From positions 13,206,001-13,270,000 of the forward strand of contig OX344752.2 in assembly GCA_947034885.2 (NCBI GenBank): a DNA stretch of 64,000 nt, in the 5' to 3' direction. Origin of the DNA: Thuidium tamariscinum (lineage: Eukaryota; Streptophyta; Bryopsida; Hypnales; Thuidiaceae). Position numbers and translations under genes: made by a program. Positions 1 to 64,000 of the stretch are shown piece after piece (position 1 is the stretch's first letter; each line of letters opens with the position of its first letter). The notes beneath the pieces are model-generated. The model did no database searches. It worked only from the letters and a program-made list of their open reading frames with translations, and had not been told where the DNA came from.

Positions 1-2560
1 TGAGCCAAAAAGAGGCGTGATATACAGACAATACAGTATAACACATGCAACTAAAGTACTAAAGTAAACATTTCCAACAATGATAGCTTGCAAGTGATTT
101 TGCGAAGTACAGTTCAATTCCTCCAAATCCAATCATGATTCATGAGTGCTTGCAATGTCTGAGCACATGTGTTCAGTTGTTCACCAAGCCTATTGCACGT
201 ACTGTATGGCTTCGCTTCACATTCCACCAATTCAACACGGTGATGAATCTCTATTAATCAGTTGTGCTCGCAATCACACACAAGCGAGCGAAGAATCGAG
301 AAATCCCAGTGCCAGTGCCGGAGACGTACGTACGCTGTGTACATGGCTCTCGCAAATGACTATTTGCTTCAATTCTCCCCTCGATTGATCTCCCTTTCAG
401 CACTTCAGCAGGTCTGTTGGCATGGGACTTGGGACGGTGTTGGACAGCCCTCCGGATCAGAGTTTTGTAAGGCAATAAAAGATTAATAGCACCCAAAAAT
501 AATCTTGTGCATCAAGCTCTTAGAAAAATTTGGAGGAATTTTTTTTGAAAAGTTAGATCTAACTTTAGTCAATCACCTTGGTAATCACTACCTTGATCAT
601 GACTACTAGGATTTGCCACCTTGTCGCCACCTATCTTTAGGATGTTAATTCAACAACTTTAGATCTGTAATCGCCTAAAAGGCTAAAATATACCAAAGTT
701 GGAGATATAGGTTTAGACTGTAGCCACATGTACAATTGTAGGAGGGCGTCTTTGTCCTATCACTAGGTTCTGTCATGTTCTTTGTAGCTACAATTTTCTT
801 GCTCTTGAATCTGCTCAGTTTTTCCTACCTACAACAATCTTTGAGGTTGCATTTTTGTTGTAAAAACCATATAAAACTTCATGCACATGAATTAAGAAGA
901 TGTTAGACTTTGAAGACCAAGTACAATAATAAGCTGTAGTTCATGTGCTTGAACTTATGAGTTGTAATTTTCATAATTCATGTGCATCCGATTTTGAACC
1001 ACTCTTTGAATCCTAGTTGCCCTATTTTGCAGTTTGCACCAGTTTAGGAGCTGTAATTGATGAAGATGCTTTTGGGGGGGTTTGTTCTGAAGCCATACAA
1101 CTAATTCCTAACTTGGAATCAAATTTTGCACAAAAAGCAAATTTGAGTGTTGCCTAACCTCAACCACTTACTTCTCACCTGGAGCCTAAATCCAGATTCC
1201 CTTAAAATTGAAAAAAAAACCCACCGCTCCGGATGCACATTCAGTCATGCACTGCCCATGGTGGAAAATCAAACTGCAGAATGGGATCGGATGCACTGAA
1301 TTGGCGTGTTCTCAGGCTCTGTCATAGTTAGTAAATATTATTTTTGTCCGAAAAACACGGACCGCATGAAGAGTTGGAGGTTTGAGTCCCATTCAAATCG
1401 TGCATGTACACCAGCATCCTTCGCAGGAACTTCAACTTCAGCATAAGGATTGTCACACCTTCATCAGTTCATCAGCACCGCTGCAATTCTCGGAGAAAGT
1501 GCGCGGGACGGTTGCTGGTTTGCAGTTCGTGGCGCGCGCAACTCGGTTCCTGTGAGAATTCAGAGTGCCGTTTTTCCTACTCCGAAGGAGAAGAAACGTT
1601 GTCAGGGAATTTTATAGTTTGGGTGGCTGTGCTTGGCTTGTGGAGCTCCCATTATCACCTTTACAGGTAACAGATTCCTTCAGAATCGCTTCAAACGCAA
1701 AAAAGGGGGTCACACCTCCTTCAAGCGGAACGGCTCGGCATTAGTTCGACTCCTGTTTTCTCTCGCCAATTCCTCCGACTAAAGAATTCTCCTTCTTAGA
1801 GGTGTGACTACCCCTCTAATGTATTAGCTAGGTGTAAGAATCTTCAGCACTGGATCGGAGAAGTCTAAAGACGATGCTAGTTGATACTCCATGATCGACC
1901 GAGCCAGGGGCCGTAACCTCTCTACAGGAAATTCGCCAAGTTCGATCAGTTGTGTGCACTCTTGCTAATAGACTGGCTCCTGAAAGCGACGATCGAAGTG
2001 AGTGAAATCTCGAGAGTCTCTGTACGTTTTCTAGGCCACTTTAATTCCCAGAAAGCAACCAAGGTGGGACCTTCGCTCAGACGGTGTAAACAGAAGCAAA
2101 CTCTGAATTACTCAGGGTGCGTTTACATGTCGCATCGGTGGGCGAAGCAGCCGCTACAGTCCAAGGATTTAACAGACCCATGAACATGAATTCTCAATCG
2201 ATGCATCGGCAACATTGGGCATTGCCTGAGAATATTTGAAGGCTTCACCGATATCAGTCAATTCCTCTCATTGTTTGCCGAGAAGCAGGGACAACAAGAG
2301 AAGACCAACTAAGTGGTTTCATTGGTTGGCAGAGAAGCCGCGAAGGTCAGGAAAGCCACCCACCGGGTGGGACATGTAAGTGTTTCTCTTGCTGGCTGGG
2401 TGATTTTCGCCCACCGGGTGCGGGCCAAATGCAACAGTGCATTGACCCACCCACCCAGCATGTAAGGAGACCCTCATTCCTCTGACTCTTGATTTAACCT
2501 GGGTCCTTATGCTCATTTTCTGGCAGAAAAATCGTTTGTAAAAGAACAAAAGAAAGCTTT
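1..2560. other. Intergenic DNA, no gene recognised
   Basis: No conserved protein is visible on either strand; the longest open frames are under 135 codons and resemble nothing I know. Base composition shifts from AT-rich (480-1250) to more mixed (1380-2560). A short inverted pair, GGGGTCACACCTC near 1705 and GAGGTGTGACTACCCC near 1799-1815, brackets about 110 bp and may be a tiny decayed TIR element, but no clean target duplication was found. The CCACCGGGTGGG-type palindromes at 2345-2415 are local repeats of unknown role. Confidence 0.4.
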
Positions 2561-2770
2561 GCAATTTGCAGGATCGGACTACCAATACTGTTACTGGGAC
2601 TGTATTTGACTGGCCCATCGAAGCGGCGCGCACCAGACAAAAAAATATCCTACTTGGGTAGGGTACGTGTGGCCCAATCAACACCACGGTACAGTCAGTG
2701 GCCCCATTCGTCACTTTCTAGCAACCAGCTCGAGCCAAAGTACTGGACTTTACAATCACGGACCGCAACA
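2561..2770. repeat. Duplicated segment, copy 1 (3' flank of the MTPSL gene)
   Basis: This stretch, just beyond the 3' end of the minus-strand terpene synthase gene, is clearly related to 7015-7180. Both begin with GCAATTTGCA, contain a run of CTGGGACTG-like words, and share GTGGCCCAATCAACACCACG almost without change. It may be a repeat family or what remains of a local duplication of the terpene synthase neighbourhood; no terpene synthase coding sequence accompanies the second copy. Confidence 0.6.
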
Positions 2771-2885
2771 ATATCGTTAAAATATATCGATATCAATTAA
2801 AATATGATTAGATAAGAAATATACACTGTACATTGGTAGGCGAAATTCTGCGACCGACAACCTGACAAGTTAAGATAAGAAACAA

Positions 2886-4070
2886 CTAGAGCCCTCGACT
2901 TTCGGCACTCAGAGGAACTATTTTCCAATTCTTGTTCACGTCTCTCAGTTCTGGAAAAGCTGAATCAGGATGGCTATACCGCTTGTACATGAGACAAAAG
3001 TAGATATTTCCGGCCATCACATCTTTGATACCCACTAAATAGTTTCGCAAAGTAGAGCTCGAAGCTTCAGTCTCCAAATCCAGGAGTGCCTGAGCATATT
3101 CGTTCGTCAAGTCTATTGCCTTACGCGCCGCCTGGACGAAAGGCTTCCCTTCAACTTCCATGAGCACGGTGATCAAATTGCGAGGGTTTTGTTCTGCCGT
3201 GCTCTCCCTGTGGTATGAGAAGACATCGTTAACAAACCCAATATGAATAGAAACTGTCGTGGTGACGCGTACGAAGTAAGGATCCGCCCTGAGTATATCC
3301 GGAATGTACGAATCGAGGCCAAACTCAACCATCACCTGAGTAAGTTTCCCAGCAACATTTGCAGCACGCATGACAGTGTAGGATTCCAAGTCCTGGAAGT
3401 ATAAGCTACGACCTTGGACAATATCCGCCTCACTAGCAATACATGCACGCTGGCAATCCATGAAATACTCGATCCAATTCCTAAACCACTCGGGGTTGGA
3501 CAGCTCCAACATAATCTGTCCTAATTCGCCCATCATGGTCTCAATCAAGGGAGCGGACTTGGGTGGCTTCACTTCTTGACTGAGAACCGCACGCAGGTGG
3601 GTGATGTATTCTTCAATGCTTTCGAGGCTTCCAAGGACGTCGCGGCTAACGCCGTACTGGTCCAGAAGAAAGTCAGTTCGCATGTCGAAAAAGAGATCAT
3701 CCAACATGAACAGTAGTGCGTAAGTGATGGACATTGCGACGATACGATCGAGGCTAACGACTCCGCGGTGCGCGTAACTTGCTGCACCAAGGCCTGCACT
3801 ACAATAGGAGGCCAAGGAACTAACAGTCGGATAGCTATCGACATACTGCTTCAAGGGAATTTCGGCCGCGTGCACGAACTCAGACTGCTCCAGCGGCGGC
3901 AGGCCGTCGATGATCATCGACAGCACAGGCGGAAGCGGATCCTCAAGTTGGGACAGCACAGGCGGAAGCGGATCCTCAAGTTGGGACAGCACGGGCGGAA
4001 GCGGATCCTCAAGTTGGGCTGGAAGTTGGGCAGGAAGTTGCGCAGGGGATTTTCTATCCACGAGCTCCAC
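2886..4070 (-). CDS. Microbial-type terpene synthase-like protein (MTPSL), class I
   Basis: Encodes 394 residues in one exon. A class I aspartate-rich motif, DDLFFD, lies at residues 124-129, and a clear NSE metal-binding motif, NDVFSYHRE (N281, D282, S285, E289), is present. R235 sits 46 residues before N281, the usual position of the pyrophosphate sensor arginine, and an RY pair (364-365) lies near the C-terminus as in microbial terpene synthases. There is a single alpha-type catalytic domain and no beta or gamma domain, as expected for MTPSL proteins of non-seed plants. Such enzymes ionise prenyl diphosphates with Mg2+ to make mono- or sesquiterpenes; the product cannot be predicted. Residues 9-51 are a low-complexity extension made of repeats (separate entry); the fold probably begins near residue 60. 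M52 could serve as an internal start, but the frame is open from M1, so I keep the longer form. No plastid transit peptide is obvious, so a cytosolic sesquiterpene synthase is a reasonable guess. The frame is intact. Confidence 0.92.
   Translation of the reverse strand: MELVDRKSPAQLPAQLPAQLEDPLPPVLSQLEDPLPPVLSQLEDPLPPVLSMIIDGLPPLEQSEFVHAAEIPLKQYVDSYPTVSSLASYCSAGLGAASYAHRGVVSLDRIVAMSITYALLFMLDDLFFDMRTDFLLDQYGVSRDVLGSLESIEEYITHLRAVLSQEVKPPKSAPLIETMMGELGQIMLELSNPEWFRNWIEYFMDCQRACIASEADIVQGRSLYFQDLESYTVMRAANVAGKLTQVMVEFGLDSYIPDILRADPYFVRVTTTVSIHIGFVNDVFSYHRESTAEQNPRNLITVLMEVEGKPFVQAARKAIDLTNEYAQALLDLETEASSSTLRNYLVGIKDVMAGNIYFCLMYKRYSHPDSAFPELRDVNKNWKIVPLSAESRGL
3918..4046 (-). repeat. Coding minisatellite at the N-terminus of the MTPSL gene
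   Basis: Two arrays abut inside the coding sequence. The first is a 12-bp unit coding PAQL, three copies (residues 9-20). The second is a 33-bp unit coding QLEDPLPPVLS, three copies (residues 19-51, sharing QL with the first). The three 33-bp units are almost identical in DNA, with CACAGGCGGAAGCGGATCCT on the plus strand differing by one base in one copy, so the expansion is recent. All units are multiples of three and keep the frame. Confidence 0.9.
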
Positions 4071-4175
4071 AGTGTTGGTTCCTTCAGGAGCAAAACAAAT
4101 TCAGTCTTTCGGTCTTCAGAATCGACTCAAAGCAAGAGGAGGGATTGAATTCATTGCATGTTGTGTAGTCTGTGA

Positions 4176-4222
4176 CTGGAGGTTGACACCTGTTTTGTTA
4201 TGATGGATTCTTGACAAGTCAA
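4176..4222 (-). promoter_or_regulatory. Possible W-box cluster upstream of the MTPSL gene
   Basis: About 105-150 bp upstream of the minus-strand start codon there are three TTGAC cores: one within GGTTGACACC (4176-4183) and a facing pair, TTGACAAGTCAA, at 4211-4222. TTGAC is the WRKY-factor core and terpene synthase genes are often stress-induced, but the match is short and could be chance. Confidence 0.25.
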
Positions 4223-4229
4223 CACAGAA

Positions 4230-5576
4230 TCTCACATGCCATCCGCCCCTTTTTTTTTAAGCAGTGTGGGGACCAAATTGTGCCATACTTGCAAGGTACT
4301 GTGTACTTTGCTGATCGAGAAGTCGGGAGTCTCTCTCTTACCAAATGCTTTTCAATTCTTATCTAGAAAGAAAATTGGATGCACTTTGGATGAGAAAAGG
4401 CTTGGATATGATAAAGAGTTGATTTTCTATTTAAAAGGTCTACAAATATAGACATAGAATATTGCTTCAATCATCTACATGACTACATGCAAAATGAAAA
4501 TGATAACTGTCTTGTCGGTTGTCGCTTTTTCAAAAAGGAAAGAAAAATGATTGCAGTCAAGTGATTTAACAGTATTTACTATTTTGAGATGGTCATAGTA
4601 AATCAATTCATTCCTAAAGTAATATTTACATATGTATATCTGTAGAATTGAATCATAGACTACTATATTTACAAATATTTAGTACTAAAATTTAAAACCA
4701 AAAATTAAAGATTATATTCAGAGTTAATAATTGTAGATTGAATGATAATAAATTTATTTTCCTTAAGTTTTAATTTTTCAAGTTATTTAATACTTTAATT
4801 TCACTTATATATTCAAGTTGTATTTATTGTTTCATGAGTCATTTTTTGAATTCAAAAGATAGTTATTTTTTGAGATGAGATATATTAGTAGTCTTTGAAA
4901 TTATATAGGATACTTTTGCAACAAAGTCTTAAAAATATAGAATTGCATAGCAAATGTTAGAAAAATAACAAAACACTCTACAAAGAGTTAGATAGATGAA
5001 GAACCCAAAGTTTTGCATGCGTAGGAAGTTTTTTTGATCATCTAATATTCACCTTAAGTCTTTTAGGGGGGGAATGACTTTTCTCATAGCACCACATGTC
5101 GAATTCAATTCCAAACACTATATGTGACATGGATTTGACATTTCAACTAAAACTATGCCAATTTAATGGACATCACTATTTTGAGTAAGTTAAGGAGAAA
5201 TTTGAATAAAAAATTAACAAAGTTTTGAAATTATGTTTCTCTTAAAAATACTCATGAGCTTTACCACCTATTATAGTATTATCCTTCAATTTCCATGTAA
5301 CATAATCTTTTTGTCAACCTATTGGGTTAGTTATGGCCACCATTTGTAGTAGAATTAGAAACTCTCTTGAACTTTGAACCACTGTATACATATATACATC
5401 ATGTCGTGTCAGTAGTTTCAATTTCTTTTTCCCATTTCCAGTTTTTTCACCAGATCATAAAACGCAACAATAGCTACCAGAGTACCAGTTCTCCCTGATC
5501 ATTTGCTCCGGGCACACATGATTGTCAGAAATAGCAGTTTAAACCTGCATCTTATGTTGTCTAGAATGGCTTACAT
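4230..5576. other. AT-rich intergenic DNA, nothing recognised
   Basis: Strongly AT-rich with only short open frames. No TIR pair, tandem array or conserved coding segment was found. Confidence 0.4.
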
Positions 5577-5740
5577 GGACGAGAACTGTTGATACACGTA
5601 CAAGAACTGTTGAGACATATTCAAAAGAATAAGAACTGTTGAGACCGGTACAGGAACTGTTACAGTTGAGACGTATTAAGAAGAATAAGAACTGTTGAGA
5701 CACAAGAACTGTTGATACACGTACAAGTGTTGAGTCACAA
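5577..5740. repeat. Degenerate tandem repeat of an AAGAACTGTTGAGACA unit
   Basis: About seven imperfect copies of a 20-30 bp unit built around AAGAACTGTTGAGACACGTA follow one another, with some copies extended by AATAAG or shortened. A minisatellite in non-coding DNA. Confidence 0.8.
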
Positions 5741-7014
5741 TTTAGTACTTATATTCAGCAGTCAAATTTCAAAAGGTGAAGAAGGAAGTAACGGTTTGAA
5801 GCTAGCTCGACAATAATTAACTTAAATATTATTGCAGTGGCAGATCTGGTCAAAAAGCCTTGCCAATAGATGCTTGCAAAAGCGCACACGTCCACGGGGA
5901 ACAAGAAATTAAAAATACTCAGCAAAGTCCCACTGAGCACGGAAAAGCCCGGCCGCTGTGTTGTTTGCACGCACATACTTCCCGGGAAGAAACGTACCTC
6001 CACACTTTTCCAGTTCGGGTTTCGAGGAAAAAAGTGTGCCTGCAAGTTTCTTTCCAGCAGGTACCGTACAGGACAGTGCCCTGGCCAAATGATTGCTTCC
6101 CTTCTCGCCCAATGAAAGAGGGGGTAGCAATCCTTTTGGTCTGGGATCGTGGGACCTGTTCAGCCCAGTGCGTGCACGACGACCAGCACAGATCGATCGA
6201 CGTAGTGCGCATTGCAAGTTGAAACTGCTGCTTCTGCAGAAGATGCACCGAGATGCATCGATGCTTGCATGCATGCATGCAGGCGCGGCTTCATTCTCGC
6301 TAATTCTGTGCATCTAATTCTCGCCAAAATTCTGCCCCGACTCAAAACAAGGGTCGGCGCGGCTGATTGCGCATAGTAAGTTGTGTCGGAGACTTACCAG
6401 TGAAATCGCGGCTCACACCGGTGTGCTTCGCACGGGCGTCAACAGTAAGCTTCGATGCATCTTCGGCACTGGAGAAGAAAGACGTCGACGATGCTTGCTT
6501 TACGGCCAAGGGGCTGGAGTCTCGGCCGTTGGGAAAGCAACTCGACCGTTTGAGAGCCCATCGTCTCCTCGAAGCCTGGGAAACTACTGGGACAGAGGAG
6601 TTGATGCGAATCCCAGACTGTGGGATTCCAGGGGAGCACATACAAATCGTCTGCGGGGAAATCATCACTCTGGATTGGACCTCATGTGTCAGGGAACTTG
6701 ACGACAAAGCCTGGGATGTGTACATGCTTGAGCTAGCTCCAGGTGCTACCGGTCTCACTGACAAACGAACCAGGCGACTCATCAACACTTGCTAACGAAC
6801 AAGGAGGCGGGTCTCTGCTTTATAGGCCGCACTATCCCTGAAAAGGGTAACCACCAGCTAGTGCTGGATCGGATTATGGCCAAGAAGACGTAACACAAGC
6901 CAACTCTGTACGTGATACCCAATCGTTCCGGCCCGCCCACTGAACAGTCACTCACTTTCGGGCAGGATTATGGTTGAACCTGACAGTGCTAGCTCAAAAA
7001 AGAATCTTTGCACT
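5741..7014. other. Mixed-composition intergenic DNA with unassigned open frames
   Basis: GC content is higher here than around it. The longest frame is 6367-6795 on the plus strand (142 codons), overlapped by a frame of similar length on the other strand (6342-6788). Neither resembles a family I recognise and both lack obvious domain motifs, so I do not call a gene. Palindromic GATCGATC and GCATGCATGCATGC words occur at 6195-6285. Confidence 0.3.
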
Positions 7015-7180
7015 GCAATTTGCACCGGCACTCCCAAGAGTGCTGGGACTGGGACTGGGACTGCACTTTACTGACCCGACCCATGGACGCAGCACCAGCC
7101 AAATAAATATCGTAGATGGGTAGAGTGTGGCCCAATCAACACCACGGAACTGTGGCCCAAAATATTCGTCCCTTGGAAGG
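7015..7180. repeat. Duplicated segment, copy 2
   Basis: Related over most of its length to 2561-2770 (shared GCAATTTGCA start, CTGGGACTG words and GTGGCCCAATCAACACCACG). Shortly after it, at 7190-7220, a 17-bp word (AGGCCCGAGCTAGTC) is tandemly doubled. No terpene synthase remnant follows. Confidence 0.6.
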
Positions 7181-7224
7181 ATCCAGGCCCGAGCTAGTCC
7201 AAGGCCCGAGCTAGTCGCCATCAT

Positions 7225-8130
7225 TTTGAACTGGTCTAAAACCGTTCCCCCTTGACGTCTTGGAGGGATACAGTGATAATGCCTCCCTGGATGCCTTGGG
7301 AGGGAATTCGGTTGGGGAAGAATTATTGGTTGGCTGCAAAGTTGAAGCGCTAGCTCGTGCCACTGGTGGGTTGGAAAGTTGCATCTGGGGATATCAATCA
7401 TTGTCCACCTACTTGGGAGGTTGCCATGCCCGATTTCTTGAGGGGAGCAAAAGGAATCCCAGGCCAGCGTTGGTTGACAAATTAAGTTACGTACTCGACT
7501 TACAATCACCACTGACAATTGCACAGTTCAACTGTAGTGATAGGTATCTATCTGTTTCATGAAGTTGAATCATACGTCACCTCCCAATGTTGAACTCTAC
7601 TTTCTTCAGAGATCATGATTACTTTTGTAACTTAATGGTGTCACCATGCTGTTTAACATGAAAGATGGGCCTATCAAAGGTGTTTCCTACATCGCTATGT
7701 AAATGAGTGTTTAAAAAACCACCCTTCAATGTCTTTCAATCAATTATCATATGAATCCATGAGTAGTAAATGAAACAATTCACCAAAAATGGAGGGTTTT
7801 TTCTTTGAAATTGAAATTTGGTGTTCCATATTATGCAAAACTCTTTGAATGGCACAATACACACTTACACAGTTTGTAAGATTTGATAATTGTTGAACCT
7901 GACTATCCTGGAATCACTGCTAGCTAAGTGACTCAAATTTGGACCCGCTTCTGGGAAATACAACATGCTGAGTTGCGCAAGCACAGAAGGGTGTTTGATT
8001 TTCACAAACAGGCTCCATGTGTTGATTTACCACAAACATGCTCTGTTGTAATCCACAATCGTAATCAGGCTCTTCCAATTTCTATTTGAAAACGAATCAA
8101 TTAAATCCTCTGTTGTAATCCACAAGTCTC
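7225..8130. other. Intergenic DNA, nothing recognised
   Basis: One plus-strand frame (7260-7562, 100 codons) has no recognisable domain. The remainder is AT-rich and repeat-poor as far as I can see. Confidence 0.35.
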
Positions 8131-8960
8131 CTAAAGACAACAGACAGTATGTATGTATTGCCACTGTTGTTGATCGAGTTGAGTACTGGCAGAAGAACTC
8201 TTCGGGAGAGGGCGGTGCCTTGAATTGCCGGCCTCTCCTCTTCTCTGGTTAGAGAACGTATTTTGACTCTGAATCTCTGATTGTAGAGAAGACCAACTGA
8301 GTCTCATTCCAGTTATATTTTCACAAATCCTGAAATAATTTTCAAGTGGATTGTCTGGAATTCCAGTTCTGCTCATGACCAGTTGCAGACTTGCAGACTG
8401 ATCTCCATTCAACAAAGCCAGGAATCCGAATGAGAAATTAAGGAATGAGTTAAATTGGGCGTGCTTTGAGAAATCTTCATCCACATGATAAAATTAAACC
8501 ATGTCAACGAAAATGGAATGGAGCAGAGGACAGTCGACGTACGCGCGCTAGCTGAGAATTTGAAGTGAATGCTCAAATCAGTCCAAAAAATTAATTGAAG
8601 ACAACTATTTATTTTCCTGCTACGTTGAGAATTCAAAATGAATGTTGCATCAAGTGCTCAACAAATCAAGAGGAAGGTTAATTTTCTGACCTTCCTCCCA
8701 CGCTAATGTGAGGAGATCGAACGGATTGAGCCAATCCCAGCTGTCAGGTATGGGAGTGGTGTCCAGATACACTGAAAGAAAATAAGTTAACATGCGTCAG
8801 CAGGGGGAGCAGGGAAGGTAATCACAGGGTAAAATACTCGAAATCATTATTCTCAAACTCTGGACCCAACTTTATTGCAAACACCAAGTCACCAACTGAG
8901 TGGTGCTTCATTGTAAAGGTAACGAAATCATGAAGTTTTATGACTATTAGTAAGTTTCAC
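8131..8960 (-). other. Exon-like segments on the minus strand, gene not identified
   Basis: Three minus-strand stretches look more protein-like than the surroundings. One, at about 8830-8960, reads through HHSVGDLVFAIKLGPEFENN. Another, at 8650-8771, follows a good acceptor (TTTTCTTTCAG) and reads YLDTTPIPDSWDWLNPFDLL. A third is a 117-codon frame at 8131-8484. I cannot join the first two in frame with GT-AG rules. The tryptophan-rich SWDWLNPFD word faintly resembles the motif near the start of plant DUF630/DUF632 proteins, which is a weak guess. They could be remnants of a broken host gene or chance frames. Confidence 0.2.
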
Positions 8961-9206
8961 TGATCGAGTTGAGGAGAAGATTTCAAACTTGCCACATCAA
9001 AAGACTTGAGGAATTTTGTTAACGTGGCGCCATTCCACAAACTCTGGTATTTTTACAGTTTAGACCATGTAGTGTGAAATCTATATAAGTCCTAGATGTC
9101 ACTTTTGCAGTTTAGACTTCGTGGTCTGAAAGTGGTGTATGTAATATGCAATATTACCATTTGATGAAATTCCCTAAAGTATAAAGTAGAGAGTGATGGT
9201 CAACAA

Positions 9207-9427
9207 GGCCAGGGTGAACTAACCCCCTCACTCGGACATTTGGTGAAAACGCTGAAATTTTTTATTTTTTGGAAATTTTGAATTCATACTTGCAGTGAGA
9301 GGCCCCAAATTAGCTAGGAAGAGTGTCCAAGGTAAATTAGATAAGCACAAAATAGGGGGGCTTTTGCTTGACTTGCATCCCTGAAATTACTTGGAGTGAC
9401 CGAACAAGGGGGCCAGTTCACCCCGAT
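9207..9427. mobile_element. Mutator-like MITE, copy 1
   Basis: A 221-bp element with TIRs that start near GGCCAGGGTGAACT on the left and, read inward from the right, CGGGGTGAACTGGCCCCCTT. It is flanked by a perfect 9-bp target duplication GGTCAACAA (9198-9206 and 9428-9436), the size typical of Mutator-like transposons. It matches 43953-44190 along its whole length. No coding capacity. Confidence 0.82.
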
Positions 9428-9467
9428 GGTCAACAAGGAGGCATGTTTCTAATTACCAGATTGTGTA

Positions 9468-9722
9468 TCTATACCTTAAAACAAGTAATTTGTTTTGTTT
9501 TGTTTGTTTTGTTTTGTTGAGATCTCCTAGCCTGTCTGTCCCTTGGTGGTGTGCTTGGTACCATTGGAAATCTCTTGACAAGGAGAGGTGCACACGCTTT
9601 GTTTCGTGACATTTGGACACTTGGTGAGAAAGTTATTGAATTTCAAAGTTTTAATGAATTAATAAACTAGAAAATTACTTTTACTTTGGATTTGCCTGTG
9701 GCAACGGCACAGAGCACACTAG
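9468..9722 (+). mobile_element. Non-autonomous Helitron, copy 1
   Basis: Begins TCTATACCTTAAAACA directly after an A and ends CACACTAG directly before a T, which is the Helitron pattern (5' TC, 3' CTRR, insertion between A and T). Just before the end, TGTGGCAACGGCACA can form an imperfect hairpin. A (TTTTG)n tract lies at 9490-9525. The second copy is at 43372-43771. No Rep-helicase coding sequence. Confidence 0.72.
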
Positions 9723-10591
9723 TCGGAGTTGAAATGCACAATGATGCCAGACTATTGCTCTTCAGTATATAATTAATGCCTTTGTTTTCATTTGTAAAGG
9801 ATGAGATCTACACAAGCTTCAACAGCCCAGAAGCAGCAGTGTTCTCAATGACTACTACAGATAAATTAGGTTAACAGACAAGAAGGTTCACACAAGAAAA
9901 CAAGAGGAATAGTGGTATCATTCATGTCTAATGGGAGATTGGATGTCAGCTCGCTTGTTACAGAAGTCAATTACCAGCCGGGATTTCTCCATAGAAGACA
10001 AACTGACTTTTTCCAACAAAGTTCAGTTAACCCCGATTTTGCCGCACAAAAGCATTAACTCAACAACTGCCGATCGATGCTTGTCAGCAAATCTTCCCGC
10101 AAATCTAAGGAAAGCCATGGTTCTCTCCCTCCCCCGGTTTCAAGGCTTTGTGAGAATCCAGTGGCGACCGACCGAGGGGACGGTGGAGAGAAATTTAAGA
10201 CTGGCTAGCTTGTCAAATTAAGTAGTGAGATGCTTTCGCTTCCTGGCTGCATTTTCACTTGTTGCTGCACTGTGCGGGTCGTGCGGCTCCTTCTATTCGG
10301 ATTCCATTCCTGCCAGACTACCGACCACCAAGCCCGACTCTTCACCCGCTTCCACTTCCATTCACTTGCGCTTGCCCCCTACTCCTGGTTCTACAGTTCT
10401 CCTGCCTCTGGGTTCCCTACTGGAAGCAACAGGGATGGATTCAGCTGCATAGGTATACAGATAGGGAAGCTGGAGTGGGGATGCTCCCACTGACCACGTA
10501 CATCCTTGGCGGTGTAGCAACACCCGACACGGCACCCAACAACTTGACACAGCTAGCCCACCGCCTATAACGCGCTCGCAGCAAGAGAAAG
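9723..10591. other. Intergenic DNA with unassigned short frames
   Basis: Plus-strand frames at 9931-10221 (96 codons) and 10225-10452 (75 codons) lie in GC-richer DNA at 10,080-10,590. The second begins with a hydrophobic stretch that could mimic a signal peptide. I recognise neither and call no gene. Confidence 0.3.
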
Positions 10592-10607
10592 ACCGAACCA
10601 CATTCCA

Positions 10608-10688
10608 GGCCGCTTGCGGCTGGGTGTTTGTACTTGTTCTCGTGCAGTAAAGGTTTCCTTTATTTGTGTAAAAAAAAAAAAAAAAAAA
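10608..10688 (+). mobile_element. 5'-truncated retroposed 3' end (LINE or SINE tail), copy 1
   Basis: An 81-bp insertion ends GTAAAGGTTTCCTTTATTTG followed by TGT and about 20 A. It is bracketed by a perfect 16-bp direct repeat ACCGAACCACATTCCA (10592-10607 and 10689-10704). A poly-A tail plus a long target duplication is the signature of target-primed reverse transcription. The same 3' end recurs at 10878-10930. Confidence 0.82.
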
Positions 10689-10751
10689 ACCGAACCACAT
10701 TCCAAACGAAGAACTGAACCTACCATCTCGCGGGAATCAACGAATGAATTC

Positions 10752-10810
10752 CAGCAATTTGTCACAACCCCAATTTGTCACAATTTGTCACAATTTGTCA
10801 TTTTGTCACG
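10752..10810. repeat. Short tandem repeat of CAATTTGTCA
   Basis: Four to five copies of a 10-bp unit, CAATTTGTCA, the last ones degenerate, between two retroposed fragments. Confidence 0.75.
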
Positions 10811-10877
10811 ACCCACTCTGCCACTCTGGCTACGAGCTCATCACCGCCTTCAATCCACTAAAAAGAAAACGTGCATC

Positions 10878-10930
10878 TTTTCCTCGCAGTAAAGTTTTCT
10901 TTATTTGTGTAAAAAAAAAACAAAAAAACA
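10878..10930 (+). mobile_element. 5'-truncated retroposed 3' end, copy 2
   Basis: A 53-bp insertion ending GCAGTAAAGTTTTCTTTATT, then TGTGT and an A-rich tail. It is flanked by the perfect 12-bp direct repeat AAAACGTGCATC (10866-10877 and 10931-10942). Same family as 10608-10688 but truncated further at the 5' end. Confidence 0.8.
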
Positions 10931-10942
10931 AAAACGTGCATC

Positions 10943-13900
10943 CATCAATGTTCTCAACCCCCAAATCCAAACTCAAAAAAACACCATCTCTTTGATGATT
11001 GCCACATTTAACCCCTACATGCCCAAGGCACCAAAATCTAGTGTTTGCAAAACTTTGAAGTTCAATAAAACATTAGAGAAATTTTGAATTCTCAAAGAGC
11101 CCTCTAAAATGGCCTCAATTGGGATTTTCAATTGGATTTAAATGCGTATTTGTCAAAGAAAGGACAATTTTTTTCCCCTATTTCCACCCATTTTGACATC
11201 ATGATGTTTATACTTTATAAAGGTACATGTTTTTTTATTTGATAGTAGGACATTAGGTACTTCTTGTCATTCAAATTTTAAGTACATTGAGGGATTATTT
11301 TATTTGGAGAAGGACAAATTTGGTGCAATTAAGTATCAATGGCTCATGTGTTTTTAGTACAATGAGTGAGACTTTTTTTTTAATAAGATCATTGGTACTT
11401 CATGCTCATGATGTTTGCACCATGAAATACCTCTTATTGGACAATAGAACAATAGGTACTTTTCATCATTCAAGTCCTTGGTACAATAAGTGAATTCTTT
11501 ATTTAACAAATTCATAAGTACTTGATGAATATTCACACAAGGTAGCGACACATATTGTGTAGTAAGGCTATCATCTCTAGCCTTCAATAAATAGATTTGC
11601 ATGTCAATTTCTAAGGGCCTCTTTGAGGGTTCAAATTTTTTCTAAAGACCTAGTTATCAAGTTGCTATTTTTAGTAGTTTTTATTTTCGGAAAGTTTTTT
11701 TTGAAGTCTAGTTTAGTAGTTTGAGTGTCAAAAATTCAATTTGGAAAATGAATGATAGTGATTTTTCTATCAAAGATTTTCTGCAAGGATATCCCTTGCA
11801 ATCTTCACTTTCTGTAGTGTTGTAAGCTCTTGAAAATGAGCCTCAAATATACTAGATCTTGGAGAAAAAATCACCAACTTTTTTGGTCACCAACTTTTCA
11901 AATTCAACTTGCTAAAGGAAGATAGAAAGACTTGCAATTTTAACACCTTCATGTTCAAACATTATATACTCTCATATCTAGTTTGAATTTGCATAATTAC
12001 AATTTTTAAAAATTGATACTGTAAATTTTTGAAATGTTGGCATTTTGTTCAATTTAGAGCAAATTCCAAGAAGTTCAAAACAAGCCTTGGGCATTTAGGG
12101 ATTTACTACTTCTAAACTATTCTATAAGTGAATTTTGGACAAAAAGATATAGAGATTTGTCAATATTTGTATAGACTTGCGGATGTTTTGTATTGATTTT
12201 CCAATGTTTTGCATTATCTCTTCATGACCATTTATTTCTATTATTAATGCCGGACTTTCAAAAGTCTAGACTCTAGAAGTTGTTAAATGTGGCATTGAGG
12301 ATCTAATTGGTCACAACTCCACTTGTAATATTTGTTGAGTGCAACACAAATTGACCTACATTACTCAAAAGTCACACAATTTGTAAAATATTTAATTGAT
12401 TGAAGCTACAAGAATATTGTATTTTAGCAATATTCTCAAGAACAAATTTTTTTTTGGGACATTGTTGTTGTAGGGGAATGATGAATCAAATTAATTCCAA
12501 TGCATATTTCTTTTGTTTCAAACTACTACTATAGGGCTTTCATTGTAGAAATTATGCTTTGATTAATACCTTTTAATATCTTTAAATTTCCTAAATAATC
12601 CAAAATCAATTTTCAAATTTCCCTCCCTTAAATTTTTATGCCTCATTCTTATGAGAAACTAAAAACTGCCATAATTAGTTTTCATCTAGAAGGAAAAGGT
12701 GGACAATCTCTTCAAATGATTTGAAACTTGACAACAATGTAGATCAATTATTCAAATAGTCACATAATTATCTACTTTCACTCTAATATGATATATTTCT
12801 TTAGCTTTAGTAGAGGCAAATGCAAACTACGGTGGCTCATTTTTGGCAAAAAGAAAGTATGATTTTCTTTTGTTATGCTAAAAATATAGAATTTCAACAT
12901 TTTAAAGGTTCACCATCATAGTTTATGCTATTGTAAGATACTTTAGTAATGCACAAACCAAAGAATAATACTCTAATTTTCTTAAATCAATCACTAAAAA
13001 CTGTAGTCATTCAATAATACATGAAAGTCTTGTCTACAAACATAGATGCCATCTCAATGAATAATTATATACAATCATTCCAATCCGTTTATAATGTAGC
13101 TTAAGGATTATACCCATATTGTCAATCTAAACACCAATTCAAGAGACTTTTTTATGGTGCTAAAGGATCATAATAAATTTAGGGGCTACATTCAAAAGTC
13201 TTTTTCAGTTAATACATTAGAGGTTTTTATTTTATTTTTAGGAGCATTGGTAATTATCACCAAATATACTCTTTCAATATGAATTATTTCTCTCTTAAAT
13301 ACTTTATTTATCAATTTTACAACCCATTTTCTAAAAAAACCTTTCATTTTTTTATTGTGTTCAAAGTAAATTATTACTACACTATAGTATGGATTTGCGA
13401 ATGAACACTTTTCTACTATTGACTTGTAAACTACTACCTCTACTAAATCTTTTTAAATTTTGATGAAATACTTATAAAGAAGTAGGAAATGTGCTTACGA
13501 ATTGCAAACTTCATACCCATATACTCAAAACTCAGAAACATCAAAGATATGCTCCTTTGAACACTATTGTTGTAGATACTAGACATCTTCTATTTCAACA
13601 TATCATAACACTAGTCAATCCATACAAAGATAATACTTCTAAATTTCTTCTACTAATAGTATATTTGGTCAAAAATATCCTACAAAATTTCAAGTCAAAT
13701 GATAACAATAATAATTTATGATAGTTGAAAAATATAATGTCAAATACTACCTTCTTTATAAATAATAGAAGTCATCTACAATAATTTATACAAATGCCAT
13801 CCTTACCTTCACTACTCGCCAAACTTTACTCACATCTTCATAAAGTTCAAAAGAAAGGCTAATGAGACAATGAACCAACCCTTTCCTCAAAGTAGCCTCA

Positions 13901-14510
13901 AACAAATCCTAATCCTGAATAGTTAGAGATTGCCTAACCCTAACTTCTCACTAATCCTACCAACCAATTCATTAATCCAACTAACTAGTGGTTTACATTC
14001 AAGTAACCAAATAAAATATGGATAATACTAATCAAGATTTTTTTATTCATTTTTTTAATGAAGTGCCAAAGTAGCAATATAAAATGTCACAATGGTGCTT
14101 TAAAGGTAACACATTTGTCTACCTATTGAGTAGAAAATATCAAATTATCTTGTCACAAGTCCATAATTTTGTTTTCATCAACAATTTCACAAATTCATCC
14201 AAGATTTTTTTAATTCAAAAGTTTTCTAACAATAACCTTCTTAATGACTACTATATTTAGCCAATTAATTTTTTTCTAGTACAATTTAGTACCAAAAAGC
14301 CAAAAAAAAGTCAAGATACTAATATTATGTAAACAACACCTACTATTGCATTTGATTTCGAACAAAGATAAATGTCTATTTTTAATAATAAACAACCTAC
14401 ATTACAACATCAAGCTTTTGACCTAATTCAATATTATATTAAAGTTTATTGATATGAGTTTATTGATTTCCATCATCATTGGTATGAATTTGTTGTTAAA
14501 ATGAGGGTGA
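10943..14510. other. AT-rich intergenic DNA, nothing delimited
   Basis: Low-complexity AT-rich DNA with scattered short frames (longest about 82 codons), probably decayed transposable elements. I could not find paired ends, arrays or conserved proteins. Confidence 0.4.
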
Positions 14511-14514
14511 TTGC

Positions 14515-15870
14515 AAGAAACACTAGTCCTATTTTCTATCCTTGTAATTGTGGATAGAGGATTTTTGTTCATAACTTTTGTATTGTTTGTCCATATCCTC
14601 AAAAATTTGTTGTGAAGGTATATGTGAATTGTAAAATCCTAGCCTCCTAAGAGTTGTGGAGTAATTTTTAAATTTTTTAAATTTACTACCTTGGCCATTT
14701 TGGAGGGTTTAAATACTACTTTTGATTCAAAAATGCAAATTTGAAGTTCAAAATTGGCAAACATGTGCTCAAAATGCATTAATTTTACACAAGTGCAAAA
14801 GACACAAATTTATTTTTCTAAAGATGAAAATGGTTGAAAACAAGCATTTTTAAGCTAAGAAAAATGGAATTTTTAGATAATTTTTTACTATTTTTGGACA
14901 ATTGCATGAAACACTTGTACTATTTTCCGTCACACGTCTCATGTTGAACTGTTTTTTGACCATAACTTTTGCATTTTTTCTCTAAATGACTCAAGATTTC
15001 TAGAGAGGTACTCATAACTATCATACAACTTACATTAATTTTTGATAATTTTCAAAAATAGTTTAATATAAAAATAGTACTAGTGATTAAATGTCATATA
15101 TGACAATCTGGAGGTTTTTAGTACTATGGAATACCTTTTCTTAATGATTTTGAGATGAAATTTGGATGAGATGGTCTTCTATTAGACTTATAGCTTTCTA
15201 CAAAAGGATTTTCAAAAATAGTTAATTTTATGTCATGTGGAGGTCTATAAAGAGAGCTTCATTCTGCTTGTATTTTGAAACATATAAAATATTATTTTGG
15301 TAGGTTCTTTGGTAAATGACCATCTCCATAAAGTTGTTGCAAATGGCCACTTTTTATTTTTTGTATTTACTTATTTTTACTATTTTTTCCTAATTAAAAC
15401 ATGAAGATATGTATTTTCTTTAGGTTTGGCACTTTTCCAGTTCTCCTACTTAGAAAATTTCCCTATACAATTCCTTTTGTAGGTACCTTTGTCTTAAAGG
15501 TATATACATAAGTCATTTTTTTTTTAAATTTAAAAACTATTTTTCTAATTAAATAGTACACCAGAAAAAATCAGGGGTACTATTGCAAAATGCAACAAAT
15601 AGTACAGGCGTTTCATGCAATCACCCTTTTGGAAATCAAAGTATCAAACATTAAAGTGTCTACTTTTTTGGTATTTTCCATCACTCTTTAAATGTACATA
15701 ACTTCGAGGGATAAATTTTTTTAGGCTTGAATTTTCACACTTTTTTGATTGATTTACAAATTATTCATATTTTATTTAATCTAAAAAAAAGATTATTCTA
15801 AAGGTCAGAATATTCTACTATTGAGGCCATTTTGAGCCAAAATTGGTAAGTACTTTTTGCAATTCTAGTC
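14515..15870. mobile_element. 4-bp-TSD TIR element, type B copy 1, interrupted
   Basis: Starts GGGTGATTGCAAGAAACACT and ends in ACTTTTTGCAATTCTAGTC, flanked by ATGA (14511-14514 and 15871-15874). Its two outer parts (14515-14895 and 15627-15870) align in order with the uninterrupted copy at 39163-39883; the middle is occupied by a type A element. Without the insert it is about 620 bp. No transposase remnant is visible. Confidence 0.75.
14896..15626. mobile_element. 4-bp-TSD TIR element, type A copy 1, nested in type B
   Basis: A 731-bp element with ends GGACAATTGCATGAAACACT and, inward from the right, GGGTGATTGCATGAAACGCC, flanked by TTTT on both sides. The body is closely related to 30216-30950 throughout, including ATTTTGAAACATATAAAATA in the middle. 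It sits inside a type B element and is therefore the younger insertion. Confidence 0.82.
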
Positions 15871-15874
15871 ATGA

Positions 15875-17910
15875 TTGGAATGTGTCCTTCTAGAAGTTCT
15901 ATTTTTTGAAATGCAATTGTACATGTACATAAATGGAAAGAGACACAGATCATAGAATCAATCATTTATATTCTTCTTTACATATCCAATCTATCATAAA
16001 ATGTGAAGTTGTGAACCACTAAAGGACCAAGTGGTCATTGAACAAGCAATTGCTTTATCAAAAATTCTAGTACGTTCCTACATATAGTCAATTTTGAATG
16101 GATTTCCACCAATATAAAGTCTCTTAGCTTGGATTACATTTGGTTTCTTTTTTTGTGATGCACTCTATAACTATCTTTACATTTGCACCAAAAGATGAAT
16201 AAATTTTGAACTTTCTTAAAGTTTGACACATGATGTATTGATGTGGACATGTACCACTTAGACAAGAATATTATTTTCTATAGTTCAAATGGGTGCTCCA
16301 AAAGTTATGCTAACTACAACTATTGGTACAAGGTTGACGGCTTGTCGGCCTCAACCAAGAGTCCAACACCTACAAAATTCTTTTTTAAGAGTACATCTAA
16401 ACTTTGGTAAGTATGTAACTCATAACGACTTGTATGATTTCAAACTAGAGAGCACATGGTACTCTAGACAAGTAGACATGTACCTACATAATTCATTGTT
16501 TATGAATTTTCATTCATCGTACATATTTGTTTATTTCATTCATGGGACATACTCATGATGATAAAGCAGTGATTGTTTGTACTAATAAGTATTTGTTTAT
16601 TTCCGGAGTACAAAGCTCATGATGAGAAAATAGCAATTGTCTGTAGCAAAGTACTCTAATTGGAATCCCATACAACATCTAGGATGCAGAAGCACCCAAT
16701 AGTCCTCTTGCATTTATAAACTAGTATAAAACCTCAATGAGAGCTAAAGTACGTGGGTACAGCACTATACCATATAATTCCTGTAAACAAATAATTCTCA
16801 GTGTGACCTGTGACGCTGAAAGTCTGGAGCTTCTACTTCCAGTTGGTACCTGAGTAGTGAGTACCTCTAACTACGGCAAGCTGAATCGCCCAGTTCGAGC
16901 GATCAAATGCTACCAAGGCAATTGATCTCCTCCATGATCTACTTGCTCCAGGGGCCCTCCACAAGGCTCGGTCGTTTATTTTTCCAATGCAAACTTCCGT
17001 CCGAATCTGGACTATGACGAACACCCTATTTCAATTCGAGTGTCGTTACTGTCGTAGGATTTCAGAGGTTGCATGCCAGTTTCTCACGATCAATCATTAT
17101 TTGTAGTGGCAAGATGTTACGTGCCGGAATTGGATAATATTATGGCGAAGAATTGCCTTACAATATTGAGTGGGCCTGATGGATTGACTTGCATGTGCAG
17201 TCTCCTGAAGACTGAAGTACGTACGTGCGTCAGTGAATTACGTACGTAGCAAACGTAGTACTACAGTAGTTGACTGAGGCGGGAACTGATCTTGGTTGTT
17301 GCCGGAGTACAACGTAACTCTGCTTGCGCTCGATCTCTGCAGCAGACGACCGACCATATCATCCAGGGCAGTTCGTGCTCAGGAGCGTATTCATGCATGT
17401 TTGACTCCGCAATAGCAGACGGTCCTCTACTTAATTATGCAAATGATCTCGTTTTGCTGCTCGCATTCGATTACGTACTGTACGTCTTCTGCTACATTCT
17501 AATCTTCATAGCGCTAGCTGGCAGCTCGATGGAGTCACGATCTCAAGGCGTTCGCAGAGGATCGGAGCCACGCGTGCATGTACTAACGTGATCCGATTGA
17601 ATTGAGATTGCCGGACTGGATTGGCAGAACCTAGCTCAGTCGTGCAGGATCGGAGCAACTCAAGTTGATTTGTGCCTCACAGTCGTCACAACGTCTTCGA
17701 AGCACTTTCGGAAGCCGATCCCCACGCAGAGCTCACCTCGGCCAGCCAAAATCGATCGCAGCTCTAGCTCTCCCAGGAAAGTCCATCGATAGTCACCTAC
17801 TGCATGTACATGTCGCGTCTCTACGTATGATGTCGATGAGCGGCAAGAAAATCCTACGGGGAGTCGATGACGCCACGGGCGCCGCGATGCTTAACTTTGG
17901 GGCCACGGTT
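15875..17910. other. Intergenic DNA, AT-rich then mixed, no gene recognised
   Basis: The first part is AT-rich. From about 16,830 the composition becomes gene-like, with GTACGTACGT words at 17,215-17,260 and plus-strand frames at 17292-17591 and 17665-17976. Neither frame matches a family I know, and none gives the missing SAM-binding part of the downstream O-methyltransferase. Confidence 0.3.
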
Positions 17911-17916
17911 CACCTT

Positions 17917-18234
17917 CGATTCATGGTACCGGTTCAGTCTTCCAAAACTAATCGATCATCTTGTCACTGTTCATAAATAATTTGAATTAATCAGAAAAAT
18001 AGTTTCATTGCTGCAGAATAATTAAGAAGCTCATGATCAGACAATGTCCAGATTTTATCGAGTGTGAATTCTTGGATATTTTATTGAGTGCACAACCACT
18101 CGATAAAATCTAGACATTTGTCTGATCATGAGCTTCTTAATTATCCTGCAGCAATGAAACCATCTTCCTGATTTATTCAAATTATTTACGAATAATGGCA
18201 AGATGATTAGTTTGGAAGACTGAACCATGAATCG
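17917..18234. repeat. Long imperfect hairpin, arms about 140 bp
   Basis: The left arm (17917-18064) and right arm (18097-18234) are near-perfect reverse complements separated by a loop of about 32 bp. Matching words include TTAAGAAGCTCATGATCAGA against TCTGATCATGAGCTTCTTAA. The first arm overlaps the end of an open frame. It could be a foldback MITE or an inverted duplication; if transcribed it would make long double-stranded RNA. Confidence 0.85.
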
Positions 18235-18597
18235 ATAAAATCTGGACGGAGCTTTATTCCACAAGTCAAAAATTCTGACATATATCTTCACGAAGGTGTA
18301 ACTTCGAATCACAAACTGGGACTCACAGGTAAAGTCTTTGGTTTCAGGCCGCGCGTCTTGAACCACACCAAAGACTTAATGGAATATCTCCAGTTTAACG
18401 AATTTGGCATCCCATGTACTTTTAGATTTAATGTTCTGCCAGAGTTCACAACCTTCCTATCGTTTCATTTCCTTGCATAGCATCTGAAACCGAACACGCA
18501 GCAAAAGCGGAGATTCGAGTCCGTTCATAACAGGGGTGACGCCATCTTCATGAAACTTGTTCAAATCTCAATTATACCTTATTTTTGAAAGATAGAG

Positions 18598-19380
18598 ATC
18601 TAAATCATACTGCCCACTGGAAACCTCAAATCTATACCAATCCTGAATAGCTTTAAGTGTTTCAAGAGCTTTGAGCTCTTGAAACTCCAAATACATCAAT
18701 TTTGTTAAATTGACATGATTTAGCGTCAAAATTGTGACATTCAATTGCATAGAGGTCCGAAACTTAAGTCTGGAACAAATCATTGTTTCATGACTCTGCC
18801 TTTGAAATTGCCAATTGATACTGTGATTTTCTGTCCATAATACGAAATTGACTTTCTTAGCTTTCCTAATCATTCGACACTTGAACATCATAGGTTCATG
18901 AGACAAGAGAACTAAATCATAATGCCCAATCACTAATGGACATTTCTATGGTTGAGGAGGAGACGACTATAATTGTATCCATAACGCTATGTACATTTGA
19001 GTTTAAAAGCTCTGTGATGAAATGGTCACTTTCGAAAAAATGGCATGTTTTAGAGAAATCAAATTTGTGATGTTCCAAGCGTCCAAAGATTTGGAATGCT
19101 AGGAATGCCAATTTTGTATTATGGGCAGAAAATCTAGAAATTCACAACAGTGACAATTTCAAAGGTGGAGTCCTAAAATAGTACATAATTTGTATCAGAT
19201 CTAGAACTTCTAAGATCTCTATGCAATCTTTGTGCAATTGAATGTCACAATTTTGACTCTAAATCGTGTCAATTTTTACAAAACTGATGTATCTGGACTT
19301 TCCAGAGCACAAAGCTCTAAAAACACTGAAAACACTTAGGATTGGTATACAGTTGAGGTTTCCAATGGGCAGGTCAAACT
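18598..19380. repeat. Diverged inverted repeat, arms about 310 bp
   Basis: 18,598-18,910 and 19,060-19,380 are diverged reverse complements; for example ATACCAATCC plus AGTGTTT on the left match AACACTTAGGATTGGTAT on the right, and ACATTCAATTGCATAGAG matches a CTATGCAATC..AATTGAATGT block. The ends are not sharp and I found no target duplication. It lies upstream of the O-methyltransferase exon. Confidence 0.65.
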
Positions 19381-19941
19381 GCGCAAATTCCAATGAAGTT
19401 CGTCAAGGAAAAGGAATGGAAACTCCTGAATGCACCAGTAAGTATGCCCAGTGCCCTGAATGACCGAGCACTTTGTCTCCACCCACTGCACAGCTTTGAC
19501 TGCCTAGGAAGTCAACGTAATATACGTAACGTTCGTGAAATGAATATAATACCAACACTAGGCACAATTGTTGTGTACCAAAGTATTGGTGTCCGTAAAA
19601 GTTGGAGTCTGATACATAGTGCCAATCAACTTCGTTAGTTTGGTGGTTTCGGGTGTGCCTACCTTGACTTGAAACGAGTTGATGTCCTGTAGCACTCTGC
19701 TTGGATTCCTTCTCAGCCCAATGCACGCAGAACCGCAGAGGACCCAAAACGGTCCAAAGCATGTAAAGGACGGAAACCAGAGCTCTCAGTGTTTTGAATG
19801 TCAAAGATTTGGAAGCTCCGGAACATGCTGCTCTAACGAATTGGTAGAAAATAGGTAAGTTACCTGTGCGATTGCCATGGTCATGGCCACTAATTAACTT
19901 CATGATGTGCCCTCCCCTCGGACTGTCTTGTCTATGGCCAG

Positions 19942-20247
19942 TACATCTTGCACGACTGGAACGATGAGAGCTGCCTCAAGATCTTGAAGAACTGTTACCA
20001 CGCATTGCCCGCACACGGCAAAGTGATTGCACTGGACAACCTGCTGCCTGAAATTATCAGCTTCGAAGGAGCTGCGGATGGCATGGCTTTACAAGTGGAC
20101 ATCCACATGTTGGCGTTCAATGACTCGGGGGCGCGTGAACGAACAGAGAGCGATCTTCGCAAGCTGGGCTTGGCTGCAGGATTCAAACGAGTCAAGGTGG
20201 TCTGCAAGGTCGACATGCTTGCTGTCACAGAGTTTCTCAAAGCGTAA
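19942..20247 (+). pseudogene. Last exon of a caffeate-type O-methyltransferase (orphan fragment)
   Basis: An acceptor (GGCCAG at 19936-19941) is followed by 101 codons to a stop, beginning YILHDWNDESCLKILKNCY, the hallmark block of plant class II (COMT-like) O-methyltransferases. The histidine in HDW is the family's catalytic base. Later blocks GKVIALDNLLPE, the GMALQVDIHML segment (usually DLxMMA) and the C-terminal GFKRVKVVCKVDMLAVTEFL also fit the last third of the family. The normal protein is about 350-380 residues and needs an upstream SAM-binding domain (VDVGGGTG, GDMF). I could not find those parts within 3 kb upstream, where retroelement debris and inverted repeats lie. So this is either a gene fragment or the 3' exon of a gene with a very long intron. 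The exon itself has no stop or frameshift. Confidence 0.7.
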
Positions 20248-20270
20248 ATGACGGAATAATTTGACTCGTA

Positions 20271-20330
20271 TTTGTGTAAAAAAATTAAAAATAATGAGCC
20301 TGAGAATGAGAATGAGAATTATTATTATTT
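20271..20330 (+). mobile_element. Very short retroposed insertion just after the O-methyltransferase stop
   Basis: Sixty bases starting TTTGTGTAAAAAAATTAAAA and containing (GAGAAT)n and ATT repeats are bracketed by the perfect 11-bp repeat TTTGACTCGTA (20260-20270 and 20331-20341). The start equals the last bases of the family at 10608-10688, so it looks like an extreme 5'-truncated copy with an irregular tail. It begins 24 bp past the stop codon, in the presumed 3' UTR. Confidence 0.65.
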
Positions 20331-20426
20331 TTTGACTCGTACCATAGCTTGGGTGGCAGTGATAGACTGAAGTAAAGATTGTTGAATTAGGTATCTAAAG
20401 TTGATTTTGGGTAGAGCAATGTGAAG

Positions 20427-20694
20427 ATGGTCAATTTCGTTAAAATGGTGGTATTCCGAGTGCCATTTTGCCAAATTCCAATGCCATTTTGCCATATTCC
20501 ATGTGCCACTTTGACAAATTTCAAGTGTCATTTTGACATTTTTGTGTACCATTTTGACATAGAGGCATAGTGGTAGAAGAAAAAAATGTGCCATTTTAAC
20601 GAAATGTTGTGCCATTTTAACGGAATATCATGCCAATTTAATGGAATGTCATGTCATTTTAATGGACTATCGCCATTTTAACGAAATTGACCAT
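20427..20694. mobile_element. 4-bp-TSD MITE with iterated terminal motif (type E), copy 1
   Basis: A 268-bp element with TIRs ATGGTCAATTTCGTTAAAAT at the left and the same inward from the right, flanked by GAAG (20423-20426 and 20695-20698). The interior is an array of about nine 20-30 bp units related to the right TIR (TGCCATTTTGACAAATTCCA type). Copy 2 is at 51568-51772. Confidence 0.82.
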
Positions 20695-20698
20695 GAAG

Positions 20699-21820
20699 GT
20701 ATTAGAATTTTGAGCTATCAAAGATTCTGCACTTTCAATTGCATGAGATTGAATTTGAAAACAAACAGGATAATTTGGTGACTGAAAAACTGGACATTCT
20801 TGCAATTGGCAATCTGAACAAATCCTCCATCTGCCTTGCAACTCTTTAACTTGGGACTCTTTGAATTGCCTTCTAATATATATAAAAGGGATGTGTGTTC
20901 TGGTGATGATATATTTATAGGAGTTCTTATAAAACGTTGTACTACATCTATTATATTAAGTACATATGGTCACGACCCCTGTCACGACCCAATGTCACCA
21001 AAACAGTCACATTTTCATCCAAAATATTTTTCACGAATCCAATCCATTTTCTCCTAAGCTCAATCAATGTTACACTGCAATAGGTGTGTGCTAGTACTTA
21101 CTCATATTCAAATATTCCCTACGGGTAGTCCAATGTCACAAAGAAAGCGAATACATTGGTTGCATAGTACTTTCCCTTAAACCTAAGTACGAATAGGAAA
21201 CAGTAGAAAATGTATGCAATTAAGCATTTTATCTACAACATGGACTCGGAAAAATGAAGCCATTCCATTTACAATACACGGTACATTCAATAACAAATGC
21301 ATCTCGTGACTATTCTCTGAGTTTCCTGTGAGCTATTCTATGGGCGTTCCTCTGAGCATAACTTGTTGTTTGACATGGAAGAAGCCTCAAGTCCTCGTCT
21401 TTCCCACAGTGCGGAACAGGTTTGCTAAATTCTCAAAGTCGTGACAGAGGAATTTGTCCAAATAATCGTTACATAACTAATCAAACTTCTCTTAGCGCAT
21501 GCGAACAGTGGGGAGTAGTTTTTAGCAATATGCACATGAAGAAGCCCAATCATGTTCTAGTTGTCAATTGTGTCAACATGCTCATGTCATACAATAATTG
21601 TGTTGGAGTGGTGGTTCATCTAAAAAACAAACACTTGATGTTTGACACAAACAGCTCCATCTATAGTTAATGTAGCCAATTTTATGCCCATAAAGAGTTA
21701 GCAAATAAAGAAGTGCAATGATTTATGCAAGTAGGAAATTTGCCTTATGAGAGGTTTGATTGTATATAATCTTTGGTTGAATTCCACCATTCTTTGCAAG
21801 GAAGCTTAATTTTGCTTTAC
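20699..21820. other. Intergenic DNA, nothing recognised
   Basis: AT-rich, short frames only. No paired ends or arrays stand out. Confidence 0.35.
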
Positions 21821-21823
21821 TAT

Positions 21824-22220
21824 GAGTTTACCACTTAGCATGAGGTAATGGCCATATTTTTCCCACATGGTAACCGTTTCTACTTTCCCTATGATATTTT
21901 TCATAGTACTTATCTATTGTTTTTAGTACTTTTTAGTTGTCTTAGTTGACTTCTATTATACTAGTAAATACTAGGAATCAAGCAAACGGATGTAACACAA
22001 AAACACATTCATGAATTTCATCATCGTTTTTCATTTGCTTGATTCCTAGTATTTACTAGTATAATAGAAGTCAACTAAGACAACTAAACAGTATTAAAAC
22101 AATAGATAAGTACTATGAAAAATATCATAGGGGAAGTAGAAACGGTTACAGTTGAGTTTACCACTTAGCATGAGGTAATGGCCATATTTTTCCGACATGG
22201 TAACCGTTTCTACTTCCCCT
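21824..22220. repeat. Foldback with a third partial copy of its arm
   Basis: Left arm 21871-21986 and right arm 22034-22148 are nearly perfect reverse complements (about 116 bp, loop 47 bp); CTAGTATTTACTAGTATAAT on the right is mirrored on the left. In addition, 21824-21890 is repeated directly at 22154-22220 with only a few changes (GAGTTTACCACTTAGCATGA shared), so the outermost arm sequence is present three times. It may be a foldback transposon with a rearranged end. Confidence 0.82.
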
Positions 22221-22771
22221 GTGAATAGTATAGAAAATACAGAAGGAGAATCATGTAAAGAAGTGAATCACATCAATATGGTAGATGCATCTTGGATCTA
22301 CACACAAACATCAACAACATTAATTACAAGCTTGTTAAATCAACAAAAAATAGATTAAAATTCAATATAAAATTATATGAATAAAATAATGACTAATCCA
22401 AACTTTTGTTATTGTTGGCTCCTATGTTGGCTACTATAGAAAAACCTTTATTTTTAAGCATTGGATGGCCTTGTCAACAAAGAGTTATGAAAACAAATTA
22501 ACTTGACTAAATAGTAAATATGACACAATAAATCACTCTATATTACTAAGATCAATTTTTTCATGATCAATTTTGCGATAAGACTTAGCAACTATATGAC
22601 TAGTGATTGTTATGTCTTTCCACTAGAAAAAAAAATGTTGTAGTAAACAAAACAATGTTGGATTGTTTCTATTGACTATGCTCTTAAAAATGTAGAAATT
22701 TGTGTTTGAAATTCTATCTCAGAATACAAGCTTCTCACATGTGTGTCATACCTATAGCCCTTTGTCACTTA

Positions 22772-22919
22772 CACTCCTACAAGAAAACATGGCCCAAATC
22801 AAGAATGTTAAGTTCATTTGAACATCTTGATTTGGCAATTTTACATACAATTGTGTTAATTTGAACATTTTATATTCATTAGGACATCTTAATTCAAGCC
22901 CTATTTTCTTATACTAGTG
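22772..22919. mobile_element. Short CACTA-type MITE
   Basis: A 148-bp element with ends CACTCCTACAAGAAAACATG and, inward from the right, CACTAGTATAAGAAAATAGG, flanked by the 3-bp duplication TTA (22769-22771 and 22920-22922). CACT-starting TIRs with 3-bp TSDs are typical of the CACTA superfamily. The centre also folds back (AAGATGTTC-like words in both orientations). Confidence 0.7.
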
Positions 22920-22924
22920 TTATT

Positions 22925-23450
22925 TGTGCTCTTCTTTAATTTTAAAGATGGCACAACTTTAAAGAGTTACTGGGTGATACCATTTAGTGTATTCAATGTG
23001 AAACTCTTCTAAAAGACCACTAATTATGAAAGAACTTGACTTGTATTTTAGAAGTAAGTAAAAATTAGATCGACAATATTAGACGGACCAAATAATGGCC
23101 AATGAGATACTAAAGTTTTGTATGTAAGGACTAAATCTGCATCATAGTATTGAACAAGCTTTCTTGCTATATTTGTATTACAATGTTAAACATTGACCTT
23201 CCATTTTTTGGGGGGCCTAAGCAAATATCTAGTTATCTACACAAATATAAGTTCATGAATAAGCAATTGACAAATCAAATGAATAAACAATGAAAAATAA
23301 TGACAAATAAAGTGTGCATATTTGAAGAATTTTTCTCTATACTAATCCTTACAAATATCAAATACATTGTTATTATAGTCTTGAAGTTCTTTTCCTCCTC
23401 TAATAAATTTTTTTAATTATAATTATAAACAATTCACCTATTTAGTCTAC
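22925..23450. other. AT-rich intergenic DNA
   Basis: Nothing recognised beyond scattered AT-rich short frames. Confidence 0.35.
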
Positions 23451-23451
23451 A

Positions 23452-24128
23452 AGCATGCTTCATAGAAGCTTCCTCATTGTGACAATTGTGAGGCAATGAC
23501 TGCCTCTTTTGAGCTCATTGTCATTGTCATTGTGACAAACTCTAACACAATGAGCTCAAAAACTAAAAAAATTTAAAAATTGAATTTCGCCCCCCCCCCC
23601 TCCCAATCTGATTTGAACATTAAATTTTAAATATTAAAGTTTTTTAACTTTTCAAAGCCCCCTCCCCTCCTGATTTAATTTAATTATTAAATTTTGAATA
23701 TTAAATTTACTATTTTTGAATCCCCCTCCCTCCCACCCCTCTTATACTTCTCACAGGGTGGGCTTGGTTACAATGCATATGGGATAAATGGGGTAATAAC
23801 CATATCCGTATTTTGTATGAATATCCGTATCCGTATCCATATGGGTATATGTATATAGTATTAGTATTTGTATTCAGTATCAGTATCAATATTCTGTATC
23901 TATACTCTATGCCAATATTTTCTATCCATATTCTATACTCATAACTCATATACTATACCCGTATTCTATATCCGTATCCGTATCCAACGGCTCTTGATTT
24001 TTCTTGGAGGGGAGGTGGGATTTTTTAAAATTCAAATCCAACGGTTCTTGATTTTTACTGATGAGGGGGCTTAGGAAAATTAATCCAACAGGGTGTGCTG
24101 CCTCTTTTCGTCACATTGTGAAGCATAC
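23452..24128. mobile_element. Probable TIR element carrying a TATCCG hexamer array, copy 1
   Basis: Ends share ATGCTTCA, CATTGTGA and a GAGGCAG-like block in opposite orientation, suggesting degenerate TIRs. Inside are a C10 tract, several CCCCTCCC blocks, and at 23,794-23,990 a degenerate array of TATCCG/TATCCA hexamers followed by CCAACGGCTCTTGATTTTTC twice in variant form. Similar arrays at 29,736-29,935 and 42,262-42,425 suggest a family. No clean TSD was found. Confidence 0.5.
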
Positions 24129-26313
24129 CTCTTTCCTTGTTGCATATTAAGATACTACTTTTTAAAGTTTGTTTTCCAAAATTTGCATTGATCAACAATT
24201 CATATGACAACTTAGTCTATTGCCAATTTTATTCTTTAATACTGAGGATCAATCAATATATTAAAAAGTTGAGCAAGCTTGGTAGAATTTTTTATATTGC
24301 ATTGTTCTTCTCAAGCACATATGATATGAACAATCTATAGCAATATATTGGCAATGTTGTGTTAACAACAAACAATATTGAAAGTAAATCAAGTAGTTAG
24401 ATAACAATTCAATTCTTTATTAAATATAAATCAACTACGTAATGAACTAAAAAAATTAAATCAAAGTAGCAACTTGAATAAAATACTATCTGATGAGGAT
24501 AGCAACTTGAATGAATTATTGCCTAGTGAAATTAGCAACTTAATAGAACTAGATAAGCAACTTGACAAAATTACTAATTTAATTAGTAAATGATTAAATC
24601 AATGATTTGACTAATCAAATAGTAAATTTAAGATTTGCTAAATGAAATGAACAAACTATTAGTTATAAATCAAATCAACTAATAAGTGATTAGAAATCAA
24701 ACTAAAAAATTGATTAGTTCTAGCTATTACAAATCCAAAACATAAATGAAACAATCATTAACTCAAGACTCCAAAAATTGAAATACATACATGCCAAGCA
24801 AAAAAAGATCTCTATTTTTTTCAATAGCCTACAACATAAGAAATTGTAGCATATCTACCAAAGAACAATATCATCTTGATGTGAAAGGTCTTGAATGCTA
24901 ATGTCAATAAAGGAGCTTTTGTACAATGAAAACTCATTAAATGCACAACTGACTTCATTACATATGATCTTTGTTGATGGCCTCCTTCCAAGATATTATT
25001 AAGTTTTTTATTGTCTATGTCTTGAAAATCATTCAATAGCATTAGAGCATCAAGATCGTCATCATTTGAAGAAGAATTAGCATCAATATCCATACTATTA
25101 ATAACTACTAAATAATTGTTGTCTAAATTAGGGACAATAAACAATATCTTTGAAATTAAGACAAAAATAGCATCATTCTCTATAATATATGCACTTGTAT
25201 AATTTGAATTCTTTGGTTGCATATTAACACTACCAACAACAACCCTAGATTGAGATTCTACATTGACAATGAGCATAACTTCATTTACCACAGTGTAAAC
25301 ATTTGAATAATTGGGCTCAATGGCTTCATAGAAACCTTATGATACACACCATCATTGAAGGTGTCCACATTGAGCTCAACTGCTTTGACAACAAGTATCT
25401 CAAACTTACATTGACAATTGACGAATTCATCGTAGACAAGAAAAAAACTCTATCTCAATTCTACAAGGAAGATCAAGAGTTTTATTGGCAAGAGACACAT
25501 AAGCACCAAGAACCTTAGCATTAAGTATGCATCATATAGTTTTAGATTCAAGAAGAAAATGAAGTGAAGTATCAAAGATATGATCAACAAACAAACTCTA
25601 AACAATCTTGTTACCTCCTTGGGGGGTGCAATTTCTAAAAAAAATAAGGATATACGTGCAAATACCCCCACTAATTTATAAGGTGGGATTATTTTTGTCT
25701 ACTATTTTTTTGGCATTCTATGATTATATAATTTTCTAATTTGGATCATTAAAAAGGGGGCACATTAATTTTAATTTCCAAATATAAACCATGAATATAT
25801 GAGGTTCTATTTTACTATTAATTTTTTTTTCTATTGCATTCTTTTTCAACCCCATTTTTTTCCAACCTTATTTCTTTCCAACCCCATTGAAATTCAACAC
25901 CTTTCTAATTGAAATTAATAAATGGGATTTGTAATGTAAGCCCAAAACCCTTAAATACCATAAATGCACTTACGCAGTGGAATTTTAAGAGTTTCCAGTG
26001 CCAAATCTATATAAATCAATGTATTGGGTTAAATTTGGATATTAATGTCAATTAAAATGTGGTACTATGAGATATCAACTATTTTATTTTTTAAATTGAA
26101 GATTTGAACATGTTAAACTACAAAGCCAAATGGAAATAATTAATTTTGGTGAACTATGGTAATCCAAGTACAATTGGCCTTATACCTATTAGCTCATTTG
26201 AAATTGGTCAATTTATAAGATCTTGTATTGCAAATCCCAATCTTTATGGAATATATGATTTTTCTTAAACATACACCAATTGAATTCTTTTTGAACATAC
26301 ACAAAATTCTATT
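24129..26313. other. AT-rich intergenic DNA with an unassigned frame
   Basis: A minus-strand frame at 24821-25291 (156 codons) has an acidic SSSNDDDLDALMLLNDFQ stretch that is reminiscent of transposase N-termini, but I cannot assign it. The rest is low complexity with T-rich and C-rich runs near 25,800-25,900. Confidence 0.35.
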
Positions 26314-26317
26314 TTTA

Positions 26318-27241
26318 ATCCCTAAAGGTTTTTTACTATGTTTTTACCAAAATTGCTTCAAAACTATCATTTCTTAGACAACTACCAAATTTTAAGAAAA
26401 GAAAAATTTTAGACAAAAAGTAACCATATGATCTTTTATAACAGAGGTTCAAGAAGATGTTCCGCCATATAGATTACAAGATATTAGTGTTTGAAGTGAC
26501 AAAAATCATTTTTTTACCACTGCAAAAATCTAGGCAACTGTACTTCAGAAGACCATATTTGTATAAAAAAAAATACCCAAAATGATTGTAACTCTTTGGA
26601 TTCATTCTTCAAGTGAAGTTGGCTACATGCTTGAAAATTTTCAGATCATTTGAAATTGCACAACATATAGGAAAAAAATAGTAAGTAGAAAGAAGTAGAA
26701 AATGAGCCAAATTACTAAATTATTAACAATTTATTTTTAGAGTTAAAAGAAGACAATCCCAATGTTTGTAATGTTGTGTTAAGCAATATGCACCCAATTT
26801 TTTTTAAATATTAAAAATTGAGTTAAATAAAGAATTTCAAACTTTTTTTGTAGTGTAGAGATTCTATAACTAACTGCAAACCACCTCAAACTAAAAATCT
26901 TCATAACTTTTGACTCATTAATCAAAATGGAATGATTCAAATCTTTCCACTTAGATAAAAATCAAAGAAACCAATTTCAAATTTTAATTTAAAAAAAAAG
27001 TGATTTTTGAAGAAGTTTTTTTGGTTACCCGGTATGCCCGCCGAGTAAAGAAAACTACATATCATACGTACAATAACTTTTTCACTATGTAGTCAAAAGT
27101 CATGAAAATTGTTGGGCCTTAAAGCTATTCCTTGGGCACATGTTGTGTGAAAATTTCAAAGAAAAAAAATAAAAACTCCATCTATAGTGAGCTGCCCAAA
27201 ATTGCTATGTTGCCAAAAAACACAGTTTGGTCCTTTAGGGA
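26318..27241. mobile_element. TTAA-flanked TIR element (type C), copy 1
   Basis: A 924-bp element between TTAA sites (26314-26317 and 27242-27245). The left end is TCCCTAAAGGTTTTTTACTA; read inward, the right end is TCCCTAAAGGACCAAACTGT. Both TIRs then contain a TGTTTTT block and CAATTTTGG or its relative. TTAA duplication is used by piggyBac and Kolobok transposons. It matches the interrupted copy that ends at 38995. No coding capacity seen. Confidence 0.78.
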
Positions 27242-27245
27242 TTAA

Positions 27246-29430
27246 AGTTCCTCGTTTTTAGCACGTTTCTCTACTAAATACATTGATTGTAAACATAGAA
27301 TGAAACTGCTAAGACTATTAACACATTCAATGCATGGAAACATGGAGTGAAATTGGTAGACTACTAATACATTTTTGGTACAACTTTGAACATAGCCTCT
27401 CCAGCATCTATAAATTGATGACCTGCCAATTAATGACCTAACCAATTGATGACCTGAGCACCAAACCAACTCACAAAGTAACAACACTAATTAAGACTTT
27501 TGGTTCAATAAATGAATATTAAAGGGGGGGGATTACCCTAAATCTATTTTTTTTCTAATGCACCCCATTAATTTGCACTCTATAGAATTTAGAAGACATT
27601 TGATGACATTTTCTATACATTATAGTAAATAAACCAAATTATAATTTTTACCTCAAATGATTATTTGGCACCCTAAATTTGTTCATACTTATATATGTAA
27701 TTTTTTTGCTCACTGCATCCTTCAAGGTCACCTCCTTATTGCATGTTGGTGGATGAGAGAAGAATACATTCTTAAATGTTTTTTGATTTATAATGAATGT
27801 CACCAAAAGGTTGACTTGCACATAAAAAAAGTTACAAATTGAATAAGATTGGGGGAAGCTAAGGATCAACAACTCCCACATCTAGACTTGAACTTTGTAA
27901 CTTCTTACACAAGCTTCTAGTGTCTCTAATAAGGAGTTAGGGATAAAAAGCTATTCTACCAAGAAAACCGTCATCTATGTAGTCAATAAAGCTTGCAATC
28001 CTACAAATTTCTTGTAGATAAGAAGCGCAAGAAATTCGATAAAATTTGCCAAATACTTGAATTGAAATAAGGCAAAAACTAAATGGATGAGCAATAAAGA
28101 GAAAGGTCACCAAAAATAATATATAAGTTGAAGTTGGACAATAGAGGATAACACTACCACAATCCAGGAGAAATTTTAGCATAACCAGCTAAAATTCTAT
28201 ATTTTCTTGGATCAGTTGGTTTTCTAAAGTATACTTTGAGTTAGGCCTTAAAAAAGAAAGAATATTATCTTTTTTTTCTTCTAAAATGATTGTTTTTTCT
28301 CCTAAATTTTTTTATTCAATTTGAAAATTGTAGATTTCAACCAGCTAACTAGTAAGGAACTACCAATACGTCTTGTTCATTGAACACTACCACCATGAGT
28401 AATACTAAACAAAATGAGAAACAAAAAAATACAAACAAACGCACAAGTAGAATGAAGCTACTTGATTGCAAAATTTAAATACAATGCTACAAACTTTGCA
28501 ACCACAAATTATGCTTGAAAACAAGAAAAAAAAAAACTTGAAAGACTTAAGAAGATCAAAGAGGCACACTACACAAATTTTATAATCCTTGAAATGCTAT
28601 TGAAAAACAAAAATTAGAAGGTCTATAGGGAATTTTGGTGGGCACATTTAAGAGATGGTGACAAGAATTGTTAACATCTAAATATTGCACAAGCATTAAG
28701 AAAATCTCAATAATAGGATTCAAAAGAAAAATTAGACTAGCAAATAGAGAGTTCTCCTTAGCTATTGAGTACTTAATACAGTAGAAGCCTTCTCCCCTCT
28801 CAAGCTTCTAGCAATGTGAGAGCTTTGGCCTTCAAGCCCAAACTCCTAGTTGACAAAGGTACAAATAAGAAAAGGGTCAACAATAAGAAAAAATAACTAC
28901 TAAAAAACAAACTATTGTGTGAATAATCCTATATTGAAAACATACATAACATTCAATATTTCAATAGTATGCACTATTAGTGTCTTTGTTCTACATTGGA
29001 TGGTATAGAATATCTTACACTTAACAATACTTCATCAATAGCTATATAGATGGTAGAGGCTCAATGTAATGAACAAGCCATGTACATGAAGCAAAGGCAA
29101 TGGACATGAGGGATATTGAATGCTTTGCAATTTCATTTCAATTAGCAAATATTTGACATTAGTGTTCAATATTCAAATTTAGGTGAGCAAACTCTACATA
29201 ATTAAAAACTTAATCTTGAAGACTACTTAAAAGCATTTTCTTACTTGTAAACACATACTAAGGTAGAATAAATCTATTATAGACAAATAAATCATTTTAG
29301 GCACCTAAAAAATGATCTATAAATTTGTAAGTTCCTTGACTATATCTATTCCAAAAATAGTCAAAAAATTCTATATCTAGTACCAATACCAATTTTTTTT
29401 AAACATTTTTTGAAATTTGTAATGATAGGA
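27246..29430. other. AT-rich intergenic DNA, nothing delimited
   Basis: Short frames only, no conserved protein, no paired ends detected. Confidence 0.35.
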
Positions 29431-29735
29431 TCTTACATTAAATTGATTTGAAAACATGTGGAAAAAATTTCAAAGTTTTTCTTTATGTAGATTGTAGGAT
29501 GTTAGTATTTGAATGTTCAAAATAAGTTTTTTTCAGTCCACAAAGAACAAAGCAGGTGCTCTTTAGTAACTGACAATGTCCTAAAACGTGGCTGCATATC
29601 CTTGGTCAATTAATTTTTCCCTCTTGTCCCTTAAGAAATTTATAGGCCATTGATTGTTTCAAAAAAAGATGCTTACCCTTGAAATCACCATTGATTTTCC
29701 AAAAAATCATAAGCCATTGATCTTGTGGGATTTAA

Positions 29736-29935
29736 TCCGAATACGGATATAAATACAATATCATATATGAATATGTAGTGATACTGGATATGGATACCAT
29801 ATCATATGTGAATACGTAGTAAATATCATATACAAATATGAATATTAGATATGAATATGGATATGGATACAAATATGATTGGATACAATACAGGGATATG
29901 AATACAATACCAAGATACAATACAAATATGGCATG
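29736..29935. repeat. Degenerate ATACGGATA/ATATGAATA hexamer array, copy 2
   Basis: About 200 bp of iterated GGATAT, GAATAT and AATACA hexamers, the reverse-complement sense of the array at 23,794-23,990. A G9 tract follows at about 29,985. It lies in a segment (about 29,560-30,090) that interrupts the type C element. Confidence 0.7.
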
Positions 29936-30215
29936 AATTGTCCCATATTGTTTGTCAATGAAATCGGTTTCTCAAAATTACAAAGGGGGGGGAGAAGAAT
30001 AAAAGTTTTAAATTTTAAAACTTTAAATTAAAATTTTTTTTGGCAATTTCTGCCACTTTTTTAGACATTGTGACATAATGTCCTGAAAAGGTGGAGAAAC
30101 TACCAAATCCAAATTTTAGCAGGTGAATCATATGAAAAGTAGTTCAAAACAATTGTGCTTCTTTGGATTTATTGCTGAGGCCAAGCAAAGTACTTGCCTA
30201 AAAAATTTCACATTA

Positions 30216-30950
30216 GGGTCATTGCAAGAAACACTTGTACTATTTTGTGTCACATGTTGCATGCTGATCAGTTTTTTGGCCATAACTTTTGTGTTTTAGC
30301 TCCAAATGACTCAAGATTTATAGGGGAGGTACTTATAACTATTATACACCTTCCTTGATTTTTTTCATAATTTTCAAAAATAGTTTACTATCCAAAAGTA
30401 GACCCCGATTGGATGTCATACTTAGTAGTTTAGGGATTTTTAGTACTTGAGCTATACCTTTTTTTAATGATTTTGAGATGAAATTTGGATGAGATGGTCT
30501 TCTAGTAGATTTTTAGCTTTCCAGGAAAGGATTTTAAAAAAAAGTTAATTTTGTGAGGTGTGGAGGTCTACAAAGTGAGCTCCCTTCTGCTTGTATTTTG
30601 AAACATATAAAATATTATTTTGGTGGGTTTTTTTGTGAATGACCATCTCCATAAAGTTTTTGCAAATAGTCACTTTTTATTTTTTGAAAATACTTATTTT
30701 TAATATTTTTTCCTAATTTTTGAATCAAAATACCTATTTTCTTGAGATTTGGCACTTTTCAAGTTCTCCTACTTAGAGAATTTTTCTATCAATTTCCTTC
30801 GGTGAAAACCTTCATTTTAGAGGTGTATACATTATTCATATTTTTTTTTTAAATTTAAAATTAGTTTTCTAATTTTATAGTACTACTGAAAAAATCATGA
30901 GTATTGTTGGAAAACGCAACAAATAGGACAGGTGTTTCTTGCAATGACCC
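30216..30950. mobile_element. 4-bp-TSD TIR element, type A copy 2
   Basis: A 735-bp element with ends GGGTCATTGCAAGAAACACT and, inward from the right, GGGTCATTGCAAGAAACACC, flanked by ATTA (30212-30215 and 30951-30954). Flanking sequence joins to match the type C element, proving an insertion. It is collinear with 14896-15626. The TIR similarity extends over about 30 bp. No transposase coding sequence. Confidence 0.88.
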
Positions 30951-32828
30951 ATTATTTGGAATTATAAAACATATAGGAAAAAAATAGTTAGTTGAAAGAA
31001 GTAGCAAATGATTCAAAATACAAAAGTGTTAAGAATTGATAAGGAATTGAAAAATGCCAATCTCAATGGTTGCAATGTTGTAGTAAACAATTTACATCCC
31101 ATTTTTTTTTGAAAAATATTGAAGATTGAGTAATATAAAAGACTTCAAAGTTTGTATTAGGGTTGTTGCAAGAAACACTGTGCAAAAAGCGTAGCATTTT
31201 CAATAGTACTTTTTTTTTCAAGGAGTACTTTAAAATTAGAAAAAAAAGTTTAAAAAAAAGTGAAAAGTATGTTTCATGTATAAACCTGTAGAATGATTTA
31301 GATCCTAATTGGTAATTCTAAATCCTAAGTGTAAAGTTCGTTCAAGGAGGACTTTAAATAGGACTTGCTTCTAATACACCTAATTGTCATTGCAACTAAC
31401 ACTAAGAAGTCAATTTGCCCTTTAAAACCACAATAAGTATTTTTCTCCCATTAAATTACTAATTAATAAATTAATTTCCATTCTTAAAAAGAAAACACAA
31501 AGAGTAAAAACTCTCCCAGTTTTGTAATTCTTCCTTTAGCCTTTAGCCAATCAAATTGCTCTTCTTAGCAAACCAAATTGGATTGGCCTTTGCAGCCTCC
31601 ACTAGCCTTCACAGCATTTCCAAATTGATTTGGATCTTTTAGCTCACTCCTACTTGGCCGCCTCACCAACCAAATCAAACTTGTCTCCTCCCAAGGATTT
31701 ACAGCTCAAAGCTTCCACCAACATAATTCTTCTCCCATTTGGACTTAATCCATTTTTTTTAATACTTATTTTTTTAATTTATTTTTCACTCCTTCCCAGA
31801 TCAACTTGATCCTAACTCCTAATCGGTAATTGATATGAGCTTAACCCTAGGCTGTCCAAGTGGTCAGATTATGACCACTGAGAATTATAAAAAGCCTTGG
31901 AGCCATCTGAGATTTGGGTGGATGGGTGGGACCAAATATGGGTTACAAAGCTGGCGTTTAGGAGGACAGTAATCATGTAAATGCGCAAACAATTGCGTAC
32001 ATTTTGGGTGGTAGGGTAGGCAAATAGATCAATGAGACAAATACAGGACATGGCAGTTGGGTCGAATGTCCTAAAAATGACCGGGAAGAGCCGGTAGCCA
32101 ACCGTTGGGCTTTGGATTCGAGGGTCGTGGTAGAGACAGTCTCGTAGGGTTTACGATGTTCATGGACTCTTGTTGCTTTCAGCGTGAGAGAGTAGCACGG
32201 ATGACTAACTTACAACACAGGGTTGTTGATCATGACGAGTGAGAGCATTTGCTTCATTTGTAGGAAAATTCCGAAGGCACTCACACGGATTTTCGATTCA
32301 GCATCCAAGGTTGCTACTATACCTTGTTGAGAGAATATGAGTAGGGTGAGTGGAGAGAGAGCAAGAATGCATCATTTTTGTGATTGTCGGGAGAAGGCGG
32401 GTGGGTAGGACTACCGAGTGGGGGCCTTTTGCGATCAGCACTACTTCCACTTCGATCACTGATGAGTGATACTTTGGATTCTTGAAGGATATTGGCCAAC
32501 ATGACTACAACATTGTGGTTTGGGAGGGCTACAAAGGAAGAAGTATTTGATGTGCAAGATAAGTTGTTTCATTGGGCATTGGATAGAGGAGCGAGTAAGG
32601 TGATTGCACAAAACGTGGTCAATTGTTTATAAGAAGATTTTCTTCTCTCACTGCCTAAACCCCACTGTAATCACAAGTGGAGTAGCAAACCAGGGCCACA
32701 CAATTGGCGCTACTTATGTCGCAGGCAGATTGCAAGGTTGCTAGGGTGGTCGGAGTTGTATCCTGAAGGAGATAGTCGTGGAATTCCGCAATTCTTCAAC
32801 CTCTTCTTGCGCATGAAACAGTGGCCCG

Positions 32829-34028
32829 ATGATGAAAGCCGAGGCGAGGAAGAAGGCTACTCAGGCTCTCGAAGCGAGACCTGCCCCGCAACGAGGACGG
32901 ATTCGAAGAGCGCTGGTAGCAGCCCGAAATGGTGTTCAACAAGGAAGCGTCTCAGATAGGTTGATGCAGAACAAGGCATCAATCGGAACAACCGTGCCAA
33001 GCAGCTCTAAAGGTGCTACTCCGGAATTCTCCGTGGTAGAGGAAGGTGGTAGGACACAGGCTGTCAGGGAGGTGGTAGGTGGTGATGGGAGAGGACAAGG
33101 AGATAATATTGATGAAGTGGATATAGCTCAGCCACATTGCAATGTCAGTGTACAAAATGTGATTGCAGGGAGGGAGATAGGATTGCCAAATTAAAAAAAA
33201 ACTCATTTTCGTTTAGGGTTCAATACATTTGAAGTAGGTGAAGGTAGTACGCCAGCAAGATTGGATCACAGAGTGAGTGAGGGAAAGAGCATAGTTTGTG
33301 GTCGTGTGAAGCGAAATTTCAATCAGCGACAGCCAAGAGGATGGATACCACCTGAAATTCAGGTTGGTGGTAGAACACCACCTATACTAAGGTCGAGAGT
33401 ACGACTTGCAATAGAAAAGGAGCAGCGACTAGTGGCATCACCACAACATTCACCAAGCTCGGGTTGCAATCAACGGCGTCAACGCTGCAGACGTGGGTCT
33501 TCGTTGACAATTGGCCCTATTGATCCACTGAGCAATTTTGATGTTCACGGGCATAGTAATGAGGAACTATTGGAGCCAAGAATTGATACGCAAGAAGAAG
33601 GGATGCAAGAGCAGTCGGCGCAAGTGATAGGTCCATCGCGGCGTGCATTGAATCTTGGGCCTGCATTTGACAATGCTGCCCGAACTGGAGAATGGTTACA
33701 GTCATTGCCTCATGTCCCAGTGATACATCCACTTCCAAGGCCAATTGCGTCACAAGGTCTGAATTTGGATAGGGGGCCACAGCAGTTCCAAACTTTAGTG
33801 GAACTAGCAGTGACTGTAGTAGAGATGGAGGGAACTTGTGCTAATAGCATTGAAGAAGGAACCCCACATCTCGTGCACCATCGATTGACGGTCGATGACG
33901 GAGGTTTGCCAATTTGCAAAGATGGTTTTCTGACACCTCAGTGCAGTACGTCTCCGTCTCCAAGCCTCCAAGTCGATGGTTTGGAAGTTTCCACAACAGA
34001 TTCTTGTGACACAACTTGGGTGTCTTGA
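32829..34028 (+). pseudogene. Upstream frame of the piggyBac element (disordered N-terminal region)
   Basis: A single reading frame of 400 codons broken by one TAA (33192-33194). It is rich in Arg, Gly, Pro, Gln and Glu with no recognised domain (PQRGRIRRALVAARNG, RRQRCRRGSS). The transposase continues in another frame from about 34,030-34,046, where TTTCACAG followed by GTAATA could be a splice site; an intron or a frameshift would explain the change. I infer it is the N-terminal extension of the transposase or a separate accessory protein. Confidence 0.45.
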
Positions 34029-34045
34029 TTACGCTGATTTCACAG

Positions 34046-35778
34046 GTAATAACTCTTCTGATGATGATAACTCAGATTGGCTCTTGCTTGAGGATGAGGA
34101 TGCAATAGATGTAGAGGCCCCTTTTGATGTTGAGCAATATAGAGAGTATACATACATAGATCCCATTCAGAAGGCTGCAATTGAAAGAATTCGCTTTCTA
34201 TATAGAGATTCTGAGTAGAGCAATTTACGTTCAACCTTGCTTGGTGACCGAGCGAGTTTCACAGGGCCGTTTCCTGGTCCAATTCAACGCTTCACTAGGA
34301 ACAAGCCTCCTGCACGTTCCTTCTTTGACTTGTGGTTTGATGATGCCACCCTAGACCGGCTTGTGTTTGAGACAAATACATATGCTGCACAACTAGCTAG
34401 TAACTTAGGTGACCCAAGATGAAGAGGCAGGGTAGCAGGGACAAACGGTGGAAGCCGTTGGACTCCAACCACTAGATTAGAGCTCCGTGCTTTTTTTGGG
34501 GTCTCAATTTTAATGGGGCTGAAGACTTCACCTTCCATCCGCGACTATTGGCGGGAAGATGTCTTTTGGAGGTGTGGTGTTATTCTACAAGTTTTTTCTC
34601 ATGACCGCTTCGAATCACTTTTACGTTGCATCCACTGCACCAATAACTCCACAATTTGTCGGGATAAGGAGGATCCTTCGTACGATAAGCTTTTCAAGAT
34701 TCGTTGGTTGCTCCAACACTTTGTTGCAGTGTCGCAACGACTTTATAACCCTGAAAAATGGCTAACCTGCGATGAAATTATGATCGCTTATAGGGGCTTT
34801 CGAAGTCCTTGTCGGCAATATATGCCCGCCAAGCCGACGAGGTATGGCTTTAAATTTTGGGCTGCCGTATGTGTAGATTCGAGTTTCATTTGGAATATCA
34901 TTCCTTATCTCGATAGTAGTGGAGTACCTGAACTTGGTTTGGGAGAACGTGTAGTCCACCAGCTTACAGCTGGTTTGCAACATCGAGGGCATAGTATCTG
35001 TGTTGACAACTTTTTCACGGGACCATCTCTATTTGACGGATTCTTACGCCGTAGCATTTATGCAACTGGAATTGTCAAAGGACAACACTTGGGCTTTCCC
35101 TCTATGCTTTCAAGGTTCAAAAAAGGTGAACATCCACGTTCTACCATTTTCTGGGCAATGCATTCAAGCGGAAGAATGGCAGCATCTGTGTGGTACGATT
35201 CTAAGCCCGTGACATTTTTGAGTACTTTAGCAGACCCTATAGGGCCCACAATTGCTCATCGTTGGCTGAAAGGAGAGAGGAAGGAGATTCTGACCACACC
35301 GCAGCAAGTTGAATATCAAATCAACATGTGCGGTGTGGATCTTGTAGACCAAATGAGGAATAACTACACGACCCAGTTTCACAGCAAGAAATGGTGGCAT
35401 AAGTATCTTATGTTTATCATAGATTCTGTTCTCCACAATGCCTGGGTGTGTTTTAGGCATGACAGACGTGCAAGGGGTGAGAGGAAAGTGCGGCGCATAA
35501 ATTTTATGTATGAAGTCGCTTTCGGCCTCATACTACCAAAGATACCTTTGCCACGTACTTGTTCCCGCTGGAATCGTCATCCCTCGACTCTCCATTTTCT
35601 ACAAACTGATCCTGAACTTCGGCGCAGATGTTGTGTTTGCAAGCGCAGACAGGCGGACTATTGTAGAGCTTGCGGATTTGTCTATATGTGTAGGGATCCT
35701 TGTTTTCCGAAGGTACATTCGTCCAAAAAATGGGCATTGCGAGCCTACGACTTCGGTGCTCGCCACCATCGTAACTAA
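34046..35778 (+). pseudogene. piggyBac transposase (DDE_Tnp_1_7), two in-frame stops
   Basis: The frame carries an acidic stretch (NSSDDDNSDWLLLEDEDA), then the start of the transposase domain (FFDLWFDDATLDRLVFETN), the LRAFFGVSILMGLKTSPSIR block and the catalytic core. Counting from the methionine at 34513, the acidic residues of the triad are D87 in WLTCDEIMIAYRG, D165 in SICVDNFFTG and D276 (with D279) in GVDLVDQMR, matching D268, D346 and D447/D450 of insect piggyBac. The end carries the cysteine-rich zinc-binding domain (CCVC, CRAC, CRDPCF and H402). From the piggyBac family this enzyme would cut and paste at TTAA. A TAG at 34216 and a TGA at 34420 interrupt the N-terminal part; from 34423 to 35778 the frame is open. 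The copy is therefore probably inactive, though not old, because the catalytic part is undamaged. Confidence 0.9.
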
Positions 35779-36819
35779 TGGTGTTTGTTTCTCGTTGGTT
35801 GTTAGTGTGGATGGTGGCCACTAGCCCATTGATGGAGCCTGGGTCACTCGGATTGACTGGCCGCCGGTCTCGCGTGAGGACCCCGCATTTTGAGCCACGG
35901 TTTGATACGGATTTTTGGGGAGGGTCATCGCCGCGAAGCCCAAATGCAGATTGACTGTAGCTGAGGAGATTCTGCTTTCCCGCAACTTTTGGCAGATTTT
36001 ATTGTAGGCTGTTGAATCATAAAGGCTTCCTTGCAGGGTTTACTGTAGCTTGCAGATTTTTGGGAGCCTGCTAGGTTGGAGTGGAATTTGACTTGTGCAG
36101 GAACTACAGTAGATTGAATCGTGTTTTTTTGTGTCATCACTTTCTGGCTTCTTGAACTGTTGTTGCTATAAACAACTCTTTCGGATGTTTTCACGGAGGA
36201 TTTCAATCCATGATGCAAATTTTCCTTCTCAGAACAAATCTGTGGTAAAGTGTGATTGGATTTGCTGAGGTCATCGTGTCAACCTAAAGGCGTTTATTCT
36301 TCCCGCATTATCTGTCCTTGCAATGTTCTTCATTTTTGCAATTGTTGGCCTCCTAGCTTGTCACCGGCAGTACAGTTCAGGATGTGCAGGCTATCCCAGT
36401 CACCCTCTCTCTGACCTTCATGAGCTGCTTCGATTTGGAAGCTTCCTGTGTGCACAATTTTGAAGATTATCAACATCTTTTTTTACCACAGAATTATAGG
36501 TTGTTGCGTCTTGCATCGGTGGAAAGTTCTGTATTTTTGCAAATTTGCACAGCACACATGTGACTAGAATTCTGCGGCAACATTCCAAAAAATCCCTGCG
36601 ACGGTAGTAACTCGACATTCATCAAGTACTATAATTTCTCAATCTGACCGACCAAATTCGCTATTTCCTCGTCATGTAGCTTCAGTGCTGACCTTGTCAC
36701 ACTTTAGAACGGTAGATGTAGATCCTTCCAAGCAGAGATGCCGCAAGCCATGATTCTTTCCAGACTGCCTCAAACAGCGAGCCACTGACCCCGTTCAAGA
36801 CTGGGCGGTCTAGGGTTAA

Positions 36820-38628
36820 ACCCGATTAGGAAGCAACTAACAACCAGCATCCCAACATACTAAATCACCCCGAATTGTATTCTTCACCTCACATCAGATC
36901 ATCTTCCAATTTGGCATACATCATAACATTCCCACATACATGCACAAATACCCAAATTGCTTTCTAGCCAACCAAATTGATCTATGTCACTCCAACAACT
37001 AACACAAGCAATTCCAAATTGACTTCATTCTCATAACTCAGCATTGTAATCCAATTGGAAATTAATCCATCATACATTCATATATAGGAACTCAAATCAC
37101 TTCCCATTAGCTTCAAATCAGTTCTATACAGCTTGATATTAATTCCGATTTGGTGACCATATCACCATTAAACATTATCATTGTTTTCAACTATTGTTTT
37201 CTTTCTTCATCAACTAAACTCTTGATTTCTCAATCTCCTATTTGGAATCATGTTTTGAATTCAACTCTCTCATACACCACTGATTCCCTAATTGCTACCA
37301 TCACAGTAAATAAACCAAATTGTGGACTCAAAATTCTACAATATACTCATGTCCCCCAATTCCTACACTCCTAATCAGTAATAATACTTTTGATTACTCC
37401 GAAATAGGAACTCATTTTCACCACCTGCACCAGTTCTCCGACTTGGACACAGACTCACACACACACATTAACACACCAAAAACAAAGAAATTTCCCACTT
37501 AGAAACACAAACAAAAAATTCAAATACACAGCACGATAGGCTGGGACTCGCAGCGGATACATTCAACATTGGGTGCCAACCAAATTGAGAAACACAAACA
37601 AATAGGAATTCAAAAACAGTTACCAAAACTGCCCCGACTTGGAGCCTAACCGCCCAGCACAAACCGAATTGGAACCATAAGCCTAACTGCCAGTCTGGTA
37701 ACCCCATTTGGTACTAACAAGTGGCCCTGCCTCCAACTACTCCGAATTGACAAACCAAAATCCGACTTGGAAACACAAAAGGAATTCCACCAACTGGGAT
37801 CTGACCTGATCCACCAATAACCTCAAATTAACCCACTCGGCAAACTCCATCACATCCAAATAGAATTCACACAACAAAATTGGTTCAAAAACTGCACTCC
37901 CAATTGGTAAAAAAAACATACAAAATCATCCAATTAGTGCATAAACACCCTAAAAAGCCTTCAAAAACACAAAATTAACCCCAAAAATTCGTACAAAAAG
38001 TTAAAGTAAAAATCCTATTAGGTTATCTACAAAACCTTTAAGAAGAAGGGACCCTAGAAAGGAAAGGCATAGGAAAAATCTCTAAGAAGGAAAACCAGAA
38101 AAGTGCAAAATCTCATGAAAATTAGTACTTCCACATTTTAACTTGTAAGAAATAGGAAAATCAATTTTTTTTAAACTAAAAATTTTCCATTTGAAGAAAG
38201 TTGATTTTGATGAGATTTGACTGAAAGAACGATCTTAGAACCATCATCAATGTTCAAAAATTGTGTGCCACGGGAAAAAATTTGTACTCACGTGGAAGAC
38301 ACAAAATAACATATTTTAGATTTTAATTTGGAATTTATAGGTTTTACAATAGACCATGAAAGTTTCATCTTCAAATCATTAAATTTAGACACTGCGAACG
38401 TAATGATAACCATAAACTACACCCAATGACAGCTCAACGAAAATGATTTTTAAATATAAAATAATTTTTTTTAATTTCTGAAAATAAGGGATCTAATAAA
38501 CTTCAAGTTAGGTATGTTCAATAAAAATTTCATGTTCATTGGACTTAATCTCCAAAAGTTATAGTAGAAAACAAAAAAGTGGTTCGCACTGTGACACAAA
38601 ATAGGACCAATGTTTCTTGCAATGAGTG
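36820..38628. repeat. CCAAATTGG-rich body of the type D element (right part)
   Basis: Words such as CCAAATTG, CCGAATTGG, CCGACTTGG and CCAATTGG recur every 20-60 bp from about 36,890 to 37,930, and the same words occur left of the piggyBac insert (31,540-31,840). No exact unit length holds, so it is a motif-dense region rather than a simple tandem array. Minus-strand frames here (37468-37707, 37737-37919) are by-products of this composition. Confidence 0.6.
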
Positions 38629-39162
38629 ATTAGTGTAAAGAATCCATAACTACGTGCAAACAAAAACTCCTTATAACTTTTGATTCATTGATCAAAATGA
38701 AATGAATCAAAGTTTTACATATATACATAAATAAAGAAAATCAATTTCAAATTTTATTTTTGAAAAAGTGATTTTTTTCAATCTGCCTAAACTACCCATT
38801 TATAAGAAAAGTAGGCATATTAGACTATAACTTTTGAGTTATATTTCCAAATGTCTTGATTTTTAGTACACATGAAAGATATTTCTTGTCCTCATGTTCT
38901 ATTAAAATTTGGGCCCAAAATATGAAAATCTCAACCCATACATACCTACCCAAAATTTCTATGTTGCCTAATTTAGTAGGATGGTCTTTTAGGGGTTAAA
39001 CTCTTTTTTCAATAAATGGAATTTGAGCTACAATGGATTTGGTTAGTGGCCACAATCAATATCTTATGGAGAAACTCTAGTGTACATTCAAATATGACTA
39101 GTTTATAATTATAAATTCAATTTTTTTCATTGGAAGTGCATTCAAAAGTATTTTGCATGGAT

Positions 39163-39883
39163 GGGTCATTGTAAGAAACACTTGTCCTATTTTTTGTCCC
39201 CTTAGCCTTCAACACGTGGTTTTTACTCATTACTTTTGCATCATTTGCCCATTTCACACGAAACTTGAAATATAGATATATATAATAGTTCTAGACATTA
39301 CGTATTTTTTGAGTTTTCTTAAAGTTATTTTACAATTTTCAAATAGCCCCCAATTGGATGTCTATCTTGGCAATTTGGGAAGTTTTAGTCCTATTTCCAA
39401 CCTCAAAATGCAAAATTTAAGCTCAAAATTGACATATTAAGACTTCTAATAAAGTTATACAAATCTTCAAAGAGATTTTCTAAAAATAATAAATTGTCCA
39501 ACTTCCATATATGCTCAAGGTGCAATATCTTTGTGTAAGTGTAGAAAACACAATCTATTTTTCCCAAAGATAAAAATGTTTGAAGAAGAAAATCTTAAAA
39601 TTAGAAAAAATGGTTTTTTTTTTGAAAATTTCTTGAATTATTTTACTATTTAAAGAAACACATTAAAATGTCAATTTTCATGGTATTTTCCATTACTCTT
39701 TGAGTGTGCATAACTTTTAAAGATAAATTTTATAGGCTTGATTTTTCACACATCTTAATCTTTTAATGCTTTACAAATTATCTATATTTTATTTTATTTT
39801 TAAAAAATTGTTCCAAAAGTCATAGGACTCATTGAAATAGGCCACTTTGAGCCAAAATTGGTAAATGTTTCTTGCAACAATTT
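39163..39883. mobile_element. 4-bp-TSD TIR element, type B copy 2, uninterrupted
   Basis: A 721-bp element starting GGGTCATTGTAAGAAACACT and ending, read inward from the right, AAATTGTTGCAAGAAACATT. It is flanked by GGAT (39159-39162 and 39884-39887). Collinear with both outer parts of the element at 14515-15870, e.g. the shared word TTTTGAGCCAAAATTGGTAA type near the right end. Confidence 0.8.
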
Positions 39884-40115
39884 GGATACAAGGAAACTCA
39901 AATTAAAACATAGAAAATAAATCAGTTCATGAGCTACCCAAAAGACTAGCAATATGGACAAATATAGTTATCAATGCATTTTGCACTCCAAATTTGGTGC
40001 AATTTGGACTAAAATTAATAGTTACATTGAAGTTGATTATTTCAAGGTTAACCTCAAAAAGATGAAGGATTTGCAACATTCTTGAATACAACTCTTTTGG
40101 TCCCTAGAAAGAATA

Positions 40116-40561
40116 CACTAAAAGAACCCTATGTTTTATGTGATGTTTTCATCATTTTTTATGACACATTTTAGTGAATGTTCAATAAAACAACCATAAG
40201 AGGTTTTCTCACCATGTTGGGAGACTGTGAGTTCCCGGACTGTGGGAACTCGTTGGAAACAGTCCCAGCAACAGATTTGATGTGGCACAGAGACTGCCAC
40301 ATCAGATAATAATATTTTATTAAATTAAAAAAAATTATAAATTTTTCTTTTTCAATTTTTTTTCATTTTTTAAATATATACATATTTTTTAATATTTTTT
40401 TTATTCTAACCAGCAGTGGCTAGTTCACAGAATGGGGAACGAGGCTGAAATAGTCTCTCAATACCCCGAAAAAACCTCTTATATTGTTTTATTGGACATT
40501 CACTGAAATGCGTCACAAAAAATGATGAAAACATTATATAAAACACAAGATTCTTATAGTG
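40116..40561. mobile_element. CACTA-type foldback element with about 110-bp arms
   Basis: A 446-bp element with ends CACTAAAAGAACCCTATGTT and, inward from the right, CACTATAAGAATCTTGTGTT, flanked by ATA (40113-40115 and 40562-40564). The arms match for about 110 bp (TGATGTTTTCATCATTTTTT against the reverse of AAAAAATGATGAAAACATTA). The centre holds an AT-rich stretch and a TTCCCGGACTGTGGGAA-like palindrome; words resembling this centre recur near 60,420-60,500. Confidence 0.8.
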
Positions 40562-40564
40562 ATA

Positions 40565-40990
40565 GATCCTTCATTTTTATCAATCTATAATAGATTAGAG
40601 CCAATATTTCTTGAATTGAGCCAATTCATTTGCTAAAAGAATTTTTATTATAATATTACATAACTTCTAGTAATTTTGCTTCACATACAAAATTGTTGGC
40701 AAAAAAAATTGTTTATGATTTCAAAACTTTTGAATGATAGTAGGCATTTTTAATTATGGTAGTATTTTAAATTAATAGTTACATTGAAGTTGATTATTGG
40801 CATATTTATTGTCCCAAATGCTCCCACTCCTAATTTTCTACATCCTTTCTTTTTGGTCCATCTCCTAATCCCCTACCAAATTCTACCTATTATTAGTAAA
40901 GTTTCAAAATTGACAAGAATTCAATGTGGTTGATTAGTCCTTAATAGGTTAATGGCATAATATATATGATGATGTATATAGCAATTACTA
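40565..40990. repeat. AT-rich gap containing one half of a 30-bp direct repeat
   Basis: The words AAATTAATAGTTACATTG and AAGTTGATTATT, contiguous, occur identically at 40012-40041 and 40769-40798, 757 bp apart, bracketing the CACTA foldback and extra DNA. Otherwise nothing is recognised. Confidence 0.6.
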
Positions 40991-40992
40991 CC

Positions 40993-41462
40993 AATTCTAA
41001 GTACATAGTGACACTTCTATCACTATGCGGGGATGCTATTTTGTGAGCTTGTGAGCTTGTAAGCCTAGAATTTTTGGTGAAATTTTTAGTGATTTTTAGG
41101 GCATGGACCTATTACCATGCTTTAAGAATTTTGGATTTCTATATCTAGTATCCCCCTCATGAGATTTGAAATTTGTGACTTTCAAAACTTTTTTTTTAAA
41201 AAAATTCAATTTTTTTCAATTTTTTTCAATCCTTTTTTTATTTTTCAATTTTTTTTGCAACTCCATCACCCTCCAAAATCCCTCTTGCTATTGAAAGGGG
41301 TTTGGAGGTAGAGGGCTTTGGAGCTCTCAGAACTTCTTTTTTCATTTTTTTTCAACTTTTTTTTTTCTCTGACTTTGTTAATAGTTCATTTTTGTTGCGA
41401 CTTTTCAACCTCGAAAACCTTCTCTCGGTACCGAGAGATCAATTTCAGGGTGATAAAGTCGG

Positions 41463-41497
<35 letters not shown>

Positions 41498-41877
41498 TTT
41501 TTAACGACTCCATCACCCTCAAAAACCCCTTGTTAGATTATGGATTTTGAAGCTCAAAAAAAAATTCAAAAATTCAAATTTTTTTTTGGAAGGTATTGAG
41601 AGGCCCTTTAGAGATAGTAGGGTTTGAAATTTTAAAATACATTAACCACATTTCCACGGTCATAGGTTCACGATCATAGGTCCATGATCATAAAGCTGAA
41701 ATTTTACTATAAATAGATTTTTTTTATAAATGACTTCATTTTTTTTTCTCTTGGCTTAAAAAATTCACAGTTTTTTTTGGTTAATTCTTTGGGCTCACAA
41801 AACCTATGCTCACTGCTCGCAAGCTCATGCTTTTAGGCTCACAAACTAGCGTCGTTGATCACTATGTACTTAGAATT
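40993..41877. mobile_element. TIR element with homopolymer-rich interior
   Basis: The ends share AATTCTAAGTACATAGTGA in opposite orientation (40993-41011 and about 41859-41877), followed inward by a GATGCT/GACGCT and TTTGTGAGC block on both sides. The interior contains two copies of a CTCCATCACCCTC motif, many T-runs and an A32 tract at 41,462-41,493. I found no convincing target duplication, so the superfamily is unknown. Confidence 0.6.
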
Positions 41878-41991
41878 CTAATTAATTAATTTTGAAATTC
41901 TTAAACTCCTTGGCACCTCCCCCTTCTAGGTTTTCAAAAAATTTATTAATTAAAATTAATTCCTTTACCCCCCCCCCCCCCCCCCTACTTA

Positions 41992-42213
41992 CACTACAAG
42001 AGAAAGGGGTGTTTTAAGTGAGTCTTTAAGTATAGTCCTAGACATCAAGTTATAAGTAATGTCCTTTAAGGCAATTTTCAGCAAAAATTTACTTGAAATA
42101 CATGTATATCTAGTAAATTTTTGCTGAAAATTGCCTTAAAGGTCATTACTTATAACTTGATGTCTAGGACTATACTTAAAAACTCACTTAAAACACCCCT
42201 TTCTCTTGTAGTG
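41992..42213. mobile_element. Near-perfect palindromic CACTA-type MITE
   Basis: A 222-bp element that is almost entirely an inverted repeat: it begins CACTACAAGAGAAAGGGGTG and ends with the exact reverse complement, flanked by TTA (41989-41991 and 42214-42216). Arms of about 100 bp differ at only a few places, with a small spacer around CATGTATATCTAG. It sits directly after a C19 tract. The near-identity of the arms implies a recent origin. Confidence 0.88.
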
Positions 42214-42261
42214 TTATAATTTTTTGAATTAAGTTAACTAGACAATCAAAATACCAAATCC

Positions 42262-42425
42262 CATATCGGTATTTGTATCCATATCTATATCCATATCAGT
42301 ATTTTCACACAAAATATTTGTATCCATATCTGTGTTTTGTAATCATATAGTATCCATATTCGAGTGCCGTACTTGTACTTTGTATTCATATAGTATCTAT
42401 ATTTGTATTTTGAATACATATTTGG
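42262..42425. repeat. Degenerate TATCCATATC hexamer array, copy 3
   Basis: About 160 bp of TATCCA, TATCGG and TATTTG hexamers, followed by AGATCAACGGTTTGTGATTT and a G11 tract at about 42,535. The same order (hexamers, AACGG..TTGATTTT words, homopolymer) is seen at 23,590-24,070 and, inverted, at 29,650-29,990. Confidence 0.7.
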
Positions 42426-42549
42426 ATAGCTTAGATTAAATCTCATAAAGATCAACGGTTTGTGATTTTATGAAAAATCAACATCATTTTGGAGTAGAAA
42501 CATTTTAAAAGAATGAATAGCTTGTGATTTTTGAGGGGGGGGGGCAACT

Positions 42550-43371
42550 TATGGCACATTTATATGTGTGCCACTTGTTTAGGGGCTATAGTAGGCATTC
42601 AAAGTACAATTAGAAAGATATGAAGGATTTTTACAACAAAGATTTCACTTCCTACAATATTGAGTATTTGAAGAAACAAAGGAAGATGTGAAAGATCTTT
42701 TATTTACTACTAAAATCTCTACAACAAAATGGTTCACCTACTATATTTGTAGCTAGTTACCTTTTCAGTATCCCTTTTATTTCATTCAACTTAGATTAGA
42801 ATAAAAAATCATTCAACTATTGAAGATCATTGTTTTATGTTTATTTGACCATTGTCCTTAAAAAATTTATAAATCTCATCTTACAATCTTTCTGTATTCT
42901 ATAATTTCAACTTTCAATTTTTGTTTCCTACAAATTTTATTATTCTATAATAATAATGCTTTCATGAAAAGTTTGTAAATGTTGGAAAAAACAACAAATT
43001 TAAAAAATAAAGTTTGATAGTCTAGCTCCTATAAATTGGAAGCATTAAACATGTTCAAATTATTAAATAAATAATAGAGAGCTATAAGTTTTTCTTTTCT
43101 AACTCTTTATAGGTGACAATTATTTCATTATTGGAAGATTATTTGAAATAGAAGCCATTCTTAATGTTGAGAATTTAATCATAAATTTGTGCTACTTGGA
43201 TGAGCTTTCCAAAGTGTAGCTCCTTATTTCCAAAGTTAATGGTATTTTTCAACCTCCATAACCTTCTTTGATTTTGGCTTTGGTTCCTTCAACATTAGGA
43301 ATAATGCTTGAAAAAATGAATGGATTTATCAAACCCTTCTCAAAAAATACTAATGTTACAATTTGTTTATA
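42550..43371. other. AT-rich intergenic DNA
   Basis: Nothing recognised; short frames only. Confidence 0.35.
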
Positions 43372-43771
43372 TCTATACCTTATAATAGGTAGTTTGTTTT
43401 GTTTTGTTTGTCATGTTGAGATCTCTCGGCCCATGTGTCCCTCGATTGTGTGCTTGGTACTGTTAGAAAGCTCTTAGTGAGGAGGTGTGCACGTGCTTTA
43501 TTTCATGGCATTTGGACTTATGATGAAAAAGTTATGGATTTTTGAGTATTTTTGGTTCTAAAAAATTAGAAAATTATTTTTACTTATATTTAGGTCACAA
43601 TCTTGGTACCATCACAAAGCTCTCTGCAAGGAGGGATGCATGGGCTTGGTTTTGTGGCGTTTCGACCTACAGTGTGAATGTTATTGAATTTCAAAGTTTT
43701 TATGGTTTTCAAAAATTCAAAAATTACTTTTACTTTAGTTCTGACTGTGGCATTGGCACATAGTACACTAG
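43372..43771 (+). mobile_element. Non-autonomous Helitron, copy 2
   Basis: Begins TCTATACCTTATAATAGG after an A and ends GTACACTAG before a T. It shares the 5' end, the GTTTTGTTTTG tract and the 3' end (GTGGCATTGGCACA) with 9468-9722. It is longer because an internal block (around CTTGGTAC..AAAGCTCT..GGAGG) is present twice, at about 43,455 and 43,604. No coding capacity. Confidence 0.7.
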
Positions 43772-43952
43772 TTTGAATGAAAGCTACTATATTTCTAATA
43801 AAGAATTGTATGGATGAATGTACACACATGGAGCATTCTATCCGTTTTTTCCTTGCTTTCCTCACTTGCATAAATTCCAAGGTTCAAGTCGCTCAACCAA
43901 TATTAAAAAACAAAAATAAAATTAAAAAAATTGGCTTCCCCCCATGAAAGAA

Positions 43953-44190
43953 GGCCGGGGTGAACTGCCCCCCTCGCTTGGCCAATTGGGAAAACCCTGG
44001 AATTTTTTATTTTCCACATATGATGAAAATTTTCAAATTCTGGATTCATATTTGCAATCAGAGGACCCAAATTAGCTGGGAGTGGTGTGTAAAGTAAATT
44101 TTTCAAGCACAAAATAGGGGACTTTTATTTTTACTTGCACCTCTGGAATGACTTAGAGTGGCCGAGTGAGGGGGCCAGTTCAGCCCAACC
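43953..44190. mobile_element. Mutator-like MITE, copy 2
   Basis: A 238-bp element with TIRs GGCCGGGGTGAACTGCCCCC and, inward from the right, GGTTGGGCTGAACTGGCCCC, flanked by a perfect 9-bp duplication ATGAAAGAA (43944-43952 and 44191-44199). Full-length match to 9207-9427. Confidence 0.84.
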
Positions 44191-44466
44191 ATGAAAGAAT
44201 GAGCTGGTGGCCGTAAACTCTCTGCGAAAGTTTAACTGAACTTACCTTAGTGGCTCACTCTGGTTTGGCCAGGTAAGCTTACTTCTGCAGCCATTGTATG
44301 GCTGAGCTCACCACCGACTCGCAGCGGGCGTCGCGCCAACCCTGGCTCGATCCCAGCGCAGTCATAGCCATTCCCTATCTCATACTCCGTACAATGTTCT
44401 AGGGTCTTCAACTCTGCAGTTTTCATCGAGTTGCGCCCGTCTTTGGTGTTTGCGAAATGATGTAAC

Positions 44467-44627
44467 AGGGAATTAGAGAGAAAATCCTTTGGCAGGGAGA
44501 CAAATTCTTTGGTATTGAGCGAGATCCTTTGGCAATGGAAGAAAGGAGGAAAAAAGAAATCCTTTGGGAGTGAGAGAAATTCCTTGTCTGTTGGGAGGAA
44601 TCCTTGGCAGTGAGAGAAATTCGCATC
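44467..44627. repeat. Degenerate about 25-bp tandem repeat upstream of the START-domain gene
   Basis: Six to seven imperfect units built on GAGAGAAATCCTTTGGCAGT follow one another, 530-690 bp upstream of the START-domain gene. It lies in the likely promoter or 5' region; function unknown. Confidence 0.7.
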
Positions 44628-45156
44628 GTTGTGCAATACTCGTGGCTGTATCGTTGTGCGCCGTGGTTTCATCTTCCCCGCCAGGTTTCATTCGATCTGC
44701 CTGCGAGAAGAGGTACCATCTTTGTTGCCGTGTTCCTCATTTCTATTATCCTGCAAGTGTTGCTGGAGACCGCGTGGTCCCCGGGTGTCATTGGTGTTCG
44801 CATTGTCAAGGTTTGGTATTCCTTATTCTGGTTTATACGAATGTCTCAATTTAGACAATTTTTACATGAATTGGAGTTGCTTTTCCATGCAAGTCTTACA
44901 ATATCCTATACGGATGTAATCTGTTCTTTTGCTTTCAAATCAGCTTTGATTCTTCTTATCAAGCCAGTGTCCCTTGATGTAATACAGGAGCTGCCAAGGA
45001 GGTATTAGTAAAAGCAGCAGTTCGAACTTTGTTTGGACTTCTTCGGCAGAGGCTTTGAGCTAAATTGGAATCTAGCGGGTTAGGGTTTGATGAATGCTGA
45101 CTTTAATTGAGCGAAGAGAATAGGAAATTGGAGGCTGGAGCAGCAGGCGGAGTTCA

Positions 45157-48100
45157 ATGATCGGCTCCATGGCCGCAGGGGTATTCTCTACGAGCCCATT
45201 TTGTAAATTGGAATGCTCCACCAGCGCCAGGCCTTGTAGGCCAGTCTCATCCCACGCTTCCAATTGCCATGCCTTTCGGTTCCCGTTCTTGTCCCGTGAT
45301 CCCAGCTTGCAGGGAAGACATCACTATAATGATGTTACAGCAGTTCGACGTGTGGCCAATACAAATGACCAGTCTGGTGATTTCGTCCCTTTAAAAACAT
45401 GTTGTAAATGTCGCGGTAGTAATGTACATGGATTTGCAAAACGGAGAAGGGCATTACCTATGGCTATGGTTACGTGGTCCCCGGAGCGATCACTAAATGA
45501 GACACGTTGCTATGAGGATGTATTCGAGCGAGTTTGCGGTGAAGTGGAAGCTGGTTTCAACACGCTCGCAGTGCGATCTCCTTGGCTGCTCGTCCTACCG
45601 CAAAAGGTGCATTTGTCTTCCTAAATTGATCAAGATTGTTCTGTAGTTATATGAGTAAGTCTTTGGAAATTGACAATTTATTCAGTGCTTGAACAACGTG
45701 CCTATTCTTGACAGTTTGCATTTCCCAAGGGAGGGAGATGGAGAAGGGGCGTCCGAAAAGTCGTGGATCATCTGATTCAATCAGCTCAGTCTGGAGTGCA
45801 TTCCTCGGAGGTTTACCATAGTCAGAAAGGATTTAGCAAAAGCTCTAGGAATGGAGATCAAGCGGGACATGGAAGGGGGATTGTGAATGCAGTTGGCACG
45901 GATGCAGGTACAAGCTCATCTGGAAGCCAAGTGCATTGCCAAGTTGAGGCTGTGTCTTGGCGGGAGCGCCACATTGGTGCAAGTGTCAGAATAGAGGCCA
46001 CCCAGGAACGAGTTTGGGAGGTTTTGACAGACTATGGGAGGTTGGCGGAGTTCATACCCAATCTCACTCGCAGGTGCGGAGCTTGAATCCACTGACTCGC
46101 CGTATCAACGTGATCCTTCTCAATTAATGCCGAGATGTACAAATATTAAAGTTCCTTTGGAAGGAACAAGTTGATTTTCTTTGAGTTTATGCTCAAGGTG
46201 CTGCTGTGTTGTTTTGGGATACCGAGCAGTGAGCAAATCCCCTGCCCACATGCTGGACGAAAGTGGCTTCTTCAGGAAGGTAAGCAGACCGCTATGTATT
46301 GGCAAATCGAAGCCCGAGTAGTTCTTGACCTTGAGGAGCTTCCTGATGCGGTGAGTATCTGTCATATTATGTTTAATCTCTTAGAAATACTTGGAAGGCA
46401 GAACATTATTGCAAATTTTTGACTTCGAATTTCTCTCGGAAAGGATTGTGACATTCAAAGCGATCTGTTATGAATGGGAGAACTGCCGTACTTCTCTGTC
46501 TGTAAGAACGCTGTGTTGTTTGCAGAAGGATGGTAAAGAACTTCGATTTTCTATGGTGGATGGTGATTTCAAGCGCTATGTTGGACGGTGGTATCTTCGT
46601 CCTGATGTCCGGTGTGTGATTTTTATCTAGAATTTTTTGCAATCAACCGTCCCTCGCATATTCTTATGTATAGCACGATAATTCAAAGCCTTGATCGATG
46701 CATGGTTCAATTGCAGATCAGATACAACCACGTTACATTACGAGGTGAACGTAACACCGAGGCTACTGTTTCCGGCTGCCTTTGTGGAGCAGATCATTAA
46801 ATCTGACCTTCCTATTAATTTGAGGGCTATTGCTAATCGAGCGGAAGATTTTACGAATACTCTACGAGGGACAAGTTTTGTGCAGTCAAATGAGGGATTG
46901 TCTGCTCTTGTGGCGTTGAAGGAGAGGACGAAGCTTGGTGACAGAGGCTTCTGGTGGGGGGCTATTGGATCAGCTTGTAAACTTGGAAAGCAATGTGTTG
47001 TAGATGAAGTCCATTTAAGGCGTTTCGATGACTTGCTGGTGAGCCATGACGGAATTTGTGATCCTTGTCAGTGAGTCATATTAGTATCAATGACTAGAGT
47101 TCACTGGTATTCATTTGGCCTAGCTTCTCATAAAGCACATGATCGATCTTCGTTTCCAGCATAAATACACTATTGGTAAAAGTATTTAGTGAAGTACATG
47201 CAATAAGTTCTCACCGCACATCCAGAAGATTGTTTGAAGGACTGTTGTAGTGTTGTTTATACTTCAGCGTTTCCTTTGAAGTAATGCAGATAAAACAATA
47301 ATTTCTAAAATTCCCTGTGCAGGAGAATGGAGGAATTCATAGGCGGGTAGTAGCAGCTATTACGGTTGAGGCGCCAGTGCAGAATGTCTGGGCCGTTCTT
47401 ACCGATTACGAGCGCCTTCATGAGTAAATATTTGTTCTCTATGACACGAACTTCTACTTTTTTTGCTAGTAGATTCTTTTATATCAGTTCTCTCACCAGT
47501 TGGGTTGGTTGGTTGGGTGGGTGAACTGATCCTCTGGGGAGTATCATTTTGTGAACTTAATTGTTGATCAAGACTTTGATGTTTTGAGCTTTTTTACTGT
47601 ATGACTCTCAAGAACGAAGGATTAGTAACGTATATCAGCATGCTCGGGATTATGATCATATATATTGATGAGATTAACAGTCTTGATATCGAGTTTGGAT
47701 AACTTTTATCCCCTTATTTTTCTATCTCTGTCCTTAGTTGATTTTGCTGAGTTGAGCTTTCAGGATTCAACTGATTATTGTTTTGGTTGTGTGTGCGTGC
47801 CATGGTCTTACTATTACCAGGTTCATACCTAATTTGGCAACCTGTGAAGTTATGACTCGGGAGAAAAACAGAGTTCGATTGGTACAGGTACTGCTCTAGT
47901 AGTAGGAAATATAAAGGTGTTCTCCTCTGGCATGTGAAATTAGTAGTACTGGCATGTGAAATTAGTATTACACAGTTTTTGTCATCAAGAATAGTTTTCC
48001 ATTTCTTGCTTGTTTTAGACCTTACTTTGATAAAGATATTTATGAAATGCCTGTTGTGATCAGCATTTCATCTTCTGTTAGCCGTCTGACTGTTGTGACA

Positions 48101-50280
48101 GGTAGAGGTCTTTCAAGTGCTGTAATGACTTTGAGACGAAAATCAAAACTGAATATCTGCATTGCAGGAGGGCTGCAAGTGTCTTTTATATATGGTACTG
48201 CATGCTCGAGTAGTATTAGATCTCTGGGAAAAGCCTCGGTACGAGATTTTATTTCAACAAGTCGAAGGAGATTTTGACAGTTTTCAAGGGAAATGGACCC
48301 TTGAACCTCTAGGAGCACAGCACACCTTGCTCAAGTATCTGGTTGACACCAGGATGCACAAAGACTCATTGCTTGCTGAGGCTCTTGTCGAAGAGGTATG
48401 TGATCAGCTATGTAAACGTTGTTCTGGAATTTCTGATCCAATTTCTGTATGTGGTAATGGGTTATGTTTTGTCAACATGTCCAGGTCGTATATGAGGACC
48501 TACCCGCAAATTTATGTGCTATTCGAGACCGAGTTGAATTTCTTGAGTCCAATACTTCACAAGAAAGCAGAAACGGAAGTAATGAGCCGGAAAACATCGA
48601 CAATCAAGAGTTCCCTGACCCCAAGGAGTACTCTATCGCATCAGGTTCGATTTCTTTAGAAAATGCTAGGAAGGGAGAAGACAAGCCCAAGACCAGAAGT
48701 AGTCGTAGAGCCTCTCCACGGTTTAAAAGTAGACCTTTGGTTGCCGGCCTTCAGCGCGATTTCAACATCCTTGAACGAGAGCTTCTTAAATTTATTACTG
48801 AACAGGTGAGCTCCGACAATAAATGCACTTTTCGACCTATCTATTACTTTTATCCTTGCTTCTAGACTCGCTATCACATTACATTACATTACACTCTTAC
48901 AATGCTTGAAATGTCCCTTTGCTTAAAATTTTGCAGCGGCGAATATGCATGGATTGCGAAAGAGTGCTATGATTAGTATTGACGTACTAAAATTTATATC
49001 GTTTTCTGTGCCTCTATGCAGGGGACTTTGGGTGTGATGCCTTTGAGAGGTGAGTTGCGGGAAGCTGGGCGAGTGGACTTGGAAAAAGCCATAGGCCATA
49101 ATGGAGGCTTTGGTCCTGTAGCTTCCAAATTGAAACTTTCACTGGCATACAAGGAGCGGAAGCCGAGAGGTTACTGGGACAACTTACAGAATCTCCACAA
49201 GGAGGTAAGTCCATCTCGTTACCTATATCCTAAGGGACAGGCTTAGCAGGGGTCTAAAAGAATTAGGGACTAGAATTGCAACGTCTGGTTAAAGGAATCG
49301 GGGTAGTCTAAGCTTGTTAATACTGTTTTGAATCTTCGAATTTTTGAAGATTATGCAGAAGATAGTTTTGAAGAGTATACAAGAAGAGACAATTTTTAGA
49401 TTTCTACTTGGGGTGGAACACTTGTGGGATCCTTCCCTAATTTCTTTCTCAAATCTTTGTTCTCTAGAAAGACTATCTGGGAATCGTGAGGATTGCTAAG
49501 GTCGCGAGTTAGTTTGTAAATTGTGACTGCAATATCGGGTTGAGGCAATCTACAAGATTTTGAGTGGACTTTTGGTTTGCACTGGTTTGTTGCATCAGAT
49601 TCTCCTGTTCCAAAAAGAAGACGGTCAGGATGCGATGCACATGCCGACCAGACGGGCTTTAGAAAGAGCAGGTCAGTATTTTTTGGTTTATGCATTTCAT
49701 TGCACATACAAGCATACCATTCTTGATTAGTATTAATTGTCCACCCTTTTCAATGTTGCTACACTGATGGGCTGCAACTACACTTGTCAATAATAGTTGG
49801 CTGAGTATCAATGCTTTCATTCTTTAATTGAAGATGTCAAGATCCGTCTCAAAGGAAGATGCCAAAAAATTAGAGCATCTTAGATACACATTGATTCTTC
49901 CTTCCTTGAATTAGCAGTAGGACCCCAGGTGTTAACAATTCCTTCAAGAACGTCATGAGAGCTTTATTGAAAATGATTAATATAATTTGAAATAATCTCA
50001 AATTTAGAGTTGTCTTTGAGGTGCAGGACGTTATGACTTAGCACGGTCATTGGAGAAATGGGGAGGGCTTCGAGAGGTTGCACGAGTACTAGGACTTGAA
50101 GTCAAAAAGCAACCTAAAATTCGAACTGTAAAGGCAGGTTCAGTACCTGCTCCATCGCTCAAGGTTTCTGATGAAAATGAGACTGACCTTAAGGTACCTT
50201 TGAAGACTGCACTCCCTCTGAAGTCCACGAAATGGGTTACTATGCGCCGCGGAGCTACTTCGGATTCCAGTGAGTCGTGA
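45157..50280 (+). CDS. Double START-domain (COQ10/polyketide-cyclase type) plastid protein, 12 exons
   Basis: Exons: 45157-45606, 45715-46073, 46230-46350, 46526-46611, 46717-47038, 47323-47423, 47821-47887, 48168-48395, 48485-48805, 49022-49204, 49599-49671 and 50027-50280. All introns are GT-AG and the phases fit, giving 854 codons. The Ser/Arg/Cys-rich first exon with few acidic residues looks like a transit peptide. Domain 1 (residues about 226-383) has RIEATQERVWEVLTDYGRL, EFIPNL and a SDLPINLRAI end. Domain 2 (about 452-600) repeats the pattern: TVEAPVQNVWAVLTDYERL, EFIPNL, QVEGDFDSFQGKW and DLPANLCAIRDRVE. These START-like domains bind hydrophobic ligands. The C-terminus carries two related helical motifs, LREAGRVDLEKAIGHNGGF (from 697) and LERAGRYDLARSLEKWGGL (from 767). 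The architecture matches a conserved land-plant family, Arabidopsis At5g08720 by memory; its ligand is not known to me. ATG at 45169 (CCATGG) has a better context than 45157 and would drop four residues. No frame damage. Confidence 0.9.
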
Positions 50281-51488
50281 GGTTCTAAGGAATTCTACTT
50301 GTGTGCAAACCGTGTATTGTATAGTTTTTCTCGTCCACTGAGGTGATTTTTAGCAGCAGCTTGATGCTGGCAATCAGACTTTGCCTGGGATGCGTGGATC
50401 TGCTGGTCGATGAGATGAAGATAGAGCGAGTACGAGCATTTCACAGTATGTGGGTGTTCCGAACAGGTGTATCATACTCAATGACACATATATGAAAGTG
50501 ATGAATTATCAGCTTATTTGTGTTTTTGCATGAGCCTGATTACCGATACGGGCCTGGAGAGATCTACCATAGGTAGTACTGTACATCTGGTTCTTTTTCT
50601 GGATGGCTGGGTGATGCGGCTGCCGTAGTTTGCTCTTTCACTTCAACGAGCCTAGAGAGTAGAGAATTTAGAACTACTAAGGACCTAATCGAATCTCCCC
50701 TGACCTCTGTTTTCAACGGTTGTTCATCTTTGGAATTTTGTGTAAAAAAGAGGGAGGTCATGAACAATAGTTTGGTCTCCAATGAATACTTTTGATTTTT
50801 TTTTAAAGTAGATGATTCACATTGTTTTAAAAAGGATGATTTCCAAAGAGATGAGCCTATCTTTATAAGGTTTATTCATTCTTGTAAAAATTTTGAGACC
50901 TTGCAGTATGTGTAGAAAGACAAAAGAAGTTGAAAATCATTTTGATTCTATAACCCTTATAATCCATGTGGATTAACAAAAGAGGTCAAAAACCATTTCA
51001 TTTTCTATAATTTAGTTATGTACAAAACTTGCATAAGATTCAAAATATCAAAATTTATACGAAGTCCACTAGTGTTGTTAAATCCCAAGTTATGAAATAA
51101 TATACATAATAATCATGTATGAGAATTCATACCACTATTGATAAGGTTAGTCCTAAAGTATACCCTAAATGCATCCAATTAGTACAAAAATAGAGAATCA
51201 AATATATTGATGAGTTATCTTCTAAACATGCTCTTTGTTAAAGCCAAGAATCACTATATTCTTGGTTGAACTTACTTAGAAGTGATGTATGCATTATTCT
51301 ACATTCTATTATTTTTGAATGGGTATGAGGTTGTATACCTAAAAGAAATTCCCAACCAAAATGATTCATCTAGATTTAGAAAGGAAAGTGAAAGAAGAAA
51401 TAATTCCAACCACTCTAAGTTGTTAGTATATGTGAAGACTTTATGTGTTTAGATTCTCATAATAAGGCTCCAAAAAAATTATTTTAAA
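50281..51488. other. 3' flank of the START-domain gene, then AT-rich DNA
   Basis: The first 450 bp keep gene-like composition and probably hold the 3' UTR; beyond about 50,800 the sequence is AT-rich with nothing recognised. Confidence 0.4.
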
Positions 51489-51567
51489 GGGCAACTACAA
51501 GAAAAACTTACTTTATTTCTTGTCACCCTTGCAGGGTAGTATGATTTTTGGCCATAACTTTTACTTT
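51489..51567. mobile_element. Degenerate left end of a type A/B element
   Basis: Begins GGGCAACTACAAGAAAAACT and continues with TTCTTGTCACCC and TTTTTGGCCATAACTTTTAC, in the same order and spacing as the left ends of the type A elements. It is cut after 79 bp by the type E element that follows. A right end was not found. Confidence 0.55.
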
Positions 51568-51772
51568 ATGGTCAATTTCGTTAAAATGGCGGTATTCCGA
51601 GTGCCATTTTGCCAAATTCCAGTGCCATTTTGACATATTCCATGTGCCACTTTGACATATTTTGTGTACCATTTTGACATAGAGGCTTAGTGGTAGAGGA
51701 AAAAAATGTGCCATTTTAACGGAATATCATGCCATTTTAATGGACTATCGCCATTTTAACGAAATTGACCAT
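51568..51772. mobile_element. 4-bp-TSD MITE with iterated terminal motif (type E), copy 2
   Basis: A 205-bp element with the same TIR (ATGGTCAATTTCGTTAAAAT) at both ends, flanked by CTTT (51564-51567 and 51773-51776). The interior is a shorter version of the TGCCATTTTGACA-type array seen at 20427-20694. It interrupts a degenerate type A/B end. Confidence 0.85.
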
Positions 51773-51776
51773 CTTT

Positions 51777-52560
51777 GTACTTCCAAATTCCAAACAATCC
51801 CAAATTCATATCAAACAGACATTGGAATTTTTTTTTGTAAGAAGGTAGACTCTATACTATTGGTAGTAAAAGTGAAAGCAACTCCAAGCTCCAAAGAATA
51901 ATAAACATAAGTCAAAAGGTTTATTTAAAGAAGTAATTGGGGAATAAAAGTATCAAGGTTGTCTAATCAAAGGATAGTCTATTGTCAACATTAGTTCCCT
52001 TATGATTTCAACTTTGAAAATTTGTGAAGTAAAATCGGGGTATTAAAACAACTTGTCTTGTGATTCTTTTTCATTTCTTGAAGCATTGACCTTATTCTTT
52101 TTACTATACATTTTGTCAAATGGTAGAATTTGAAAAGGTGATGTTGAGGGGAAAAGTTTCATATTTGCTCACATAAGCACCAAATGTTGAACCATCCATC
52201 TAGTACATGATGATTGTTATTGAAATGTAGTGCACTTCATCCAATTAATATTGAAGATGATTCAAGAAAAATCATATAATGTACAAATGGAAAGAAAATG
52301 AATATTCAACGTAATAAATTATAGAGTATGAATTAATGATATATAGATTGTTTGGATGATTTACAATTATTTACATGAGTCACTCAGCTTGTGGTGCGAT
52401 TCAATTTGATTACATCGTTAAGAAACAACTTTCAAATTGAATCTTGTAATGCCACGGAGAATTCAAATGTCGGATGAATGATGAATGAAAAACAAGGAAT
52501 ACAACTACTTATTCATCCTGGCAGAGCACACAAATGATGGACCATCATTTCAGGGTTAAC
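51777..52560. other. AT-rich intergenic DNA
   Basis: Nothing recognised. Confidence 0.35.
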
Positions 52561-52584
52561 GGATGAAATTCTTCTCACAGTGGC

Positions 52585-53345
52585 GGCCTGGCGGGAGACT
52601 CTCAGCTATAAACTCTGGCGGAAACAAATATCCAATTCTCGAGTTCAGTGCTTCACAAAGCTTCGTTTACTTAATTTGGCGACCTCTCCGTCTCAAGCAT
52701 TCTTCCGACGAGACTGATTCGCGAGTATTTTTTCAGCTTGAGGTGAGCTTCATTGATGAAGTTACGTTGCTGCATTAATTTGACTCTAGAACTTCCAAGG
52801 ATAGTTCTCTATGAAGGTAAACATCTAGCTCAGCAATTCCGCGATATTTCTTGACAGTATCTTAGTCATGAATCAATGTAGTTCTATGCTAGCTTCATCG
52901 CCCGCCTAAATTCGTGGTTTGAAATTTCAAGTCAAGTTTGGGAAAAGCTGTGGCGGAAGCAAATGCAAATCTAGTTAGTGCTCAATGCTTCAGAAGGTTT
53001 TGCTTAGAGAATCTGTGAACGCGTAATCTCTCGTAAACATTATTTCTACGCGACGAGTATTTTTTTCAGCTTGAGGTGAGCTCCGTTCATGAAGTTGCGT
53101 CATGAATGTGACGCTACTTCCAAGGATCATACTACTCTCTGAATGCGCATGGCTCAGAATGCAATTCAGCGATATCTCTTGTCACTTGCATGATTGTATT
53201 TGTATGTGCTCATTACTTCTCCTGCCTAATTTTCTGATTTCATTGGAATTTGTGGTCTAGTTTGAGCGAACCTGTGACGGAAACAATTGCAAATCTAGTG
53301 GACAGTCTTTCAGAAAGCTTCGTTTAATTGATTTGTACACAATCA
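52585..53345. repeat. Three tandem copies of an about 330-bp unit
   Basis: Related copies begin near 52,618, 52,953 and 53,278, each with GGCGGAAACAAATGCAAATC-type sequence followed by a TTCAGAAAGCTTCGTTTA block. The first two also share CGAGTATTTTTTCAGCTTGA followed by GGTGAGCT, then ACTTCCAAGGAT and a CAGCGATAT..CTTG block. Copies are diverged. They lie in gene-like composition just upstream of the EF-hand-like frame and may be a duplicated promoter or leader. Confidence 0.7.
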
Positions 53346-53762
53346 TGATCTCTTACAACGCTCATTCCTGAAATGCAGAGACGAATCGTGTAAGGAAATA
53401 AGCACTCAATTCCTGGAGCGATTTTCTGAAAACTATTCCATGGCGATTCGACAGGATCGTGAAATATTTCGGATCTCTAATACTGATGACCAAGCGAGCG
53501 ATCCAAATGAAATTATAGAAGGTGAATAACCACTTCCCGCAGCTTCTTATAAGTGCACGAACCTCGATGACTTCCTCTAATTCAGATGCATGAGCAGTGC
53601 TTGCGGACTTCTTCAAGCTAGTACTAACTATGAAAATACCTCATGACGAATTTACGATCAGTGTATGACCGATTTTACTGCACGTACTCAGTATCAATTT
53701 CGCAAGCAATAATTTCATAATTGCAATTGAAAAATTAACACGAGCAATCCCATCGCTCACAG

Positions 53763-54325
53763 AATGGATTGAAACGCCAGCTTCGAGAAGAGAGAGCAAG
53801 TATCGCAGAAAGTGCCAGAAATACTTCGAGAGCCTTCTTCGAAACGATGCAGATCCTGAAGAGACAACTCAACAACCTGCTCTGCAAGCCGAAGTTCTTT
53901 GCTCGGAGTTGCAGAAATTGGGAATGGCACCAGAGGTGACGGAGGATGAGCTATGCAGCATTCTGAAGTCCTCAGGGTATGCTGACGAGAATGGTACCCT
54001 AGGGTTTGAACGGTTCATGGTCTTAGCGAAGGATTTAAAGCTGATCGAATCAATGAAGGCGTCCAAGAAGGAGAGGAAGCGAGGTAAAAATTTAGACCGA
54101 GGACTATTAGGAGAGTTTTTTGAGATTCTTAACTTCGGTGAAGAAACAGGATTCTCGAGTATGGACGTCGTCGAAGCTCTTGGAAGATTGAGTTCTGAGA
54201 TCACGGATGGAACTGCCGACAGTCTTGTACGGTACGCTAATCTACACCCAGGCGTTAAGATTTCCTTCAAACAATTTGAGAGGGTGCTTCTGAGAGCACG
54301 CGTGGAATATTACACGCTGCTCTAA
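53763..54325 (+). CDS. Small protein with degenerate EF-hand-like segments (5' end uncertain)
   Basis: One frame is open from about 53,666 to the TAA at 54,323. It reads RRESKYRRKCQKYFESLLRN, then AEVLCSELQKLGMAPEVTED, then GYADENGTLGFERFMVLAKD. This last piece has the shape of an EF-hand loop (D, N, G, a hydrophobic residue and F in place), but the first and last metal ligands are Tyr and Arg, so Ca2+ binding is doubtful. A second, weaker loop (HPGVKISFKQFERVL) precedes the C-terminus, as in a paired calmodulin-like fold. The first in-frame ATG is only at 53,924, which would cut into the first helix. I therefore suspect an upstream exon joined at CGCTCACAG (acceptor ending 53762) and set the start there. 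No donor partner is proven, so the gene model is partial. No close family was recognised. Confidence 0.5.
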
Positions 54326-55095
54326 GACAATTTGCGGAACTCAATGCTGCCACAGGGACAGTCTCTTAATTGGTTTTGTTAGTGGAGTTTGAACCATGAA
54401 TTTGGACTTCCAAACCCTGGTAGTTGCATCAATTTTGTACCTGACTCCGAGGCAATTTTCCGAAGAGTATTGTGGCTGAAGGGCTGGGACTTCAAAGACG
54501 TCTCAAAACCTCCGTCATAGTTGTCTCCGCTGCCATGAGATGCTACCAGAGGTTCTGACAATCACTTCATCGGCTTCATTTGTAATCTCTTGGAACTTGA
54601 AATGCATGATTGAGTCTGACCTTGAGCAGCACTTGAGCAATATGAATTCACGGTGCATAATCCGATTGATTGTCCCATTTCATGCATAGACGAAATACCC
54701 TTGAATTTCAGAAAACAATTCTTTCTGTAAGATGAATTTGATGAAATTGAGGTTCATTTGAGGAGAGCATCAATAATTGACAATAGGATTACTCATAAAT
54801 CAAGCTCAACATATGTTGAAAAGAATACAATGAGCTCACATGATGATGCATAGTTGTTTGGGTTACCATGCCTTTATTCAATATCCTTCCTCAAATTTTG
54901 AGAGCTGATGTTTAGAGGGTCCATAGTAGATGCTCATACCTCTATCTAATTGGTGGTATGCTTTTGGTTCTTACTACATGCATTGTATTATGGTTTGTGG
55001 TAGGCAAATATCACTACAAGAGTAATGAAATTTAGTATTGCTCACAATCATTGCCTACAATCACTAATTGATTTGAAAATGCTAAGAATTTTCAC
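54326..55095. other. 3' flank of the EF-hand-like frame, then AT-rich DNA
   Basis: Gene-like composition until about 54,660, then AT-rich. A CACTACAAGAG word at 55,012 resembles a CACTA end, but no partner was found. Confidence 0.35.
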
Positions 55096-55099
55096 TCTT

Positions 55100-55650
55100 G
55101 ATGAGTGTTTTTATTAACTATATCTATAAAGATCCCCTTCTTTGAATAATATTGATATTTGTGCTCTTATAATGAAATTTAGTATTGTCCACATTGATTG
55201 ATTTAAAAATGCTATAAGTTTCTCTTGATAAATGTTTTTATAAATCATATCTATAAAAAATTTCTTCTTTGAATAATATTGATATTTGTACTCTTGATAA
55301 AAGTTTTCATCAAGAATAGAATCTTTTAGCATTTTTAATCAATGATGCTGTAGAAAACCCCCTCTTAAAATAGTATTGATACTTGTACTCTTGATAAAAG
55401 TGCTCATCAAGAGTAGAAACTTCTGGTATTTTCAAATCAATAATGTTGTAGAAAATCCCCCCTTATAATAGAATTGATGTTTTTAATCTTGATGAAGTAT
55501 TCATCATCAATAAAAAGATTTTAGCATTTTCAAATTAATAACGTTGTAGAGAACCCCTTCTTAAAATAGTATTGATATTTGTGTTTTTGATAGAAAATGT
55601 TAATTATAAATAGAAAATTTTAGCATTTTCAAATCAATAGTATTGTTAAA
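55100..55650. repeat. Tandem array, about 97-bp unit
   Basis: Five to six diverged units following the order TAGCATTTTCAAATCAATAA, GTTGTAGAAAACCCC, CTTAAAATAGTATTGATATT, TGTACTCTTGATAAAAG, CATCAAGAGTAGAA. Spacing is close to 97 bp between the units starting at about 55,250, 55,347, 55,445 and 55,541; the first interval is longer (about 128 bp). Within a unit, TCTTGAT and ATCAAGA can pair. Confidence 0.78.
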
Positions 55651-57083
55651 TAATTTACAATATTAAATTTTATTATTAGCATACATTTTTGCCTTGTGTT
55701 GGTGTGACATGCTCTACTACAACAATAGTAGATTGTGAATAATATTAAATAAAGAATGCAACAAAATCTTTTAATTAACTTCAAAAACTCTACAAATAAG
55801 CTCAGACAAAGTAAAAATAAATAAATAAAATTGGACTTAAACTTTTTTAGCATGACTTTCTCCTTTGGTGACTTTCAATAATATCTCCTATTTTTCTCTT
55901 TATATTCAATCAAATCCTAAAGAACCTTTTGTAAGACATAATTCTACTTCATTTTCTTGGTAATTTTACCAACAAGATTGCAAAGATAATTCTAGAGCCT
56001 TATAAGTCTAACACCAAAATAGGCTACACATCCATTTGTAGCAAGAATGATTCTCTAAGTAGAAATCTTGAGGCCCTAATCAAAAAGTAATGTCAATTTG
56101 GTTAAACTAGAGGTATTTTTAGTATTGTGGCACCTTCAAAGATACATGTTACATAAATCCATGCCTCTCCTAGATTTTGAACCTTTATGTACATATACGT
56201 CACAATTTAGGATACTAGATTACAAAATTGACAAGCTTATAAGTTCTTGTATGTCTAAGCTACATGTTGGAAACTTGCAAGAGCAAATTCAAAGTCACAA
56301 GCCTTTACAATGCCACTATACTAAAAAGGGATCAAAGTACCAAAGAAATGATTGGAAATGAGTGCATAATAAGTTGCAATGAAATAAGGAGAATGATCTA
56401 TCATTACTCATTAGCATGGTTTGGATTCAATGTGCACAAAAAATTGAAGAATTGGGCGTTAATAGGTAATCCATTTTGTAACATGAAATTACTTAACTAT
56501 ATTCAATATAAGGGAAAAAAATTAAGACATACAACACAAATGCATCATACAAACTATTATGAAAATTTGATGTAGAACATTCAAATGAATAGATGTTAAA
56601 ATTCACCATATAAATTGCAACTATAAAAAAACCTAAAATCCAAACATTCATAGTATTTAGTGAATGGCCCAAGCTTGCCATTTTGTTGTCTCTCACATGT
56701 GATGAATTTTCAGTGTTGCACAAGAAGATTATTTGCCAAAGGAATTGAGACAATTCTTCAAGAATGTTCCAAAAATCTACAATATTCTTATTATACTTGA
56801 AGCCAAAATGCTAGATGCAAAATTTCAAATTGATCTTTGAGCATAAAGGCAAAAATATATAGTAGAGTCCTTTCGGCACCTATCTACAAGAAATCACAAG
56901 TACTAAGAAATTGAAGACTAAATGTATCAAGACCTAATTATTGCTCATTTGGCCTAAGCAATAGCACTCCAACTAATTGTCAACATCATTATGAGAAATA
57001 GAAGCTTTGTGGAGGCTAGAAGGTGGTGCCACTCACAAGTTGAGGAATTGTATAACCAAACGTGCTTAGAACTAAAAACATAC
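55651..57083. other. AT-rich intergenic DNA
   Basis: Short frames at 56098-56361 and 56264-56575 (plus) have no recognisable domain. Possibly decayed transposon sequence. Confidence 0.35.
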
Positions 57084-57087
57084 ATGA

Positions 57088-57341
57088 AAGGCCTTATTCG
57101 TTAAAATGAGACAATTTACACATTTTGAGACTTCACCTTAAAATAATTTTAGTCATTTATCATTGAGTCGACGATAAAATGAGATTGCAACCTTTGGACA
57201 ATCAAAGATTTTTATGTATATTATTATATTAACATCTCAAATCATCAAATAGAGTCAAAATAAAAAAGTTATGACCATTTATCTTCGAGTCTAAGATAAA
57301 ATTGAGACTACACTTTGTCTCAATATAACGAATAAGACCTT
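57088..57341. mobile_element. TIR element with 4-bp duplication (type O)
   Basis: A 254-bp element with ends AAGGCCTTATTCGTTAAAAT and, inward from the right, AAGGTCTTATTCGTTATATT, flanked by ATGA (57084-57087 and 57342-57345). Inner blocks (TGAGACT, ATAAAAT..GAGTC) also mirror each other, making it a partial foldback. Superfamily uncertain. Confidence 0.72.
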
Positions 57342-57718
57342 ATGACGATAACTATAAACCTACTACAATCACAAAGTGTTAACTTGATAAAATTGCATGG
57401 TGTGTCACAGAAGTACTTGTAAAGGCTACAATTGTGCACTCCAAATTTCATCCAAGTAGTTGTCTTCTCTGAGAGATGAAACTTTGATATGCAATACTTT
57501 TGTAGATTACTTGCACCATCCTCCAAAAGCTCTGCAAAACCTAAAGATGCCTTCTTATGTAACACAAGAAGATGGTCTTCAATGAGCACTCAACAATCTA
57601 ATTCCACCTTAATTCTCGATACAATATTGTTTTCATGGAAATGTTGTAATGCTCCATTTGCATAGTTGTACAATATGCATAGGGCCTACTACAACAAAGT
57701 GGACCAATATAGTTCAAA

Positions 57719-58096
57719 CACTACAAGAAAAAACAATGTTCAAAACAACATGAACATGAATTAATATATGTTGATTATGTGTATTGGTTAGGACAACTTG
57801 ATTTAAACAAATAATCAACACAACTACACAAATTTTAATTTGAGATTTGATCAAATTTTTAATATTAAAAAATCCAAATTTATAGATCTCATAGGCAAAG
57901 ACTACCACAAAGGCAAGGAAGCCCTTATCAATAGAATCACTACGTAGATACAATTAAAAAAATTTAATTAATAATTTAACCATACAAAAAATAACACTAC
58001 ATTCAAAGTTATTGAATGGATTGTAAACAAGAGAACTTTGAATCCCACTTACCTTGGTGGAAGAAAAGGGGAGATGACAACTTCTTTATACTAGTG
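57719..58096. mobile_element. Possible CACTA-type element
   Basis: Starts CACTACAAGAAAAAACAATG and ends, read inward, CACTAGTATAAAGAAGTTGT; these resemble the CACTA ends found elsewhere in this window. The flanking triplets (AAA and GAA) agree at two of three bases only, so the right boundary is tentative. Confidence 0.4.
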
Positions 58097-59765
58097 GAAC
58101 AGTAGGAGCTAGGAAGTAGAACAAATTACATAATATTAGGATGTGTAGGAGCTCAACCACTCATACTTAAGTCATAATTGACTAAGAATCTGTTAAGAGT
58201 AGAATTTCATGCTTTATGCAGGCATAGTAGAATAAATCTTTTCAAAAAACTTTGAACTAAAAAAATTAGATGTCAAATCTTGTTTCATCTCCAATAATCC
58301 TTTTGATATTTTGAGTCTCCAATAAAAAGTTATAGACAAATTTCAAAGAAGATGTTTAAAATTGTTGAAAGAAATGTTCCTTCCAATCCCTCTTTAAAAT
58401 TTGTCTATAACTTTTGATTGAAAACTCAATATGTCAAATAGATTTTTGAAAATGAAATTTGGTTTAACATTTAATCTTTTCTAGTATAAAGTTTTAAAAA
58501 AAATTATTTTATTATGCATAAATGAGATCTCAAATTTTATTTAGAATATATTAACTTTGATGAATTGCCAAATCAACACATAGTATTCCATTTTTTTCAC
58601 AACCAATACAAATTAGTTCGTCTTGTGTTGATTAGGGCCCTTTTTTCTTTTAGTGAAACCTCAATAATCCCACCCAATGATGTGACATTTTGTTGCTTCA
58701 ATGACCATCCACTCTTTGATGTCGGAGTCATAGACTTCAGCAAAGAAACCTCAACCACCATTTTCAATGGAGTCCACAACAAAAAATTAATATTCCTTGG
58801 TTTTCCTATCCATATTGAGCTTCACCATCCTTACCATTGTCACCAAAGTCTTGGTTTTTTCACCCATCATTTTTAGCAAAAGAGGAAGTTTGTGTCTTTT
58901 GTTTTAATAAAGGATTTATCAGAATGAAAAATTCATGGAAGACCCCCTTGTTATTGGCTCATAATGAAAACCTTGAATGGAAGTGACGACGGACTAGTGT
59001 TGAAACCTTTTATAGAGGTGGTAAAGGGACTAGTGTGTTATGTTTTGGAAAGGATCAATGTGGCACAATAACAAGCTCCAAGGACTTGGTTGAACTCAGA
59101 GAAATACGCAAATTGAAAGGAAATTGAAACGAGACTTTCACATGGTCAAAAAAAAGAGAAGGAGCTCATAATGGAGCAAAAATTAGAGTGGACCAAAGGT
59201 GAGAGAGATTGACAATAAGAAGGTAAGAATGTTACTTATCGCTAGTGGTTGGAATTTGATGTGTTGCACATGCAAACATTATGCAATGTAGCAGCAAAGG
59301 TTGGGGCACAAAGCTCATCCCAGAAGTATATGTGATTGTGGTGGTTATTTGTCAAGCAAAGATTTTCATGTAAGGTAGGTGGCTCAAACTCTAACAGGGC
59401 CTTTTGAACCAATTATGACTTAGAGGTACATTTCACTTTCTGCAATATGCCAAAATGTACAAAATGCGTACATTCTAGGAGGTGGTCGCTTTTGGAGCCC
59501 TATGACTTTCAACTTCAAAATTTCATAACTAATTCCACAAAGCTCTAAAAAATATGAAACAACTTGGATTGGATGTCATTTCCTCTTGTCTTTCAAAGAA
59601 AAAACATTTCAAGATGTTTTCCTCCCTAAAACTCAGCTGCAGCACTTAGATGGTCGCTTTATGGACCTCTTACCCTTAGGTGATTGAGATGCTTGAAGGT
59701 GGTGACTGGTGGTCACTTGTTTGGTTTATACTTCATCCATTATTTTTTGTACTAGAGAATGCATT
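58097..59765. other. Intergenic DNA, nothing recognised
   Basis: AT-rich; a plus-strand frame at 58565-58876 (103 codons) is unassigned. No paired ends detected. Confidence 0.3.
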
Positions 59766-59767
59766 GG

Positions 59768-59824
59768 TGCACGTGCATTTTGCATGGGAGCAAGCCCAAG
59801 CTCCCATGCAGAATGCGCCTGCAT
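59768..59824. repeat. Short strong hairpin
   Basis: GTGCATTTTGCATGGGAGC and GCTCCCATGCAGAATGCGC face each other across an 8-base loop (AAGCCCAA); about 20 of 25 outer positions pair. It could be a structured RNA or the core of a decayed palindromic element; there is no evidence of transcription. Confidence 0.55.
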
Positions 59825-60012
59825 CAGTCTGTGAGTTCTCTTATATTAAGAGCTGAGGGAACAGTGTAAGAACTCATTGAGAACTTCAGAATCTGTCACC
59901 CCTACCGATTTTGTTGCAAAATCTGTTATCCTCCTCCATTGCATAAGAGGATTTATGGGTCTCCAGGAGATCATTTTGGGGTCGTTCCTTGAAACTGTTC
60001 CCATTGTTATTA

Positions 60013-60285
60013 AGGTGGGTACACCTAAAATGGCCACTTATTCTTATTGTGCCTAGTTCCTGTCATCATGCTGTTCAGATTTTTATATAGTCTTGTTGGC
60101 AAGTGAAAACATGTTCCAACACACCAAAGAACATAGGATTTGGATATCGTATGCAAAGGTCATTAACGGTCAAAGTCTGTTTCTGAAATGGCCATCTACA
60201 GTCTGGTTACATGACTGATTTCAGAAATGTATGCACATTGTAGATGGCGCTTTAAGGTCAGGTGCCATTTTGGGTGTACCTACCT
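60013..60285. mobile_element. Tc1/mariner-type MITE
   Basis: A 273-bp element with TIRs AGGTGGGTACACCTAAAATG and, inward from the right, AGGTAGGTACACCCAAAATG, flanked by TA (60011-60012 and 60286-60287). An inner mirrored pair (CATCTACAGTCTGG and CATTGTAGATG) adds secondary structure. No coding capacity. Confidence 0.72.
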
Positions 60286-60289
60286 TAGA

Positions 60290-61995
60290 CCAGCTCTTCC
60301 TGGTCTGAATTTTTGAATTTCAAAAAAGTTAAATTAAAAGAAATTCCAAAAATTCCACAATGTCTTTATATATATATAAATTAAAACAATTTATTAATTA
60401 ATATTATTTAATGTGACAATCGCTTGACCATGTCAGCATGTTGATATGGTAGTGTTCACAATGTTCCCACAATGTTCCCATCATTGGGGAACTTGCAGTC
60501 TTCTAAAACAACTAGAAATTCTCTTAGTATGGGTTTCTCAAGAGAGCCAAGTATGTTGAATCAAACATTGAGGCTCTTAATCGCTTTGAACCTACGGGAA
60601 GGAGGCTTGTACTATTTTGAGTAATAAGGTGCAGACACCTAAAAGAGACACCTATCTACAACCATCCAAAATTTCAATCTTGAAAATTTGGACAATTATA
60701 GATAGGTGTTACAATGAAGAGAGCTTCTTTTATGTGCACATGCCTTATCATTTTGCTAGTTTGAGTAATATCATTTGTTATAGAATCGTGCCTTACATTC
60801 AAATTATTTGGCCTTTAAGTTGTAATTATATGCATGTTCCTTCATGACAAAGGTAGTGATGAAAAATTGAAAACTACCTCAATTATTGAACTAACAAGTG
60901 CATTCTTTCTTTTTACAATGGACAATAAAGTCATTCATTGACTGTTTTCAACATAATCATCCTTCAAGGGGTGATATGATTGTTTTGATTGGCTTCCAAA
61001 TAGACTCATTTAGAGTGAAGTTAGTAATGGTCTTCTAGGTAGACACATTGAGTTAGAATGTAGTCAATAATAAATTCCAATCCAACCTAAAAGCATCAAG
61101 CTAGGTTGCAATTGTGACCAAAGCACCAAGCTAATTCCAATGAATTTCATAAGAGTTAATCATAAAGGTTGTCCCTAGATGTAACAATGGTGTCGAAGAA
61201 TAGTAGAAAAGAAATACAATACCAAATTACATTTGCCCCCAAATTTGGAGCTCCAAGGAACTTCATCAAACTCCACCAAAGGAAGGTTTAGCTAAAAATA
61301 GTACAAAAGAAACATAGCACTAAACTCTATCAAAATCCAATATAGGTGCTCCAAAGAGTTTCATATTGTATTTTTTCTCAAACTCTAGCTCCTAACCCTG
61401 CATTGCACTAAACTCTAGTGAGGCCTTGAAGATTAGAGTGTTCAAGTCATGATAGTGAGTCTAGATTTACCTTGGAAGAAAACACAAGAAGTTTTTATTT
61501 TTTGCAAATAATTTTTTTGCAAATTTTAGATTCAAATTTGTAATCAAAGATCCCAAAATAGCAAAGAGATGTCTAAGTTAGAACATTCCCTAGAGATGGC
61601 ACAAAATAAGAAACTTTTTTTCACTTTTACCCTATTGGGCTCACCCTCAATAGTAGGATGGCCCTTTTGATGTATTTTAGATGATTCAAAGTATTTTTCC
61701 TTATTTTTTACTTGAAGACAAACTAATGCAAAGTCTAACACAAGTGGTTTCATATTTTTTGGAGCATATATGAATTAGTTCAGAATTTCCAAAGAAATGA
61801 GTTGTAGGGACCTATTCTTGATTTGTAGCCCTTGCAAAACCTACAAACCCACGGTCTAAAAAAAATGGCTTTATCGGAAACAAAAATTGCAGCATGCAAA
61901 AAGTAATAGAGAAGGTTCTTAAATGTGACCCTTACAAAAACTTAAATGGAAGCTTGAGTCAATTATTATTTCAAACTGTTTAGCATATGTAAGAA
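60290..61995. other. AT-rich intergenic DNA
   Basis: Words at 60,420-60,500 (GGGAACTTGCAGTCT) resemble the centre of the CACTA foldback at 40,230-40,270. Nothing else recognised. Confidence 0.35.
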
Positions 61996-61999
61996 GGTA

Positions 62000-62182
62000 T
62001 AGTAGAACCTCTCTAACTTGGCGCTCTCTAATCCAATAAACCTCTATAATTCAATGTATCAAATTAATCTGAGATTTGGCCAAATTACAAAGGACGTGAA
62101 TAAATTTGACCCTCTCTTAGTTTATTTGTAACTCAATGCGTTGGATTGGTCTTGGATCAAAGATGTTAGAGAGGTTCTATTG
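62000..62182. mobile_element. pogo-like MITE (Tc1/mariner superfamily)
   Basis: A 183-bp element with ends TAGTAGAACCTCTCTAAC and, inward from the right, CAATAGAACCTCTCTAAC, flanked by TA (61998-61999 and 62183-62184). The end closely resembles the CAGTAGAACCTCTATAA terminus of plant pogo-like MITEs such as Lemi1. Confidence 0.75.
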
Positions 62183-62497
62183 TAGTTGGATAGCCAATTC
62201 TTAATTTGAAAAATTTAATGGACACCTAACCACTTATGACAACTTTATGCTTAGGACCAGATTGAAGGCTAGCCAAAAGTCTCTAAGTTTGAACCAATAG
62301 GATCATTCAATTTTCCCTAATCCAGCCCAAGGGTTTTATACTTAGGATTGTCTGGAACTACAATTCATCCTATGTGTCACCTTATGTAGCAGGGTATTGG
62401 CGCTAAACCTTCCAGCTTCAAAGGAGGAATTAGGGCAAGGTTTTGGATGGTCAAAACTACCATTTAGGGCCCGATTGAGCTCCTCCGTTGGATTATA

Positions 62498-63285
62498 CAA
62501 TGGGGTACCAATCAAAATGGCGTTTTTGAATTTGCACTAAACAAAATTTTAGCATGTTCTAAGATTTTGAATATTTCTTTTAGTAGGTCTTTTGAACTTG
62601 AAATTTAGCACACATATTATCAACATAAAGATGATCTCATGACTAAATTTTATTGTAAATAGATAATTTTTTAGCCCTTGGGAAGGTGTCAAAGTTGGCC
62701 ATAGTGAAAATTTTCTTAAAGCTATATATGATGGGAGATTTTATATATCTTTTTTTGAATAAGTCTTTTGAATTTGAAATTTGGAACACATGTTATCAAT
62801 ATAGAGATGATATTTCTTTTTAAATTTATAGGAAAAACCAATTTTGTAACCCTTGGGAGGGTGTCAAAGTTGGCAATTGTGAAAATTTTCTGAAAACTAT
62901 GCATGTTTGTAGATTTTGAATATCTTTTTTTTGTATTAGTCTATTGACCTTGAAATTTTCCACACATATTAAAAACATAGAGTTTATTTCACGATAAAAA
63001 TTTAATGGCAGAAATTCAATAATTGGGAAGGTGTCAAAGTTGAAAGTAGTGAGATTTTTTTCACAACTATATATATTGGTAGATTTTGAATATCCTGTTT
63101 TGTGTGAGTCTTTTGGCTTTGAAATTTAGCACAATTGTTATAAACTTAGAGATAATCTTGTAAAAAAACATCTATGAAAATACCAATTTTTGAGCTCTTA
63201 AAAGGCTATTAAAGTTGGTACTTGGTAGCCTTGAAATTTCGTTCATTGCAAATTCAAAAATGTCATTTTGATTGGTACCCCACTG
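62498..63285. mobile_element. TA-flanked TIR element with four internal about 170-bp repeats
   Basis: A 788-bp element with about 45-bp TIRs (CAATGGGGTACCAATCAAAA at the left; CAGTGGGGTACCAATCAAAA inward from the right, both continuing through TTTTTGAATTTGCA), flanked by TA (62496-62497 and 63286-63287). Inside, four diverged tandem units start near 62,562, 62,731, 62,911 and 63,079, each with GATTTTGAATATCTTTT, a TTGAAATTT block and GGGAAGGTGTCAAAGTTGG. No transposase. Confidence 0.78.
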
Positions 63286-63287
63286 TA

Positions 63288-64000
63288 CATATCCTGACCA
63301 CCAGTTTTTAGAAATTAATATTTATTTATTTTCTCAAATTCTCTTTCATTAGGGGTAGTTACATCTTCTTTACTACGCACAACTTCTCTAAAGAATTACC
63401 TACTTTTGAAGGAAAGCAAAAGCCAATGGACTACAAATTTAGGTGAAGAAAGCATAACACCCTTTTTTGAGTGAAAGAATGTAGAAAATGAAATGTTAGA
63501 GAATCAATGAAGCATGTTGATTGTGCAGGATTCTTGGAGCCAATCACTGTCACAAGCCAAGCTTGTGTCATTGCAAGTGTTTGCAAAGCCGAAGAAAAAG
63601 GAGTCTACAATAGTAAAACAACAGTGAAAACATTCACTTGTGAACAATTCTTCATGGATTGCTCAATATACACTTCCGGAGCAAAAGAACAAACATTGTG
63701 AAGAGTTCATAGAAGAAGAATATTTTACCAACGAGGGCCAATCTTAAGCCAATCCAAAACTACCACCTCATCATTCTTTAAAGAAGATTTGGGAAGTGAA
63801 GAAGGTGTGACTATCCTTCTTGTGCTTCTTGATTGTCTTTGTCAAACTGGCTTTGTCTGTGCATTCAATACTGGGTTCATTTGCATTTAGTAAACAAGTT
63901 CATTTTCCTTTGTGCCTTATGTTCACATGATGGTGATCAATAAATAATTTAAACATTAATATTAATAAGTTAATGATTTAAACAATTTATCAAAACACTA
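63288..64000. other. Intergenic DNA at the window edge
   Basis: A 64-codon plus-strand frame (63507-63701) is unassigned. Nothing else recognised. Confidence 0.3.

Follow-up and report, generated by a model that had tools for sequence, protein, structure and literature searches.

A large, long-lived family of non-autonomous MITEs with 4-bp TSDs in a moss genome that also holds giant DUF7869 elements

MITE copies in the window

The window analysed here (the whole stretch of 64,000 nucleotides; contig C4, positions 13206001-13270000) contains five delimited copies of a MITE family, a degenerate relic of the same family and one further MITE with a different TIR (Table 1). The family TIR, GGGTCATTGC / GGGTCATTGCAAGAAACA, is roughly 19 bp long, and most copies have the termini GGGT..ACCC (GGGT family). 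Seven TIR matches are found in the window at ≤3 mismatches, where 0.09 would be expected; none of 100 shuffled sequences reached seven. Together with direct reading of the ends, this count upholds the claim that the delimited elements have one TIR in common.

Table 1. Features of the window (positions counted from its first nucleotide)
Feature	Position	Strand	Description
Type-B MITE interrupted by A2 (B2)	14505..15870	+	TSD ATGA (14501-14504 / 15871-15874)
Type-A MITE A2	14896..15626	+	731 bp; TSD TTTT; nested within the 14505-15870 copy
Type-A MITE A1	30216..30950	+	735 bp; perfect 18-bp TIRs; TSD ATTA (30212-30215 / 30951-30954)
L010/L018-subfamily MITE	31160..38628	-	~733 bp without insert, 7.5 kb with nested insertions; TSD ATTA (31156-31159 / 38629-38632)
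Second-level insert	31291..38031		6741 bp, of which ~1.77 kb remain once its passenger is subtracted; flanked by 9-bp repeats AAACCTGTA / AAACCTTTA
Third-level insert, piggyBac element	31845..36815	+	4971 bp; TIR CCCTAG.. (11/14); TSD TTAA (31841-31844 / 36816-36819)
piggyBac-type transposase frame	34423..35775	+	DDE_Tnp_1_7, E 8.6e-64; gene of the passenger
Type-B MITE B1	39163..39883	+	721 bp; TSD GGAT
Degenerate left-end relic of the family	51489..51562	+	No right end recognised
MITE with giant-DUF7869 TIR AAGGCCTTATTCGTTAAAATGAGAC	57088..57341	+	254 bp; 0 and 3 mismatches of 25; TSD ATGA

The five copies had been delimited in the original prediction with the TSDs ATGA, TTTT, ATTA, ATTA and GGAT, all of which were confirmed by reading the ends. 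These repeats are exact and flush at A1, A2, B1 and the 31160-38628 copy. For the outer copy at 14 kb, the predicted right end at 15870 and the TSD ATGA hold, and the start moves from 14515 to 14505; its right TIR is degenerate and lies 2 bp out of register, so that it fails an automated flush test, with ATGA nonetheless present on both sides. A sixth left end had been placed at 51489. Family sequence is indeed present there (25/36 bases agree with the type-A end, against 15/36 in the next best register, and BLAST aligned 51498-51562 at 74%), in the form of a relic rather than an intact end.

The copies had also been sorted into three body types, a division that calls for correction. A2 is 81.9% identical to A1, and the longest BLAST alignment between B1 and B2 has 72% identity; the A and B body groups are partly collinear, and the third supposed type, 31160-38628, corresponds to a 733-bp MITE with later insertions.

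Neither A1, A2 nor B1 contains a stop-to-stop frame of at least 85 aa. Across the window, 24 Pfam submissions, some overlapping, were made from 91 such frames, and the sole transposase recognised between the TIRs of any copy was a piggyBac-type frame inside 31160-38628. Rfam and tRNA scans returned no matches. Elsewhere in the window, a minus-strand terpene-synthase frame (2886-4070) is most similar, among named proteins, to one of the moss Pseudotaxiphyllum elegans (55%); Ceratodon purpureus has a further named relative (48%), and the top match overall (74%) carries no name. These relatives make a moss the probable host.

Nested insertions in the 7.5-kb copy

At 7.5 kb, the 31160-38628 copy was a candidate autonomous element, which we rejected on the evidence of its flanks. 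The subfamily copies L018 (733 bp) and L010 (732 bp) match both of them, at 88-89% over positions 4-608 and at 87% from 600 to the end. The 9-bp overlap of the two alignments is a direct repeat, one copy at 31282-31290 and the other at 38032-38040, alike at 8/9 bases. The stretch between these repeats is therefore an insert in a MITE. Because a TTAA-flanked piggyBac element lies inside this second insert, the transposase gene is in turn a passenger of a passenger. We read 31160-38628 as a MITE that was swollen by the 9-bp-repeat insert and then hit by a TTAA piggyBac element; length and matching ends do not by themselves make a copy autonomous.

The passenger frame, which matches DDE_Tnp_1_7, has the PDB relatives 6x67 ('Transposase'), which we take to be piggyBac, and 9c0f ('piggyBat transposase'). 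As the only transposase recognised between the TIRs of a window copy, and one whose TSD is likewise 4 bp, it might be regarded as the enzyme of the MITE family, acting with relaxed target choice. We consider this very improbable: the gene belongs to an element of its own, with a different TIR (CCCTAG..) and TTAA on both sides, separately nested within the second insert within the MITE. None of the five window TSDs is TTAA, which the passenger does show, and the other family TSDs are varied. These nested boundaries contradict piggyBac as owner of the family.

Constant 4-bp TSDs across the genome

We searched the 363-Mb assembly, comprising 19 contigs, for the family TIR. At ≤2 mismatches, 18,810 matches were found (9417 and 9393 by strand), as against six (3 and 3) for a reversed-pattern control. 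In full-text literature, the sole match to segments of the TIR was one 14-mer in one unrelated paper, and the extended TIR had no match in viral contigs.

TSD length was then tabulated beyond the window in two samples. The first comprised 20 ten-kb loci around perfect TIR matches on contig C1, plus the window, with 54 candidate TIR pairs 300-2000 bp apart, chance pairings included. An identical flush 4-mer was present in 23 of the 54 and at none of eight other shifts (-4 to +4), and no pair had a flush repeat longer than 4 bp. For the second sample, we started from the 39 matches that score best against A1, A1 itself aside, and took 20, spread over ten contigs. These are mostly whole-query matches, and matches starting inside the TIR were left out, which favours intact ends; in this set, the 4-bp TSD is exact at 18 of 20 copies, and the remaining two agree at 3/4 bases.

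That the 4-bp repeats are products of chance or of assembly is refuted by both samples, and we regard such an origin as almost inconceivable given 23/54 at zero shift against none at the other eight shifts, and 18/20 in the second sample. The TSD is thus constant in length at varied sequences (TAGT, GTTA, TCCC, ACCT, TGCA and others), as had been predicted from the window. It leans towards A+T: with the same exact TIR pattern, ATAT precedes 286 ends and TGCA 47, a difference for which base composition is partly responsible. One TIR family with a constant 4-bp TSD implies a single type of transposase, an argument of the original prediction that we judge right.

Subfamilies and age of the MITEs

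We class the GGGTCATTGCAAGAAACA elements as moss MITEs, non-autonomous DNA transposons whose family is large and long-lived. They are short and non-coding, with defined ends, many near-identical copies, TIRs and TSDs. The best 40 of 6644 first-look candidates (A1 included) are 94-100% identical to A1, and one neighbouring copy is 88% identical. A hand-picked set of 28 elements from TIR pairs comprises 15 of the A group (714-745 bp), six of the B group (719-729 bp), four palindromic elements and three singletons. Three of the palindromes (1075-1082 bp) match their own reverse complement at 91-95% over almost their full length, and the fourth (804 bp) has 264-bp arms that are 95% alike. Within the A and B groups, best alignments fall to about 70-72%, with unit length unchanged.

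Twenty A1-like copies and A1 itself lie on average 2.7% (1.8-4.1%) from their consensus. The A1 subfamily therefore moved fairly recently, an estimate drawn from copies near A1, with older ones left out.

Long copies with the family TIR

To show both ends of one element, TIR matches with a palindromic TSD were listed, comprising the 47 preceded by TGCA and the 286 preceded by ATAT, 100 of which were examined for pairs. Among the matches listed, most TIR pairs are ~720-735 bp apart. Six longer pairs were chosen for reading, and several others of 0.9-1.7 kb were left out. None of the six is an autonomous element: five (L029-L033) are insert-bearing MITEs, and L034 consists of two adjacent MITEs. 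A further candidate, L015, was rejected because three of its four minus-strand frames match Pumilio PUF repeats or the NABP family, which marks it as a host gene that adjoins a MITE end. No coding copy with the GGGTCATTGC TIR occurred among the elements read, which are few beside the roughly 9,400 in total.

Giant DUF7869 transposons in the same genome

A search of the genome with the profile PF25273 (DUF7869) gave 852 first-look candidates, of which 150 were scored; all 150 match, the best with E 1.3e-51, and in many of them the frame stays open for 950-1076 aa. Of the 150, 47 lie on contig C11 (17.5 of 363 Mb). Comparing the flanks of one copy (L056) with those of a copy on contig C4 revealed a right terminus, AAGGCCTTATTCGTTAAAATGAGACAA. 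The pattern WNNW followed by this terminus has 71 matches (40 and 31 by strand) and a control none (0 and 0). While 43 of the 71 are without a partner under the exact pattern, the other 28 can be joined into 14 pairs at a spacing of 17.5-22.8 kb, and a DUF7869 match lies within every pair. The end pairs have an identical 4-bp TSD in 11 of 14 cases, agreeing at 3/4 bases in two more and at 2/4 in one. With shuffled partners, the mean number of identical TSDs was 1.07 and the maximum in 10,000 trials was seven. From these ends we read the paired-end DUF7869 loci as giant DNA transposons with 4-bp TSDs.

One group of DUF7869 copies has the terminus AAGGCCTT.., and in a second group two aligned copies cease to match at a different sequence, AACACC... 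The best 120 of 190 protein relatives of the L056 frame all have DUF7869, and most are unnamed; named relatives among the matches listed come from Physcomitrium patens and Ceratodon purpureus. A search of papers for DUF7869 found no mention of it. The MITE at 57088-57341, bounded by the TIR of one giant group, was absent from the original prediction.

The giant transposons and the GGGTCATTGC MITEs thus share a 4-bp TSD. The giant TIR, too, bounds a MITE, but it differs from GGGTCATTGC (AAGGCCTTATTCGTTAAAATGAGAC for one group). At five DUF7869 loci (L055; the C6 flanks L057/L058; L056; the C4 flanks L059/L060; and L061), five of the 852 first-look candidates, the GGGTCATTGC TIR does not bound the gene in the gene-proximal stretch read; at L055, a complete, separate MITE lies upstream of the DUF7869 gene. 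The superfamily had been left unassigned in the original prediction. A DUF7869 family with 4-bp TSDs is now found in the same genome, and the copies read do not carry the family TIR.

Discussion

Which enzyme moves the GGGTCATTGCAAGAAACA MITEs? We see about an even chance that they are mobilised in trans by a candidate DUF7869-type transposase that makes a 4-nt staggered cut and so leaves the 4-bp TSD. A transposase supplied in trans would bind the roughly 19-bp TIRs and excise the MITE, presumably by cut-and-paste. The MITE would then insert where the target is cut with a 4-nt stagger, at sites loosely specified and leaning towards A+T, yielding the 4-bp TSD. The transposase itself would be of the DUF7869 type, as in the giant 17.5-22.8-kb elements of this genome.

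It is also quite possible, at somewhat short of an even chance, that the transposase comes from a different superfamily with 4-bp TSDs, one that has no relation to DUF7869 and of which few or no autonomous copies survive in this genome. Academ and Chapaev, for example, have 4-bp TSDs, and the superfamily could be an undescribed one. Consistent with this are the elements read, among which no coding copy has the family TIR, and the examined DUF7869 loci, which show other termini near the gene. Tilting slightly the other way, DUF7869 elements are abundant and are the sole coding 4-bp-TSD transposons that we found besides the TTAA piggyBac.

Among catalogued groups, the MITE TIRs of Tourist / PIF-Harbinger start with GG or GGG, and these MITEs are likewise short. 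Their TSD, however, is 3 bp (TAA/TTA; PMC10004981), as against 4 bp in our family. Ginger elements are described with termini TG..CA and a TSD of 4-6 bp (PMC10741241); the GGGT..ACCC termini of most MITE copies do not fit Ginger.

Sola had been named as a superfamily worth considering, rightly in our judgement. In PMC10741241 and PMC9033089, it appears as a plant superfamily with 4-bp TSDs that is known from Physcomitrella. It thus resembles the MITE family in TSD length and in its occurrence in a moss, and giant forms are reported elsewhere: Sola-1 elements in Ectocarpus, with one family of 21.5 kb (PMC12477816). The TSDs of Sola2 in amoebozoa are given in PMC3627910 as AWWT or AT-rich, in contrast to the GC-containing TCCC, ACCT and TGCA of the MITE family. 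DUF7869 may itself be Sola (Sola1 in mosses), a likeness drawn from descriptions of Sola.

Returning to the candidate DUF7869-type enzyme, a broader and distinctly tentative proposal is that DUF7869 forms the core of a transposase superfamily, comprising the giant 4-bp-TSD moss transposons and diverged relatives that might sustain MITE lineages such as GGGTCATTGC. Within this lineage, the divergence of copies reaches about 30%, with the unit of about 730 bp kept. The 18,810 recognisable ends amount to a sizeable share of the moss genome, an estimated ~2% if they bound some 9,400 elements, each 0.73 kb long. A DUF domain tied to giant 4-bp-TSD transposons may offer a handle on the enzyme behind unassigned 4-bp MITEs.

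Other transposons and coding frames in the window and elsewhere in the genome

The 254-bp MITE at 57088-57341 shares its TIR, AAGGCCTTATTCGTTAAAATGAGAC, with giant DUF7869 transposons of 17.5-22.8 kb elsewhere in the genome. A first look at the genome yielded 852 candidate DUF7869 (PF25273) genes; all of the 150 that were scored match, 47 of them on a single 17.5-Mb contig (C11). Loci L055, L056 and L061 hold genes of this kind. Many of the matches have open frames of 950-1076 aa.

Coordinates of additional features (L, genomic loci outside the window)
Feature	Position	Strand	Evidence
Terpene synthase frame (Terpene_syn_C_2)	2886-4070	minus	domain match; moss relatives
Second-level insert	31291-38031 (outer parts 31291-31840 and 36820-38031)		9-bp flanking repeat
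piggyBac element	31845-36815		TTAA on both sides
Frame with Polyketide_cyc domain	48153-48656	+	E 8.1e-8
Small palindromic element	51568-51772		31-bp inverted arms, 94%, flanking ATGGTCAATTTCGTTAAAATGGC
MITE, 254 bp	57088-57341		TIR AAGGCCTTATTCGTTAAAATGAGAC, TSD ATGA
Palindromic GGGTCATTGC-family member, ~1.08 kb	L011:1046-2124		match to own reverse complement
Palindromic GGGTCATTGC-family member, ~1.08 kb	L020:6176-7257		match to own reverse complement
Palindromic GGGTCATTGC-family member, ~1.08 kb	L027:1026-2100		match to own reverse complement

When aligned with its reverse complement, each of the three palindromic GGGTCATTGC-family members shows 91-95% identity. The small palindromic element lies just inside the degenerate left end at 51489, and related motifs occur at 20603 and 20624. 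The Polyketide_cyc frame is possibly a piece of a host gene.

Within the 7.5-kb copy (31160-38628), the outer parts hold seven of the nine window occurrences of CCAAATTG, which is concentrated in the second-level insert. The host of the piggyBac element nested inside is probably a moss. In one review (PMC10741241), a list of plant TIR superfamilies lacks piggyBac, though a C-fern paper (PMC6890710) and a second review (PMC10004981) include piggyBac repeats or MITEs.
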